DNA of 64,000 nucleotides from NCBI RefSeq assembly GCF_000745265.1, contig NZ_JQNN01000001.1, positions 3,286,001-3,350,000 on the forward strand, written 5' to 3'. A model generated the notes under the pieces. It worked only from the letters and a program-made list of their open reading frames with translations, was not told where the DNA came from and made no database searches. Of this stretch, positions 1 to 64,000 are shown one piece after another. Source of the stretch: Massilia sp. 9096 (GTDB lineage: Bacteria; Pseudomonadota; Gammaproteobacteria; Burkholderiales; Burkholderiaceae_D). Position 1 is the first letter of the stretch, and each line of letters starts with the position of its first letter. A program made the position numbers and the translations under genes.

Positions 1-422
1 GGCGCCGGCACCGAGTTCGGCGTGGCCGCATCCAGCTTGTGGGCCGGCGCGTACGAGTCGGTCGGGCCGGCGGCTGCGGTCGGGGCCACGGCCTGCGCGC
101 CGATCTGGGCGGCAGGCTTGTCCGACGGCGCGCCCGCGGCCGGGGCGGCCGGAGCAGCGGCAGGCGCCGAAGAACCCGCACCCGCCTCTTCCGAAATCGT
201 CAGCAGCAGCGAACCTTCGTTCACCTTGTCGCCGACGTTGACCTTCAGTTCCTGCACGACGCCGGCGTGGGTAGACGGAATCTCCATGCTGGCCTTGTCG
301 GACTCCACGGTGACCAGCGACTGGTCGACCTTGATGGTGTCGCCCGGCTTGACCATCAGTTCGATGATCTCGACGTCCTTGAAATCGCCGATATTCGGGA
401 CTTTGACTTCGATAATGCTCAT
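1..422 (-). CDS. lpdA: Dihydrolipoamide dehydrogenase (E3), N-terminal part, truncated by window edge
   Basis: Only the first ~140 codons are present; the gene runs off the left edge. It starts at ATG 422, 12 bases after the aceF stop. The N-terminus (MSIIEVKVPNIGDF) is a lipoyl domain with the lipoylated-lysine context [10 protein letters not shown], followed by an Ala/Pro-rich linker. The FAD/NAD disulphide oxidoreductase part is outside the window, so the E3 call rests on position (third gene after aceE and aceF) and on the known betaproteobacterial habit of putting a lipoyl domain on E3. E3 reoxidises dihydrolipoyl groups of the pyruvate dehydrogenase complex using NAD+. A second, partial E2 is the less likely alternative. 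Confidence 0.82.
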   Translation of the reverse strand, partial: MSIIEVKVPNIGDFKDVEIIELMVKPGDTIKVDQSLVTVESDKASMEIPSTHAGVVQELKVNVGDKVNEGSLLLTISEEAGAGSSAPAAAPAAPAAGAPSDKPAAQIGAQAVAPTAAAGPTDSYAPAHKLDAATPNSVPA

Positions 423-434
423 GGGGTCGGCTCC

Positions 435-1768
435 TTACAGCAGCGTCTTGCGCAGGTCGGCCAGCACGTCGGCCAGGTAGGCCGCGAAGCGGGCGGCGGC
501 GGCGCCGTCGATCACGCGGTGGTCGTACGACAGCGACAGCGGCAGCATCAGGCGCGGCTGGAACGCCGAGCCGTCCCACACCGGCTTGGTGGCCGACTTG
601 GACAGGCCCAGGATCGCCACTTCCGGTGCGTTGATGATCGGCGTGAACGCGGTGCCGCCGATGCCGCCCAGCGACGAGATCGTGAAGGTCGCGCCCTGCA
701 TGTTCGACGGCGACAGCTTGCCTTCGCGCGCCTGCGCGGACAGCTCGCCCATTTCGGCGGCGATCTGCGAGACCGATTTCTTGTCGGCGTCCTTGATGAC
801 CGGGACCACCAGACCGTTCGGTGTGTCGGCGGCGAAGCCGATGTTGTAATACTGCTTGAGGATCAGCTGGCCGTTCGGCTCGTCCAGCGACGCGTTAAAC
901 GCCGGGAACTTCTTCAGTGCCGAGACCGACGCCTTGATCACGAAGGCCAGCATGGTCAGCTTGGTCGGCGACTTGGCCTTGGCGTAGGCGGCGTTCGAGT
1001 CGACGCGGAAGGCTTCCAGGTCGGTCACGTCGGCTTCTTCGAACTGCGTCACGTGCGGGATCATCACCCAGTTGCGATGCAGGTTCTGGCCGCTGATCTT
1101 CTTGATGCGCGACAGCGGCTGGGTTTCGGTCGGGCCGAACTTGCTGAAGTCCAGCGACGGCCACGGCAGCAGGTTCATGCCTGCGCCGCCACCGGCTGCA
1201 GCCGGCGCGGCGGTCGGGCCGGCGGCCAGCGCCGACTTCACGAAGCCCTGCACGTCCTGCTGGGTGATGCGGCCCTTGGCGCCGGAACCCTTGACCTTGT
1301 TCAGGTCGACGCCCAGCTCGCGCGCGAACTTGCGCACGGACGGCGAGGCGTGGGCGGTGGCGAAGCTCGGGGCCGGGCCGGCCGGCGATCCCGCGGCGGC
1401 TGCCGGGGCAGCTGCGGCCGGCGCCGGAGCCGGTGCGGCGGCCGGGGCCGGGCCGGGGCCGGGGCCGGTGCGGGCGCTGCGGCCGGCGCCGGCGCGGCAG
1501 CCGGAGCCGCCGCCGGCGCGCTCGCGCCTTCGGCTTCTTCCAGCATCAGCAGCAGCGAGCCTTCGCCCACCTTGTCGCCAACCTTGATTTTCAATTCCTT
1601 CACGACGCCCGCATGGCTGGACGGGATTTCCATGCTGGCCTTGTCCGACTCGACGGTCACCAGCGACTGGTCGACCTTGATCGTGTCGCCCGGCTTGACC
1701 ATCAGCTCGATGACTTCCACTTCCTTGAAGTCGCCGATGTCGGGGACTTTGACTTCCACAATGCTCAT
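435..1768 (-). CDS. aceF: Dihydrolipoyllysine acetyltransferase (PDH E2), with apparent 1-base frameshift
   Basis: E2 core of pyruvate dehydrogenase: transfers the acetyl group from lipoamide to CoA. The N-terminus (from ATG 1768) is one lipoyl domain with [10 protein letters not shown], then an Ala/Pro linker. The E3-binding domain ([21 protein letters not shown]) and the catalytic 2-oxoacid dehydrogenase acyltransferase domain with the [11 protein letters not shown] active-site motif follow, ending at 435. The two parts lie in different frames. The switch falls in a GGGGCC repeat at about 1443-1468, where one unit has five bases. Restoring one G joins the frames into a product of about 444 residues. 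A sequencing or assembly slip is the simplest reading; a genuine mutation or phase variation cannot be excluded. Confidence 0.9.
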
Positions 1769-1806
1769 GTTCGGTAGCTCCGTTCTTATTTATCAGCTCA
1801 ATCGTA

Positions 1807-1837
1807 CGCCGCCCACGCGCATGGGCGCGGGGCGGCG
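1807..1837 (-). other. Hairpin between aceE and aceF
   Basis: An 8-bp perfect GC stem (CGCCGCCC at 1807-1814 and GGGCGGCG at 1830-1837) lies in the 88-base gap between the aceE stop and the aceF start. There is no T-run after it on the minus strand, so it is more likely an mRNA-stability or processing hairpin, or a partial terminator setting E1/E2 ratios, than a full terminator. Confidence 0.4.
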
Positions 1838-1856
1838 TCGTTTCAACACGTGAGCA

Positions 1857-4553
<2,697 letters not shown>

Positions 4554-4650
4554 TGCTACGTCTCCTTGAGTGTGGTGCCCCACCCGATCCTCGACTTCGC
4601 TGCGCGGACGTTTGGTGGCAGAAAGGCTATCCCTAAGATAAAGCCTATCG

Positions 4651-4679
4651 ATTTTACCAGCGGCGCACCCGTTTTTCAA
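4651..4679 (-). promoter_or_regulatory. Sigma70-type promoter of the aceE operon
   Basis: On the minus strand TTGAAA (4679-4674), a 17-base spacer, then TAAAAT (4656-4651). This predicts a start near 4644 and a leader of about 90 bases before aceE. The remainder of the 422-base gap between aceE and folD (4554-4975) holds an AT-rich patch (about 4620-4700) and the folD promoter region. No further gene is seen in it. Confidence 0.65.
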
Positions 4680-4939
4680 AATACGATATTCGATTTCATA
4701 ATATGGAAATGGCGAATGCGACCGGCATCGATCCGGCAGGCGAGCCGGCGAAATCCAGCGAATCTGCATGCCACGCAGCAAGCGCCAAAACAAGCTCGAC
4801 TATTGGTGTCGCCCACGGCGCCACCGGCCGATACAAGCACGTCCGTCAATATGACGAGGAACGCCGGGAAGCGGCGCGCGATATCGGACATAACGGCATG
4901 GCCGACATGAGATCACGGACGCGCAAGGGGGCGCGCGCT

Positions 4940-4945
4940 TATAAT
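4940..4945 (+). promoter_or_regulatory. Likely -10 element of folD
   Basis: A perfect TATAAT lies 31 bases before the folD start. The matching -35 region (around 4917-4922) is poor, so only the -10 is proposed. Confidence 0.45.
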
Positions 4946-4975
4946 CGCCATTTTGTCCAGCCGACGAGTCCTGCC

Positions 4976-5884
4976 ATGCCCGCCCAATTGATCGACGGAG
5001 TCCAACTTTCCAAACAACTGCGCGCCGATATCGCCGCGCGCGCCGCCACTCTCACCGCCCAGGGCAAGCAGCCCGGCCTGGCCGTGATCATCGCCGGCGA
5101 CGATCCCGCCAGCCACGTCTACGTGCGCAACAAGGTGAAGGCCTGCGGCGACGTCGGCTTTCATTCGGTGCTCGAGAAATACGAAGCCGACCTGCCGGAA
5201 GCGGACCTGCTGGCGCGCATCGCCGCATTGAACGAAGACCCGGCGATCCACGGCATCCTGGTCCAGATGCCGCTGCCGAAACACATCGATGCATCGAAAG
5301 TCATCGAAGCGATCGCCACGAGCAAGGACGTCGACGGCTACTCGGTACTGTCGGCCGGCGAACTGGTCGCCAACCTGCCCGGTTTCCGCCCCTGCACGCC
5401 GTACGGCTGCATGAAGCTGATCGAATCGACCGGCTACGACCTGCGCGGCAAGCACGCGGTCGTGATCGGCCGTTCGAACACGGTCGGCAAGCCGATGGCG
5501 CTGTTGCTCTTGCAAGCCAACGCCACCGTGACCATATGCCATAGCGGGACGCCGGACCTGGGCTATCACACCCGCCAGGCCGACGTCGTCGTCGCCGCGG
5601 TCGGCCGCCGCAACACGCTGACCGGCGACATGGTCAAGCCGGGCGCGATCGTGATCGACGTCGGCATCAACCGCAACGACGAAGGCAAGCTGTGCGGCGA
5701 CGTCGACTTCGACAGCGTGGCCCCGGTGGCCTCGCACATTACGCCGGTGCCGGGTGGCGTCGGTCCGATGACGATTACCATGCTGCTGATGAATACACTC
5801 GAGTCCGCGGAGCGCGGGCTTGCCAAGAATCAAGAAAAGCCTGGCCCTGGCGCGGGAATGATCCCGCAGCCGGGCCTTGTTTGA
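4976..5884 (+). CDS. folD: Bifunctional methylenetetrahydrofolate dehydrogenase / cyclohydrolase
   Basis: Cytoplasmic one-carbon enzyme that interconverts 5,10-methylene-THF and 10-formyl-THF. The 302-residue product shows the FolD signatures: [13 protein letters not shown] near the N-terminus (catalytic Lys), [16 protein letters not shown], the NADP-binding [13 protein letters not shown] and the C-terminal [11 protein letters not shown]. The frame is open further upstream, but MPAQLIDG at 4976 fits the family start and lies just after a TATAAT. The last ~17 codons are unlike FolD and coincide with an intrinsic terminator hairpin, giving a Gly/Pro-rich tail. Confidence 0.95.
5843..5882 (+). 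terminator. Intrinsic terminator overlapping the folD 3' end
   Basis: Nested stem: GGCCC (5843-5847) pairs with GGGCC (5872-5876), with inner GCGGGA/TCCCGC around an ATGA loop, followed by TTGTTT. It lies inside the last folD codons; the TGA is at 5882-5884. Confidence 0.6.
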
Positions 5885-5911
5885 ACTGAGTTTGAACCAG
5901 AAAGGAACACC

Positions 5912-8005
5912 ATGAGCATCGACACCAGCAATCCTCTCCTCGATTTTTCCGGTCTACCCCGTTTCGACGCGATCCGCCCCGAGCACGTGACGCCGGCGAT
6001 CGAACAGCTGATCGCCGATGCTCGCCAGGTCGTTCAACAGGTCGAGGCCCCGGCCGCCGCCGACGCGGTCAGCTGGGACAACTTCGTGGTGCCGCTCGAG
6101 GAAGCGACCGAGCGCCTGGGCCGCGCCTGGGGCGTGGTCAACCACTTGAACCACGTGATGGACTCGCCGGAACTGCGCGCCGTCTACAACGAAAACCAGC
6201 CGAAGGTGACCGAGTTCTGGACCGAACTGGGCCAGAACGAAGCACTGTTCGGCAAATACAAGCAGCTGCACGCCAGCCCCGAATTCGCGACCCTGAGCCC
6301 GGCGCGCAAGCGTATCGTCGAGAACGCGCTGCGCGACTTCCGCCTGGGCGGCGCCGAGCTGCCGGAAAAGCAGAAGGAGCGCTTCGCCGAGATCCAGGAA
6401 GAGCAGGCCAGGCTGTCGACGCGCTTCTCGGAAAACGTGCTGGACGCGACCAACGACTATAAACTGCTGGTCGAGGACGAATCGGAACTGGCCGGCCTGC
6501 CGGACGACGTCAAGGGCGCGGCGAAGGCCGCGGCCGAGCGCGACGGCAAGACCGGCTGGCAGTTCAGCCTGCACTTCCCGTCCTACTTCCCGATCCTGCA
6601 GTTCGCCGACAACCGCGCGCTGCGCGAACAGATCTACCGCGCCAACGCCACCAAGGCGTCCGAGATGGGTGTGGTGTTCTCCGAGGCGGAAAAGTGGGAC
6701 AACACCGGCAACATCGCCCAGCTCCTGAAGCTGCGCGACGAGGAAGCCAAGCTGCTCGACTTCCGCAGCTTCGCCGACGTCTCGCTCGAACCGAAGATGG
6801 CCGAAACGCCGGAACACGTGATCGAGTTCCTGGAAGACCTCGCGCGCCGCGCCCGCCCGTACGCGGAAAAAGATCTCGCGGAACTGCGCGCCTTTGCCAA
6901 GGACGAGCTGGGCCTGGCCGAGATCCAGGCCTGGGACGTCGCCTACGCCTCGGAAAAGCTGCGCGAGAAGCGCTACGCCTTCTCGGCCCAGGAAGTGAAG
7001 CAGTATTTCCCCGAGCACAAGGTCGTGGCCGGCCTGTTCGGCCTGATCTCCAAGCTGTTCGGCGTGACGATCGCGCCGGACGCGGCCCCGGTCTGGCATC
7101 CGGACGTGCGGTTCTTCCGCATCGAGAAGGACGGCCAGCTCATCGGCCAGTTCTACCTCGACTTGTACGCCCGCCCCGGCAAGGGCCAGGGCGCCTGGAT
7201 GGACGACGCGCGCGGGCGCCGCCTGGCCACGGGTGGCATCGTGCAGACGCCGATCGCCTACCTGACCTGCAACTTCACGCCGCCGGCCAAGGACGCCGAC
7301 GGCCAGCTGCAGCCCTCGCTGTTCACGCACGACGAAGTCACCACGCTGTTCCACGAGTTCGGCCACGGCCTGCACCACATGCTGACCGAAGTCGACGAGC
7401 TGAGCGTGTCGGGCATCTCGGGCGTCGAATGGGATGCGGTCGAGCTGCCGTCGCAGTTCATGGAAAACTTCTGCTGGGAGTGGGACGTCCTGCAGGGCAT
7501 GACCGCGCACGTCAAGACCGGCGAGCCGCTGCCGCGCGAACTGTACGAGAAGATGCTGGCGGCGAAAAACTTCCAGTCCGGCGTGCAGACGCTGCGCCAG
7601 GTCGAGTTCTCGCTGATCGACATGCACCTGCACTACGACTTCGACCCGAACAGCCAGCAGACCGTGCAGCAGCTGGTCGACGACGTGCGCAGCAAGTTCG
7701 CGGTATTCATTCCGCCCTCGTTCAACCGCTTCCAGCACTCGTTCGGCCATATCTTTGCCGGCGGCTATGCGGCGGGGTACTATAGCTACAAGTGGGCGGA
7801 AGTGCTGTCGGCGGACGCGTATGCGGCCTTCGAAGAAGCGGTCGAAGCCGGCGGCGGCGAGCTGCTGGACCAGACCGGCGAGCGCTTCCACCGCGAGATC
7901 CTGTCGGTGGGCGGCTCGCGTCCGGCGCTCGAATCGTTCAAGGCCTTCCGCGGCCGCGAACCGCAGATCGACGCCCTGCTGCGCCACAACGGCATGGCGG
8001 CTTGA
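5912..8005 (+). CDS. prlC: Oligopeptidase A (M3 family zinc metallopeptidase)
   Basis: Cytoplasmic peptidase that degrades short peptides, including cleaved signal peptides. The 697-residue product matches OpdA length. The zinc site HEFGH is at about residues 481-485 within LFHEFGHGLHHML, with the third ligand region VEWDAVELPSQ about 25 residues later. The long helical N-terminal half is typical of M3 enzymes. The start at 5912 has an AAAGGA Shine-Dalgarno seven bases upstream. It follows the folD terminator and so probably has its own promoter in the short gap. Confidence 0.95.
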   Translation: MSIDTSNPLLDFSGLPRFDAIRPEHVTPAIEQLIADARQVVQQVEAPAAADAVSWDNFVVPLEEATERLGRAWGVVNHLNHVMDSPELRAVYNENQPKVTEFWTELGQNEALFGKYKQLHASPEFATLSPARKRIVENALRDFRLGGAELPEKQKERFAEIQEEQARLSTRFSENVLDATNDYKLLVEDESELAGLPDDVKGAAKAAAERDGKTGWQFSLHFPSYFPILQFADNRALREQIYRANATKASEMGVVFSEAEKWDNTGNIAQLLKLRDEEAKLLDFRSFADVSLEPKMAETPEHVIEFLEDLARRARPYAEKDLAELRAFAKDELGLAEIQAWDVAYASEKLREKRYAFSAQEVKQYFPEHKVVAGLFGLISKLFGVTIAPDAAPVWHPDVRFFRIEKDGQLIGQFYLDLYARPGKGQGAWMDDARGRRLATGGIVQTPIAYLTCNFTPPAKDADGQLQPSLFTHDEVTTLFHEFGHGLHHMLTEVDELSVSGISGVEWDAVELPSQFMENFCWEWDVLQGMTAHVKTGEPLPRELYEKMLAAKNFQSGVQTLRQVEFSLIDMHLHYDFDPNSQQTVQQLVDDVRSKFAVFIPPSFNRFQHSFGHIFAGGYAAGYYSYKWAEVLSADAYAAFEEAVEAGGGELLDQTGERFHREILSVGGSRPALESFKAFRGREPQIDALLRHNGMAA

Positions 8006-8039
8006 ACCCGGCTCGCAGCGAGCCGACCGCGGAGGCGGC

Positions 8040-8765
8040 ATGAGACGTGAGCATCGACACAGTAGCCAGCTGTACGCCAGGCACGACCGTGGCCACGGCG
8101 GCGCCTGGCGTACCGCCGCCGCCCTGATCGGCCTGGCGCTGCTGGTGGCCGCCGGCGCGGCCGCCGCGCAAGCCCAGGTCTACAAGTGGAAGGACGCCAA
8201 AGGCCAGCTCCACTACGGCGACACCCCGCCACCGCAGGGCGCGCAAACGCTGCAGGTGGCCGGCAAGCCGGCGCCGGCGCCGGCCGGATCGGCGATGCCG
8301 TACGAACTGACGCGCGCCGTGCTGCAGCACCCGGTCACGCTGTACACCACGGCCGGGTGCGGCGCCTGCGACCAGGGCCGCAGCCTGCTGCGTGCGCGCG
8401 GCGTGCCCTTCACCGAAAAAACCGTCAGCACCCAGGATGACCAGCAGGCCCAGCGGCGCCAGACCGGCAAGGACGAGCTGCCGCTGCTGCTGGTCGGCAC
8501 GCGCCAGGTGGTCGGCTTCCAGGCCGCCGGCTGGCAGGAAGCGCTCGATTCGGCGTCCTACCCGCGCCAGTCGATGCTGCCGTCCGGCTACCGCTTCGAT
8601 CCGCCCGAGCCGGCCGCCCCGCCCGCGGCCGCGGGCACGCCGGGCGGTCCGGTGCGCGCCAGGATCAAGGCGCCGCCGGACGCCGCCCAGGCCCAGGCCG
8701 CCCAGCCGCGTACGCAAGGACGGGCCAAGCCGGCCGGCAATGCGCCACCCGATTTCCAGTTCTGA
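8040..8765 (+). CDS. Envelope protein with DUF4124 and glutaredoxin-like domains
   Basis: A 241-residue protein. One hydrophobic segment (about residues 23-42, ending AQAQ) looks like a signal or anchor. DUF4124 follows directly (VYKWKDAKGQLHYGDTPP). A thioredoxin-fold glutaredoxin-like domain then carries the redox motif TTAGCGACDQG (CxxC) and ELPLLLVG in the position of the cis-Pro loop. The C-terminal ~60 residues are Pro/Ala-rich and probably disordered. The start is set by GGAGG four bases upstream. Inference: a periplasmic thiol-disulphide or glutathionylation-related protein; the partner is unknown. It is 34 bases after prlC and 16 bases before holC, so co-transcription is likely. Confidence 0.75.
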   Translation: MRREHRHSSQLYARHDRGHGGAWRTAAALIGLALLVAAGAAAAQAQVYKWKDAKGQLHYGDTPPPQGAQTLQVAGKPAPAPAGSAMPYELTRAVLQHPVTLYTTAGCGACDQGRSLLRARGVPFTEKTVSTQDDQQAQRRQTGKDELPLLLVGTRQVVGFQAAGWQEALDSASYPRQSMLPSGYRFDPPEPAAPPAAAGTPGGPVRARIKAPPDAAQAQAAQPRTQGRAKPAGNAPPDFQF

Positions 8766-8781
8766 ACCGACTCGCGAGCTT

Positions 8782-9207
8782 ATGACCCGGATCGATTTCC
8801 ATACCAATATCCCCGACAAGCTCGGCTATGCCTGCCGCCTGGCGCGCAAGGCCTATGCGTCGCGCGCCAAGCTGGTGCTGCTGGCCGAGAGCCCGGCCCA
8901 GGCTGCCGAGCTCAACGATGCCCTCTGGACCTTGTCGAGCACCGACTTCATTCCGCACGTGATGGCCGGCGACCCGCTGGCCGGGGAGACGCCGGTCATC
9001 GTCACCGCGGATGAAAACGCCGAGCTGCCGCACCGCGAGATGCTGGTCAACCTGACGCGCCGCACGCCGGCCGGCTTCGACAGCTTCGCGCGCGTGTTCG
9101 AGATCATCTCGACCGACGAGGAAGACGCCGCCGCCGGCCGCGCGCGCTACGTCGCCTACAAGCGCCAGCAATTCGAGCTGACCCACTTCGTGGCGGGGCA
9201 ATCGTGA
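8782..9207 (+). CDS. holC: DNA polymerase III chi subunit
   Basis: A 141-residue protein with the HolC pattern: MTRIDFHTNIPDKLGYACRLARKA at the start, then WTLSSTDFIPH, and PVIVTADENAELPHREMLVNL, where chi proteins have the conserved LPH/LINL segment. Chi links the clamp loader (through psi) to single-stranded-DNA-binding protein during replication. It overlaps the next gene by four bases (GTGA), so the two are translationally coupled. Confidence 0.88.
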   Translation: MTRIDFHTNIPDKLGYACRLARKAYASRAKLVLLAESPAQAAELNDALWTLSSTDFIPHVMAGDPLAGETPVIVTADENAELPHREMLVNLTRRTPAGFDSFARVFEIISTDEEDAAAGRARYVAYKRQQFELTHFVAGQS

Positions 9208-9551
9208 GCGTGACGCCTGCCTACGACGAAAGCATCCCGGTGCTGACCGAAGTCGTGCCGGCCGCCGCGCCGGCCGATGCGACCGATGCGGCGCCTGTGC
9301 TGGAAGCCGCCGCGCCCGGCGACGATGCCTGGCGCGCGCTCGAGGAGCGCCTGGTCGCACGCGTGCTCGACCGCCTGCAGGACCGGGTCGAACTGGCGCT
9401 CGAAGACCAGGTGCGATCCGGCATGGCGCCGGTGCTCGACCACGTGGTGGCGCGCCTGGCTTCCGAGCTGCGCGCCGGCCTGCAGCAGACCGTCGAGGAC
9501 GTGGTCGCGCGCGCGGTGGCGCAGGAGCTGGCGCATCTGCGCACCAGCTGA
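9204..9551 (+). CDS. Small helical protein coupled to holC
   Basis: A 115-residue protein not recognised as any named family. It starts at GTG 9204, overlapping the holC stop. The first ~40 residues are Ala/Pro/Val-rich and acidic. The rest (AWRALEERLVARVLDRLQDR onward) is strongly amphipathic helix, probably coiled coil. Coupling to holC suggests a replication or clamp-loader link, but nothing in the sequence proves it and it does not look like HolD (psi). Confidence 0.6.
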   Translation: MSVTPAYDESIPVLTEVVPAAAPADATDAAPVLEAAAPGDDAWRALEERLVARVLDRLQDRVELALEDQVRSGMAPVLDHVVARLASELRAGLQQTVEDVVARAVAQELAHLRTS

Positions 9552-9704
9552 GCTCGTTTTCGCCGCTCGCGGCGCCCGTTCTGGCGCAGCGCTGCACCGC
9601 CGCCGTGCACCGCGGCGACGCCTGTTGCTTCCCATCCTTCTCCGCTTTGCGAGCCCGGCAAATTGATGTACCTTTTGCCTGGCGCAAACACTTGGAGAAG
9701 ATAA

Positions 9705-10856
9705 ATGCAGGTCAGCATCCGACTCATCCCCGTCGCCCTCGCGACCGCCCTCGCCTTCGCCGCCGCAAGCGAAGCCAGCGCGCAGCAGGTCGTCAAGATC
9801 GGCCAGGTGTCGCCGATCTCCGGTCCCAGCGCCCACCTCGGCAAGGATAACGAGAACGCCGCGCGCATGGCGATCGACGAACTCAACGCCAAGGGTTTCA
9901 CCATCAACGGCCAGAAAGTCACGCTGCAGCTGGTCTCGGAAGACGACGGCGCCGATCCCAAGCAAGGCACGGCGGTCGCACAGAAGCTGGTCGACGCCAA
10001 GGTCAACGGCGTGGTCGGCCACCTGAACTCGGGCACCACCGTGCCCGCATCGAAGATCTACAACGACGCCGGCATCGTGCAGATTTCGCCGGCCACCACC
10101 GCGCCGGTGTACACGCGCCAGCACTTCCCGGGCGCGTTCCGCACGGTTGCCAGCGACACCAAACTGGGCAGCGTGCTCGGCAAGTACGCCACCGGCACCC
10201 TGAACGCCAAGACCATCGCGATCATCGACGACCGCACCACCTACGGCCAGGGCGTCGCCGACGAATTCGTCAAGGGCGTGCGCGGCGCGCCGGGCGTGCG
10301 CGTGGTCGGACGCGAATTCACCAGCGCCACCGCGACCGACTACACCGCGATCCTGACCTCGATCAAGGCCAAGAAGCCGGACCTGATCTTCTTCGGCGGC
10401 ATGGATTCGGTGGCCGGGCCGATGCTCAAGCAGATGAAGGCGCTCGGCATCACCGCCAAGGTCATGGGCGGCGACGGCATGTGCACCGACGCGCTCGGCC
10501 GCCTGGCCGGCGACGGCCTCGGCGACGACAAGGTGGTGTGCGCCGAAGCGGGCGGTGTCAAGGGACCGCAGGAAAAGGCGATGGAGGATTTCCGCGCGCG
10601 CTACCGCAAGAAGTTCAACATGGACGTGCAGCTGTATGCGCCCTATGTGTACGACTCGGTGATGGTGATGGCGACCGCGATGCAGAACGCCAAATCGGCC
10701 GATCCGGCCAAGTATTTACCCGCCTTGAAAGCCATCAAGTACGAGGGTGTGACCGGCACCATCCAGTTCGACCAGAACGGCGACATCAAGGATGGCGCGC
10801 TGACGCTGTTTACTTACCGCGGCGGCAAGCGCACCAAGCTGGACGTGGTGCGTTAA
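9705..10856 (+). CDS. Branched-chain amino acid ABC transporter, periplasmic binding protein
   Basis: A 383-residue protein with a signal peptide (cleavage after ASEASAQQ) and the type I periplasmic binding fold of the LivJ/LivK family. Family landmarks are VVKIGQVSPISGPSAHLGKDNENAARMAIDELN, VVGHLNSGTTVPASKIYNDAGI, and a C-terminal IKYEGVTGTIQFDQNGD. It captures leucine/isoleucine/valine or related ligands for an ABC importer. The permease and ATPase genes are not next to it, so it is an orphan binding protein. The start is supported by GGAGAAG five bases upstream. Confidence 0.9.
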   Translation: MQVSIRLIPVALATALAFAAASEASAQQVVKIGQVSPISGPSAHLGKDNENAARMAIDELNAKGFTINGQKVTLQLVSEDDGADPKQGTAVAQKLVDAKVNGVVGHLNSGTTVPASKIYNDAGIVQISPATTAPVYTRQHFPGAFRTVASDTKLGSVLGKYATGTLNAKTIAIIDDRTTYGQGVADEFVKGVRGAPGVRVVGREFTSATATDYTAILTSIKAKKPDLIFFGGMDSVAGPMLKQMKALGITAKVMGGDGMCTDALGRLAGDGLGDDKVVCAEAGGVKGPQEKAMEDFRARYRKKFNMDVQLYAPYVYDSVMVMATAMQNAKSADPAKYLPALKAIKYEGVTGTIQFDQNGDIKDGALTLFTYRGGKRTKLDVVR

Positions 10857-10904
10857 ACATGCTGGATGCGGCGCCGGCCTGGCGCCGCATGAACCCTGCG
10901 CCGT

Positions 10905-10947
10905 ATAAAACAAAAGCGCGCCGGCGTTACGCCAGGCGCGCTTTTTT
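10905..10947 (+). terminator. Bidirectional intrinsic terminator
   Basis: A 7-bp GC stem (GCGCGCC at 10916-10922 with GGCGCGC at 10935-10941) is followed by six T on the plus strand and preceded by an A-rich run that serves as the T-run on the minus strand. It terminates both the binding-protein gene and the convergent cytochrome gene. Confidence 0.85.
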
Positions 10948-10981
10948 CATCGCGGCGGAAAATGCTCCGCCGTCTGGACGG

Positions 10982-11296
10982 TTATTTCTGCGCCAGGACC
11001 CACTTGACCAGCGTGTGCGCCTCGGCTTCGCTGACCTGCGGGTTGGCGGGCATCGGGACCTGGCCCCAGGCGCCCACGCTGCCCTTCATGACCTTTTGCA
11101 CCAGCTTGTCCTCGATGCCCTTCTGACCGGCGTATTTCGCCGCCACATCCTTGTAGGCCGGACCGACCAGCTTGGTTTGCACCGAGTGGCATGCGAGGCA
11201 GTTCTTGGATTTCGCCAGGGCCGACGCATCCTGCGCGAAAGCGCCCGTCGAGGCCAGGGCGGAAACCGCCGTCAACAACATCAGGGACCGTTTCAT
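10982..11296 (-). CDS. Class I cytochrome c (c551/c552-like)
   Basis: A 104-residue periplasmic monohaem cytochrome. The signal peptide ends at GAFAQ. The haem motif CLACH is at residues 33-37 and the axial Met lies in QVPMPANPQV near residue 80. It is an electron shuttle to oxidases or reductases. The frame extends upstream, but ATG 11296 gives a proper signal peptide and has GGAGAA before it. Confidence 0.88.
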   Translation of the reverse strand: MKRSLMLLTAVSALASTGAFAQDASALAKSKNCLACHSVQTKLVGPAYKDVAAKYAGQKGIEDKLVQKVMKGSVGAWGQVPMPANPQVSEAEAHTLVKWVLAQK

Positions 11297-11469
11297 TACG
11301 TTTTCTCCAATTGAAAGCTGGGTCAAAGTCCGATTGTAGCCGGATTCACAATCGCGGGGGCGGACCACACCTTTCCGTAACGGCCACGCGACGTTTTGGT
11401 TGACCCCGCCGCCTTTTTATTGCCCTACAACACCGATCCGGTATCATCGAACGTGAAAGGAATCCCCCC

Positions 11470-11694
11470 ATGCCCCTGATCCTCCTGATCGCCACTTTCG
11501 TCGTCCTGCGCTTCTTCGAAGTCTGGCGCTTCGCCCAGCTGTCCTGGTGGTGGATCGTCGCCCTGATGGCGCTCGCCTTCATCTGGTTCGAGTTCATCGA
11601 AAAGATGCTGGGCCTGGACAAGAAGAAGCTGCACGCCGACGACGAGAAACGCCGCAAGGAAAGGCTGGCGAAGAGTTTCGGCAAGCGCAAATAA
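11470..11694 (+). CDS. Small Trp-rich membrane protein (TIGR04438-like)
   Basis: A 74-residue protein: a hydrophobic N-terminus (MPLILLIATFVVLRFFEVWR), a second hydrophobic stretch with SWWWIVALMALAFIWFEF, then a basic, highly charged tail (KKKLHADDEKRRKERLAKSF). This layout matches the small Trp-rich proteins common in Burkholderiales. Function unknown; two membrane segments with a cytoplasmic basic tail are likely. AAAGGAATCCCCCC lies just upstream of the start. Confidence 0.75.
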   Translation: MPLILLIATFVVLRFFEVWRFAQLSWWWIVALMALAFIWFEFIEKMLGLDKKKLHADDEKRRKERLAKSFGKRK

Positions 11695-11725
11695 CTCCCC
11701 GCGGCGCATTGCCGCAAAAGACGCT

Positions 11726-12304
11726 TCAGGAACGGCGCCTGCGCACGGCGCCGGCACATCCGAGTCCGGCCAGGACCAGGGCCAGCGAACCCGGTTCGGG
11801 CACCTGCATGGCAGGTCCGAAGCTGAAATCGTCCATGACGTACGACGCTTGCGCGCCGCTCGAAACGACGACGGCGTCGATGGCGCCGTCCCAGCCGGTG
11901 GCCAGGAATGCCGGCGTGTCCGACAGCTGGAGCGCGGTGGAAGTGGCAACCAGCCGGCCTCCGGCATACAGGTCGAAGCGTACGCTGCTGTCGCCGTAGC
12001 CGGAGAACCAGGCGCCGTCGAAGACCGCGGGCGCCAGGAAGCGGATGGTACTGGCGGCCGGCCCGCCGTCGATCCAGTCGGTGGTGACGCGGCCCGCACC
12101 GGAATGGGCAGCAAACGGCGCCTGCGCGCTGGTGAAGACGGACAGGCCGGACGCCGACCAGTCCAATCCGCCATAATTGCCGGGGACGGCGGCGATGTCG
12201 TCGGGGCCGACGATGTCGTCGAAGGTCAGCACGGTCGCCGCGGCGAACGGTGCGTACAGGGAGATGATCGCGCTCATGGCGACGCTACGGATGATGGTAT
12301 GCAT
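11726..12304 (-). CDS. PEP-CTERM sorting domain protein
   Basis: A 192-residue exported protein. A signal peptide (to about AAATVL) is followed by a beta-rich domain of unknown function and a classic C-terminal sorting signal: VPEPGSLALVLAGLG, a short hydrophobic helix and a basic RRRRS end. PEP-CTERM proteins are processed by an exosortase (EpsH family), usually together with exopolysaccharide; no exosortase is in this window. The start at 12304 is preceded by AGAGGA. Confidence 0.85.
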   Translation of the reverse strand: MHTIIRSVAMSAIISLYAPFAAATVLTFDDIVGPDDIAAVPGNYGGLDWSASGLSVFTSAQAPFAAHSGAGRVTTDWIDGGPAASTIRFLAPAVFDGAWFSGYGDSSVRFDLYAGGRLVATSTALQLSDTPAFLATGWDGAIDAVVVSSGAQASYVMDDFSFGPAMQVPEPGSLALVLAGLGCAGAVRRRRS

Positions 12305-12342
12305 GGGAATCCTCTTATCCTCTTGATATGAAGGGAGACGGT

Positions 12343-14589
12343 TCAAGCCAGGCCCAGCGCCGGGTCGCTGACCGTATGCCTTCCGGTTTCGACACGTCCG
12401 GCAAACCGCCGCACGTAGTCCGGCTGGCTCGACACCGTGACGCTGAAGTCGTACCAGTAGCCGTTGCCCGCCACCGGAATACGCACGATGGATTCGCTGC
12501 GCGGCGCGAGCGTCTGCTGCTGCCTGAGCGGCGCATAAGCGTTCGCGGCGAGATTGAACGTGCACGGCGCCGCGCCGCCATTGATGAGGCGCAGCACCAG
12601 CTCACCGGTGCCGGCGTCGCAGCGCACCTGCACGTCGGGCCGCGGCTGGCCCGCGGCGACAGCGCGCAGCGCACTCCCGGTGAAATGGCGGTGGTAGCCG
12701 TTCGGCCCGAGTACCCACAAGTCGTACCCGCCTCCCACCGCGGGTGCCCACGCATCCGCCAGCGATTTGCCGGGCTCGACGACGTAGCGGCGCGGGATGG
12801 CCGCCAGGTTCTTGCGGTCGTAGACGTGGAACACCGCCGCCTGGCGCCCGGTGTTGATGAAATTCAGCGCGACCTGCACGGCCGCCATCGTGGCGCCGGG
12901 CTGCACTTCGCAGATGGTCGCCAGTTCGTACGGCAGCGCGCGCGAGGGCCGCGTGCCGATCGCCTGCACCGGCAACTGCGGCGATGCCGGTGGCGGTATT
13001 TGCGCCAGTTTCTGCTGGGCCGCGCGCAAGGCGTCGGCCTGGCTCCGGTCCTTGCGGCCCTGGAGCACCGGCAGCGCTTCGGCATTCGGGGTGGCGAAGT
13101 TGAAGGCGCTCGTCAGGTCGCCGCAGACGGCGCGCCGGTAGGCGCTGATATTGGTCTCCTTGACGCCGAAACGGGCCTCGAGGAAACGCAGTACCGACGT
13201 GTGATCGAAGACTTGCGAGTTGACCCAGCCGCCACGGCTCCAGGGCGAGATCACGAACAGCGGCACGCGCGGACCGGGTCCGTAGACGCGTCCGTCCGCG
13301 GGCGGCTGCTTGGTGCTGCCGGCCGGGTGGCCATGCGTGTAGTACTCGGCCGCCAGGTCGGCCTGCGCCAGCGTGGTTTTGCCGGCGTGGCCGCCGCGGC
13401 CATCGGGCGAAGGCGCGGACGGCGAAGGCACGTGGTCGAAATAGCCGTCGTTCTCGTCATAGGTCACGATCAGCACGGTCTTGCTCCACACATCGGGATT
13501 GGCCGTCAATGCGTCGAGCACTTCCTGGATGAACCACGCCCCTTGCACCGGGCTGGATGGGCCGGGATGTTCGCAGTAGATGGACGGTGCATTGAGCCAT
13601 GACACCTGCGGCAACTTGCCTTCGCGAATATCGCGCTTGAAGGCATCCAGGTAGCGCTCGGGCTCGGCGCCGGGCAGCGTGTTCGCGATCCCTTTGTAGA
13701 GCGGGTTGTTGACGTTGTCGGTGGCCGCATCGTAGGCATGGTAGGGCACGGCCTGGCCGGTATTGGTGTAGGGCTTGCCCGGCGCGCCGCCGCTGGAGAC
13801 CGGGTAGCCCGAGTTGACGTTGGCGCGCTTGAACTGGCGGAATGCGCCAAGCATGTTGTCGCCCCATTCGTCGGGCATGTTCTGATAACTGATCCAGCTC
13901 ACGCCGGTGGCCTCGAGGCGCTCGGCATACGTGGTCCAGGTGTAGCCGGTCTCGACGCCGCCGGCCAGGCCGTCGATGGCGTCCCACTCGTTGGTCACGA
14001 AAGCCGTGCCGGTAGGGACCGCCCCGTTCGTCCCGCTGATGAAGAACGAGCGGTTGGCGTCGGTCCCGGTATGCATGCCGCAATGGTAGGCGTCGCACAG
14101 CGTGAACGCGTTGGCCAGGGCGAACTGGAATGGAATCTCGTTCTGGTTGAAGTAGCCCATCGAAATCGGGTTCTTGTAGCGCGGCCACTGGTCCATGCGG
14201 CCGTTGTCCCAGGCCAGCTGGCTGTCGTTCCAGTCATGCGGCGTGCCGCTGGCCCGCTGCGCGTTGCCGATGCTGCCATCGAGGTGGAACGGCATCACCA
14301 CGCTGCCGTTCGCCAGGCGTTGCTGCCATACCGTGCGCCCCTCCGTCAATGGAATCGGAAAGCGGTCGCCGAAGCCGCGCACGCCGGCAAGGGTGCCGAA
14401 ATAATGGTCGAACGCACGGTTTTCCTGCATCAGGATCACCACGTGCTCGACATCTCTGATGGTACCGGTTGCGTTGTTGGCGGGAATGGCCAGCGCGCGT
14501 TGGATGGAGGCCGGGAAGGCGGCATACGTTGCGGCTGCGACGCCCGCGCGGGCGCCGCCGAGTAGGAATTTCCGTCGTGAAGTCATCAT
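12343..14589 (-). CDS. Phosphocholine-specific phospholipase C (Tat-exported)
   Basis: A 748-residue protein of the bacterial phospholipase C/acid phosphatase family, which hydrolyses phospholipid head groups. The N-terminus has a twin-arginine signal (TSRRKFLLGG). The catalytic domain begins at VEHVVILMQENRAFDHYFG and includes VSWLNAPS, TYDENDGYFDHV and GPRVPLFVISPWSRGG, all hallmarks of the family. Two C-terminal DUF756 repeats follow, the usual full-length layout. It ends 38 bases upstream of the PEP-CTERM gene on the same strand. Confidence 0.88.
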   Translation of the reverse strand: MMTSRRKFLLGGARAGVAAATYAAFPASIQRALAIPANNATGTIRDVEHVVILMQENRAFDHYFGTLAGVRGFGDRFPIPLTEGRTVWQQRLANGSVVMPFHLDGSIGNAQRASGTPHDWNDSQLAWDNGRMDQWPRYKNPISMGYFNQNEIPFQFALANAFTLCDAYHCGMHTGTDANRSFFISGTNGAVPTGTAFVTNEWDAIDGLAGGVETGYTWTTYAERLEATGVSWISYQNMPDEWGDNMLGAFRQFKRANVNSGYPVSSGGAPGKPYTNTGQAVPYHAYDAATDNVNNPLYKGIANTLPGAEPERYLDAFKRDIREGKLPQVSWLNAPSIYCEHPGPSSPVQGAWFIQEVLDALTANPDVWSKTVLIVTYDENDGYFDHVPSPSAPSPDGRGGHAGKTTLAQADLAAEYYTHGHPAGSTKQPPADGRVYGPGPRVPLFVISPWSRGGWVNSQVFDHTSVLRFLEARFGVKETNISAYRRAVCGDLTSAFNFATPNAEALPVLQGRKDRSQADALRAAQQKLAQIPPPASPQLPVQAIGTRPSRALPYELATICEVQPGATMAAVQVALNFINTGRQAAVFHVYDRKNLAAIPRRYVVEPGKSLADAWAPAVGGGYDLWVLGPNGYHRHFTGSALRAVAAGQPRPDVQVRCDAGTGELVLRLINGGAAPCTFNLAANAYAPLRQQQTLAPRSESIVRIPVAGNGYWYDFSVTVSSQPDYVRRFAGRVETGRHTVSDPALGLA

Positions 14590-14766
14590 TCGATCCAGGA
14601 GGTTGATGTTGCTATGGCGATATCAATGGTTGGCCTCGCCAGCCTAGATCGGCTGTGTGACGATGGAATGACAATCGAATCGAACACCGGAAGTTTAGGA
14701 AGTCCGGCCAGTGACGAGTGCCGTGATATCCTGTGCGACTCACGGACCCGTCACTCACGCCATCGC

Positions 14767-15669
14767 ATGAACCTCGAGCTGCGCCAGCTGCGCTATTTCG
14801 TCACCGTCGCCGAGGAATTGCACTTCGGCCGCGCGGCGGCGCGCCTGCACATGACGCAGCCGCCGCTGTCGCAGGCGATCGCCGCTTTCGAGGAGGGTCT
14901 CGGCACGCCGCTGTTCATGCGCAACCGGCGCATGGTCGAACTGACGCCGGCCGGCCACGCCCTGCTGCCGGAAGCGCGCCGCCTGCTGCTCGAGGCTTCC
15001 GCCCTGCCCGCGCTGGCGCGCCGCGCCGCGCTGGGCGAAACCGGCCGCCTGGCGCTGGCCTTCGTCACCTCGGCCGACTACAGCGTGCTGCCGCCCTTCC
15101 TGCGCCGCTACAGCGAACGCTACCCGGGCGTGCACCTGCGCCTGCAGGAAGCGACCTCGGACGTGCAGATCGAGGAACTGCTGGCCGGCCGCATCGACGC
15201 CGGCCTCCTGATTCCGCCGCTGCCGGACAAGGCCCAGGCCGAACTCGACTACATGAAGGTGCTCGAGGAGCCGCTGGTGCTGTGCGCGCCGGGCGGCCTG
15301 CTCGCGCGCGCGGGCGCGGGCACGGATGCACCCGTGCGCCTGCAGGACCTGCCGCACCTGCCGCTGATCATCTTCCCGCGCGAGGTGTCGCCGGGACTGC
15401 ACGACGCCATCCTGTCGTGCTTCCATGCGGCCGGGCTGGCGCCCGCGATCGGCCAGCAGGCGATCCAGATGCAGACCATCGTCAGCCTCGTGTCGGCCGG
15501 CATGGGCTTGGCACTTGTGCCACAATCGGTCTGCAACCTGATGCGCCCGGGCGTAGAATACCGTGCCCTCGCCGGCCCGACACCATTGGTCGAAACCGGC
15601 ATCGCATGGCGCCGCGATAATCCGTCGCCGGTGCTCGAGGGCTTTCTGGAATTACTGAGGACAACTTAA
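14767..15669 (+). CDS. LysR-family transcriptional regulator
   Basis: A 300-residue protein with the LysR helix-turn-helix at the N-terminus (MNLELRQLRYFVTVAEELHFGRAAARLHMTQPPLSQAI, about residues 1-60) and a substrate-binding co-inducer domain. The BenM/CatM-like layout suggests an aromatic-acid or organic-acid effector, but this is only family resemblance. It ends one base before lgt, so the two are probably co-transcribed. The divergent phospholipase C gene could be a target. Confidence 0.88.
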   Translation: MNLELRQLRYFVTVAEELHFGRAAARLHMTQPPLSQAIAAFEEGLGTPLFMRNRRMVELTPAGHALLPEARRLLLEASALPALARRAALGETGRLALAFVTSADYSVLPPFLRRYSERYPGVHLRLQEATSDVQIEELLAGRIDAGLLIPPLPDKAQAELDYMKVLEEPLVLCAPGGLLARAGAGTDAPVRLQDLPHLPLIIFPREVSPGLHDAILSCFHAAGLAPAIGQQAIQMQTIVSLVSAGMGLALVPQSVCNLMRPGVEYRALAGPTPLVETGIAWRRDNPSPVLEGFLELLRTT

Positions 15670-15670
15670 T

Positions 15671-16486
15671 ATGATTCATCATCCGCGACCGAATCCGATC
15701 GCGTTCAGCATTGGCCCCGTCGACATCCATTGGTACGGCATCATGTACGTGCTGGCCTTTGCCCTGTTCATCATCCTGGGGCGTGTGCGCATCCGTACCC
15801 AGCCGCATGTGCAGGCGCAGGGCTGGACCAATTCCGACCTCGACGACATGCTGTTCTACGGGATGCTCGGCGTCGTGATCGGCGGGCGCCTGGGCGAGGT
15901 GCTGTTCTACCGCCCCGACTATTATTTCTCGCACCCGCTCGAGATCCTGCAAACCTGGCATGGCGGCATGTCCTACCACGGCGGCTTCATCGGCGTGCTG
16001 ATCGCGATGGCGCTGTGGGCCAGCAAGCGCAAGCGCAACCTGCTCGACGTGTACGACTTCATCGCGCCGATGGTGCCGATCGGCTATGCCTGCGGCCGCC
16101 TGGGCAACTTCATCAACGCCGAACTGCCGGGCCGCATGGCCGATCCCTCGCTGCCCTGGGCCATGGAGTGGCCGGGCATCACCGATCACCTGGTGCATCC
16201 GTCGCCGCTGTACCAGATGCTCATCGACGGCATCCTGGTCTTCGTCATCATGTGGATCTTCGCGCGCAAACCGCGTCCGCGCCTGGCCGTGGGCGCGCTG
16301 TACACCACGCTGTACGGCTGCGCGCGCTTCTTCACGGAATGGTTCCGCGTGCCCGACTGGGAAACCCACGTGTTCGGCCTGCCGATCACCTCGGGCCAGG
16401 TGCTGTCGCTGCCGATGATCGTGGCCGGCCTCATCATGCTGTTCTGGGCGTATTCGAGCGGAAACCGCCAGCCGGCCCACGCTTGA
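15671..16486 (+). CDS. lgt: Prolipoprotein diacylglyceryl transferase
   Basis: Inner-membrane enzyme that attaches diacylglycerol to the lipobox cysteine of prolipoproteins. 271 residues with about seven membrane segments. The Lgt signature is present as GYACGRLGNFINAELPGR, with the catalytic WHGGMSYHGGF and the C-terminal TEWFRVPD motif. The Shine-Dalgarno GAGGA is inside the end of the LysR gene. It converges on the EVE gene with a six-base gap. Confidence 0.96.
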   Translation: MIHHPRPNPIAFSIGPVDIHWYGIMYVLAFALFIILGRVRIRTQPHVQAQGWTNSDLDDMLFYGMLGVVIGGRLGEVLFYRPDYYFSHPLEILQTWHGGMSYHGGFIGVLIAMALWASKRKRNLLDVYDFIAPMVPIGYACGRLGNFINAELPGRMADPSLPWAMEWPGITDHLVHPSPLYQMLIDGILVFVIMWIFARKPRPRLAVGALYTTLYGCARFFTEWFRVPDWETHVFGLPITSGQVLSLPMIVAGLIMLFWAYSSGNRQPAHA

Positions 16487-16492
16487 GCGGAC

Positions 16493-16984
16493 TCAGGCCG
16501 CGGTGTCGAGCGCGGCCCCGGCCTCGATCCCGGCCATCTCCAGGATCTTGTTCCACTGCCCCGGCGTGACCGGGGACACCGACAGCCGGCTGCCCTTCTG
16601 CAGCAGCACCATCTCTTCCAGTTCGGGCACCCCGCGCAGCCCGGTCAAGGGCAGGTAGCGGCCCTGGGCCACCGCCGTCACGTCGACCGAGATCCAGCGC
16701 GGATTCTCCGGCGTCGCCTTCGGATCGAAATACGGACTGCCCGCATCGAACTGCGACGCATCCGGATACGCCGTGCTGGCGACGCGCGCGACGCCGGCCA
16801 CGCCCGGCAGGGCGCAGCTCGAGTGGTAGAACAGGATGCCGTCGCCGACCTGCATCTGGTCGCGCATGAAATTGCGGGCCTGGTAGTTGCGTACCCCGAA
16901 CCAGGCGACCGTGCGTTGCGGCGCCGCCAGAACGTCTTCGAAACTGACTTCGTCGGGTTCGGATTTCATCAGCCAGTAGCGCAT
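16493..16984 (-). CDS. EVE-domain protein
   Basis: A 163-residue single-domain protein of the EVE/thymocyte-nuclear-protein family (PUA-like fold), thought to bind modified bases. Landmarks: MRYWLMKSEPDEVSFEDV, VAWFGVRNYQARNFMRD, GDGILFYHSSC, and the C-terminal SVSPVTPGQWNKILEM. ATG 16984 is chosen over a GTG six bases upstream because GGAG sits six bases before it. Its place beside 6S RNA and zapA is common in betaproteobacteria. Confidence 0.9.
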   Translation of the reverse strand: MRYWLMKSEPDEVSFEDVLAAPQRTVAWFGVRNYQARNFMRDQMQVGDGILFYHSSCALPGVAGVARVASTAYPDASQFDAGSPYFDPKATPENPRWISVDVTAVAQGRYLPLTGLRGVPELEEMVLLQKGSRLSVSPVTPGQWNKILEMAGIEAGAALDTAA

Positions 16985-17016
16985 GCACACTCCAATGGAC
17001 TAATAAAAAAACAAAT

Positions 17017-17048
17017 AAAAAAGCGGTTGCGCACGCGTCGCAACCGCT
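17017..17048 (-). terminator. Terminator of the 6S RNA transcript
   Basis: A 10-bp perfect stem (17022-17031 with 17039-17048; AGCGGTTGCG on both strands) with a 7-base loop, followed on the minus strand by TTTTTTATTTG. It lies just after the 6S RNA and before the EVE gene. Confidence 0.88.
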
Positions 17049-17055
17049 TCTGGAA

Positions 17056-17234
17056 TGTAGCCCCGCATGTGCCGTTATTGCCGGCATCCCGAACCAAAAG
17101 GCTCAAGGTGGTCACAGTCAGCTCAATTTCGGGTTCGTCAGACAAGTGACGATCGCGCCCACCAAGCATATTCCGCAACCTATGCGAATGAATGGTTCAA
17201 GGAATATATGACAAATCTCGAACACCGCAGGGTA
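17056..17234 (-). ncRNA. ssrS: 6S RNA
   Basis: About 179 nt between zapA and the EVE gene on the zapA strand, the standard place for betaproteobacterial 6S RNA. The ends can close on each other: the 5' CUACCCUGCG pairs with the 3' UGCGGGGCUA with one bulge. The interior is a long interrupted helix, as expected for the RNA that mimics an open promoter and traps sigma70 RNA polymerase. A promoter (TTGACA, 16 bases, TAAACT) places the start at about 17234, and a strong terminator follows. The ends are estimates. Open frames in this stretch are not considered genes. Confidence 0.85.
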
Positions 17235-17240
17235 GACGCC

Positions 17241-17268
17241 AGTTTACTACGATGAACTTCCTTGTCAA
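17241..17268 (-). promoter_or_regulatory. Promoter of 6S RNA
   Basis: Perfect TTGACA (17268-17263 on the minus strand), 16-base spacer, TAAACT (17246-17241). The predicted start falls exactly at the 5' side of the 6S closing stem. Confidence 0.75.
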
Positions 17269-17312
17269 ACGAATTCGGTTCACAAGGACTTCGAAAACCG
17301 TCGCGAGCGGCA

Positions 17313-17403
17313 GCAATGGCGGTCAAGAGGCGCAGCTGTACGGACGTACAGCCGGTGCGCCGCTGCGGCGCCTCGCAGGGCTCGGCGCCTCCACCGCCAT
17401 TGC
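17313..17403. repeat. Large nested palindrome between zapA and 6S RNA
   Basis: An 11-bp perfect inverted repeat (GCAATGGCGGT at 17313-17323 and ACCGCCATTGC at 17393-17403) continues inward after three bases with GAGGCGC/GCGCCTC. The centre holds a separate perfect hairpin (GCTGTAC, GGAC loop, GTACAGC at 17335-17352). Weak pairing continues outward (GAACC...TCGC...GC), so the whole element may span about 17295-17427. It begins just after the zapA stop. It could be a terminator-like or processing structure, or a small non-autonomous mobile repeat. Confidence 0.7.
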
Positions 17404-17431
17404 AACGCGCAGCAGGCTTGCGAGGTTCTTG

Positions 17432-17743
17432 TCAGGACAAATTCCCTTGCGGCGCCAGGGCCTGGTCCAGCACCTGGTGCATCGCGTCCAGCTTGTGCTT
17501 GACTTCCAGGATGGTCAGATCGGACAGCGGCCCTTGCGGCGATTTGACCGACAGGAATTCTGCCGCCACCGACAGCGCGGCCATCACGGCGATGCGGTCG
17601 GTGCCCTTGACCTTGCCCGAGTCGCGCAGGGCGCACATCTTACCGTCGAGATATTGCACGGCTTCGCGCAGCGTCTTCTGCTCGCCTTCCTTGCACGCCA
17701 GGCGGTAGGACTGGCCCATGATGAGGACGTCAAGTTGGATCAT
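17432..17743 (-). CDS. zapA: Cell division protein ZapA
   Basis: A 103-residue protein that bundles FtsZ filaments at midcell. The N-terminal globular part (LDVLIMGQSYRLACKEGEQ) and the central helix (LREAVQYLDGKMCALRDSG) are typical, followed by a long coiled-coil helix. The start overlaps the zapB stop (ATGA), so translation is coupled. The zapB-zapA-6S order is characteristic of the class. Confidence 0.9.
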   Translation of the reverse strand: MIQLDVLIMGQSYRLACKEGEQKTLREAVQYLDGKMCALRDSGKVKGTDRIAVMAALSVAAEFLSVKSPQGPLSDLTILEVKHKLDAMHQVLDQALAPQGNLS

Positions 17744-18009
17744 CGGCTGGCCTCGTTGATGTCTAGGTCGGTCGCGGAAGCGTCGGGGGCCGCGCCATCG
17801 TCGGCGCTGTCGTCGGACTGGGGCTCGAGCTGGACCAGCAGCGCTTCGACGCGGCGCTGGGCTTCGATCAGCCGGTGCTTGAAATCGACGTTCTCGGCGC
17901 TGAGCAGCGCGTTGGCCTGGCGCAGCAGATAGTTCTCGCTGCGCAGCGATTGCGCCAGCTGGGCGAGCCGGTCGATTTTATCGGAGAGGTCTTGGAATTC
18001 GGAAATCAT
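17740..18009 (-). CDS. ZapB-like coiled-coil division protein
   Basis: An 89-residue protein, almost entirely coiled coil for the first 60 residues (FQDLSDKIDRLAQLAQSLRSEN, then NALLSAENVDFKHRLIEAQRRV), with an acidic tail. Small coiled-coil genes directly before zapA in betaproteobacteria are usually annotated as ZapB-like or TIGR02449; the role as a ZapA partner is inferred from position and shape. No Shine-Dalgarno is visible before ATG 18009. Confidence 0.72.
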   Translation of the reverse strand: MISEFQDLSDKIDRLAQLAQSLRSENYLLRQANALLSAENVDFKHRLIEAQRRVEALLVQLEPQSDDSADDGAAPDASATDLDINEASR

Positions 18010-18014
18010 TCATA

Positions 18015-18044
18015 ACTATAGGATCGAGTCGAATACCCCGTCAA
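18015..18044 (-). promoter_or_regulatory. Promoter of zapB-zapA
   Basis: TTGACG (18044-18039), 18-base spacer, TATAGT (18020-18015). The -10 ends only five bases before the zapB ATG, so the predicted start is at or next to the A of that ATG, i.e. a leaderless or near-leaderless message. Confidence 0.55.
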
Positions 18045-18253
18045 CAGAATCACGATTGCCTATGCACCGTGACTACCGATCGTGCGCACACCCCGCCGGA
18101 TAGGTGGTAGTCTGTCGGGCTTATGTGTTCGCCAATCGCGAACGTCCCATCGCTTGAGGCAGGCTGCACAAGCTGCGTGTCTCGGTATTGCGGCAAGTCG
18201 ACAACATCGCTTGATAACTCTCAAAAAAGTCTTGTCAATCTCGAAGACAGCGG

Positions 18254-18283
18254 CTTGAAATGGGGTGTTATCGTCCCTATAAT
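18254..18283 (+). promoter_or_regulatory. groESL promoter, overlapping sigma70 and sigma32-like
   Basis: TTGAAA (18255-18260), exactly 17 bases, TATAAT (18278-18283) form a near-consensus sigma70 promoter. The same bases read as a sigma32-type promoter: CTTGAAA (18254-18260), 14 bases, CCCTATAAT (18275-18283), compared with the heat-shock pattern CTTGAA-N14-CCCCATnT. The rest of the 348-base gap before groES (18010-18253) holds the zapB promoter and no recognisable gene. Confidence 0.8.
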
Positions 18284-18309
18284 TAGCACTCGTTAGCGGG
18301 GAGTGCTAA
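18283..18309 (+). promoter_or_regulatory. CIRCE operator (HrcA site)
   Basis: Perfect CIRCE halves TTAGCACTC (18283-18291) and GAGTGCTAA (18301-18309) with the canonical 9-base spacer. It begins on the last base of the groE -10 box, so HrcA binding would block initiation. hrcA itself is not in this window. Confidence 0.95.
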
Positions 18310-18357
18310 CAATTTTCCCGAATCGTCTTATTCAGTCCAAACCAAAAGGAGTTTTGC

Positions 18358-18648
18358 ATGAACCTTCGCCCATTGCACGATCGCGTTATCGTGAAGCGTC
18401 TCGACCAGGAAACCAAAACTGCGTCCGGCCTGATCATCCCTGATGCGGCCGCCGAGAAGCCGGATCAAGGTGAAGTGCTGGCCGTGGGCAACGGCAAAGT
18501 CCAAGAAAACGGCAACGTCCGTCCGCTGGAAGTCAAAGTCGGCGACCGCGTCCTGTTCGGCAAGTACTCGGGCCAGACCGTCAAGGTCAACGGCGACGAG
18601 CTGCTGGTCATGCGCGAAGAAGACATCATGGCCGTCGTGGCCCAGTAA
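18358..18648 (+). CDS. groES: Co-chaperonin GroES
   Basis: A 96-residue lid of the GroEL folding chamber. It has the GroES start ([14 protein letters not shown]), the mobile loop around [16 protein letters not shown], and [24 protein letters not shown]. Shine-Dalgarno AAAGGAG. First gene of a CIRCE-controlled operon with groEL 30 bases downstream. Confidence 0.98.
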
Positions 18649-18675
18649 TCCAGTCCAATACGAACGGAGAAATAA

Positions 18676-20325
<1,650 letters not shown>

Positions 20326-20365
20326 TTCACGCCGGTCGGCTCACAGCCAACCCGTAGCACCGGAA

Positions 20366-20397
20366 AGCCCGCAGGGTTCGCGCCCTGCGGGCTTTTT
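20366..20397 (+). terminator. groESL terminator
   Basis: An 11-bp perfect stem (AGCCCGCAGGG with CCCTGCGGGCT), loop TTCGCG, then five T. The hairpin sequence is identical to the terminator at 22290-22321. Confidence 0.92.
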
Positions 20398-20569
20398 CAT
20401 TTATTCACTGCCAATGTTCCGATGTAGCCAGGCAACACTCGGGATCGGATATCGACTTTTCCGGTTTCCTTGCGGCAATGCTGATTTATACTCGGGTTGC
20501 ATTTGTACGTACGATCGGACCGCCACGCGCAGCCCGACTCGCCAACGCATCGTCACTACCGAATCGAAC

Positions 20570-22261
20570 ATGAACGTGAAGAATATGAAAGTCCGTACCC
20601 GGCTCGCGCTCGGTTACACCCTGGTCCTCCTGCTGCTGGCCGCGATCGTCGGGGTCGGCCTGGTCAACATGAAACGGATGCAGGACCAGACTTCGACCAT
20701 TACCGACGTCAACAATATCCAGATCAGCCTGGTCAGCATGATCCAGGGCAGCCTGAGCGACCGCATGATCGCGCTGCGCAACCTGGTGATTTTCACGGAC
20801 GCTGCCGACATGGCCAAGGAAGTGGGACAGCTGCGCGCGACCGAAGCCGTGTACCAGGATGCCATGGGCAAGCTGGACAAGACCTTCGAGGACCCTTCCA
20901 CGTCGCCGGAAGAGCGGGCGTTTTCCAGGAAGCTGAAGGAGCAGCAGCTCGCGGCCGGCACGGCGATGGCGAAACTTGAAAAGCTGGGGCTGTCCAACCA
21001 GGACGAGGAGGCCACCCAGGTGCTCAAGAACGAGGTCGAGCCCCTGCAACGGGCCTGGCTCGACACCACGAAGCAGCTCGCGCACTGGGAAGAAAAGCTG
21101 AACGCCGACGCTGCGCACGACGCCAGCGCGGCCTATCACGCGGCCGTCTCGACCATGCTGGCCCTGCTGGTGGTCGCCATCGGCGTCGGCGCCGGCGCGG
21201 CTGCGCTCGTGACCCGCTCCCTGCTCCAGCAGCTCGGCGGCGAGCCGGACCTGGCGGCGCAGGTGGCCACCAGCATCGCGGCCGGCGACCTGACGGTCGA
21301 GGTGCCGGTCAAGGCCAACGACAAAGGCAGCCTGATGCTGGCCATGCGCGACATGCGCGACAAGCTGTCGGCGATCGTCACCGAAGTGCGCACCGGCACC
21401 GACACGATCGCCACCGCGGCCGGCCAGGTCTCGGCCGGCAACCTGGATCTGTCCGCACGCACCGAGCAGCAAGCCGGCGCGCTGGAAGAGACGGCCTCGT
21501 CGATGGAAGAGCTGACCTCGACCGTGCGCCAGAACGCCGAGAATGCTCAGCAGGCCAATACGATGGCGGCCTCGGCTTCGGAAGCGGCGCAGCAAGGCGG
21601 CGCCATCGTCGCCCAGGTGGTGGACACGATGAATGCCATCGACGCGTCGGCCAAGAAGATCGTCGACATCATTTCGGTCATCGACGGCATCGCCTTCCAG
21701 ACCAACATCCTGGCGCTGAACGCCGCCGTCGAAGCGGCCAGGGCCGGCGAACAGGGCCGCGGCTTTGCCGTGGTCGCGGGCGAGGTCCGCAACCTGGCGC
21801 ACCGCGCCGGTTCGGCCGCCAAGGAAATCAAGGCGCTGATCGACGATTCGGTCCATAAAGTCGGCATCGGATCGAGCCTGGTCGCGAATGCCGGGACCAC
21901 GATGGGCGACATCGTCGGACGGGTCAAGGGCGTGACCGACGTCATGGCCGAGATCTCGGCCGCCAGCCGCGAGCAAAGCAGCGGCATCGACCAGGTGAAC
22001 ACGGCGATCGCCCAGATGGACGAAGTCACGCAGCAGAACGCCGCCCTGGTCGAGGAAGCGAGCGCGGCGTCGCAGTCGATGCGCGACCAGGCCGCCCGGC
22101 TGGCCGAGGTGGTCGGCATCTTCAGGCTGGCGCATGGCGTCGCGCCGGCCAGTCCGGCTCGCGTGCCGGCGCCGGCACACCGGACTGCCCCGCCACCGCC
22201 GCGGCCACCCAGGCTGGCTGCCGCAACGGCAGGCAGCCAGGCCGACTGGGAACAGTTCTGA
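20570..22261 (+). CDS. Methyl-accepting chemotaxis protein
   Basis: A 563-residue inner-membrane chemoreceptor. The first membrane helix ([20 protein letters not shown]) is followed by a periplasmic four-helix-bundle sensor (about residues 30-190), a second membrane helix ([16 protein letters not shown]), a HAMP segment and the cytoplasmic signalling domain. The CheA/CheW-contact hairpin tip is [21 protein letters not shown]; methylation-helix pattern [13 protein letters not shown]. The C-terminus is Ala/Pro-rich without a CheR pentapeptide. ATG 20570 ([12 protein letters not shown]) is preferred to upstream in-frame starts because it gives the usual short basic N-terminus. The ligand is unknown. 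Confidence 0.92.
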
Positions 22262-22289
22262 CCCGGCGCCATCCAGGCGCCCGTTGACA

Positions 22290-22321
22290 AGCCCGCAGGG
22301 TTCGCGCCCTGCGGGCTTTTT
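22290..22321 (+). terminator. Terminator after the chemoreceptor gene
   Basis: Same 11-bp stem and TTCGCG loop as the groESL terminator, followed by TTTTTGTTT. Confidence 0.92.
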
Positions 22322-22424
22322 GTTTACGTGCACGTCCCCGTGCGCCCACGCGCGCGTCCGTGCGCCTGCGCGCGCGCGAGGGCGGCATACTGGGGGCTGC
22401 TTGTTCGATACGAACGGAGGAAGC

Positions 22425-22853
22425 ATGACAGCAGTCAACCTGGATGAATTGGCCCACGCGGCCCTGATCGTCGACGATGGCGAAGGCAGCGCAAAGGCGC
22501 TGGTCGCGCGCGACACCGGCATGATCCACCTGCTCAACGACGAGTACATGGACGAGGAGGCGCCGCTGCCGGCCGACGTCGAGGCCGAAGGCAACTACGT
22601 CAGCGTGCCGGCGGCGGGCGAACTCGGCCTGGGCGACGAGCTGGTGCTGCGCTTCGCGGCCCAGCACCTGGCCGGCGACCAGGCCGGCGTGCGCGAGATG
22701 CTGCGCACCGACGACGTCGACGGCTTCGAGCGGCTGCTCGAGGAACGCGACGCTGCCGAGGCCTGGGAGCGTTTTCGCACCGAAGAGACCGAGACGGCGC
22801 TGCGGCGCTGGTGCGAGCAGCACGGCTTGCAGGCCGAGGGCCACCCCGGCTGA
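22425..22853 (+). CDS. UPF0158 family protein
   Basis: A 142-residue acidic cytoplasmic protein of unknown function. It shows the family layout: an N-terminal segment naming a residue-rich strand pair (ALVARDTGMIHLL), a middle YVSVPAAGELGLGDELVLRFA, and a C-terminal FERLLEERDAAEAWERFR...ALRRWCEQHGL. The start is set by CGGAGG five bases upstream. The preceding ~60 bases are an alternating purine-pyrimidine tract. Confidence 0.7.
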   Translation: MTAVNLDELAHAALIVDDGEGSAKALVARDTGMIHLLNDEYMDEEAPLPADVEAEGNYVSVPAAGELGLGDELVLRFAAQHLAGDQAGVREMLRTDDVDGFERLLEERDAAEAWERFRTEETETALRRWCEQHGLQAEGHPG

Positions 22854-22999
22854 GCTGCAGCCCGGTACGGCTGAATCCGGTCCCTCATCCGACCGGCTGG
22901 GTAGGGTCTCGCTGATCGGACCCAGCAAGACTTTACTTCCTCCAGTGCCCGCCCCATCATGCATGTCATCCGGACAAGTCAGTCCAACAAGGAACATGC

Positions 23000-24304
23000 A
23001 TGCAATCAACTACTTCCGCGACATCGACCTCTTCGACCCTGGCCACCGTCCTGCGCGTCACCAGCGGCAATTTTCTGGAGATGTTCGATTTCTTCCTGTA
23101 CGGCTTTTACGCCACCTACATCGCCGCCACCTTCTTCCCCTCGCATAACGAATACGCATCGCTGATGCTGACCTTCGTCACCTTCGGCGCCGGCTTCCTG
23201 ATGCGTCCCCTGGGCGCGGTCATCCTCGGCGCATACATCGACCGCATCGGCCGCCGCAAGGGCTTGCTGCTGACGCTGACGATGATGGCGGCCGGCACCG
23301 TGCTGGTGGCGTGCGTGCCCGGGTATGCGACGATCGGCATCGCCGCGCCGCTGCTGGTGCTGGCCGGACGCCTGCTGCAGGGCTTTTCGGCGGGCGTGGA
23401 ACTGGGCGGGGTCTCGGTCTACCTGTCCGAGATGGCGACGCCGGGCCACAAGGGCTTTTACGTCAGCTGGCAATCGGCCAGCCAGCAGGCCGCGATCATG
23501 GTCGCCGCCCTGCTCGGCTTCCTGCTCAACCGCACCATGGCGCCGCACGACATCGACACCTGGGGCTGGCGCGTGCCCTTCTTCATCGGCTGCATCATCG
23601 TCCCCTTCCTGTTCGTGATCCGCCGCTCGCTGCAGGAAACCGAAGCGTTCAAGGCCCGTGTCCATCGCCCGACCTTCCGGGAAATCCTGGCCTCGCTGGG
23701 CGTCAACTGGCGTGTCGTGCTGCTGGGCATGATGCTGACGGTGATGACCACGGTGTCGTTTTACCTGATCACGGTGTATGCGCCGACCTTCGGCAAGAAA
23801 GTGCTGAAGCTGAGCGCCGCCGACAGCCTGCTGGTCACCTTCTGCATCGGCCTGTCGAACTTTTTCTGGCTGCCGGTGATGGGCGCGCTGTCGGACCGCA
23901 TCGGCCGCTGGCCGCTGCTGGTCACCTTCACCGTGCTGCCGATCCTGACCGCCCACCCGGTGCTGGCCTGGCTGGTGGCCCAGCCGACCTTCGCGCACAT
24001 GCTGGAGGCCGAACTGTGGCTCTCCTTCATCTACGCCAGCTACAACGGCGCCACCGTGGTCGCGCTGACCGAGATCATGCCGCCGCAAGTGCGCACGGTC
24101 GGCTTTTCGCTGGCCTACAGCCTGGCGACGGCGATCTTCGGCGGTTTCACGCCGGTGGTGTCGACCTGGCTGATCGAGCGTACCGGCGACAAGGCCGCGC
24201 CCGGCTGGTGGATGGCCTTCGCCGCGGCCTGCGGCCTGATCGCCGCCGTGCTGCTGTACCGGCCGAAAGCCGGCGCCTCGCCCGCCCAGCCGGCCAATAT
24301 CTGA
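23000..24304 (+). CDS. MFS transporter, metabolite:H+ symporter (citrate/tricarballylate-like)
   Basis: A 434-residue, 12-helix inner-membrane carrier of the MHS branch (citrate, tricarballylate, alpha-ketoglutarate). Landmarks: [20 protein letters not shown] at helix 1, the MFS loop motif [25 protein letters not shown] in helix 4, and [10 protein letters not shown] in the 8-9 loop. Likely imports a carboxylate with protons; the exact substrate cannot be read from sequence. The start has AAGGA upstream. No obvious operon partner. Confidence 0.85.
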
Positions 24305-24403
24305 CGCTCACCGACGGAAAGTGACTGGAAGTAAGCGCGCGGCCTAACAGACACGCGCTCTCCAGCCGCCTAACGTTCATGAACTTTCAACCAGGGAGCG
24401 ATC

Positions 24404-25495
24404 ATGATCAAGGTGACGGGTTATGCGGCCAAGCATTCGTACAGCCGCCTGAAGAAATACGAATTCGAGCGCGAGGAAGCCAAGGGCCACGAGGTCGAGA
24501 TCGACGTGCTGTACTGCGGCGTCTGCCATTCGGACATCCACCAGGTCAAGAACGAATGGTCGAACACGGTCTATCCCTGCGTGCCGGGACACGAGATCGT
24601 CGGGCGCGTGACGCGGGTCGGGCCGGCGGTGCGCAACCACCAGGTCGGCGACCTGGTCGGCGTGGGCTGCATGATCGACAGCTGCGGCAAGTGCGAAGCC
24701 TGCCAGCACGGCGACCAGAACTATTGCATGAGCCCGAACAGCTGGCTGGCCACCTACAACGGACCGATGCAGCCGAAGTCGAAGGTCGGCGAGAACATCT
24801 ACGGCCGCGACAACACCTTCGGCGGCTATTCCAACATGCTGGTGGTCAAGGAAGACTTCGTGCTGAAGATCCCGCCGCAGCTCAAACCCGAGGTCGCCGC
24901 GCCGATCCTGTGCGCCGGCGTGACGACGTACTCGCCGATGAAACACTGGGGCGTCAAGGCCGGCGACAAGGTCGGCGTGATCGGCATGGGCGGCCTGGGC
25001 CACATGGCGGCCAAGGTGGCGCGCGCGCTGGGCGCCGAAGTCACGCTGTTCACCACGACACGCGAAAAGATCGACGAAGCGGCCAAGCTCGGCTTCAAGG
25101 CCGTGCTGGAAAGCGACAAGGCGGCGATGGGCGCGATCGAGGGCGAATTCGACTTCATGCTGTCGACCATCCCCGAAAAGCACGACCTCAATCCCTTCGT
25201 GAACATGCTCAAGCGCAATGCCGTGCTGACCGTGGTCGGCGCGCTCGAGCCGATGGCGGGGCTCGACAACATGCAGATGGCATTCAAGCGCCGCAGCGTG
25301 GCCGGCTCGCTGATCGGCAACATCGCCGAGACCCAGGAAGTGCTGGACCTGTGCGCCCAGCACGACATCGGCCCGGAGATCGAGATCATCCGCATCCAGG
25401 ACATCAACGATGCCTACAAAAAGGTCGAGAACGGCGACGTGCGCTTCCGCTATGTGATCGACATGGCTTCGCTGAAGGAAGAGATGGCGGAATAA
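24404..25495 (+). CDS. Zinc-dependent NAD(P) alcohol dehydrogenase (cinnamyl-ADH/YahK type)
   Basis: A 363-residue medium-chain dehydrogenase. The catalytic zinc site is CGVCHSDIH and PGHEIVG; the structural zinc motif is CGKCEACQHGDQNYC; the Rossmann motif is GMGGLGHMA. Closest in pattern to YahK/CAD aldehyde reductases, which reduce a wide range of aldehydes with NADPH. Shine-Dalgarno AGGGAG. It follows the MFS gene by 99 bases with no clear link. Confidence 0.9.
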   Translation: MIKVTGYAAKHSYSRLKKYEFEREEAKGHEVEIDVLYCGVCHSDIHQVKNEWSNTVYPCVPGHEIVGRVTRVGPAVRNHQVGDLVGVGCMIDSCGKCEACQHGDQNYCMSPNSWLATYNGPMQPKSKVGENIYGRDNTFGGYSNMLVVKEDFVLKIPPQLKPEVAAPILCAGVTTYSPMKHWGVKAGDKVGVIGMGGLGHMAAKVARALGAEVTLFTTTREKIDEAAKLGFKAVLESDKAAMGAIEGEFDFMLSTIPEKHDLNPFVNMLKRNAVLTVVGALEPMAGLDNMQMAFKRRSVAGSLIGNIAETQEVLDLCAQHDIGPEIEIIRIQDINDAYKKVENGDVRFRYVIDMASLKEEMAE

Positions 25496-25606
25496 AGCCG
25501 AGCGGCTGCGCCGGCGCAAGGAGCGTGGTTTCCAGGCTCGACCGTTTATTGCCGCCTGGCCACGCATGGTTTAGACTGGCCCTTTGTTTTTCCAGGACTT
25601 TGCGCC

Positions 25607-26056
25607 ATGTCTCTTCCATCGATCCGCTATGCGGGCGCCGCCCTCCTCGCGCTGGGGCTGCTCGTCGGCTGCAAAGGCGAAAAGCCCACCACGCCGCCGC
25701 CCAAGCCGGTAGCGGCGCCCGCGAGCGCGCCCAAGATCACGCGCGACCAGGCGATGGCCGAGCTGATGGCCCTGCCCGAGCTGAAAGCCTGGTCGGCGCA
25801 GATCGAAAAAGGCTCGCGCGGCCAGGCGCACGGCGCCGTGATCGAAGACGACCCGGCGCCGCGCATCCTCGACGGCAAGGCTTACTACCAGCTCAGCTTC
25901 GTCGAAAACCGCAAGCAGGACGTGCACCGCCGCGCCAGCTTCCTGGTGGCCCAGCAGGGCGACGATATCCTGGTCGAGGACGACGCGACCGATTCCGTGC
26001 AGTCGCTGGGCGAATGGCGGCGCAGTATCCGCAAGGTGGAACTGAAGTCGGGTTGA
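25607..26056 (+). CDS. Predicted lipoprotein, function unknown
   Basis: A 149-residue protein with a lipoprotein signal (hydrophobic ALLALGLLVGC, lipobox Cys at about residue 22) followed by a Pro/Lys-rich linker and a small soluble domain (residues ~45-149). No named family recognised. It should be acylated by Lgt and anchored in the envelope. Confidence 0.72.
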   Translation: MSLPSIRYAGAALLALGLLVGCKGEKPTTPPPKPVAAPASAPKITRDQAMAELMALPELKAWSAQIEKGSRGQAHGAVIEDDPAPRILDGKAYYQLSFVENRKQDVHRRASFLVAQQGDDILVEDDATDSVQSLGEWRRSIRKVELKSG

Positions 26057-26126
26057 TCTGCAAATGCTATAGTGCATCTCAAAAACGCAACGTCGACAGA
26101 CGATTGCCCCAACGAGGAGATGCCCG

Positions 26127-26981
26127 ATGCAAGTCCGTTCCCTGACCGCCCTGCTTGGCGCCTGCCTGCTCGGCGGCGCGCTGTCCGCAACATCGGCTCA
26201 TGCGGCCGATACCGCCCCCGCCGCCGCACCGTCCGCATTCCACTGGCCGCACGGCGAACGCGCCGCCGTCAGCCTGTCCTACGACGATGCCCTCGGCTCC
26301 CAGCTCGACCACGCGATTCCCGCGCTCGACCGCGCCGGCCTCAAGGCCACGTTCTACCTGCAGCTGTCCAACCCCGCGGTGCGCAACCGCATGGCCGAGT
26401 GGCGCTCGGCCGCCGCGCGCGGGCACGAGCTGGGCAACCACACGCTGTTCCACCAATGCTCGAATCGCGTGCCCGGCCACGACTTCGTGCAGCCCGAGCG
26501 CAACCTCGACACCACGACCGTGGCCCAGATGCGCGACCAGGTGCTGCTCGCCAACACGATGCTGAACGCGCTCGACGGCCGCAGCGAACGCACCTTCACC
26601 GTGCCGTGTGGCGACCACATGGCGGTGGACGGGGACTACCTGCCGGCCGTCGCCTCGAGCTTCGTCGGGATCAAGATGCGCGAGGGCGACGCCGTGACCG
26701 GCTCGATGGCCGGCTTCGATCCGCGCGCCGTGACCGTGATGGCGCCGGTCGGCTTGAGCGGCCGGGAACTGATCGACATCGTCAAGCGCGCGGGTGCGCG
26801 CGGGACCATGGTCAACTTCACCTTCCACGGCGTGGGCGGCGACTACCTGACCACGTCGAATGCGGCCCACGAGGAACTGCTGGCCTTCCTGGCCGCGCAC
26901 CGCGACGAATACTGGACCGACACCTTCTTGAACATCACGCGCTATGCCGGCGCGCAGCGGACGGTGGCGCCTCAGCGTTAG
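26127..26981 (+). CDS. Secreted polysaccharide deacetylase (NodB fold)
   Basis: A 284-residue exported protein (signal peptide ending SAHAAD) with the NodB-homology domain: metal-binding SYDDA near residue 55 and the second motif GNHTLFH (HxxxH). CE4 enzymes remove N- or O-acetyl groups from polysaccharides such as chitin, peptidoglycan or exopolysaccharide. The substrate is not apparent. It is followed by 276 bases without a gene, containing a small hairpin (ACTGCC-GCAA-GGCAGT) and nothing else recognised. Confidence 0.82.
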   Translation: MQVRSLTALLGACLLGGALSATSAHAADTAPAAAPSAFHWPHGERAAVSLSYDDALGSQLDHAIPALDRAGLKATFYLQLSNPAVRNRMAEWRSAAARGHELGNHTLFHQCSNRVPGHDFVQPERNLDTTTVAQMRDQVLLANTMLNALDGRSERTFTVPCGDHMAVDGDYLPAVASSFVGIKMREGDAVTGSMAGFDPRAVTVMAPVGLSGRELIDIVKRAGARGTMVNFTFHGVGGDYLTTSNAAHEELLAFLAAHRDEYWTDTFLNITRYAGAQRTVAPQR

Positions 26982-27257
26982 TGGCGTACGCGTTGCTTAG
27001 ACTGCCGCAAGGCAGTGGGATTGATTCAACACAAACTGACTAGCGGCTAAAAAGCTTATTGTTGATCTGCCGCTGACCGTGAGTTCCAGCGCTCGTGTTT
27101 GCCAGTGTTCGTGCCGGCAAGCGCGGACGGTGGGACCACTCCTCCCCCGGTCGGCGGCGCCCTCCCCCGATCGGATTCCGGCTCAGTGGGCGATGGTTTG
27201 CGCGGACGGCAGGACACGGCCAAGGCGCATGATGCTCTTCCCCTCCGCCCAGCCCGC

Positions 27258-27623
27258 TCAGCGCACCGCCGACGGATCGAAATGCGGATTCTCGATCAGC
27301 CCGAACACGTTCCCGAACGGGTCCGTCAGCGCCGCCACCCGGATCCCATCGCCCACGTCCTGGATCGCCTCGTGTACGCCGGCGCCCAGCCCGACGATGC
27401 GCGCAAAATCCGCCGCCATGTCGTCCACCGCCCAGTAGGCGATCCCGCCGGCGGCGCCCGGCGTACCGTCCGGCACCAGGCCGAGCTCGAAGCCGCCGAT
27501 GGCAAAGCCGACATAGTACGGCTCGTCGAAATACGGGGCCGTGCCGAAGGCCTGGGTGAACCAGTCCTTCGCGCGCGCGAGGTCGGTGACGGGGTAGCTC
27601 ACGGTGCGCAAGCCCTTGATCAT
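27258..27623 (-). CDS. VOC (glyoxalase/bleomycin-resistance fold) protein
   Basis: A 121-residue single-module VOC protein: MIKGLRTVSYPVTDLARAKDWF at the N-terminus, a middle GIAYWAVDDM and the C-terminal TDPFGNVFGLIENPHF. Family members are small metal-dependent lyases, dioxygenases or binding proteins; the exact role is unknown. ATG 27623 has AAGGAG upstream, preferred to an in-frame ATG 30 bases earlier. Confidence 0.8.
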   Translation of the reverse strand: MIKGLRTVSYPVTDLARAKDWFTQAFGTAPYFDEPYYVGFAIGGFELGLVPDGTPGAAGGIAYWAVDDMAADFARIVGLGAGVHEAIQDVGDGIRVAALTDPFGNVFGLIENPHFDPSAVR

Positions 27624-27751
27624 GGCGTTCTCCTTCAAATGGTGGAACGCCATGATGGGATGGCCTGCGGTATCTGCATACCCATGAGGTTGACGATTGC
27701 CGAAGCGGGCGGGACGTGGCAGTTATCGTAAAAGACCGCTTGACCCGAAAC

Positions 27752-27767
27752 GATTACGCATGTAATC
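27752..27767 (+). promoter_or_regulatory. BlaI-type operator 1
   Basis: Perfect inverted repeat GATTAC-GCAT-GTAATC, core TTAC-N4-GTAA. It lies 35 bases before blaI, downstream of a TTGACC (27740-27745) that could be a -35 box. BlaI/MecI repressors bind TACA/TGTA dyads of this type. Confidence 0.65.
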
Positions 27768-27777
27768 ATCCATTCAA

Positions 27778-27789
27778 TTACAACTGTAA
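27778..27789 (+). promoter_or_regulatory. BlaI-type operator 2
   Basis: TTAC-AACT-GTAA, same core as operator 1 with its centre 24 bp downstream, a little over two helical turns. It contains TACA-AC-TGTA, matching the usual BlaI dyad. It ends 12 bases before the blaI ATG. Confidence 0.65.
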
Positions 27790-27801
27790 ACGATACATTC
27801 G

Positions 27802-28176
27802 ATGACTGACCTGCCCGCCATTAGCCAAGCCGAGTCGCTCGTCATGGAAGTGCTGTGGAACCGTTCGCCGCAGACTACCGACGAGATCGTCGCCGCGCTC
27901 GCCGCCAGCACCGACTGGCAGGAGCCGACCATCAAGACCTTCCTGAACCGCCTGCTGAAAAAGGGCGCCGTCCGCGCCGAACAGCATGGGCGGCGCTACC
28001 AGTACTCCGCGGTGCTCCAGCGCGCCGACTGGGTCGACAGCGAAAGCCGCTCGGTGCTGGGACGGCTGTTCGGCGGCCGCGTGGCGCCGCTGGTCGCGCA
28101 CTTCAGCGAACGCCAGCAGCTCAGCCCAGAAGACCTGGCCGAGCTGCGCAAGCTGATTGACAGGCTCGATCCGTGA
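27802..28176 (+). CDS. BlaI/MecI-family transcriptional repressor
   Basis: A 124-residue winged-helix repressor: ISQAESLVMEVLWNRSPQTTDEIV, then WQEPTIKTFLNRLLKKGAVRAE and the wing GRRYQYSAVL. Family members dimerise on TACA/TGTA dyads and are inactivated by proteolysis triggered by the partner M56 receptor, which is the next gene and overlaps it by four bases. Two such dyads lie just upstream, so it should repress its own operon. No Shine-Dalgarno is seen. Confidence 0.9.
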   Translation: MTDLPAISQAESLVMEVLWNRSPQTTDEIVAALAASTDWQEPTIKTFLNRLLKKGAVRAEQHGRRYQYSAVLQRADWVDSESRSVLGRLFGGRVAPLVAHFSERQQLSPEDLAELRKLIDRLDP

Positions 28177-29477
28177 GCGCGTTTTTACTCTCGATGCCGA
28201 TATCGATGCTGCTGGCGCGGCTGGTGACGGCCACGCTGGCGTTCACGCTACTGGCCGGATTGCTGGTCTTGTGCCGCGTGCGTTTGCGCGAGCGCATCGG
28301 CGCAGAAACCGTGTATGCGCTCTGGCTGATGGTGCCGATCGGCGTGGCGTTGTGTGGCTGGCCGGTGCATCGCGTACTCGTGCATGCGCCACTGCCCACG
28401 CCGGCAACGGCGCCGTTCGTGTCGCTGTCGACGATGTCGGCCGCGTCCGTCGACGTGGCCTTGCCCATCGCCCAGTGCCTGCTGGCGTTGTGGCTGACGG
28501 GGGCGCTGGCAAGCGCATGGGTATTCATGCGGCGCCAGCATGCGCTGGTGCGTGCGCTCGGACCGCTGCGCCGGCTCGACCACGCCGTCGACATCCGCGT
28601 GAGCGCCCGCGCCAATGTCGGCCCGCTGCTGCTCGGTCTGCTCCGCCCGGGCATCGTGCTGCCGCTCGACTACGCCGTGCGCTACACGCTCGAGGAGCAA
28701 GCCGCAATCCTGGCCCACGAGCGTACCCACCGCCGGCGCGGCGACTTGTGGTGGAATGCACTGGCGGCGCTGCTGCGCTGCCTGTTCTGGTTCCATCCGC
28801 TGGCCGCGCTCGCCCAGCGCCGCTTCCTGGCCGACCAGGAGCTGGCCTGCGACAGCGCGGTGCTGCGCCAGGGCCGTCATGCGCCGCGCACCTACGCCAA
28901 TGCGCTGATGAAGACCCAGCTCGGCCCCAGCTTGCCGCTCGGCTGCAGCATGCTGAGCAACTCGCCAATCCATGAGCGCATCCTGAATTTGCAGCGCACA
29001 CCGGCGCCGCGCCGCGTGCGCCTGGCGACCGCGCTGGTGCTGCTCGCGCTGGCGGCAGCCGGCGCGCGCCTGGCCTGGAGCGCTTCGCTCGACCTCGTGC
29101 CCGCGCTGCCTGCCGCCGATGCGGGCGAAGGACAGACTCTGCTCAAGGTGAGCACCGACCTGTCCATCGACGGCGCCGCGGTGCGCCACGACGAAACCAC
29201 CACGACCGGCCCGGTGCACCTCGATGGCCTACGCGATGAGGACGGCCGCGCCTGCAGCGCCGACCTGCTGGCCACACGCCCGCGCGGCCGGCAGGCGGAT
29301 GAGGTCGACCTGCACATGCGCCTGGTCTGCGACGGCCAGCCGGCCGCCAATCCACGCCTGCTGACGCGCCTCGGCCAGCCGGCGACGGTGGCGATCGGCA
29401 CGGCCCTGCCCCGGCCGGACGGCCGCATCTCGAGCACTCGCGGCTTCCGGCTTACGGTCCGCGTCGATCCAGCCTGA
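28173..29477 (+). CDS. BlaR1/MecR1-type M56 membrane metallopeptidase
   Basis: A 434-residue protein starting at GTG 28173, coupled to blaI. It has N-terminal membrane helices (ARLVTATLAFTLLAGLLVL; YALWLMVPIGVALCG; further helix near 108), then the gluzincin zinc site HERTH (residues 182-186) with ADQELACDSAV supplying the third ligand, a further helix (ALVLLALAAAGARLAW) and a ~110-residue outer domain. The outer domain is not a penicillin-binding sensor; it has a beta-strand pattern ending PRLLTRLGQPATVAIG, shared with the next gene. Likely a signal-transducing protease that cleaves BlaI; the signal is unknown. Confidence 0.85.
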   Translation: MSAFLLSMPISMLLARLVTATLAFTLLAGLLVLCRVRLRERIGAETVYALWLMVPIGVALCGWPVHRVLVHAPLPTPATAPFVSLSTMSAASVDVALPIAQCLLALWLTGALASAWVFMRRQHALVRALGPLRRLDHAVDIRVSARANVGPLLLGLLRPGIVLPLDYAVRYTLEEQAAILAHERTHRRRGDLWWNALAALLRCLFWFHPLAALAQRRFLADQELACDSAVLRQGRHAPRTYANALMKTQLGPSLPLGCSMLSNSPIHERILNLQRTPAPRRVRLATALVLLALAAAGARLAWSASLDLVPALPAADAGEGQTLLKVSTDLSIDGAAVRHDETTTTGPVHLDGLRDEDGRACSADLLATRPRGRQADEVDLHMRLVCDGQPAANPRLLTRLGQPATVAIGTALPRPDGRISSTRGFRLTVRVDPA

Positions 29478-29502
29478 CCCCCTCCACCCTTGAAAGGACA
29501 TC

Positions 29503-29946
29503 ATGCACACGACCTCTCTATTCCAGCCGCGCCGTCTCAAGACCTTCATCACCCTCGCCTGCGCGCTCGCGGGCGTCACGTGGGCACACGCGTATGCGCG
29601 CGAGGACGCGCGCGCGACGACGACCGCGCACACCTATGGCGTGCAAATGCAGCTGACAGTGCACGGCCTGGCCAGTGCGCCGCTGTTGACGGTGGAAGAG
29701 GACAAGCCGTTCGCCGTCGGCGGGGACGATGGCGGCAAGCCCTGGCGCGCCGAGTTCACGCTCAGCCGCATGCACGGCCCCGACGCCGGCGGCGCCAAGC
29801 CCACGGTGCGCCTGGCCGGCAGCATCGTTGAAGACGGCAAGATACTCGCCAGGCCGGCGTTGGTCGGCCTGCCCGGCGAACGCATGGCGGTCAAGATCGG
29901 CGACGACGTCAAGCTGGCATTCGTCGTGAACGACCTGACGCCGTAA
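29503..29946 (+). CDS. Secreted protein homologous to the outer domain of the preceding M56 peptidase
   Basis: A 147-residue exported protein (signal peptide ending WAHAYA) with AAAGGA six bases before its start, 25 bases after the peptidase gene. Its C-terminal half (DGKILARPALVGLPGERMAV then KIGDDVKLAFVV) parallels the peptidase's outer domain (DGQPAANPRLLTRLGQPATV then AIG...FRLTVRV), suggesting a shared beta-sandwich. No enzyme motif is seen. Inference: a soluble envelope copy of the receptor domain, perhaps competing for or presenting the same ligand. Confidence 0.7.
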   Translation: MHTTSLFQPRRLKTFITLACALAGVTWAHAYAREDARATTTAHTYGVQMQLTVHGLASAPLLTVEEDKPFAVGGDDGGKPWRAEFTLSRMHGPDAGGAKPTVRLAGSIVEDGKILARPALVGLPGERMAVKIGDDVKLAFVVNDLTP

Positions 29947-29983
29947 TCGAGCCTGGCGCGCCAGGCCCGCTCAGCGACCCAGA

Positions 29984-31849
29984 TCAGCGATCCAGGTGCG
30001 AAATCAGCGCGCGCCGTGCATCCGGCTCGCAGCCCTGGTCCGGCTCGGGGCGCGTGTGGTGCACGTCGACCGACACGCCGACCGCCATGATGTCGATCAG
30101 CAGCAGCTGCAGGATGCGCGAGATCATCGACAGGAAGGCCGTGTTGTCCTCGGCATGGTCGATCGCCAGCAGCACGCTGGCGCGGCTGGCCAAGGGCGAG
30201 TCGCTGTGGGTGATGGCGATGACGTCGGCGCCGGCTGCGCGCGCCGCATCCACTGCATCCAGCAGGTCCGGCAGGCGGCCCGAGTTCGAGATCGCGATCA
30301 CCAGGTCGCCCGGCCCCAGCAGGTCGGCCGCCAGCGCGAACAGGTGCGAATCGCCGTACAGCGCGGTCGGAATGCGGAAGCGCACGAACTTGTGCTGGCC
30401 ATCCAGCGCCACCACGCGCGCATTGCCCATCGCGTAGAACTCGATGCGGCGTGCACGGCTCACCAGTTCGATCGCGCGGTCGACCGCACGCACGTCGAGC
30501 CCGTCGCGAAATTGCAGGATCGCCGAGACGGTGTTGTCGATGACTTTCGCCGACAGGTCGTGCGTGCTGTCGTTGGTGCGCACCTGGCTGTGGCGCACCG
30601 GGATCGAGCCGGTCAGGCTGCTGGCAAACTTCAGTTTGAAGTCGGCCAGGCCGGCAAAGCCGAGCGAGCGGCAGAAGCGGATCACGGTCGGCTGGCTGAC
30701 GTCGGCCAGCTTGGCGATCTCGGCGATCGGCTCGTTCAGCACCAGGCGCGGCTGCTCCAGCACCAGCGTGGCGACGCGCTGCTCGGCCGGCGTGAACGAG
30801 GGCTGCAAATGGCGGATGCGGTCCATCAGCGTGTTGTCGCCGCTGCGGCCGCGCAGGTGCTCGGACAGGATCGTCGCCACGCCGTCGAACGCCACGTGCG
30901 CGGTGTTGATGACGTAGGTCGGGATGTCGGCCAGATAGCCGGTAAAACGGCCCTTGGCCTCGAAGCGCGCGCGGAATGGCGAGGTCTTGAACCACTCTTT
31001 CAGACGCGGCACGATGCCGCCGCCGATGAAGATGCCGCCGAACGCGCCCAGCGTGACCGCCAGGTTGGCGGCGGCGCCGCCCAGCATGCCGCAGAAGCAT
31101 TCCAGCGTTTCCAGGCACAGAGCGTCGTTCTCTTCCAGTGCGCAGTCGATGATCTCGGGCGAGGTCCGTGGCGATGCATCGACGCCATTCCTCACCGCCA
31201 GCGCGCGATAGATCAGCTCCATGCCGGGGCCGGAGATCAGGCGCTCGTTCGACACGTGGGTCCATTCGCGCCAGGCCGCCTGCAGGATCGCGAACTCGCG
31301 CTCGTCGCTTGGCGCGAAGTTCATGTGGCCGCCCTCGGAGCCGAGCGTGACGAAGCCATCCAGCGTCGGGATCACGCCCGACACGCCCAGGCCGGTGCCC
31401 GGACCGAGCACGCCGATCACCGCCTGCGGCGCTGGCTTGCCGCCGCCCACCTGCATCAGGTCGGCCGGTTTCAGGTTCGGGATCGCCATCGCCAGCGCGG
31501 TGAAGTCGTTGACGATCAGGAGCGTCGTGAAGCCGAGCTCGCGCCGTACGGCGTCGGTCGAAAAGGTCCACGGCCGGTTGGTCATGCGAACGTAATCGCC
31601 GTCGACCGGATTGGCCAGCGCCAGCGCGCCGTGGTGCAGGCGCGGGTTGCCCTGCTCGGCCAGGTAAAAGCGCAGCAGCGGCACGATGCCTTCGAAGTCG
31701 TCGCAGCGCAGCACGCGCACGCCCGCATAGGCGCCGGGCGCCGTCTGCAGCGCGAAGCGCGCGTGGGTGGCGCCGATGTCGGCCAGCAGGCGCGGACCGT
31801 CGGCGAAGACGGTGGCGGCGCGCGTCGGATCTCCGGGCTGCTCGATCAT
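29984..31849 (-). CDS. glk: Glucokinase fused to HexR/RpiR-type regulator (copy 1)
   Basis: A 621-residue two-function protein. Residues ~1-325 are a bacterial glucokinase: LLADIGATHARFAL (phosphate site), IVNDFTALAM, VLGPGTGLGVSGVI, SEGGHMNFAP and GGIFIGGGI. Residues ~345-420 are an RpiR winged helix with recognition region VSQPTVIRFCRSLGFAGLADF, very like HexR. Residues ~455-600 are a SIS sugar-phosphate domain (MGNARVVALDGQ, ISNSGRLPDLLD). This layout is known in Burkholderiales. It phosphorylates glucose and may sense a sugar phosphate while bound to DNA. The start overlaps the alpha-glucosidase stop (ATGA), so the two are one operon. The frame runs further upstream, but only inside the neighbour. 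Confidence 0.93.
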   Translation of the reverse strand: MIEQPGDPTRAATVFADGPRLLADIGATHARFALQTAPGAYAGVRVLRCDDFEGIVPLLRFYLAEQGNPRLHHGALALANPVDGDYVRMTNRPWTFSTDAVRRELGFTTLLIVNDFTALAMAIPNLKPADLMQVGGGKPAPQAVIGVLGPGTGLGVSGVIPTLDGFVTLGSEGGHMNFAPSDEREFAILQAAWREWTHVSNERLISGPGMELIYRALAVRNGVDASPRTSPEIIDCALEENDALCLETLECFCGMLGGAAANLAVTLGAFGGIFIGGGIVPRLKEWFKTSPFRARFEAKGRFTGYLADIPTYVINTAHVAFDGVATILSEHLRGRSGDNTLMDRIRHLQPSFTPAEQRVATLVLEQPRLVLNEPIAEIAKLADVSQPTVIRFCRSLGFAGLADFKLKFASSLTGSIPVRHSQVRTNDSTHDLSAKVIDNTVSAILQFRDGLDVRAVDRAIELVSRARRIEFYAMGNARVVALDGQHKFVRFRIPTALYGDSHLFALAADLLGPGDLVIAISNSGRLPDLLDAVDAARAAGADVIAITHSDSPLASRASVLLAIDHAEDNTAFLSMISRILQLLLIDIMAVGVSVDVHHTRPEPDQGCEPDARRALISHLDR

Positions 31850-33504
31850 GGCTGACCGAACCAGCCGCCGTAGGCCGGCAGCGTGACCTTGCCGTCGACG
31901 ACCTCGCCCTGCAGGCCGTGGCCGCTCAACGCCTGGGCGCCCTTCGCTTCCGGCCAGTCGAACGCGATCGGCTGGTCGGTGACGTTGAACACGGCCAGCA
32001 CCGGCGCGTGGCCTGCCAGGTCGCGGCGCAGCGCCAGCGCCTGCTCGGGCGCGTCGAAGAAGACGATGTCGCCGCGCGTCAGTTGCGGCAGCGTGCGGCG
32101 CCAACCGATGATGGTGCGCGCGAAATTCAGGGCCGATGCGGGGTCCTGGTCTTGCAGGCTCTCGGCCAGCGCCAGGTGTTCCTTGGGCACCGGCAGCCAC
32201 GGTTTGCCGGCCGTGAAGCCGGCGTTGGGGGCGTCAGTCGTCCATGGCATCGGCGTGCGGCAGCCGTCGCGGCCCTTGAACTCGGGCCAGAAGGTGATGC
32301 CATACGGGTCCTGCAGCAGTTCGTAGGGGACGTCGGCTTCCGGCAGCGCCAGCTCGTCGCCCTGGTACAGGCACGGCGTGCCCTTGAGCGACAGCTGCAG
32401 CGCCAGCACCAGCTTGGTCAGCGCCGTGTTCACGCTGCCGTCCGCGTTCTGGCCGCCCCAGCGCGTGGTCACGCGGATCGCGTCGTGGTTGCCCACCGAC
32501 CAGGAAGCCCAGCCATCCTTCACGCGCGCGTTGAATTCTTCGACCTGGGTGCGGATGTGGGCGCTGGAGAACTGCGGCGTCAGCAGGTTGAAGCTGTAGG
32601 CCATGTGCAGCTTGTCCCCGCCCGAGGTGTATTCGGCCATCTGCTCGAGCGCGTCGTCCGAGCTGACTTCGCCGATCGAGACCGCGCCGTATTCGTTCAG
32701 CAGCGCGCGCACGCGCTGCAGGAAGGCGATATTCTCCGGCTGGGTCTTGTCATGGATGTGCGCCTGCATGCCGTACGGGTTGACGTCGGTGACGGTCGAG
32801 GTGTCGCGCACCAGCGCCGGCGGGTTGCTGCGCAGCTGGCGATCGTGGAAGTGGAACACGCACGCGTCCATGCGCACGCCGTCGACGCCGCGCTCGAGCC
32901 AGAAACGCAGCGAATCGAGGTGGGCCTGCTGCACCTCCGGGTTGTGGAAGTTCAGCTGCGGCTGGCTGACCAGGAAGTTGTGCATGTAGTACTGCTTGCG
33001 GCGCGTGTCCCAGTGCCAGGCCGGGCCGCCAAACACCGACAGCCAGTTGTTGGGCGGATTGCCGTCCGGGAGCGGGTCGGACCAGACATACCAGTCGGAT
33101 CTGGGATTGTCGCGGTTCGAACGGCTTTCGACGAACCAGGGGTGGGCGTCGGCGGTGTGCGACATCACCTGGTCGATCATGATCTTCAACTTCAGGCTGT
33201 GCGCCTTGGCGATCAGCGCGTCGAAGTCGGCCAGCGTGCCGAACAGCGGGTCGACGTCGCAGTAGTCCGAGATGTCGTAGCCGAAGTCCTTTTGCGGCGA
33301 CTTGAAGAACGGCGACAGCCAGACGATGTCCACGCCCAGGCTGGCGATGTAATCGAGCTTGGCGGTGATGCCCGGCAGGTCGCCGACGCCGTCGCCGTTG
33401 GTGTCGAGGTAGCTGCGCGGGTAGACCTGGTAGATGATGGCGTCATGCCACCAGGGGGCTGGGTGGGTCGTCTCGCTGGCGTTCTTGTCCGATACTGAAG
33501 TCAT
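31846..33504 (-). CDS. Alpha-glucosidase, GH13 (subfamily 23-like)
   Basis: A 552-residue cytoplasmic enzyme (no signal peptide) that splits maltose and malto-oligosaccharides to glucose. The GH13 regions are DQVMSHT (with Ser in the usual Asn place, as in GH13_23), GVRMDACV with nucleophile D213, SIGEVSS with acid/base E279, and SVGNHDA with D341. The N-terminal PWWHDAIIYQVYPRSY is typical of oligo-1,6-/alpha-glucosidases. First gene of an operon with glucokinase copy 1, so the glucose released is phosphorylated by the neighbouring product. Oligo-1,6-glucosidase activity is the main alternative. Confidence 0.9.
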   Translation of the reverse strand: MTSVSDKNASETTHPAPWWHDAIIYQVYPRSYLDTNGDGVGDLPGITAKLDYIASLGVDIVWLSPFFKSPQKDFGYDISDYCDVDPLFGTLADFDALIAKAHSLKLKIMIDQVMSHTADAHPWFVESRSNRDNPRSDWYVWSDPLPDGNPPNNWLSVFGGPAWHWDTRRKQYYMHNFLVSQPQLNFHNPEVQQAHLDSLRFWLERGVDGVRMDACVFHFHDRQLRSNPPALVRDTSTVTDVNPYGMQAHIHDKTQPENIAFLQRVRALLNEYGAVSIGEVSSDDALEQMAEYTSGGDKLHMAYSFNLLTPQFSSAHIRTQVEEFNARVKDGWASWSVGNHDAIRVTTRWGGQNADGSVNTALTKLVLALQLSLKGTPCLYQGDELALPEADVPYELLQDPYGITFWPEFKGRDGCRTPMPWTTDAPNAGFTAGKPWLPVPKEHLALAESLQDQDPASALNFARTIIGWRRTLPQLTRGDIVFFDAPEQALALRRDLAGHAPVLAVFNVTDQPIAFDWPEAKGAQALSGHGLQGEVVDGKVTLPAYGGWFGQP

Positions 33505-33532
33505 GATAAGTCCGGTTTAATAATTTTTACGC

Positions 33533-33561
33533 AATATACAGGATGGACGCCGTAGTGACAA
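33533..33561 (-). promoter_or_regulatory. Promoter of the alpha-glucosidase-glk operon
   Basis: TTGTCA (33561-33556), 17 bases, TATATT (33538-33533) on the minus strand, with a leader of about 20 bases. A half-site GTAGT (33552-33556) touches the -35 box. Confidence 0.7.
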
Positions 33562-33644
33562 TGCTGCAGCGCGCCATCGAGCCAGTAAATATCTTTAAGA
33601 ATCATGAACTTATAACAGGAGTTACCAAACAATCGCCAGCACGG

Positions 33645-33660
33645 CAGTAGTCAAACTACA
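33645..33660. promoter_or_regulatory. HexR-like palindrome between alpha-glucosidase and pullulanase
   Basis: GTAGT (33647-33651), CAA, ACTAC (33655-33659): perfect 5-bp arms, extended to ACTACA on the right. It lies 60 bases before pulA and 140 bases before the divergent alpha-glucosidase gene, so it could act on both. It is one of the set also found at 52063, 60412 and 60668. Confidence 0.65.
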
Positions 33661-33720
33661 CAATCGCTGCTAGGCTGTCGTGCTGACCGAACCAGACTCG
33701 ACCCAGACTCGACCGATACC

Positions 33721-36468
33721 ATGACCCAAGCCTTCGCCACCGCCAGCCTGTTTGCTTTCCTTGCCGGCGCCGCCGGCCTCGCCCAGGCCGCGATCCGGCC
33801 CGACAGCTGCGACAGCCCGAACTTCCAGATCGTCCAGTCGCCGGCCGCAGCCACCTTCGACGCGCGCGCCGTCTGGCTCGACAAGCGCCTGGTGCGCTGG
33901 CCTGGCGCGGCGACGGAGGGTGTCTTCAAACTGTACCATTCGCTTCGCGGTTCGATCGTCGCCCCGGTGGGCGGCAAGGTGGCCGGCGCGGTCGGCTCGA
34001 TCGTGCTGGCGCCGAGCACCGCGCCGGCGCCGCCCGGCGTGGCGGCGCGCTTCAAGTACCTGGCCGACGGCCCGCTGCTGCAGGTGAGCGAGAACGACGT
34101 CACCAACCTGCCCGACCTGCACAGCCAGCAGCTGGTGCTGGTGCGTGAAGATGCGGACGGCACGGTGCGCGACGCCACCCGCATCCAGGCGGCCGGCGCG
34201 CTCGACGATTTGTACGCCGCTGCAGCAGGCTTGAACACGCTCGGCGTCGACGTCGCCGGCGGCAGCACCCGCTTCACGGTCTGGGCGCCGACCGCGCGCC
34301 AGGCCGCCGTCTGCGTCTACGACAAGGCTACCAGCCGCGCGCGCGCCGCCTACCAGATGGACTTCGACCGCCGCACCGGCGCCTGGAGCGCGGCCGTGCC
34401 GGGCGATTTGACCGGCAAATATTATCGCTACGCGGTCGACGTGCCGGTCGACGGCGTGGGCATCGTGCGCGACCTGGTCACCGATCCGTATTCGGTCAGC
34501 CTGTCGACCGACTCGAAGCGCAGCTACATCACGCGCCTGGACGCGCCGCGCCTCAAGCCGGAGGGCTGGGACGCCACCGCGGCGCCGTCGACGGTCAGGG
34601 CGAGCACCGACATGGTGGTCTACGAAACGCACGTGCGCGACTTTTCGATCAACGACCCGAGCGTGCCGGAAGCGCACCGCGGCAAGTACCTGGCCTTTAC
34701 CGATCGGGCGACGAACGGCATGAAGCACCTGGCGGCGCTGGCCAGGGCCGGCGTCACCGATGTACACCTGCTGCCGGTCTACGACTTCGGCAGCGTGCCG
34801 GAAGCCGGCTGCGTCACGCCGCGCCCAAGCGGCGCGCCCGACAGCGAAGCCCAGCAGGCGCTGGTAATGAAGACCGCGGGCAGCGACTGCTTCAACTGGG
34901 GCTACGACCCGGTCCACTACAACGCGCCGGAAGGCAGCTACGCCACCGATCCGCAGGATGGCGCCAAACGCATCGTCGAGTTCCGTGAAATGGTCGAGAG
35001 CCTGCACCGGACCGGCCTGCGGGTCGGCATGGACGTGGTGTTCAACCATACCTTCAGCGCCGGGCAATCGGAAAAATCGGTGCTGGACCGCGTCGTGCCC
35101 GGCTACTACCACCGCCTGAACGACAAGGGCGGGGTCGAGCAATCGACCTGCTGCGACAACACCGCCACCGAGAACCTCATGATGGGCAAACTCCTGGTCG
35201 ACTCCGTCACGCAGTGGGCGGTGCAGTACAAGATCGACTCGTTCCGCTTCGACCTGATGGGCCACCAGCCGCGCGCGCTGATGGAGCAGCTGCAGCGCCA
35301 GGTGAACACGGCCAGCGGCCGGCGCATCGAGCTGCTCGGCGAAGGCTGGAACTTCGGCGAGGTCGCGGACAACCGCCGCTTCGTGCAGGCCTCGCAGCTG
35401 TCGCTCAACGGCAGCGGCATCGGCACCTTCAACGACCGCACCCGCGACGCGGTGCGCGGCGGCGGCGCCGGCGATGCGGGCGAAGCCATGTTCGCGCGCC
35501 AGGGCTGGATCAACGGCCTGGCGTACGACCCCAACGCGCACGCTCAGGCACACATGCAGGCGGGCGCGCAGGCGCGGTCCGAACTGCTGCGCAGCGCCGA
35601 CCTGGTGCGCGCCGGCCTGGCAGGCTCGATCCGTTCGTACAAGCTGCAGACTGCCGACGATCGCGTGCAAAACCTGGAAGCGATCGACTACGGCGGCCAG
35701 CCGGCCGGCTACGTGCTCGAACCGGGCGAAGTGGTCAACTACGTCGAGAACCACGACAACCAGACCCTGTTCGACATCGACGTGTTCAAGCTGCCGGTTG
35801 GCACTTCGAGCCAGGAACGCGCGCGCGTGCAGGTGCTGGGCCTGGCGGTCGACGCCTTCGCGCAAGGCGTGGCCTACTTCCACGCCGGCGTCGACATCCT
35901 GCGTTCCAAGTCGCTGGACCGCAACAGCTTCAATTCGGGCGACTGGTTCAACCGCGTCGACTGGAGCTACCAGACCAACGACTTCGGCAGCGGCCTGCCG
36001 CCGCAAGCGGACAACGGCAAGGACTGGGCCGCGATGAAGCCGCTGCTGGCCAATGCCGCCATCAAGCCGACGCCCGCCGACATCGCGTTCGCGCGCGACG
36101 CCTTCCGCGACCTGCTCGCGGTGCGCACCAGCTCGACGCTGTTCCGCCTTTCCAGCGCCGCCGAGATCAAGGGGCGCCTGCGCTTCTTCAACACCGGCGG
36201 CGCCCAGGAGCCGACCGTGGTCGCGGCGCACCTGGATGGCAACGGCTACCCCGGCGCCAACTTCAAGGGCATCCATTACTTCATCAACGTCGACAAGGTG
36301 GGACACACGGTGACGGATGCGCAGGCCGCCGGCAAGGCGCTGCACCTGCACCCGGTGTTCCTGGCGCCTGGCGTGGCCGACAAGCGTGCCACCCAGGCCG
36401 CTTTCGATGCGGCCAGCGGCGCGTTCAGCATTCCGCCGCGGACAGCGGTGGTGTTCGTGGAAGACTGA
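33721..36468 (+). CDS. pulA: Secreted pullulanase-type alpha-1,6-glucosidase
   Basis: A 915-residue debranching enzyme that cleaves alpha-1,6 links of pullulan, amylopectin and limit dextrins. The signal peptide ends AGLAQAA. An N-terminal beta domain (to ~170) precedes the CBM48-like E-set (TRFTVWAPTARQAAVCVY, ~184-245). The GH13 barrel follows with CFNWGYDPVHYN, DVVFNHT, SFRFDLMG (D511), LLGEGWNFGEV (E541) and VENHDNQ. A C-terminal beta domain ends VVFVED. It converges on the next gene with a one-base gap, so no terminator fits between them. Confidence 0.93.
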   Translation: MTQAFATASLFAFLAGAAGLAQAAIRPDSCDSPNFQIVQSPAAATFDARAVWLDKRLVRWPGAATEGVFKLYHSLRGSIVAPVGGKVAGAVGSIVLAPSTAPAPPGVAARFKYLADGPLLQVSENDVTNLPDLHSQQLVLVREDADGTVRDATRIQAAGALDDLYAAAAGLNTLGVDVAGGSTRFTVWAPTARQAAVCVYDKATSRARAAYQMDFDRRTGAWSAAVPGDLTGKYYRYAVDVPVDGVGIVRDLVTDPYSVSLSTDSKRSYITRLDAPRLKPEGWDATAAPSTVRASTDMVVYETHVRDFSINDPSVPEAHRGKYLAFTDRATNGMKHLAALARAGVTDVHLLPVYDFGSVPEAGCVTPRPSGAPDSEAQQALVMKTAGSDCFNWGYDPVHYNAPEGSYATDPQDGAKRIVEFREMVESLHRTGLRVGMDVVFNHTFSAGQSEKSVLDRVVPGYYHRLNDKGGVEQSTCCDNTATENLMMGKLLVDSVTQWAVQYKIDSFRFDLMGHQPRALMEQLQRQVNTASGRRIELLGEGWNFGEVADNRRFVQASQLSLNGSGIGTFNDRTRDAVRGGGAGDAGEAMFARQGWINGLAYDPNAHAQAHMQAGAQARSELLRSADLVRAGLAGSIRSYKLQTADDRVQNLEAIDYGGQPAGYVLEPGEVVNYVENHDNQTLFDIDVFKLPVGTSSQERARVQVLGLAVDAFAQGVAYFHAGVDILRSKSLDRNSFNSGDWFNRVDWSYQTNDFGSGLPPQADNGKDWAAMKPLLANAAIKPTPADIAFARDAFRDLLAVRTSSTLFRLSSAAEIKGRLRFFNTGGAQEPTVVAAHLDGNGYPGANFKGIHYFINVDKVGHTVTDAQAAGKALHLHPVFLAPGVADKRATQAAFDAASGAFSIPPRTAVVFVED

Positions 36469-36469
36469 T

Positions 36470-38287
36470 TCACGCCTTTCTGGTGAATCCATCCTCGCTC
36501 CAGTCCTCGCTGCCCACCCCGTGCCGCACGGTGAACAAGCCATCGGGATCGTAGCGCCGCTTGATGCCCAGCAGCCTGGGGTAGTTGGAACCCCAGTAGG
36601 TCTGCTGCCAGTTCGCCTCGAAATAATCGCTCTCCGAGACATAGGCGCCGGCCCCGGGCGCGGCCTGGCGCAGGCTGTCCATGGCGCCGCGGATCGCCTT
36701 GCCGCGCGCGCGCGCCTCTTCTTCGTCCACATCGCGCCCTGGCATGCCCGGGTAGGCCGCCTTGCCGCCACCGGCGATGATCGCCAGGCAGAAGGCGTCG
36801 ATCACGCCCGGATGGGTCGCGGTCTCGCGCGCCGCCGCCAGCGCGGCGTCGGGCGCGCCGGCCAGGCCCTTGTTGAAGTGCAGCTCGACGTCCCACTGCT
36901 GGCAGGCGTCGAACAGGCGCTCGGTCAGGCGCGCGCGGCCGGCGTCCGTCAGCAGGCTTGCCGGCAGCCAGGTCGATTGGTAGCCGTGCCAGTAGATGCC
37001 GGCTTGCTCGCGGTCGCCGGCCCACACCGCGTGGTCGTTCGAGGTGCCGGGACGGTCGTCGCGCACCATCCAGCCCGGCGCATGCTTGGCGTAAAAGTCG
37101 GCGTTCCAGAACTGGCGTGCCGGCACCGCGACGAAGTTCGGTTCTTTCAGCGTGTAGTTCGGATCGGCGCGCACCCAGTCGAGGAACGGCGCCCACACTG
37201 CACGTGCCTGCGCCCCATCCAGGCCCTGGAACACCATCGAGATACGCAGGCGTTTGCCGTCGCGCAGCGACACCTGCTCGCCCCAGTGCGGGTTGAACAG
37301 ATGGTCGAGGTAAAACGCCAGGAAGCGGTCGATCAGCGTGCGCAGGGCTTCGTTCGAATGGGCGGTGATCTCGCCGAAGGCCGCGCCGAAGAATTCGGGC
37401 AACGCGTGGGTGCGCAGCGTCACGCGCGTGACCACGCCGAAGGTGCCGCCCCCACCGCCCTTCAAGGCCCAGAACAGGTCCGGATTGACGTGGCGGTTGG
37501 CGATGCGCACCTGGCCGTCCGCGGTCACGACCTCGGCTTCGATCAGGCTGGCGGCGGCCGTGCCGTAACGCTTCGAAAAATTGCTGAAGCCGCCGCCCTG
37601 CACCAGCCCCGGCACGCCGACCGTGGTGCAGCCGCCGCCCTGGACGTAACGCCCGCCGCGCGTGGTGACTTCGGCATAGGCGTCGCTCCACATCGCGCCG
37701 GCACCGATGCTCACCGCCGGCTGCGCTTCGCTCGCCGCCCCGCCCTGCGCCACGAAGGCTTCAATCATCTCGACCCGGTTCATCGCGCGCGTCCAGACCA
37801 GCAGCGAATCGGGCGCGTTCGAGCCGCCCTTGTAGCTGTGCCCCCCGCCCTTGACCACCAGGCGCAGCTTGTGGAGACGTGCAAAATTCACGGCGGCGGC
37901 GACGTCGCTCGCGCTGTGCGCGGCCACCGCGTAGGCGCTCGGTCGCGACACCCAGGCGTCCTGCCAGCCGCTGGACTGGGTCAGCGCGGGGGTGTCGCCG
38001 ATGAAGTACGGGTTGTCGATATTGCGCAGCAGCGCGCGGCAGGCGGCGGAATCGGGCGCGCCGCAGCCGGCGAAGGGCGACTCCAGCTTCATCAGGCGGC
38101 CACCGGTCGCGCGCTGCAAGCCATCCCACTCGGCGGCGGACGGCCAGCCGGCCGCGCCCGGGCGCACGCGTGCGCGCACGAGCGGTCCGGCGTTCGCCGC
38201 CGGGTTCGCGGCGCGCGCCAGTCCGGGCACGCCGGCCGCCAGCAGCGTGGCGGGTAGAACAGCCTTGAGCAGGTCGCGTCGCTTCAT
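36470..38287 (-). CDS. Tat-exported FAD-linked oxidase (berberine-bridge-enzyme family)
   Basis: A 605-residue flavoprotein. It has an N-terminal twin-arginine signal (MKRRDLLKAVLP), a PCMH FAD domain with VVKGGGHSYKGG (His for 8-alpha FAD linkage) and GGGCTTVGVPGLVQGGG, where the Cys suggests a second covalent FAD bond, and a C-terminal BBE tail (YWGSNYPRLLGIKRRYDPDGLF). Many relatives oxidise sugars or oligosaccharides to lactones, which would suit the glucan neighbourhood, but the substrate is unproved. ATG 38287 has AAGGAA upstream and gives the Tat signal; the frame runs 71 codons further without support. Confidence 0.88.
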   Translation of the reverse strand: MKRRDLLKAVLPATLLAAGVPGLARAANPAANAGPLVRARVRPGAAGWPSAAEWDGLQRATGGRLMKLESPFAGCGAPDSAACRALLRNIDNPYFIGDTPALTQSSGWQDAWVSRPSAYAVAAHSASDVAAAVNFARLHKLRLVVKGGGHSYKGGSNAPDSLLVWTRAMNRVEMIEAFVAQGGAASEAQPAVSIGAGAMWSDAYAEVTTRGGRYVQGGGCTTVGVPGLVQGGGFSNFSKRYGTAAASLIEAEVVTADGQVRIANRHVNPDLFWALKGGGGGTFGVVTRVTLRTHALPEFFGAAFGEITAHSNEALRTLIDRFLAFYLDHLFNPHWGEQVSLRDGKRLRISMVFQGLDGAQARAVWAPFLDWVRADPNYTLKEPNFVAVPARQFWNADFYAKHAPGWMVRDDRPGTSNDHAVWAGDREQAGIYWHGYQSTWLPASLLTDAGRARLTERLFDACQQWDVELHFNKGLAGAPDAALAAARETATHPGVIDAFCLAIIAGGGKAAYPGMPGRDVDEEEARARGKAIRGAMDSLRQAAPGAGAYVSESDYFEANWQQTYWGSNYPRLLGIKRRYDPDGLFTVRHGVGSEDWSEDGFTRKA

Positions 38288-38518
38288 CCCGGTTCCTTCG
38301 TGTTGGTTTGTGTAGAGGCCAGCATCGCCGTTTACCGATTGCCGATCAAACAATTTGTGGCGAAGCGGGATCTGGTGGGGGCGAACCGGGGAAATCGCGG
38401 CGCGAACACGCCGACCCGGCAATGAACCACGGCTGCGCACGCGTGAGTCAAACGCGCGAACGATGCTCAAATAAAATGGTAATCTGCAACTTTGCCACAA
38501 AATTAAGCACCCATAGAC

Positions 38519-39544
38519 ATGCCTTCATCCGCGCTTCTCACGACTTTGCTGGCCCACCTGCGTGCGCTCGACGACCTCGAGCCCGGCCCCGCCCTGCGCG
38601 GCCTCGTAGAGGCCAGCCTCGACCGCATTCCCTTGCCGGGCCAGGGCGCGACGCTGGATCGCTGGCGGCTGCTGGCCGCGGTCGGCGCCCACGACCTGGC
38701 GCTGGCCAAGCTGTTCGAAGGCCATACCGACGCGCTGGCGATCCTGCACGAAGCCGGCGCCGGACCGGCGTCGCCGTATGCGCCGCCCGAAGGCGCGCTG
38801 TGGGGCACCTGGTGCGCCGAGCCGCCGGACGCGCGCCTGCGCCTGGACACGCACGCCGACGGCAGCTTCACGCTGCGCGGCCGCAAGTCCTGGTGTTCGG
38901 GCGCCGGCCACCTGACCCATGCGCTGGTCAGCTGCTGGAACGTGAACGGCGAGGCGATGCTGGCCGCGGTCGACCTGCGCCAGAACGGCATTGGCATCAC
39001 CGACGACGGCTGGGACGCGGTCGGCATGCGCGGCAGCGGCAGCGTCGACGTGTATTTCGAACGGGCGGCGGCGATCCCGATCGGCGGCCCCGACTTCTAC
39101 GTCAGCCGTCCGGGCTTCTGGCATGGCGGCGCCGGCGTGGCGGCCTGCTGGTTCGGCGCGGCCTCGCACCTGGCCGAGCAGCTGCGCGCGCGCATGGCCG
39201 ACAAGCCCGATCCGCATCGCCTGGCGCAGCTGGGCGAGGTCGCGGTCGCGCTGCAGGCCAGCGCGGCGCTGATGCGCGAGACCGCCGCGGCGATCGACGG
39301 CGCGCCCGAGGCCAACGCCATGCACCCTGCGCTGTCGCTGCGCCTGAGCGTCGAGGATGCGGCCACCAGGACGCTGGCCGCGGTCGGGCGCGCGCTCGGC
39401 GCCGGGCCCTTGTGCAAGGACGCCGCCATCGCACGCCTGGTCGCCGACCTGCCGGTATTCATGCGCGAAAGCCATGCCGAGCGCGACCAGGAGGCGCTGG
39501 GCCGCCTGCTGGCCGAGGACCGCCGGGCGCCATGGAAGCTGTGA
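38519..39544 (+). CDS. Acyl-CoA dehydrogenase family protein
   Basis: A 341-residue protein. It has the central beta-domain motifs of the family (WGTWCAEPPDARLRLD, FTLRGRKSWCSGAG, GWDAVGMRGSGSVDV) and a C-terminal helical bundle. It is shorter than the usual ~380 residues, mainly in the N-terminal helices. Substrate unknown. The 231-base divergent gap before it (38288-38518) holds a possible -10 TAAAAT at 38472 and no recognised operator. No Shine-Dalgarno is obvious. Confidence 0.78.
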   Translation: MPSSALLTTLLAHLRALDDLEPGPALRGLVEASLDRIPLPGQGATLDRWRLLAAVGAHDLALAKLFEGHTDALAILHEAGAGPASPYAPPEGALWGTWCAEPPDARLRLDTHADGSFTLRGRKSWCSGAGHLTHALVSCWNVNGEAMLAAVDLRQNGIGITDDGWDAVGMRGSGSVDVYFERAAAIPIGGPDFYVSRPGFWHGGAGVAACWFGAASHLAEQLRARMADKPDPHRLAQLGEVAVALQASAALMRETAAAIDGAPEANAMHPALSLRLSVEDAATRTLAAVGRALGAGPLCKDAAIARLVADLPVFMRESHAERDQEALGRLLAEDRRAPWKL

Positions 39545-39604
39545 GGCCGGTCACGCGCGCCTGAAGGTGATGCTGGAGAGCCGGTTCTAGCCGGCCCTTC
39601 GACG

Positions 39605-40468
39605 CTACCTGCGCTCGCGCTCGCGCGCGGGCCCACGATCGCGCAGCGCCAGCGCGATGCCGCCCAGGATGGCCGCCACCGCCAGCGCCAGGCGCGCCGT
39701 GAACGGTTCGCCCAGCCACAGCGCGCCGCCGCAGGCCGCCAGCACCGGCACCGACAACTGGATCACGGCGGCGCGCAGCGACGACAGGCCGCGCAGCGCC
39801 GCGTACCACACCACGTAGCCCAGGCCCGAGGTCAGCGCGCCGGAGACCACGGCCAGTGCGATCCCGCGCGCGTCCGCGTGCGCGCGCATGGCGAACGCCA
39901 GCGCCAGCAACAACGACAGCGGCAGCGCGCGCACGAAGTTGGCGGCGCTGGCCTGGATCGGATCCGGCACGCCGCGGCCGCGCAGCGAATAGCCGCCCCA
40001 GGCCACGCCGGCCAGCGCCATCAAGGCGGCACCGAGCGGCGATGGCGCGGCCACGCCCGGCAGCACCAGCACCACCAGGCCGGCCAGCGCCAGCCCCAGT
40101 CCGATCCAGCCGGCCGTCGTGAAACGCTCGCCGGCCTTGAAACCCGCCGCGAACATGGTCAGCTGGACTGCGCCGAACAGGATCAGGGCGCCGGTGCCGG
40201 CGGCCAGCGTCAGGTAGGCAAAGGAAAAGCCGGCGACGTAGGCGAACAGCATCGCGCCCGCGCGCCAGTCGCCGCTTGCCGGCGGACGCGGGCCGCGCCG
40301 CAGCCACGCCAGCAGCGCCAGCACGAGCGCGCCGGCCGCGATGCGGATCGCGCCGAAGCTGGCCGGGTCGATGTGGCCTTCGCGCAGCGCGACACGGCAC
40401 AGCAGCGAGTTGGCGGCGAAGGCCACCATCGCCAGCACGCTCGGGACCACGGTCGCTCGCGTGCGCAT
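39605..40468 (-). CDS. EamA-family (DMT) transporter
   Basis: A 287-residue inner-membrane protein with about ten helices in two EamA repeats; the first starts VLAMVAFAANSLLCRVALREG and the second ALMALAGVAWGGYSLRGRG. Family members export amino acids or other metabolites. It starts 21 bases after glucokinase copy 2, with GGAGAAG upstream, so it is likely co-transcribed with that gene. Confidence 0.85.
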   Translation of the reverse strand: MRTRATVVPSVLAMVAFAANSLLCRVALREGHIDPASFGAIRIAAGALVLALLAWLRRGPRPPASGDWRAGAMLFAYVAGFSFAYLTLAAGTGALILFGAVQLTMFAAGFKAGERFTTAGWIGLGLALAGLVVLVLPGVAAPSPLGAALMALAGVAWGGYSLRGRGVPDPIQASAANFVRALPLSLLLALAFAMRAHADARGIALAVVSGALTSGLGYVVWYAALRGLSSLRAAVIQLSVPVLAACGGALWLGEPFTARLALAVAAILGGIALALRDRGPARERERR

Positions 40469-40489
40469 GGCGGCTTCTCCGGCTTCTTC

Positions 40490-42373
40490 TCAGACGTCGA
40501 GGTGGGAGATCAGCATGCGCCGGCGCTCGGTGTCGCCGTCGCCGTTGGCGTCGCCCTGGGCGCCGAGCGAGATGCCGACCGCCATGATGTCGATCAGCAG
40601 CAGCTGCAGGATGCGCGAGATCATCGACAGGAAGGTGGTCGAGTCTTCGCTGTGGTCGACCGCCAGGCAGATGCTGGCCTTGCGCGCCAGCGCCGACTTG
40701 CTGCTGGTGATGGCGATGACGTCGGCGCCGGCGGCGCGCGCGGTGTCCACGGCCGACAGCAGCTCGGGCAGCTGGCCGGTGGTCGAGATCGCGATGACGA
40801 CGTCGCCCGGGCCGAGCAGCTCGGCGGCCAGCGCGAACAGGTGCGAGTCGCCATACAGCGCGGTCGGGATGCGGAAGCGGAAGAATTTGTGCTGGCCGTC
40901 CAGCGCCACCACGCGCGAATTGCCCATCGCGTAAAACTCGACGCGCTTGGCTTTGCGCAGCAGCTCGATCGCGCGGTCGATCGAATTCACGTCGAGCTGG
41001 TCGCGGAACTTCAAAATGGCCGAGACGGTGTTGTCGATGACTTTCGCCGACAGGTCGTGCGTCGAGTCGGTCATGCGCACCTGGCTGTGGCGCACCGGAA
41101 TCGTGCCGGTCAGGCTGCCGGCGAATTTCAATTTGAAGTCGGCCAGGCCGGAAAAGCCGAGCGAGCGGCAGAAGCGGATCACGGTCGGCTGGCTGACGTC
41201 GGCCAGCTTGGCGATCTCGGCGATCGGCTCGGACAACACCTTGCGCGGATGGTCGATCACCAGCGTGGCGACGCGCTGCTCGGCCGGCGACAGCTCCGAC
41301 TGCAGGCGCTGCACGCGCTCCATCAGCGTGTTGGCGCCGCTGCGGTTGCGCAGGTGCTCGGACAGGATGCGCGAGACGCCGTACAGGGCCGGGTTGGGCG
41401 TCATGATCACGTAGGTCGGGATCTGCGCCAGGTAGTCGGTGAAGCGCCCCTTGGCTTCGAAGCGGGCGCGGAACGGCGAGGTCTTGAACCATTCCCCCAT
41501 GCGCGGCACGATGCCGCCGCCGATGAAGATGCCGCCGAACGCGCCCAGCGTCACCGCCAGGTTGGCCGCGGCCCCGCCCAGCATGCCGCAGAAGCACTCC
41601 AGCACTTCCAGGCACAGCGGGTCCTTGTCTTCCAGGGCGCCGGCGATGATCTCGGCCGAGCTGCGCGCCCGCGCCTTGTTGTCCAACCGGGCGCCGTTAC
41701 GCCCGGCCAGCGCGCGGTAGATGATCTCCATCCCGGGGCCCGAGATCAGGCGCTCGTTCGAGACGTGCTGGTAGTCGCGCCAGGCGTACTGCAGGATCGC
41801 GAACTCGCGCTCGTCGGCCGGGGCGAAGTTGACGTGGCCGCCCTCCGAGCCGAGCGTGACGAAGCCGTCGACGGTCGGGATCACGCCCGACACGCCCAGG
41901 CCGGTGCCCGGACCAAGAACACCCGACACTGCGTTCTGCGCCGCCTTGCCGCCGCCGACCTGCATCAGGTCGCCCGGCTCGAAGCCCGGCAGGCCCATTG
42001 CCAGCGCGGTGAAGTCGTTCACGATCAGCAGCGTGGTCAGGCCGAGGGTGCGGCGCAGGTCCTCGGTCGAGAACTGCCAGTCGCGGTTGGTCATGCGGAT
42101 GAAGTCGCCACTGATCGGATTGGCCAGCGCGAAAGCGCCGTGGCTGATGCGCACGCCGCCGGTCTGCGCCTGGATCTGCGCCAGGTAGGCTTCGAGCAGC
42201 GGGACGATGCCGGGGTAGTCGTCGCACAGCAGCACGGCGACGTTGCGCTGCACGCCGGGCGCGATCTCGAGCGCGAAGCGGGCATGGGTCGCGCCGATGT
42301 CGGCCAGCAGGCGAGGGCCGTCGCTGTAGGCGGCGCGGGTTTGCTTCTGTTCGGTGGCGTGCTCGGTGGTCAT
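40490..42373 (-). CDS. glk: Glucokinase fused to HexR/RpiR-type regulator (copy 2)
   Basis: A 627-residue paralogue of the protein at 29984-31849, colinear along its whole length. It has glucokinase motifs LLADIGATHARFAL, VLGPGTGLGVSGVI and SEGGHVNFAP, the HexR-like helix-turn-helix (VSQPTVIRFCRSLGFSGLADF) and a SIS domain (MGNSRVVALDGQ). Divergence is greatest in the N-terminal ~20 residues, the middle glucokinase surface and the C-terminal tail. Unlike copy 1 it is not behind a glucan hydrolase; it leads a pair with an EamA transporter. ATG 42373 is preferred to an in-frame ATG at 42409, which lies inside an upstream dyad. Confidence 0.93.
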   Translation of the reverse strand: MTTEHATEQKQTRAAYSDGPRLLADIGATHARFALEIAPGVQRNVAVLLCDDYPGIVPLLEAYLAQIQAQTGGVRISHGAFALANPISGDFIRMTNRDWQFSTEDLRRTLGLTTLLIVNDFTALAMGLPGFEPGDLMQVGGGKAAQNAVSGVLGPGTGLGVSGVIPTVDGFVTLGSEGGHVNFAPADEREFAILQYAWRDYQHVSNERLISGPGMEIIYRALAGRNGARLDNKARARSSAEIIAGALEDKDPLCLEVLECFCGMLGGAAANLAVTLGAFGGIFIGGGIVPRMGEWFKTSPFRARFEAKGRFTDYLAQIPTYVIMTPNPALYGVSRILSEHLRNRSGANTLMERVQRLQSELSPAEQRVATLVIDHPRKVLSEPIAEIAKLADVSQPTVIRFCRSLGFSGLADFKLKFAGSLTGTIPVRHSQVRMTDSTHDLSAKVIDNTVSAILKFRDQLDVNSIDRAIELLRKAKRVEFYAMGNSRVVALDGQHKFFRFRIPTALYGDSHLFALAAELLGPGDVVIAISTTGQLPELLSAVDTARAAGADVIAITSSKSALARKASICLAVDHSEDSTTFLSMISRILQLLLIDIMAVGISLGAQGDANGDGDTERRRMLISHLDV

Positions 42374-42395
42374 TGCAATTCTTCTGATGAGGGGT

Positions 42396-42409
42396 TTCCC
42401 ATATGGCAA
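42396..42409. promoter_or_regulatory. Dyad upstream of glucokinase copy 2
   Basis: TTCCC-ATAT-GGCAA reads as an imperfect 14-bp palindrome centred on CATATG, 23 bases before the gene. It is unlike the TGTAGT-N3-ACTACA sites of the glucan genes. Possible operator; no regulator assigned. Confidence 0.3.
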
Positions 42410-42452
42410 TAGGATACCATTGAATGAATTGCACCAAAACGGGGTGCGCCCC

Positions 42453-43502
42453 TTATTTCATCGCGTCGTTGCGCAGCCGTTTCGTGAAGAAGGTCGTCGC
42501 ACTCATTGCCCCGTCCGGCATCAGGCAAAAGTCGGGCACCGCGCCGACGCGCTGCCAGCCGAGGCGCTCGTACAGCCGCTCGGCGGCCGGGTTGGCGGTG
42601 TCCAGCACCAGCACGGTCCTGCCCTGCGCGCGCGCGGCGTCCTCGACCGCCTCCATCAGGCGCCGGCCGATGCCGCCATTGCGCGCGCGCCGGTGCACCA
42701 GCAGCTTGGAGACATCGGCGCGGTGCGGCTGGTTGTCCGGGGTGTCGGTGACCAGCTGGACGGTGCCGACGATGCCGTGACCGTCCTCGGCCACCAGCAG
42801 CGTGCGTTCGCCGCGCTCGAGCGAGGCGATCGTCTTGTGCCAGAAGCGCAGCGCGGTCTCGCGCGCCATCGGCAGCATGAAGTTGACCGAGGCGCCGCCT
42901 TCGACGCAATCGACCAGAACGTCGGCCAGCTGCTCGATGCGCGCCGTGGCCTCTTGCGCATCGATCCGGCGCACGCTGCGGCCCGGATTCAGTTCCCCCA
43001 GATTCAGTTCCCAATAGCCGACGTCGACCCAGCGCCCGAACTTCAGCCCGACTTCCGAAAAATGCGCGACCTTGCGAAAGCCCAGGCTTTCGTGCAACGC
43101 GACGCTGGCCTGGTTCGGCTGGGCGATGCCGCCAATGGCCATGTGGCGGCCGTGCGCGCGCAAGTCCTCGAGCAGCGCGCCGTACAGCCGGCGCCCGAGG
43201 CCGCGTCCCGCATACGCCGCGTCCATGTAGATCGAGCTCTCGACCGAATAGCGGTAGGCCGAGCGCACGCGCCATTTGGTGGCATACGCATAGCCCGCGA
43301 TGTTCCCGTCCACCTCGATCACCAGCCAGGGCAGATCGGCGTCGAACACGGCTTCGATGCGCTGCGCCATCGCCGCCGCGTCGACCGGCTCCTCCTCGAA
43401 GCTGATCGTCGTGGTGGCGATGTAATGGTTGTAGATGGCGCAGATGGCGCCGGCATCGAGCGCGGTGGCGGAGCGGATGGTCTCGGTCATGGTCGCGGTC
43501 AT
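42453..43502 (-). CDS. Tandem GNAT acetyltransferase (PPT-acetyltransferase-like plus second GNAT)
   Basis: A 349-residue fusion. Residues ~5-165 resemble phosphinothricin/arsinothricin N-acetyltransferases: YNHYIATTTISFEEEPVD, SSIYMDAAYAGRGLGRRLYG (acetyl-CoA loop) and VGLKFGRWVDVGYWEL. Residues ~180-345 are a second GNAT: TLLVAEDGHGIVGTVQLV, VHRRARNGGIGRRLMEAVE and LYERLGWQRVG. Each half keeps its own acetyl-CoA loop, so both may be active. It is six bases after the alpha/beta hydrolase gene and probably co-transcribed. A later in-frame ATG at 43490 is an alternative start. Confidence 0.85.
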   Translation of the reverse strand: MTATMTETIRSATALDAGAICAIYNHYIATTTISFEEEPVDAAAMAQRIEAVFDADLPWLVIEVDGNIAGYAYATKWRVRSAYRYSVESSIYMDAAYAGRGLGRRLYGALLEDLRAHGRHMAIGGIAQPNQASVALHESLGFRKVAHFSEVGLKFGRWVDVGYWELNLGELNPGRSVRRIDAQEATARIEQLADVLVDCVEGGASVNFMLPMARETALRFWHKTIASLERGERTLLVAEDGHGIVGTVQLVTDTPDNQPHRADVSKLLVHRRARNGGIGRRLMEAVEDAARAQGRTVLVLDTANPAAERLYERLGWQRVGAVPDFCLMPDGAMSATTFFTKRLRNDAMK

Positions 43503-43508
43503 GCGGGC

Positions 43509-44558
<1,050 letters not shown>

Positions 44559-44592
44559 GGTGCTTCCTCAGCAAATGACGATGCCATCGAGT

Positions 44593-46545
44593 CTAGCCGA
44601 TCTGGCCACGCTGCGTGTCGAGTGTCGGCTCAGCCGGCGACCGGATCGGGTCCGGCAGCGTCCGCACCGGGTCCGGGACGGCCGCATCGGCCCCGGCCGG
44701 CAGCGCCGGCAGCGACACCACGAACTCGCTACCCTGCCCCCGGCCGGCGCTGCTGGCCGTCACCGTGCCGCCGTGCTGCTCGACCAGGCGCCTGGACAGC
44801 GCCAGCCCGACACCGAGCCCGCCCCCGGAGAGGTCGGTCTTGCGCGTCTCCTGGGTGAACAGCTCGAACAAGTGCGCCATCAGGTCGGACGACATGCCGA
44901 TGCCATGGTCGCGCACCGACAGCAGCACGCGATTGTCGCGCGCCGCCAGCGCCAGCTCGATGCGGCCATCGGCCGGCGTGTAGCGCACCGCGTTGTCGAG
45001 CAGGTTGGCCACTACCTGCACCAGGCGCTTGCGGTCGCCCAGCACCAGCGCCGGCTCGGGCGCCAGCAGGGTGTCGATGCGATGACGCTTGGCCGCGGCC
45101 AGCGGCGCGTTCTGCTCCATCGCCTCGGCGACGACGTCGCGCAGGTCGAGCGCCTGGCGCGCCAGCGTGAACTGGCCGCGCGTGACACGCGAGACGTCGA
45201 GCAGGTCGTCGACCATGCCGGTCATGTGGCGGACCTGGCGCGCGATCATGCCGCCCAGGCGGCGCTGCTGCGCGTCGTCGGCGCGGCCCATGCCGAGCAG
45301 GTCGGCGGCGGCGGAAATCGGCGCCAGCGGGTTGCGCAGCTCGTGCGCGAGAGTCGCCAGGAATTCGTCCTTGCGGCGGTCGGCTTCGCGCAGCGAGGCC
45401 TGGTTGGCCTGCAGCTTGCCGATCAGCGATTGCAGCGCGCTGCGCAGCACGCCGATCTCGCGGTAGCCTGCATCCACCGCGTCGATGCGGTCGGTATCCA
45501 TCGCCTCGATGCGCCGCGCCGATTCGGCGATCGCGCCGAGCGGGCGCGCGACGCGCCTGGCCAGGACCCAGGCCAGCGCCGCGAACAGCGCGGCGATGAC
45601 GGCGCCGGCCAGCATCCCCTGGTGGCGCAGCCGGACCACCGGCGCATAGGCCAGGTCGAGGTCCTGGCGCACCATCACCGTCCAGCCCAGGCCGGGGGAA
45701 GCGCCATAGCCTTGCGTCTTGCTGTAGCCGACCAGGTAGCGCTTGTCGTCGGCGAAGCGTTTGACCGCGTAGCCGTTCGCGTAGGCGCCGGGCGCAGCCA
45801 GGTCCGGCAGGGACAGGCGCGTGCCCACCAGCTGTCTGGGGCCGATGATGACGCGCATGTCCGGCGCCAGGATCAGGGTCTCGGCGCCGCTGCGCCTGAG
45901 CAGCGGCAGCATCACCGAACGCTCGATGTCGGCGGCCCAGGCCAGGCTCAGGTGGGTGCCGAACATGCCGGCGATGCGGCCCTGCGGATCGCGGTAGGGA
46001 AAGGCGACGTCGATGAAGCGCAGCGGTTCCTGGCTGGCGTTCGGTCCCTTGCGCAGCAGCTTGTCGAGCAGCGCCGCTTCGTGCACGTCGGTCAGGTGGA
46101 TGCCCTGCAGCGCGCGCCCGAACCACGGGCGTTTCGAAACGTCGACGCCTTCCAGCACACGGTTGGCGGACACCAGCACCCTGCCCTCGCGGTCGGTCAG
46201 GCCGAGCCAGGCGTAATAGGCGTAGGTCTTCTGCATGTCCTCGAGCAGGCGGCGCTTGTCGTCCAGGGTGTCCGCCCTGCCCAGCCCCGGCTGGCTGGCC
46301 AGGATCTGGACTTCGCGGTAGCGCTCGAACAGGCTGCGGTCCAGTTTGTCGGTCGCCTGGATCGCCAGTTCGGCGAACTGCTGGCCGATGTCCTGTTTCT
46401 CGCGCTGCGTGAACAGGACGTCGAGCACGCCCGCCAGCACCAGCGTGATCAGGACGACGAGTCCGGCCAGCAGGAGGGTCAGCTGCGTCGAGATGCCCAG
46501 GTCCCTCAGGGAACGTGGCAAGTAATATCTGTCTTTACCCAGCAT
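44593..46545 (-). CDS. Membrane sensor histidine kinase with dCache sensor
   Basis: A 650-residue kinase. TM1 (QLTLLLAGLVVLITLVLAGV, ~21-40) is followed by a periplasmic Cache-type sensor (~45-310; YYAWLGLTDREGRVLVSANR and GYGASPGLGWTVMVRQDLDL), TM2 (~320-340), a HAMP segment, HisKA with phosphoacceptor H401 in TLAHELRNPLAP, and an ATPase domain (NLLDNAVRYTPADGR; DHGIGM; GGGLGVGLALSRRLVEQHGG). The C-terminal ~40 residues are Pro/Asp-rich. Such sensors often detect small metabolites. No response regulator is adjacent. Confidence 0.92.
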   Translation of the reverse strand: MLGKDRYYLPRSLRDLGISTQLTLLLAGLVVLITLVLAGVLDVLFTQREKQDIGQQFAELAIQATDKLDRSLFERYREVQILASQPGLGRADTLDDKRRLLEDMQKTYAYYAWLGLTDREGRVLVSANRVLEGVDVSKRPWFGRALQGIHLTDVHEAALLDKLLRKGPNASQEPLRFIDVAFPYRDPQGRIAGMFGTHLSLAWAADIERSVMLPLLRRSGAETLILAPDMRVIIGPRQLVGTRLSLPDLAAPGAYANGYAVKRFADDKRYLVGYSKTQGYGASPGLGWTVMVRQDLDLAYAPVVRLRHQGMLAGAVIAALFAALAWVLARRVARPLGAIAESARRIEAMDTDRIDAVDAGYREIGVLRSALQSLIGKLQANQASLREADRRKDEFLATLAHELRNPLAPISAAADLLGMGRADDAQQRRLGGMIARQVRHMTGMVDDLLDVSRVTRGQFTLARQALDLRDVVAEAMEQNAPLAAAKRHRIDTLLAPEPALVLGDRKRLVQVVANLLDNAVRYTPADGRIELALAARDNRVLLSVRDHGIGMSSDLMAHLFELFTQETRKTDLSGGGLGVGLALSRRLVEQHGGTVTASSAGRGQGSEFVVSLPALPAGADAAVPDPVRTLPDPIRSPAEPTLDTQRGQIG

Positions 46546-46637
46546 GAAGGAGACCGGCGGCGGCCGAACGATCGAAAGGCAGAGTGTACCTTACTCAGCA
46601 GTATCGGTATTGGTTTTGCCGGTTGCGAGGCGGATTA

Positions 46638-47051
46638 TTATCGATTCGTGGCGCGCCGCGGCATCGTTTCGTCCATCTCCCTCAATGCGTCGATGGCTTT
46701 CGACTGCGCTTCGCCGGTTCCGAACGCCGCCTGGCACGACAGCATGCGCTGGCGCTCGGGCGCCTCCGTCCACTCGGTACGCGCTTTCGCGAGCACGGTT
46801 GCGTATTCCGGCCCCTTGCGCATCTCCACGACCCAGTTGGCGGTCGCCTTGTCAAAACCGCTGGTCCACATGTTGGAAATGGCGGGTCGAAGACTTGGCG
46901 CATCTTCGGCGCAGCGTTCGCCGAGGGCTTCCATCCGAGCGAAATGGTCCATGGCTTGCGCGGGCCTCATCACGTCCTCGGCATGCGCTGCGAACGTAGC
47001 GAATACGCTGGCCAACGCGGCCAGCGCCAGACTTGATCTGACTTTCGACAT
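46638..47051 (-). CDS. Small exported protein, function unknown
   Basis: A 137-residue protein with a signal peptide ending FAAHAED, then a helical domain with Cys at ~48 and ~105 that could form a disulphide. No family recognised. It lies alone between the kinase and amylase genes, preceded by an AT-rich stretch with TATCTT. Confidence 0.6.
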   Translation of the reverse strand: MSKVRSSLALAALASVFATFAAHAEDVMRPAQAMDHFARMEALGERCAEDAPSLRPAISNMWTSGFDKATANWVVEMRKGPEYATVLAKARTEWTEAPERQRMLSCQAAFGTGEAQSKAIDALREMDETMPRRATNR

Positions 47052-47147
47052 CGATATGCTCGATTTCCATAAATTTCTTTAAGGAAAGATAGCACAAGCG
47101 CTTGAAGATACAAACGGAAGCAGCCTGCCCCGTTGCCCGCAAAAGTG

Positions 47148-48860
47148 TCAGTCCTGCGCGATCAGCGCCACCGGCGCCGGCGTATCGAACTGCACCTTGC
47201 CGCCGGCGACGGTGGCGGTCTTCCCGGTGAACCAGTCGCGGACAAGCTGGCCGTCCCCGAACACGCCGGCCACGGAAATCGGCATGGCGCGGTTCTGCGG
47301 CAGGTCGAGCGCGACCACCACGCGGTCGCTCACGCCGCCCTTCTCGTAGGTGCGCTTGAAGGTGTAGGGGCTGGCGGCCAGCATCTGGTGCGCGCCCGCG
47401 CCCACGGCCGGGTGCGCGTGGCGGAAGCGCCCCAGGCGCGCCCAGTAGTCGCGCACGTCGGCCACGCCGCCGGCGTCACCCCGGCCGACCTTGGCGTTGG
47501 ATGCCAGCTGGTCCCAGTTCATGAAGGAACGCAGGTTGGCGTCGCCTTGCGCGCCTTCGACTTTCAACACGCGCGCGGTCTCGTCGCCGTAGTAGATCTG
47601 CACCTGGCCCGGGGCCAGCAGCAGCTTGTTGGCTTCCTCGAACGGGTGCTGGCGCAGCGCGTCGAACGGGCCGCCGTCGTCGTGCGAGTCGAGGTAGTTC
47701 AGCACCGACGCGCCCGGGTGCGCCGCCTGGATCCGGCGCAGGCTGTTCGAATAGGTGGAGAACAGCGTTTCGTAGCTGCCGTGCGCATCGTGCGGCAGGC
47801 TGAAGTTGATCATGCTGTCGAAGCCGTTGTCGAAGTAGTCGACCTTGGTCCCGCCGTCGTAGGTGAACTCGCGTCCGCCGTTGACCGAGTAGCCGTACAC
47901 CTCGGACGTCATGAAGAACGGCACGTTGCCGATCTGCTCCATGGCAGCCTGGCCGGCCGGCGTTTTCTTCCAGTCTTCATAGGCGGCGCTGGCGACCGTC
48001 TTCAAGTCCTTCCACACGCCCGGTTCGGTGTGCTTGACGGTGTCGCAGCGGAAGCCGTCGATGCCGTACTTGCGCACCCAGTCGGCGTGCCACTTCATCA
48101 GGTAGTAGCGCGGCGCGCGCGGATAGCCGGTGCGATTGAAGAAGTCGTCCAGCTCTTTCACCTCGCGCTCGTAGCGCCCTTCCTTCTTCCACTTCGCAAC
48201 GAGCATCGGCGGCAGCGCGACGCTGGCATCGCTGTCGGTGCGGATGTCGGGCAGGTTCTTCACCAGCGTGCAGCTGGTGGTGGTGCGCATGTCCTTGAAG
48301 GTGCAGGTCGGGCCGGTCCGCACCCAGTCGGCCGGCCACACCGGGTCTTGGGCGGTGACCGGGCCGGTATGGTTGACCACCACGTCGAGCAGTACGCGGA
48401 TCCCGCGCGCGTGCGCGGCATCGACCAGGTCGTGCAGGTCCCGCTCGCTGCCGAGGTTGGCGTCCATCGCAGTGAAATCCCTGGCCCAGTAGCCGTGGAA
48501 GGCATAGGTCTTGCCGGTGCCTTCGTCGGTGTAGCCGTGGATCTGCTCGACCGGCGGGGTGATCCAGATCGCATCCACGCCCAGGTCCGTGAAATAGCCC
48601 GCCTTGACCTTGGCCGTCACACCGGCCAGGTCGCCGCCCATGAACCCGCGCCCGACCGCCGCATCGGCCATGCGGCCATACGCATGGTCGTTGGCCGGGT
48701 CGGCGTTGTCGAAGCGGTCGGTCAGCAGGAAATAGACGGTCGCGTTCTCCCAGGTGAACGGCTTCGCGCGCGCGCCGGCGGGCGCGGGCGCGTCCGCGGA
48801 TGCGCTCGAGGCCGAACCGAAGGCGAGCATCAGGGAGATGGCGAGGGCGGATACTTTCAT
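47148..48860 (-). CDS. Periplasmic/secreted alpha-amylase (MalS-like, GH13)
   Basis: A 570-residue exported enzyme (signal peptide ending SASADA). It begins the barrel with ENATVYFLLTDRFDN and has DVVVNHT, DGFRCDTVKH (nucleophile D273), FMTSEVYG (acid/base E320) and YLDSHDDGG (D394). This resembles GH13_19 periplasmic amylases such as MalS, which cut maltodextrins from the non-reducing end. It is the last gene of the MFS-pgm-amylase operon, 28 bases after pgm. Confidence 0.88.
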   Translation of the reverse strand: MKVSALAISLMLAFGSASSASADAPAPAGARAKPFTWENATVYFLLTDRFDNADPANDHAYGRMADAAVGRGFMGGDLAGVTAKVKAGYFTDLGVDAIWITPPVEQIHGYTDEGTGKTYAFHGYWARDFTAMDANLGSERDLHDLVDAAHARGIRVLLDVVVNHTGPVTAQDPVWPADWVRTGPTCTFKDMRTTTSCTLVKNLPDIRTDSDASVALPPMLVAKWKKEGRYEREVKELDDFFNRTGYPRAPRYYLMKWHADWVRKYGIDGFRCDTVKHTEPGVWKDLKTVASAAYEDWKKTPAGQAAMEQIGNVPFFMTSEVYGYSVNGGREFTYDGGTKVDYFDNGFDSMINFSLPHDAHGSYETLFSTYSNSLRRIQAAHPGASVLNYLDSHDDGGPFDALRQHPFEEANKLLLAPGQVQIYYGDETARVLKVEGAQGDANLRSFMNWDQLASNAKVGRGDAGGVADVRDYWARLGRFRHAHPAVGAGAHQMLAASPYTFKRTYEKGGVSDRVVVALDLPQNRAMPISVAGVFGDGQLVRDWFTGKTATVAGGKVQFDTPAPVALIAQD

Positions 48861-48888
48861 TCAGGGTCCTGTGGTGGATGACAATGGC

Positions 48889-50583
<1,695 letters not shown>

Positions 50584-50604
50584 CGCCGAAATGATGTCGC
50601 TTGT

Positions 50605-51951
50605 TTAAGATGCCTGGTGCGCCGTATTGACTTCGGCCTTGTCGGTCACGAACAGCGTCATGACCGCGGCGACCAGCATGCACACGCCGCCCAGCACCAG
50701 CGTCATCACCGCATGGCCGCCGAACAGCTGCTTGGTGAAGAAGCCCAGCAGCGCGCCGCTGAGGATCTGCGGGATCACGACGAAGAAGTTGAACAGGCCC
50801 ATGTAGTAGCCCATGCGGTTGGCGGGCAGCGCGCCGGCCAGGATCGCATACGGCATGGTCAAGATGCTGGCCCAGGCGATGCCGACGCCGATCATCGGCA
50901 CCATCAGCATGCTTTTATCGTGCACGAAGAACAGGCTGGCCAGCGACACGCCGCCGATGGCCAGGCACACCGTGTGACACAGCTTGCGGCTGGTCGCACG
51001 CGCCAGCACCGGCAGGATGAAGGCGGCCAGCGCCGAGATGCCGCCGTACACCGCGAACATCAGGCCGACCTGGTTGGCGGCTTCCTGGTAGACGGTGGTC
51101 TGTGGGTCGAGCGTGCCGTAGACATTGTCGGCGACCGCAGGAACGGTGTAGATCCACAGCGCGAACAGCCCGATCCAGGTGAAGAACTGCACGACCGCCA
51201 GCTGCACCATGGTCCTGGGCATGTGGCCGAAGCCGCCGATGATCTCGCGCGCCGCGGTGCCGAAGCCGCCCGCTTCCTTGCGCTGGGCGTGGAAGCGTTC
51301 GAGGTCGGCCGGCGGCAGTTCACTGGCGGTAAGCACGGTCCAGCTGACCGCGGCCAGGAAGATCGCGCCGCCGATGTAGAACGAGTAGCGCACCGAATCC
51401 GGGATCGCGCCGTTCACCGGCACGTTCGAGACGTGCAGCACGTCGGTGAAGAACATCGGCAGCAGCGAGGCGATCACGCCGCCACAGCCGATGAAGAAGG
51501 TCTGCATCGCGTAGCCGGCGGTCTGCTGCGAGGGGTCGAGCTTGTCGCCGACGAAAGCGCGGAACGGCTCCATCGAGATGTTGATCGACGCGTCCAGCAG
51601 CCACAGCACGGCCACCGCCATCCACACCGCGCTCGAATTGGGCATCAGGAACAGACCGAGCGCGGCCAGCACGGCGCCGGTGAAGAAGAAGGGACGGCGG
51701 CGACCCCATTTCGGGTGCCAGGTGTTGTCGCTCAGGTAGCCGATGATCGGCTGGACCAGCAAGCCGGTGACGGGCGCCGCCAGCCAGAACACGGACAAGT
51801 CTTCCAGGCCGGCGCCGAGGGTGGCGAAGATCCGGCTGGTATTGGCGTTCTGCAGCGCGAAGCCGAACTGGATGCCGAAGAAGCCGAAGCTCATGTTCCA
51901 CAGCTGCCAGAACGACAGGCGCGGCTTGAGCGTGTGAGTTTGCATTTCCAT
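50605..51951 (-). CDS. MFS sugar transporter (maltose/SLC45-like)
   Basis: A 448-residue, 12-helix inner-membrane carrier. The N-terminal LSFWQLWNMSFGFFGIQFGFALQNANTSRIF and GYLSDNTWHPKWGRRRPFFF are typical of the SLC45-like MFS branch that imports sucrose or maltose with protons and often sits in bacterial maltodextrin loci. It probably carries maltose or short maltodextrins from periplasm to cytoplasm, the step between the TonB receptor and the cytoplasmic alpha-glucosidase. First gene of the operon with pgm and amylase; AGGGGACA upstream of the start resembles the leader of the TonB receptor gene. Confidence 0.88.
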   Translation of the reverse strand: MEMQTHTLKPRLSFWQLWNMSFGFFGIQFGFALQNANTSRIFATLGAGLEDLSVFWLAAPVTGLLVQPIIGYLSDNTWHPKWGRRRPFFFTGAVLAALGLFLMPNSSAVWMAVAVLWLLDASINISMEPFRAFVGDKLDPSQQTAGYAMQTFFIGCGGVIASLLPMFFTDVLHVSNVPVNGAIPDSVRYSFYIGGAIFLAAVSWTVLTASELPPADLERFHAQRKEAGGFGTAAREIIGGFGHMPRTMVQLAVVQFFTWIGLFALWIYTVPAVADNVYGTLDPQTTVYQEAANQVGLMFAVYGGISALAAFILPVLARATSRKLCHTVCLAIGGVSLASLFFVHDKSMLMVPMIGVGIAWASILTMPYAILAGALPANRMGYYMGLFNFFVVIPQILSGALLGFFTKQLFGGHAVMTLVLGGVCMLVAAVMTLFVTDKAEVNTAHQAS

Positions 51952-52001
51952 CTGTGTCCCCTAACGGTGCCCGGACTGGTGCCGGACTACCTCGATGTAG
52001 C

Positions 52002-52030
52002 AAAGTAACATGGGGACTGTCGAGTGTCAA
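52002..52030 (-). promoter_or_regulatory. Promoter of the MFS-pgm-amylase operon
   Basis: TTGACA (52030-52025), 17 bases, TACTTT (52007-52002). A degenerate half-site TGTAGC overlaps the -10 region at 51997-52002, and a better palindrome lies further upstream at 52063. Confidence 0.6.
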
Positions 52031-52062
52031 TCCAGACAACACCTGGGCGGAACACAGATGGA

Positions 52063-52077
52063 TGTAGTCAAACAACA
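52063..52077. promoter_or_regulatory. HexR-like palindrome upstream of the MFS-pgm-amylase operon
   Basis: TGTAGT-CAA-ACAACA: one mismatch from TGTAGT-N3-ACTACA and the same CAA centre as the site at 33647. Flanking GA/TC extends the palindrome. It is about 33 bases upstream of the -35 box. Confidence 0.6.
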
Positions 52078-52084
52078 TCGGCAA

Positions 52085-52120
52085 ACACAGTGGCCGATGC
52101 ACAGGCAGCGGCCACTGTGT
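52085..52120 (-). terminator. Terminator of the DEAD-box helicase gene
   Basis: A perfect 11-bp stem (ACACAGTGGCC at 52085-52095 with GGCCACTGTGT at 52110-52120) starts six bases after the helicase stop; only three T follow the stem, so it may be leaky. Confidence 0.6.
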
Positions 52121-52126
52121 CCATGT

Positions 52127-53953
<1,827 letters not shown>

Positions 53954-54053
53954 GGCAGAAAATCTCGTAAAGAATCGGAAACTAAGCGAAAGCAAACCGA
54001 TAGTTTACTCGGTCGGAGGCAACCCGCCCGGATTATTTCGCGCCTGGGCGGAT

Positions 54054-55226
54054 TCAGGCTGCTCGCAAGGATTCGACGACCGGTCCCTGGCGCACGCGCC
54101 CATCTTCGAAGCGTTCCCTGAGCGCGGTGCGTCCGCTGCCCGCAGCAGGCCCGACGTCGATGAGCAGCGTGGAGCCGGACGCAGCTTTCTGCAGGGCCGA
54201 CAGGAAGCCGCCGAGCAGGCGTCGGGTCAGTACCTGACGATCGTCCAGTACCCTGACGCGTTCGGCGGCAGCCCACTCGAACCGCACCCCCACCACCCGC
54301 GCTTCGGTGGCGAGCAATTCCAGCAAGTCCTGCACGATGTCCGCAAGCTCCATCGACTCGGGCTGGGCGGGACCAGTGCGCTCGAGCGCCAGCACACGCC
54401 AGGTCTGGGCCTGCCGAGCGAACTGCCCGCTCATCGCCCTGGAAGTCTGCACCATGGCGCTTACGTCGGCGCCGGCGGCAATCCGGCGCGCCGCGAGCTC
54501 CATCCGGAGGCGCGCGGTCGTCAGGCGTTGCACCATATCTTGGCGCAGGCGTTCCAGGATGTGCTCCATGTCCTCACCGCTGGTGCTGGACAGGCACTTG
54601 GCCAGCAAATCGCATTCCACCGCTTCCGTGGCGCAGAACAGGATGTCACGCACACGGTCGGCCGTGGCCAGGGTCCGTACCGACATGCTCAGCACGCCCA
54701 CCGGACCTTGCGGCCCGATGATGGGCACACCCTGGCAGGTGAAGGCGTGGAAGCCCTCGATGAAATGTTCGGGGCCGACCAGTTCCACATAACCGTTCTC
54801 GGCGATGGAGGTGCCGACGCCGTTGGCGCCCGCATGCGCCTCGTCCAGCAGGGAGCCCGGTCGCGGGAAATTCTCATCGGCCATCGTCTCGGCATCGCCG
54901 ACCAGACGAAGCAGCCGGCCGTCGGGGTCCGCCAGCATCGCCGCGTGCCGACTGGCGCCTGCCGCTCTGGATAAGGCGCCGAGAAAGGGCGCTGTTGCCG
55001 CGATGACCTCATGGCGTTGTGCGAGCAGCTGCTGTGTTTCGCGCTCTCCCAGCAAGTCGGCGCGGCCGAGGCGAGGATTGCACCCGCTGGCGCGTGCGCG
55101 CTCCCATGCTCTCAGCACGTAGGGCCGCAGCGTGTCCGGCGCCAGGTCTTCATGCCGTACGTAGCGTTCCCACGCGGCGCGCACCTGGGCTACGTCGGGA
55201 TGCCTGACGTTGGACAGGAAGTTCAT
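54054..55226 (-). CDS. GAF-domain sensor with degenerate kinase-like C-terminus
   Basis: A 390-residue protein. The N-terminus (VLRAWERARASGCNPRLGRADLL) and GAF domain (~70-200; GSLLDEAHAGANGVGTSIAENGYVELVGPEHF) resemble the sensory half of AcoR-type sigma54 activators, but no AAA+ or DNA-binding domain follows. The C-terminal ~190 residues are helical and end in a stretch like the dimer interface and N-box of a histidine kinase (MELADIVQDLLELLATEARV), without a recognisable phosphoacceptor His, N-box Asn or glycine boxes. It overlaps the receiver gene by one base (TGATG). Confidence 0.78.
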   Translation of the reverse strand: MNFLSNVRHPDVAQVRAAWERYVRHEDLAPDTLRPYVLRAWERARASGCNPRLGRADLLGERETQQLLAQRHEVIAATAPFLGALSRAAGASRHAAMLADPDGRLLRLVGDAETMADENFPRPGSLLDEAHAGANGVGTSIAENGYVELVGPEHFIEGFHAFTCQGVPIIGPQGPVGVLSMSVRTLATADRVRDILFCATEAVECDLLAKCLSSTSGEDMEHILERLRQDMVQRLTTARLRMELAARRIAAGADVSAMVQTSRAMSGQFARQAQTWRVLALERTGPAQPESMELADIVQDLLELLATEARVVGVRFEWAAAERVRVLDDRQVLTRRLLGGFLSALQKAASGSTLLIDVGPAAGSGRTALRERFEDGRVRQGPVVESLRAA

Positions 55227-55618
55227 CAGGCCATTCCCGCGTCCGATGCACGCGCGCCTGACAGCAGGCGCCGCAGCATGTTGACCATCTCGTCGATCGC
55301 AAATGGCTTGGACAGCGCATCGTCGAAGCCCGCTGCAGCCGATTCGGCGGCCAGGTTCGCCATGGCCGACACCAGGACCGCGGGCGCCTTCAGCCCGCAT
55401 GCTCGCATATGCTTGAGAGCCTGGGCGCCGTTCAAGCCCGGCATGCGAAAGTCGAGCATGACCAGATCGGGAGCGAACCCATCACATACGGCGGCGACGG
55501 CCGAGCGCGGGTCGTCATGTGTTGAAACCTTGAAGCCTTCGATTTCGAGCAGGCAGGCGACGCTTTCGAGAAAATCCAACTCGTCGTCAACGATCAGCAA
55601 GTGAGATGTAGCTGCCAT
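55226..55618 (-). CDS. Single-domain response regulator
   Basis: A 130-residue receiver with no output domain: acidic pair D11-D12 (LLIVDDELDF), phosphoacceptor D56 (VMLDFRMPG), S84 (VLVSA) and K104 (ALSKPF) are all present. Stand-alone receivers act as phosphate shuttles or bind partner proteins. Translationally coupled to the GAF protein downstream, which is its likely partner. Confidence 0.88.
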   Translation of the reverse strand: MAATSHLLIVDDELDFLESVACLLEIEGFKVSTHDDPRSAVAAVCDGFAPDLVMLDFRMPGLNGAQALKHMRACGLKAPAVLVSAMANLAAESAAAGFDDALSKPFAIDEMVNMLRRLLSGARASDAGMA

Positions 55619-55742
55619 AACTTATCCTACACCAGCTCGCAATGAAGCGGCTCATCGCCGTGTTCAAAATCAAAAAGTTTGTGCAATCAGACAACACTGG
55701 CGGTTTCCTCGCTCCGCTGCATCACGAGTTTGGTCGCACTCC

Positions 55743-57269
55743 CTAGCGCTTGGCCTGCCAGATGGCATGAATGAATTCCTTGTGGCCCGGCATGTAATCC
55801 ACGCATTTGCGCACCACGTTCTCGATATCGCCGAGAAAGCCGAGCAGCTGGCGCTCGTCCAGCAGGTCCGCCAGCGGATCGTGGCCGCGCGCCTGGATGC
55901 CCTGCCCGTGCATGACCTGCTGCCACGCGGTCTCCGAGAACAGCTCGTTGTTTTCACGCACCGAGCGGCCATGCGCCTTGTACAGGTCCAGCTTGCGGCG
56001 CACGTTGTCCGGGACCGCCATCGTACGTACATGGTCCCAGAACGGCGTGTCGGCGCGCGTGGTCGCGTGGTAGTGCAGGATGATGAAGTCGCGGATGCGC
56101 TCGACCTCGAAGTCGGCCTGGCGGTTGAATTCGTCGATGTCGGCCTGGTCGAAACCTGCGTCCGGAAAGAACTTTACCAGGCTCGACACGGTCGCCTGGA
56201 TCAGGTAGATCGAGGTCGACTCGAGCGGCTCGATGAAGCCGGACGACAGCCCGACCGCGACCACGTTCTTGTTCCATGTCTTGCTGCGCTTGCCGGCCGT
56301 GAAGCGCAGCAGTTTCGGGTCCGCCAGCGGCTTGCCGTCCAGACTGTTCAACAGGATCGAGGCTGCCTCGTCCTCGCTCATGTGGCGGCTGCTGAACACA
56401 TGGCCATTGCCGGTCCGGTGCTGCAGGCCGATGCGCCATTGCCAGCCGGCCGGGCGCGCCTGCGCGCGCGTGTACGGCAGCAGCTCATCCTTCAAACCCG
56501 CGGCCAGTTCGCACGGCACCGCCCAGGCGCGGTCGCACGGCAGCCAGTGGCTCCAGTCCTCGAAACCGGTCTTCAGGGTCTCTTCGATCAGCAAGCCGCG
56601 AAAACCCGAGCAATCGAGGAACAAGTCGCCTTTGATCTCGTCGCCGTTTTCCATCACCAGCGCTTCGACGAAGCCATCCATGCTGCGCTGGCGCACCTGC
56701 ACCACCTTGCCTTCGGTGCGGACCACGCCGCGCGCCTCGGCGTATGTGCGCAGGTAGCGCGCATACAGGCCGGCATCGAGGTGGAAGGCGTAGACGATGT
56801 CGGCCAGCGGCGAATTGCCGCGCTCCGGCGGCGCCGGCCGCATGAACTTGTTCGCCATGGCCGCCATACGGTTGATCGAATAGCGGTCCAGCGCGGGCGC
56901 CAGGCCGGCCTGGTACGCGCGCAGCCAGTACTGGAAGAACTCGACCGTGCCCTGGTCCTGGCCGAAGCGCCCGAAGCTGTGGAGATAGCGCTCGCCTTCC
57001 CGGCCCCAGTCGAGGAACTCGATGCCGAGCTTGAAGGTGGCGCGGGTCTCGCGCACGAATTCGTCTTCATTGATGCCGAGGGCGTCGTTAAAGACGCGCA
57101 TCATCGGGATCGTCGATTCGCCGACGCCGACGCTGCCGATGTCGTCCGACTCCACCAGCCGGATCGCGATTTTGTTCTGCAGGATGCGCGCCAGCGCCGC
57201 GGCGGCCATCCAGCCGGCGGTGCCGCCGCCGACGATCACGACGCTCTTGATGGGGGTTTGCTTGTTCAT
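55743..57269 (-). CDS. Flavin-dependent tryptophan-halogenase-family protein
   Basis: A 508-residue protein of the PrnA/RebH fold. It has the FADH2-binding GGGTAGWMAAAAL, GVGESTIP, the catalytic Lys (K80 in TFKLGIEF, matching PrnA K79) and FIEPLESTSIYL with E350 (matching PrnA E346). The family motif WxWxIP reads WQWRIG (276-281), so the Pro is replaced by Gly. Such genes often sit beside TonB receptors in Caulobacter, Xanthomonas and relatives, where their substrate is unknown; some (BrvH-like) brominate indoles in vitro. It lies downstream of the TonB receptor on the same strand, separated by a terminator. Confidence 0.85.
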   Translation of the reverse strand: MNKQTPIKSVVIVGGGTAGWMAAAALARILQNKIAIRLVESDDIGSVGVGESTIPMMRVFNDALGINEDEFVRETRATFKLGIEFLDWGREGERYLHSFGRFGQDQGTVEFFQYWLRAYQAGLAPALDRYSINRMAAMANKFMRPAPPERGNSPLADIVYAFHLDAGLYARYLRTYAEARGVVRTEGKVVQVRQRSMDGFVEALVMENGDEIKGDLFLDCSGFRGLLIEETLKTGFEDWSHWLPCDRAWAVPCELAAGLKDELLPYTRAQARPAGWQWRIGLQHRTGNGHVFSSRHMSEDEAASILLNSLDGKPLADPKLLRFTAGKRSKTWNKNVVAVGLSSGFIEPLESTSIYLIQATVSSLVKFFPDAGFDQADIDEFNRQADFEVERIRDFIILHYHATTRADTPFWDHVRTMAVPDNVRRKLDLYKAHGRSVRENNELFSETAWQQVMHGQGIQARGHDPLADLLDERQLLGFLGDIENVVRKCVDYMPGHKEFIHAIWQAKR

Positions 57270-57285
57270 GGTGTGCCAGGATACG

Positions 57286-57319
57286 AAAAAGCCCTGCGGC
57301 CGGGAAGGCCTGCAGGGCT
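57286..57319 (-). terminator. Terminator of the TonB receptor gene
   Basis: AGCCCTGC/GCAGGGCT 8-bp stem (57290-57297, 57312-57319) with an inner GGCC/GGCC helix, followed on the minus strand by TTTTTC. It separates the receptor from the halogenase, which would need read-through or its own promoter. Confidence 0.8.
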
Positions 57320-57345
57320 CGTTGTCGGCTTATGCCAACGCGGGA

Positions 57346-60177
57346 TCAGAACTTGTAGTTCAGACCGTACAGCAGGGTGCGGCCGTACTTGGTATCGGTG
57401 ATGACGTTGTCTTTCGTCTTGCGATATTCCTTGTACTCCTGGTTGTTGACGTTGTTCATCTCGACCAGGAAGGACACGCCTTTCAGCGGACCGGTCTGCA
57501 CTTCGTAACCCAGCTGCAGGTCGATGGTCTGGCCGCCCTGGATGTAGGTCAGCTGCTGTTCGCCGGTGTTCTGCTCGACCGAACCGATGAAGTCGGAACG
57601 GAAGCGGTCAGCCACACGCGCCGAGAAGCCGGCTTTTTCGTAGTACAGGGTCAGGCTGGCCACGCGTTTCGACAGGCCCGGCAGCATCATGTTGCCGGCG
57701 CCGCCGTTGGTGATGTCCGGAATCGAGACCGAGCTGCCGGTCTGCGACGCGTTGGCGACCACGCCGAAGCCGTCCAGGTAACGGGTCAGCACGTTCAGCG
57801 GCAGCGACGCCGCCAGTTCGATGCCCTTCATCTGGCCGCCCGAACCGTTGATCGGGGCGCTGTACGAACCGATCACGCTCGGCGCCTGGAAGGTGCTCGG
57901 CTGGATGTACTGCGTGAAGTCGAACTGCTGTTCGGCGGTCACGACGTAGGTGTCGAGCTTGCGGTAGAACACGGCCGCGCTGACGTAAGCCTTGCTGTCC
58001 CAGTACTTCTCGTACGACAGGTCGATGCCCTTGGCGCGGAACGGCTTCAGGTTCGGGTTGCCGCCGCTGCCGGTGTAGATACCGCGGGTCTGGTCATAGC
58101 CGAACGAGCCGCTGGCGCGCATCTGTTCCAGGGTCGGACGGGCCATGATCTTCTCGACCGAGAAGCGCAGGGTCTGCTGGTTGCCCAGGTCGCCGATCAG
58201 GTTCAGGCTCGGCAGGAAGTCGTTGTAGCTGGTGCCACGATCGACCGGTGCGGTCGGACGGGTCGCGTCGCTGCTGCCGCTCGCGGTGTCGACCGAGAAC
58301 GCGGTCGACGACTGGTTGGTGTGGATGCCCTGCACGCCCAGCGCGCCGCGCACCGGCATCCAGCCGAGTTGCGTATCGATGTTCAGCTTGGCGAACACGG
58401 TCTCGACCTTCTCGCGGACGGTCCAGTCCTTGTTGGTGATCTCCGGGTGCAGCTTCGGATCCAGGTTGTAGACGCCGATGTTCTGGACCGGATCAAAAGT
58501 GACGATGTTGATGCCGCTGGCGCCCGCCTGGGCGACGCCGCTGTTCGGGTAGGCGGCGCTGGCCAGCGGGTTGCTCTGGCCGGCGATCGACATCAGGTCT
58601 TCGGTGTACGAACGGGTCTTCGAACGGTTCGAGAAGTTGGCGCCGAAGTCGACCTTGCTGAACAGCCAGCCGTCCGGCAGGTCGCGGATGGCGTCGAAGC
58701 GGATCGCGTCGATCTGGTCGTACACGTGCGGGAACTTGACGTAGCCGGCCTGGACCTGCGTACCGCCCCATGCCGAAACGTCGCGCAGGCGGATGTTGTT
58801 GGTGTCGGCGTAGTTCAGGGTCGGGGTGACCGAGGTGCCGTTGAAGTTCACGGTGTCGTACTGCGACGAGCCGCCGTAGGTCTCGATGTTGGTGCCGTCG
58901 CGCTGGGCCGAGTTGAACGACAGGTCGACTGCTGCGGTCCAGTCCTGGTTCACGCGCAGTTTGTTGTTCCAGCCGATCGACTTGGTGACGTCGCTCCAGG
59001 CTACGGCATCGTTGCGCACGGTGCCGCGCACGTTGCTGATGGTGCCGGCGGTGACGACACCGTTGGTCACGGTGGCGTTGGTCAGCACGCCCCGCTGGTC
59101 GTACGGCAGGCCGGTCGGGGTCGAGTAGACACCGGTCTTGGCGTCCACGGTCGGCGCCGCGTCGAACATGTTCAGCTGCAGGCCGCGGCTGCTGGTGTCG
59201 CGGTTGTAGCGGGTGTAGAGCAGGTCGATGGTGCTGCTGAAGTCGCGGTTCGGCTTGAACTGGATCACGCCCATCAAGCCGTTGCGGTTTTCCTTGTAGG
59301 TGTCGGTCCAGTTCTCGATGCCGTCGTTCTGAATGCGCACCGATTGGCCGTTGTAGCTCCACGGATTCGACACCGGGTCGTTCATGCCCCACGAGCCGAG
59401 ACGGGTGCTGTCGCCGCTCTTGTCCTGCAGGCGCGCGAAGCCGAAGGCGACGCCGATCTTGCGGTCGGCGAACTGGTCGATGTAGGAGAAGGTGAAGCGG
59501 TTGCCGCTGCCCTTGTTGTCCATGCCCAGGCCGGTCTTCTGGCGGCGGTAGTTGACCGCCATCGTGCGCTCTTTGAAATCGAGCGGACGCACGGTCTGCA
59601 TGTCGACGGTGCCCGACAGGCCCTGGCCGACCAGCGCGCCGTCCGGCGTCTTGTACACGACCACGCCCGACAGCAGTTCGCTCGGGTAGTTGTCGAATTC
59701 GACGCTGCGGCTGTCGCCGGTCGAGACTTGCTCGCGGCCGTTCAGCAGGCCGGTCGAGAAGTCCGGCGACATGCCGCGGATCGAGATGACCGATGCCTGG
59801 CCGCGCACGTTCTGTGCGGTCACGCCCGGCAGACGCGCGATCGACTCGGCGATCGACTGGTCCGGCAGCTTGCCGATGTCTTCGGCGGAGATCGCCTCGA
59901 CGATGGAGTCATTGTTCTTCTTGACCGAGATCGCGGCTTCGATACCGCGGCGGATACCGGTCACCTTGACGGTCTGGACGCCGACGTTGCCGTTGGTCGG
60001 CGCAGCGTCACCGCCGGCTTGGGCGGTCGCCTGGCTGGTGGTTTGTTCTTCTTGTGCATAGGCGGCATGGCCAGCCAGTGCCATGAAAATGGCGCAGCCC
60101 GCTGCAACCGGGCTGAGTTGGAATGCAGAGCTGCCCGGCGTCGTGCGCGCCGAGCGCTTGCTTGCGAAAAGGTTCAT
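57346..60177 (-). CDS. TonB-dependent outer-membrane receptor, probably for maltodextrins
   Basis: A 943-residue receptor of the large Xanthomonas/Caulobacter carbohydrate type. The signal peptide ends AAYAQ. A TonB-box region (VQTVKVTGIRR) is followed by a plug (EDIGKLPDQSIAESIARLPGV; QASVISIRGM; DNYPSELLSGVVVYKTPDG) and a ~700-residue barrel ending in the aromatic GLNYKF. It takes oligosaccharides across the outer membrane using TonB. The maltodextrin call rests on its divergent GH13 partner and shared palindromes. ATG 60177 has GAGGGG five bases upstream; an in-frame ATG at 60276 lies in the leader and is rejected. Confidence 0.9.
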   Translation of the reverse strand: MNLFASKRSARTTPGSSAFQLSPVAAGCAIFMALAGHAAYAQEEQTTSQATAQAGGDAAPTNGNVGVQTVKVTGIRRGIEAAISVKKNNDSIVEAISAEDIGKLPDQSIAESIARLPGVTAQNVRGQASVISIRGMSPDFSTGLLNGREQVSTGDSRSVEFDNYPSELLSGVVVYKTPDGALVGQGLSGTVDMQTVRPLDFKERTMAVNYRRQKTGLGMDNKGSGNRFTFSYIDQFADRKIGVAFGFARLQDKSGDSTRLGSWGMNDPVSNPWSYNGQSVRIQNDGIENWTDTYKENRNGLMGVIQFKPNRDFSSTIDLLYTRYNRDTSSRGLQLNMFDAAPTVDAKTGVYSTPTGLPYDQRGVLTNATVTNGVVTAGTISNVRGTVRNDAVAWSDVTKSIGWNNKLRVNQDWTAAVDLSFNSAQRDGTNIETYGGSSQYDTVNFNGTSVTPTLNYADTNNIRLRDVSAWGGTQVQAGYVKFPHVYDQIDAIRFDAIRDLPDGWLFSKVDFGANFSNRSKTRSYTEDLMSIAGQSNPLASAAYPNSGVAQAGASGINIVTFDPVQNIGVYNLDPKLHPEITNKDWTVREKVETVFAKLNIDTQLGWMPVRGALGVQGIHTNQSSTAFSVDTASGSSDATRPTAPVDRGTSYNDFLPSLNLIGDLGNQQTLRFSVEKIMARPTLEQMRASGSFGYDQTRGIYTGSGGNPNLKPFRAKGIDLSYEKYWDSKAYVSAAVFYRKLDTYVVTAEQQFDFTQYIQPSTFQAPSVIGSYSAPINGSGGQMKGIELAASLPLNVLTRYLDGFGVVANASQTGSSVSIPDITNGGAGNMMLPGLSKRVASLTLYYEKAGFSARVADRFRSDFIGSVEQNTGEQQLTYIQGGQTIDLQLGYEVQTGPLKGVSFLVEMNNVNNQEYKEYRKTKDNVITDTKYGRTLLYGLNYKF

Positions 60178-60280
60178 GTGTCCCCTCAAATCGTTCAGTG
60201 TTTTCCCCGACACACCAAGATGGTGAGCATTACGCGGGAGCCAGATAGCAAACGTTCTTCTTAGACGTTCTGGCAAGGAT

Positions 60281-60308
60281 TCTGTATTAAAACTAGATGC
60301 ACTGTCAA
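60281..60308 (-). promoter_or_regulatory. Promoter of the TonB receptor gene
   Basis: Perfect TTGACA (60308-60303), 16 bases, TACAGA (60286-60281), giving a leader of about 95 bases. The whole divergent gap 60178-60708 (531 bases) is AT-rich relative to the window and gene-free; TGTAG occurs six times on its plus strand (60412, 60483, 60548, 60601, 60641, 60668). Confidence 0.55.
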
Positions 60309-60411
60309 CGGGAGTTCTTCTGGACTACTTGATTCGCAGGTTTTTGAGCATGTTTTACACGGGGAGACTATGGAACGTTGTATTCGAGCTACAGACAACC
60401 CCCATCATCAA

Positions 60412-60426
60412 TGTAGTCGTACTACA
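60412..60426. promoter_or_regulatory. HexR-like palindrome, perfect copy
   Basis: TGTAGT-CGT-ACTACA, a perfect 6-3-6 palindrome in the receptor/GH13 divergent region. It lies about 100 bases upstream of the receptor -35 box. Confidence 0.75.
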
Positions 60427-60547
60427 AAGCGCTTTCCACTCCCCAAGAAGGGTTGTCTCAGCACTATTTTGGTGCGAATTCCTGTAGTAGATTTACCGAA
60501 ACTTTCATCAGCTCTGAAACAAACTCAAGTTTTACCTATACAAAAGC

Positions 60548-60562
60548 TGTAGCAAAACTAGA
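60548..60562. promoter_or_regulatory. HexR-like palindrome, degenerate copy
   Basis: TGTAGC-AAA-ACTAGA: one mismatch in each arm compared with TGTAGT-N3-ACTACA. Same spacing and orientation as the perfect copy. Confidence 0.4.
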
Positions 60563-60667
60563 AGATAAAAACCGTGTACAGATTGCCGCACCTCGTTCAC
60601 TGTAGTATTCTCCGCGAAATAGTAGAAAATTTGCATGTTTTGTAGATGAAACTCTAGCCCAAGGCGA

Positions 60668-60682
60668 TGTAGTTGCACTACT
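60668..60682. promoter_or_regulatory. HexR-like palindrome next to the GH13 gene
   Basis: TGTAGT-TGC-ACTACT: perfect 5-bp arms (60669-60673, 60677-60681), one mismatch at the outer base. It ends 26 bases before the GH13 start, where bound protein would block the promoter or early transcript. Confidence 0.65.
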
Positions 60683-60708
60683 TCCAGCATGCCCAACCCG
60701 GAGACAGC

Positions 60709-62583
60709 ATGAACAAGACCCTCGTCAGCATCCTCGTCGGCGCCGCCTGCCTGGCCGGCGTTCCCGCCTTCGCCCAACACGCCCCTGCGACGCAAGCAGC
60801 GCGCATCGACCACATGGATCCGCCGTTCTGGTGGACCGGCATGCACGACCACCGCCTGCAGCTGATGGTGCACGGCGCCGGCATCGGCGAACTGCAGCCG
60901 GCGCTCGACTACCCGGGCGTGCGCGTCGCCTCGGTCAGCCGCGTCGCCAACAAGAACTACCTGTTCATCGACCTGATCGTTGCCGAGGACGCGAAGCCGG
61001 GCGACTTCAAGATCGCGTTCCGCGCCGCGGACGGCAGCGAGGGCGCCAGCTACGACTATCGCCTGCTGGCGCGGGCGCCCGGCTCGAGCGAGCGCGAGGG
61101 CTTCAACAGCCGCGACGTGATCTACCAGGTGATGCCGGACCGCTTCGCCAACGGCGACCCGTCCAACGACAGCGTGGCCGGCCTGCCCGACAAACTGAAC
61201 CGCAAGCTCGGCCACGGCCGCCACGGCGGCGACATCCAGGGCATGATCGACCACCTCGATTACATCCAGAAGATGGGCTTCACCCAGCTGTGGCCGACGC
61301 CGCTGGTCGAAAACGACATGCCGGCCGCTTCCTACCACGGCTACGCCGCCACCGACTATTACAAGACCGATCCGCGCTACGGCACCAACGAAGACTACGT
61401 GCGCCTGTCGACCGAGGCGCGCAAGCGCGGCATCGGCCTGATCCAGGACGTGGTGCCGAACCACATCGGCCTGAACCACTGGTGGATGAAGGACATGCCG
61501 ATGCCGGACTGGATCAACTACGGCGGCAAGTTCGTGGCCACGGCCCACCATCACAATGCCGCCCAGGATCCGTACGCCTCGAAGGAAGACATCGACAACT
61601 TCACGCAAGGCTGGTTCAGCCCGGGCATGCCCGACCTGAACCAGGCCAACCCGTTCGTCGCCAACTACCTGATCCAGAACCACATCTGGTGGATCGAGTA
61701 CGCCGGCTTGACCGGCCTGCGCATCGACACCTTCGGCTACTCCAACAACGCTTTCCTGACCGAGTACACCAAGCGCATCACCACCGAGTACCCGCACATC
61801 AACATGGTCGGCGAAGAGTGGAACAAGCAGCCGGCCGTGGTCTCGCACTGGCTGCGCGGGAAAACCAACTTCGACGGCTACGTCAGCTCGATGCCGAGCA
61901 TGATGGACTTCCCGCTGACGCTGGCCATGCGCGAAGCCCTGGCCGACAAGAAAGGCGAGAACATCTTCGACGACGTCTACCAGACCGTCTCGCTGGACTA
62001 CATGTACCCGAACCCATCCAACCTGGTCCTGTTCGAGAGTAACCACGACATGCCGCGCCTGTTCAGCGTGGTGAACGACGATGTCGACCGCTACAAGATG
62101 GACCTGGTGTTCGTGATGACGATGCCGCGCATCCCGCAGTTCTATTCGGGCGACGAACTCCTGATGCCGAGCGACGTCAAGGTCCGCAACGACAACAGCT
62201 ACCGCGAAGACTTCCCGGGCGGCTGGGCCGGCGACCGCGTCAACGCCTTCACCGGCGCCGGCTTGAATGCACGCCAGCGCGACGCCCAGGAATTCGTGCG
62301 CCGCCTGGTCAACTGGCGCAAGACCAGCACCGTGGTCCAGCAGGGCAAGCTGATGCACTACGGCCCGGAGCACAATACCTATGTCTACTTCCGTTATGAT
62401 GGCGCGAAGAAGGTGATGGTCGCCCTCAACGCCAACGACAAGGAAACCGTGCTGGATGCGGCGCGCTTCCGCGAGATGCTGTCCGGCGTGGCCTCCGGCA
62501 CCGACGTCCTGACCGGGAAGACTTTCGACCTGCGCAAGGAAATCCGCCTGCCGGCCAAGTCGGCGCTCATCCTCGACCTCTGA
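60709..62583 (+). CDS. Exported neopullulanase/cyclomaltodextrinase-type GH13 (SusA-like)
   Basis: A 624-residue exported enzyme (signal peptide ending PAFAQ). An N-terminal immunoglobulin-like domain (~35-122; DPPFWWTGMHDHRLQLMVHG) precedes a GH13 barrel with DVIYQVMPDRFANGD, DVVPNHIG, GLRIDTFGY (D340), MVGEEWN (E369) and FESNHDMPR (D447), then a C-terminal beta domain ending SALILDL. Members hydrolyse cyclodextrins, pullulan and starch oligosaccharides. It is divergent from the TonB receptor, so hydrolysis outside or in the periplasm is coupled to uptake. ATG 60709 has GGAG upstream and yields the signal peptide. Confidence 0.92.
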   Translation: MNKTLVSILVGAACLAGVPAFAQHAPATQAARIDHMDPPFWWTGMHDHRLQLMVHGAGIGELQPALDYPGVRVASVSRVANKNYLFIDLIVAEDAKPGDFKIAFRAADGSEGASYDYRLLARAPGSSEREGFNSRDVIYQVMPDRFANGDPSNDSVAGLPDKLNRKLGHGRHGGDIQGMIDHLDYIQKMGFTQLWPTPLVENDMPAASYHGYAATDYYKTDPRYGTNEDYVRLSTEARKRGIGLIQDVVPNHIGLNHWWMKDMPMPDWINYGGKFVATAHHHNAAQDPYASKEDIDNFTQGWFSPGMPDLNQANPFVANYLIQNHIWWIEYAGLTGLRIDTFGYSNNAFLTEYTKRITTEYPHINMVGEEWNKQPAVVSHWLRGKTNFDGYVSSMPSMMDFPLTLAMREALADKKGENIFDDVYQTVSLDYMYPNPSNLVLFESNHDMPRLFSVVNDDVDRYKMDLVFVMTMPRIPQFYSGDELLMPSDVKVRNDNSYREDFPGGWAGDRVNAFTGAGLNARQRDAQEFVRRLVNWRKTSTVVQQGKLMHYGPEHNTYVYFRYDGAKKVMVALNANDKETVLDAARFREMLSGVASGTDVLTGKTFDLRKEIRLPAKSALILDL

Positions 62584-62594
62584 ACTCATTTCAT

Positions 62595-64000
62595 ATGACC
62601 ATGAAGCCGTCCAGCATCGCCCTTGCCTGTTCCCTGCTCGTCCAGTCGGCCGGCGTCCTCGCAGCGACCGGCACGCCGGCCGCGCTGGCCGCCGCGCCGC
62701 TGCGCTACGACATCTACGTGCGCGGCGCCTTCAACGGCTGGGGCACCGACAACGTCATGGTCTACAAGGGCGAAGGCGTGTACGAGACCGACATCCTGGT
62801 CAGTCCCGGCAACCACGCATTCAAGATCGGCAGCAAGGACTGGACGGCCGAATGGGTCGCCAACCCCTCGTCCAGCGTCACGGTGGCGCCGGGCACGGTC
62901 TACCCGCTCGACACCCACCCGGGTCCCGAGGACTACCTGTTCGCCAAACAGACCGAGACCTACCGCTTCCGCGTCGACGCGGCCAACCCGGCCAAGCCGC
63001 TGCTGAGCGTGACGCGTGTGGCCACGCCGCCCGCCGCCGCGGCAGGCGATCCGCACGCCGGCGCCGCGGCCAACGCCAGCTTGCGCTTTGCGACCTGGGA
63101 CGGCAAGCAGGAAAGCGCGCGCTTCTCCAGCAAGAATCCGCAGGCGAACCTGCGCACCTACGTGCAGTCGACCACGATGCAGCTGCGCGACCCGGGTCCG
63201 CAATTCGTCAGCTACACCGAGGAAGCCGGCCTGCCGACCCTGCGCAGCGGGAACCTGGCCTTCGATGCGCTGTTCGCGCTGGCCGGCCGCGAGATGAAGC
63301 AGGACTCTGTCAAGGAAATCCGCGACGGGAACTACAACGGCAACGCGCCGATCCCGTGCGACTGCTTCGAGACCGGCGAAAAATGGCATTACGTCTGGAC
63401 GCGCGACCTGTCATACGCCGCCGACCTGGGCCTGGCCATGCTCGACCCCCAGCGCGTGCGCAATTCGCTGATGTTCAAGCTGTCCGGCTTCCGTCCAGGC
63501 GTCGTCAAGGCGCCGCAGGTCGCGGGCACCGCGGATGGCTTCCAGATCGTGCAGGACACCGGCAGCGGCGGCAGCTGGCCGGTCAGCACCGACCGCATCA
63601 CCTGGGCCTTCGCCGCCGAGGACGTGCTGCAAGCCCTGCCCCCGGACCAGCGTCCAGCCTTCGCCGCGGCCGCGCTCAAGGCCCTGTCGAACACCATCGA
63701 GAACGACCGCCTGGCGGCCTTCGACAAGGCCACCGGCCTGTACACCGGCGAGGAATCCTTCCTCGACTGGCGCGACCAGAGCTACGCCAGGTGGATCCCG
63801 GACGACCTGTCTTCCCTGGCCAGTTCGAAGGCGCTGTCGACCAACGTCGGCCACTACAAGGCCTTGAGCCTGGCGGCGCAACTGGCGCGCGAACAGGGCG
63901 ATGAAACGAATCGCGAGCGCGCCGAGCGCTACGCCGGCTGGGCGCGCGAGCTCAAGCAATCGATCAACGCGCGCCTGTGGCTGCAGGACGCCGGCATGTA
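62595..64000 (+). CDS. Exported six-hairpin-type glycosidase with N-terminal E-set domain, partial
   Basis: The first ~468 codons; the gene runs off the right edge. It starts 11 bases after the GH13 gene, so it is in the same operon. A signal peptide is followed by a CBM48-like beta domain (~36-110; YDIYVRGAFNGWGTDNVMVY, NHAFKIGSKDWTAEW) and an alpha/alpha-barrel-like domain with HYVWTRDLSYAADLGLAML, SGGSWPVSTDRITWAF and ESFLDWRDQSY. The WTRDLS pattern recalls glucoamylases and amylo-1,6-glucosidases. An alpha-glucan exo-hydrolase is the best inference. ATG 62595 and 62601 are both possible starts. Confidence 0.7.
   Translation, partial: MTMKPSSIALACSLLVQSAGVLAATGTPAALAAAPLRYDIYVRGAFNGWGTDNVMVYKGEGVYETDILVSPGNHAFKIGSKDWTAEWVANPSSSVTVAPGTVYPLDTHPGPEDYLFAKQTETYRFRVDAANPAKPLLSVTRVATPPAAAAGDPHAGAAANASLRFATWDGKQESARFSSKNPQANLRTYVQSTTMQLRDPGPQFVSYTEEAGLPTLRSGNLAFDALFALAGREMKQDSVKEIRDGNYNGNAPIPCDCFETGEKWHYVWTRDLSYAADLGLAMLDPQRVRNSLMFKLSGFRPGVVKAPQVAGTADGFQIVQDTGSGGSWPVSTDRITWAFAAEDVLQALPPDQRPAFAAAALKALSNTIENDRLAAFDKATGLYTGEESFLDWRDQSYARWIPDDLSSLASSKALSTNVGHYKALSLAAQLAREQGDETNRERAERYAGWARELKQSINARLWLQDAGM

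Follow-up and report, generated by a model that had tools for sequence, protein, structure and literature searches.

A 64,000-nucleotide stretch of the Massilia sp. 9096 genome (the window) carries starch genes with a common palindrome in their promoters, and also two glucokinases fused to an RpiR-type DNA-binding domain. We asked which protein reads the palindrome. Judged by the sites themselves, how well they are conserved, the genes around them and their co-occurrence with the fusion, the fused glucokinases are most likely the readers. In our best explanation, to which we give a probability of about 0.8, TGTAGY-N3-RCTACA would be the operator of the two fusions (glk1 and glk2), which would repress starch genes until their SIS domain binds a sugar phosphate. 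The relevant genes of the window are as follows.

29984..31855, minus strand: glk1, glucokinase with RpiR-type HTH_6 and SIS domains (Pfam Glucokinase, HTH_6, SIS)
31846..33504, minus strand: GH13 (alpha-amylase family) enzyme, first gene of the GH13–glk1 pair (Pfam PF00128)
33721..36468, plus strand: pullulanase-type alpha-1,6-glucosidase (Pfam PF11852, PF17967, PF02922)
40490..42409, minus strand: glk2, second glucokinase–RpiR–SIS fusion (Pfam)
47148..48860, minus strand: alpha-amylase family GH13 (Pfam PF00128)
48889..50520, minus strand: phosphoglucomutase (Pfam PGM domains)
50605..51951, minus strand: MFS transporter, first gene of the MFS–pgm–amylase run (Pfam PF07690)
57346..60276, minus strand: TonB-dependent receptor (TIGR01782, 562 bits, above cut-off)
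60709..62583, plus strand: cyclomaltodextrinase-like GH13 (Pfam PF09087, PF00128, PF10438; ATG start chosen)

The glk1 gene overlaps the end of the first GH13 gene, for which no NCBIfam model scored above its cut-off among the matches listed. The MFS transporter matches the TIGR01301 sucrose/proton symporter model under its cut-off.

A palindrome shared by three starch promoters

The TGTAGT-N3-ACTACA palindrome is real. With up to two mismatches it occurs at 8 places in the window against 0.25 expected, a number that was reached in none of 100 shuffles; seven of these places fall in three starch promoters, and the eighth (57140), within a halogenase-family gene, is probably due to chance. We recovered all five sites listed in the initial annotation, one of which (33647) had been placed one base off its true position, 33646–33660. 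Of these five, the site at 60412–60426 alone is exact and the rest have one or two mismatches. Two further sites, absent from that list and with two mismatches each, lie in the receptor/GH13 intergenic region (60283–60297 and 60379–60393). The accompanying statement that the sites lie only before starch genes holds within the window for TGTAGT-N3-ACTACA at one mismatch, but not for the whole genome, where the refined pattern TGTAGYN3RCTACA at one mismatch has 27 places.

33646..33660, unstranded: predicted operator AGTAGTCAAACTACA, 1 mismatch, between GH13–glk1 and the pullulanase gene
52063..52077, unstranded: predicted operator TGTAGTCAAACAACA, 1 mismatch, before the MFS gene
60279..60308, minus strand: promoter-like TTGACA-N18-CAGAAT for the receptor (promoter scan)
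60283..60297, unstranded: operator-like site, 2 mismatches, between the −35-like and −10-like hexamers of the receptor promoter
60379..60393, unstranded: operator-like partner, 2 mismatches, 33 bp from the exact site
60412..60426, unstranded: exact predicted operator TGTAGTCGTACTACA, 0 mismatches
60548..60562, unstranded: operator-like site TGTAGCAAAACTAGA, 2 mismatches; half-sites 0.85 conserved, flanks 0.34
60668..60682, unstranded: predicted operator TGTAGTTGCACTACT, 1 mismatch, 27 bp before the start of the cyclomaltodextrinase-like GH13 gene

Before the TonB receptor, 26 of the 30 genus loci have the exact palindrome, and 25 of these 26 also carry the partner at 32–33 bp. Half-sites across this intergenic region are 94% conserved, compared with 48% for the remainder, and at four of the five sites conserved half-sites enclose variable spacers. 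The values for half-sites and flanks are 0.99 and 0.35 at 60379, and 0.89 and 0.29 at 60668; at 60283, the half-sites are 0.97 conserved in 25 genomes and the flanks are likewise high (0.91). The blocks covering the promoter-like sequence of the receptor are 0.91–1.0 conserved; the promoter scan alone is no evidence, because it found one such sequence and shuffles gave a mean of 0.8.

The site at 52063 upstream of the MFS gene is present with at most two mismatches in all 30 genus loci given and with at most one in 24 of them. Gene calling relied on GC bias across codon positions and misplaced some starts, so the counts for promoters of the named relatives are affected: a site within one mismatch of TGTAGYN3RCTACA occurs in 42 of 55 GH13 promoters, against a background of 13 sites in 1.50 Mb, and no site even at two mismatches (chance expectation, 0.13 per 700 bp) was found in 8 of 55 GH13 and 3 of 31 MFS promoters. 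These gaps count against our best explanation, as do two features of the window: the 33646 site does not overlap the promoter-like sequence before GH13, and a search for a promoter-like sequence before the MFS gene found none.

Co-occurrence of the palindrome with the glucokinase fusion

In a set of 195 genomes of the family, TGTAGYN3RCTACA was present as an exact match in 69 of 95 with the glucokinase–RpiR fusion (three of the 95, G111, G147 and G178, have partial matches) and in 1 of 100 without it. By contrast, a reversed control pattern showed no link, occurring in 84 of 95 genomes with and 84 of 100 without the fusion. The association also held at genus level (14/18 with the fusion versus 0/26 without) and in a permutation within 8 mixed genera (p = 0.0026). 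The exact motif was found in 62 of 81 genomes that have both HexR and the fusion, but in none of the 55 that have HexR and no fusion. Thus, the motif tracks the fusion and not HexR, and, in line with the original suggestion, the fusions are the leading candidates for binding the sites. Counting against this are the 26 of 95 fusion genomes in which an exact site is absent, including all 12 of genus g38 and both of g34, and genome G194, the sole one with an exact site but without the fusion. Co-occurrence is also partly a product of shared loci and shared descent.

An unbiased count of palindromes upstream of the more distant (group-B) fusions placed TGTAG-N5-CTACA at the top, in 7 of 12 representatives; the next best reached 4, and shuffles at most 4. 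Group-B fusions often follow a second zwf gene, and in several other genera the motif stands before the zwf2–fusion pair. Group-A fusion genes lie directly after a GH13 gene in 46 of 107 cases (median gap, 58 bp) and within 600 bp after an amylase in 19; the other 42 have no assigned context. Exact sites in relatives also occur near amylases, receptors, a glucokinase and pyruvate kinase, and 16 of 20 hand-chosen exact sites elsewhere adjoin sugar or starch genes. Because the sites in related genomes occur almost only alongside the fusion, these data suggest that the enzyme itself may contribute to turning the use of starch on and off.

The fusion protein and its predicted role

Both glk1 and glk2 contain HTH_6 followed by SIS, above the Pfam cut-offs. 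They share the glucokinase–HTH–SIS architecture of NF010701 (PRK14101, bifunctional transcriptional regulator/glucokinase) and match most of that model, but score 812 and 807 bits, respectively, under its curated cut-off of 920; we therefore regard them as relatives rather than filed members. The fusion is already named in NCBI, and our literature search found no study of it and no starch regulon for it. The glucokinase core of glk2 aligns with that of E. coli (PDB 1q18), and the NDFT, EGGH and SGPG blocks, which we take to be parts of the active site, are identical; judged by this alignment, the active site is conserved in glk2. Metabolic enzymes that also regulate genes are known as trigger enzymes, and the fusions resemble them in joining such an enzyme to a DNA-binding regulator; they would be true trigger enzymes if the kinase half fed directly into the switch.

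The palindrome had been likened to the HexR site. It is indeed of the RpiR (HexR/RccR) type, but the closest proven operator in the literature consulted is that of RccR, and the HexR site of this genome differs. According to published reports, Pseudomonas RccR is a HexR-like RpiR protein that forms a tetramer in the crystal with KDPG and targets aceEF, the glyoxylate shunt and gluconeogenesis (PMC5489143, PMC10810197), and its 15-bp operator, TGTAGT-N3-ACTACA, was defined by SPR and DNase I footprinting (PMC5489143). The window sites match this operator as it is given there. RccR and the fusions are alike in family and, by prediction, in 15-bp site, and RccR has a role in central carbon metabolism; unlike the fusions, RccR is standalone, its described targets are not starch genes and it has an additional 28-bp site (N16 spacing), for which the window holds no match at up to two mismatches.

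The arginines aligned with RccR R53 and R56 are kept in all 104 group-A fusions. This set, like another of 16 fusions, comprises those recognised by a crude regular expression, which put some fusions in the wrong class; its labels are therefore not used here to count standalone proteins. The residues with which RccR binds KDPG are described as S139, H148, R152, H164, S183, S185, S188, K270 and R277. In the 104 fusions, the equivalents of H148, R152, H164 and S183 are invariant, whereas the S139 position is Ser in 81 and Ala in 23, S185 is Ser in 69, S188 is Leu in 93, and K270 is Arg in 73 and Lys in 13. We considered S139A as a mark of the GH13-linked copy and dropped it, as it does not follow gene context.

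It is a serious possibility, somewhat short of an even chance, that the fusions bind the sites with the kinase half as a passenger while the SIS domain senses KDPG, as RccR and HexR are described to do. This is one version of our best explanation and compatible with it. The four invariant residues fit it, as does the presence of zwf and edd in the genome. However, the replacement of S188, the mostly Arg residue at K270 and the C-terminal tails of glk1 and glk2, which look unlike that of RccR, indicate that the ligand may differ from KDPG, and that the fusion has been kept across many genera suggests that kinase and regulator are linked.

Our best explanation would work as follows. The HexR/RccR-like domain of the fusion would bind as a dimer or tetramer at the arrays of sites before starch genes, with glk1's own operon among its targets, most likely repressing them, and would be released or change state when the SIS domain binds a sugar phosphate. 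More tentatively, the fusion may act as transcription factor for an entire polysaccharide regulon, whose setting would depend on flux through, or occupancy of, the protein's own kinase domain. Its operators would then lie before the genes for receptors, amylases, the debranching enzyme, the sugar transporter, pyruvate kinase and other glucokinases. The signal would be glucose 6-phosphate, or else a derived phosphosugar, bound by the SIS domain, and two copies, one within its own starch operon, would tune the regulon. If borne out, our best explanation would give a predicted operator, regulon and biology to a fusion protein that many genera share, and a direct enzyme-to-gene circuit open to testing in harmless soil bacteria. 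It would also set apart two look-alike RpiR regulons, HexR for Entner–Doudoroff genes and the glucokinase fusion for starch, which annotation could lump together.

HexR, LacI proteins and chance

The initial annotation had named a separate LacI/HexR gene shown to bind these sites as what could overturn its proposal, and a standalone HexR does lie beside zwf, outside the window; but, as described above, the exact motif is missing from the genomes that have HexR without the fusion. The broader HexR consensus is TGTARTWWWAYTACA. HexR shares the domains and DNA-contact arginines of the fusions, and its recognition helix is similar; it controls zwf and the Entner–Doudoroff pathway, is unfused and, in this genome, has TGTAGTAAAWTTWCA-like sites rather than the starch palindrome. 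Among the 21 genomes taken, the HexR-type site of the zwf promoter matches TGTAGTAAATTTACA perfectly in 15, has one mismatch in 4, and is weak in 1 and absent in 1. Its A/T centre and TTTACA right half are unlike the starch sites, and the edd and pgi sites are of the same type. For Pseudomonas HexR, the literature gives TTGT-N7/8-ACAA. The fusions do not lie beside zwf in this genome, and the sites linked to them differ from those of zwf, edd and pgi. We thus consider it improbable that HexR reads the starch sites and that the fusions are glucokinases with a vestigial regulator, and we rejected HexR as sole reader, given its own A/T-centred sites and the 0/55 result. A HexR-type sequence, TGTAGTAGATTTACC (two mismatches), does occur at window position 60483 in the receptor intergenic region, and one GH31 site fits the HexR pattern at two mismatches; cross-talk between HexR and the fusions is therefore possible. 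Genera g64 and g74, which lack the beta-type HexR, were set aside as a clean test, as they carry a different HTH_6 protein, encoded by an open frame of some 300 residues.

In other systems, LacI proteins often govern starch regulons, and the genome has 7 LacI genes. It is nevertheless still less probable that the palindrome is read by a LacI/MalR-type protein or by another starch regulator encoded at a distance: none of the 7 adjoins starch genes on inspection of neighbours, so LacI was dropped as reader, the motif also marks zwf2–fusion pairs of other genera, and the palindrome matches a proven RpiR operator. One of the LacI genes neighbours ribosomal-protein genes and has no sugar genes close by.

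That the sites arose by chance, or belong to the structure of a promoter or terminator, is very hard to sustain: the pattern is genome-wide no commoner than its reversed control, but the excess in the window, the conserved half-sites around variable spacers, the density in GH13 promoters and the link to the fusion across the 195 genomes all argue otherwise. The genome-wide scan proposed at the outset finds the motif at regulon-like places, but in total numbers not above the reversed pattern (87 versus 351 places for TGTAGT-N3-ACTACA at two mismatches; 27 versus 147 for the refined pattern). Per-genome counts across the family likewise do not exceed the control, which counts against our best explanation. 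A lone weak match therefore means little, and the case rests on position and conservation, not on genome-wide counts. At up to one mismatch, TGTAGT-N3-ACTACA has 7 places in the 5.71-Mb genome, 4 of them in the three starch promoters. By our reading, 11 of the 27 refined places are regulon-like: 6 belong to window promoters, and the others precede a GH31 gene (2), a standalone glucokinase (1) and a porin gene (2). We dropped the GH31 sites as independent support, as no site precedes any of the three further GH31 genes found. The remaining 16 comprise 11 within called genes, 4 intergenic places without a fitting target and 1 at window position 20423, the start of a chemotaxis-receptor ORF.

Starch-gene palindromes and the glucokinase fusions

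We conclude that the TGTAGT-N3-ACTACA palindromes in the GH13–glk1/pullulanase, MFS–pgm–amylase and TonB receptor/GH13 promoter regions (starch sites) are real operators, most likely read by glucokinases fused to RpiR-type regulators (fusions). Pfam and NCBIfam assigned the genes as GH13 and glk1 (overlapping), pullulanase, glk2, amylase, phosphoglucomutase, an MFS transporter, a tryptophan-halogenase-family protein, a TonB receptor and a cyclomaltodextrinase-like GH13 protein. Both glk1 and glk2 carry HTH_6 and SIS domains (Pfam) and match most of the NCBI 'bifunctional transcriptional regulator/glucokinase' model, at 812 and 807 bits, below the curated cut-off of 920. An alignment of the glk2 glucokinase core with E. 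coli glucokinase takes in the NDFT, EGGH and SGPG blocks. The tryptophan-halogenase-family gene (PF04820; window 55743–57269) adjoins the TonB receptor, as in relatives L101 and L110.

A pattern search of the window bore out the palindrome positions of the initial annotation, one coordinate being 1 base off; the listed sites were all present, and we found two more in the receptor/GH13 intergenic region (60283 and 60379) and one intragenic match (57140). The window holds eight TGTAGTN3ACTACA matches at up to two mismatches, against 0.25 expected. The 5.71-Mb genome holds seven at up to one mismatch, and the three starch promoters account for four of these. Scanning the genome with the refined TGTAGYN3RCTACA at one mismatch returned 27 places, of which 11 are regulon-like by our assignment; 11 of the other 16 lie within called genes. 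Genome-wide, neither TGTAGTN3ACTACA (87 versus 351 at two mismatches) nor TGTAGYN3RCTACA (27 versus 147 at one) was commoner than its reversed control, so the case stands on position, conservation and co-occurrence rather than on counts.

Regulon-like places among the 27 genome matches (11, by our assignment)
Window promoters: 6
GH31 gene 0.7 Mb from the window: 2, in tandem, upstream
Porin gene: 2, upstream
Standalone glucokinase: 1, 79 bp upstream

The two operator-like sites upstream of the Gram-negative porin gene are 44 bp apart (same-genome locus L017, 9589 and 9633).

Conservation of the sites among relatives

We surveyed promoters in 77 named loci from the best 80 of 183, mostly from Massilia, Duganella, Pseudoduganella and Rugamonas. 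Sites with no more than one mismatch were present in 42 of 55 GH13, 20 of 32 MFS and 17 of 52 pullulanase promoters; as background, 1.50 Mb of other sequence held 13 such sites. Allowing two mismatches and wider windows, sites were found in 47/55 GH13 and 28/31 MFS promoters, with 0.13 per 700 bp expected anyway. Among the 30 genus loci given as loci in the search, own genome included, every MFS gene had an upstream site, with at most one mismatch in 24. An exact site preceded the TonB receptor in 26 of 30 genus loci, with a partner 32–33 bp away in 25 of these 26. When the receptor intergenic region was aligned for 25 of the 30 loci (L163, L164, L175, L184 and L185 omitted, four of them for having no exact site), identity to the window was 94% in half-site columns and 48% in the remaining columns. 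The 3-bp spacers varied at four of the five sites there; the fifth lies inside a wholly conserved promoter-like block. Upstream of the glucokinase gene, TGTACYWAAACTACA, or a sequence one base off, occurred in 15 of 20 fetched relatives' genes.

One of the receptor sites lies within a conserved promoter-like sequence, between its two hexamers, a position that would suit repression. The GH13 site showed no overlap with the promoter-like sequence found there, and no promoter-like sequence was found upstream of the MFS gene. A different kind of inverted repeat, GCACTATTTTGGTGC at window 60461–60475 (0.75 conserved, 25 genomes), is perhaps the site of another regulator.

Co-occurrence with the fusion, and the standalone HexR

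We searched the same 195 family genomes for the fusion (best match about 1e-160 or better, with the partial G178 added), HexR and exact TGTAGYN3RCTACA. Of the 95 genomes that carry the fusion, 69 have the exact motif, versus 1 of the 100 that lack it; by genus, the counts are 14 of 18 versus 0 of 26. Permuting fusion labels only inside the eight mixed genera gave p = 0.0026. The reversed control pattern showed no such link (84/95 with the fusion, 84/100 without; p = 0.41), and genome size or composition therefore does not explain the co-occurrence. Two observations count against the model: the exact motif was absent genome-wide despite a fusion in genera g38 (12 genomes) and g34 (2) and in twelve further genomes, and genome G194 has a motif site without a fusion. 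In g38 and g34 (L114, L115 and L134), the operator may have changed.

For more distant fusions (group B, about 50–55% identical), gapped palindromes were counted without bias over the 2.6 kb upstream. TGTAG-N5-CTACA ranked top, in 7 of 12 representatives; the runner-up reached 4 and shuffles no more than 4. In this group, the motif often precedes a zwf2–fusion pair, so the motif is not starch-specific and the shared element is the fusion.

HexR is an unlikely alternative reader. The initial annotation had placed the window's only RpiR-type domains on the two glucokinases; both do carry HTH_6, and the genome adds a third such gene, standing alone directly after zwf, whose product is best matched by the HexR model, below its cut-off (254 versus 296 bits). 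Among HexR-bearing genomes, the exact motif was present in 62 of 81 with the fusion versus 0 of 55 without. HexR also has sites of its own: 21 zwf promoters contained TGTAGTAAATTTACA exactly in 15, with one mismatch in 4, weakly in 1 and not at all in 1, with a weaker second HexR-type copy 32 bp from the first in 13 of the 21 genomes. HexR-type sites also precede edd and pgi in the own genome; the TGTAGTAAAWTTWCA-like sites at L016 (1651, 1845, 8255 and 8287) belong to a separate HexR-type regulon (edd, pgi, zwf–hexR). The starch sites differ from HexR sites in having symmetric halves and a free spacer. TGTAGTAGATTTACC, a HexR-type sequence with two mismatches, lies in the receptor/GH13 intergenic region (window 60483–60497), and HexR cross-talk with the starch regulon through it is possible.

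Ligand, gene order and wider regulon

TGTAGT-N3-ACTACA is a known binding site of RccR, an RpiR protein from Pseudomonas that resembles HexR and senses KDPG (PMC5489143). Starch control by glucokinase fusions would be a variant of RccR/HexR-type control, new as a variant; a literature search by title and abstract returned nothing on a glucokinase–RpiR fusion controlling starch genes, and as the key HexR comparative study lay outside its reach, we make no priority claim. The KDPG contacts named for RccR are S139, H148, R152, H164, S183, S185, S188, K270 and R277 (PMC10810197). Residues aligned to H148, R152, H164 and S183 are kept in 104/104 window-like (group-A) fusions, and S188 and K270 are mostly missing; with the contacts partly kept, KDPG is one possible ligand and a different phosphosugar another.

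Among the 107 group-A fusion genes, 46 come immediately after a GH13 gene and 19 after an amylase gene; our script left 42 unplaced, in some cases owing to the end of the retrieved sequence or a wider gap. In the window (40490–47147), glk2 is parted from the amylase by three unrelated genes, which we read as GNAT-like, hydrolase-like and sensor-kinase-like, unlike in the relatives L107–L109, where the first gene located beyond the amylase is glk2.

We hand-picked, non-randomly, 20 exact sites among the matches listed, excluding zwf2–fusion-pair sites and the genus g1 receptor; neighbours were assigned by Pfam, run on part of them, and by our own reading. Five sites lie 9–25 kb from a fusion gene and 15 elsewhere. 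Among these matches, sugar genes adjoin 16 of the 20, and 11 of the 15 if only the distant sites are counted. Of the 16 sugar-linked sites, three (L301, L307 and L319) fall within a script-called ORF. The other four picked sites (L308, L309, L315 and L316) were left unassigned.

Neighbours of the 16 sugar-linked picked sites
Alpha-amylase-type enzymes: 5
TonB receptors: 3
Pyruvate kinase: 2
Pullulanase: 2
GH1, glucokinase, MFS transporter, solute-binding protein: 1 each

In two g72 genomes (L300 and L304), pyruvate kinase is preceded by an exact operator, which links the regulon to lower glycolysis.
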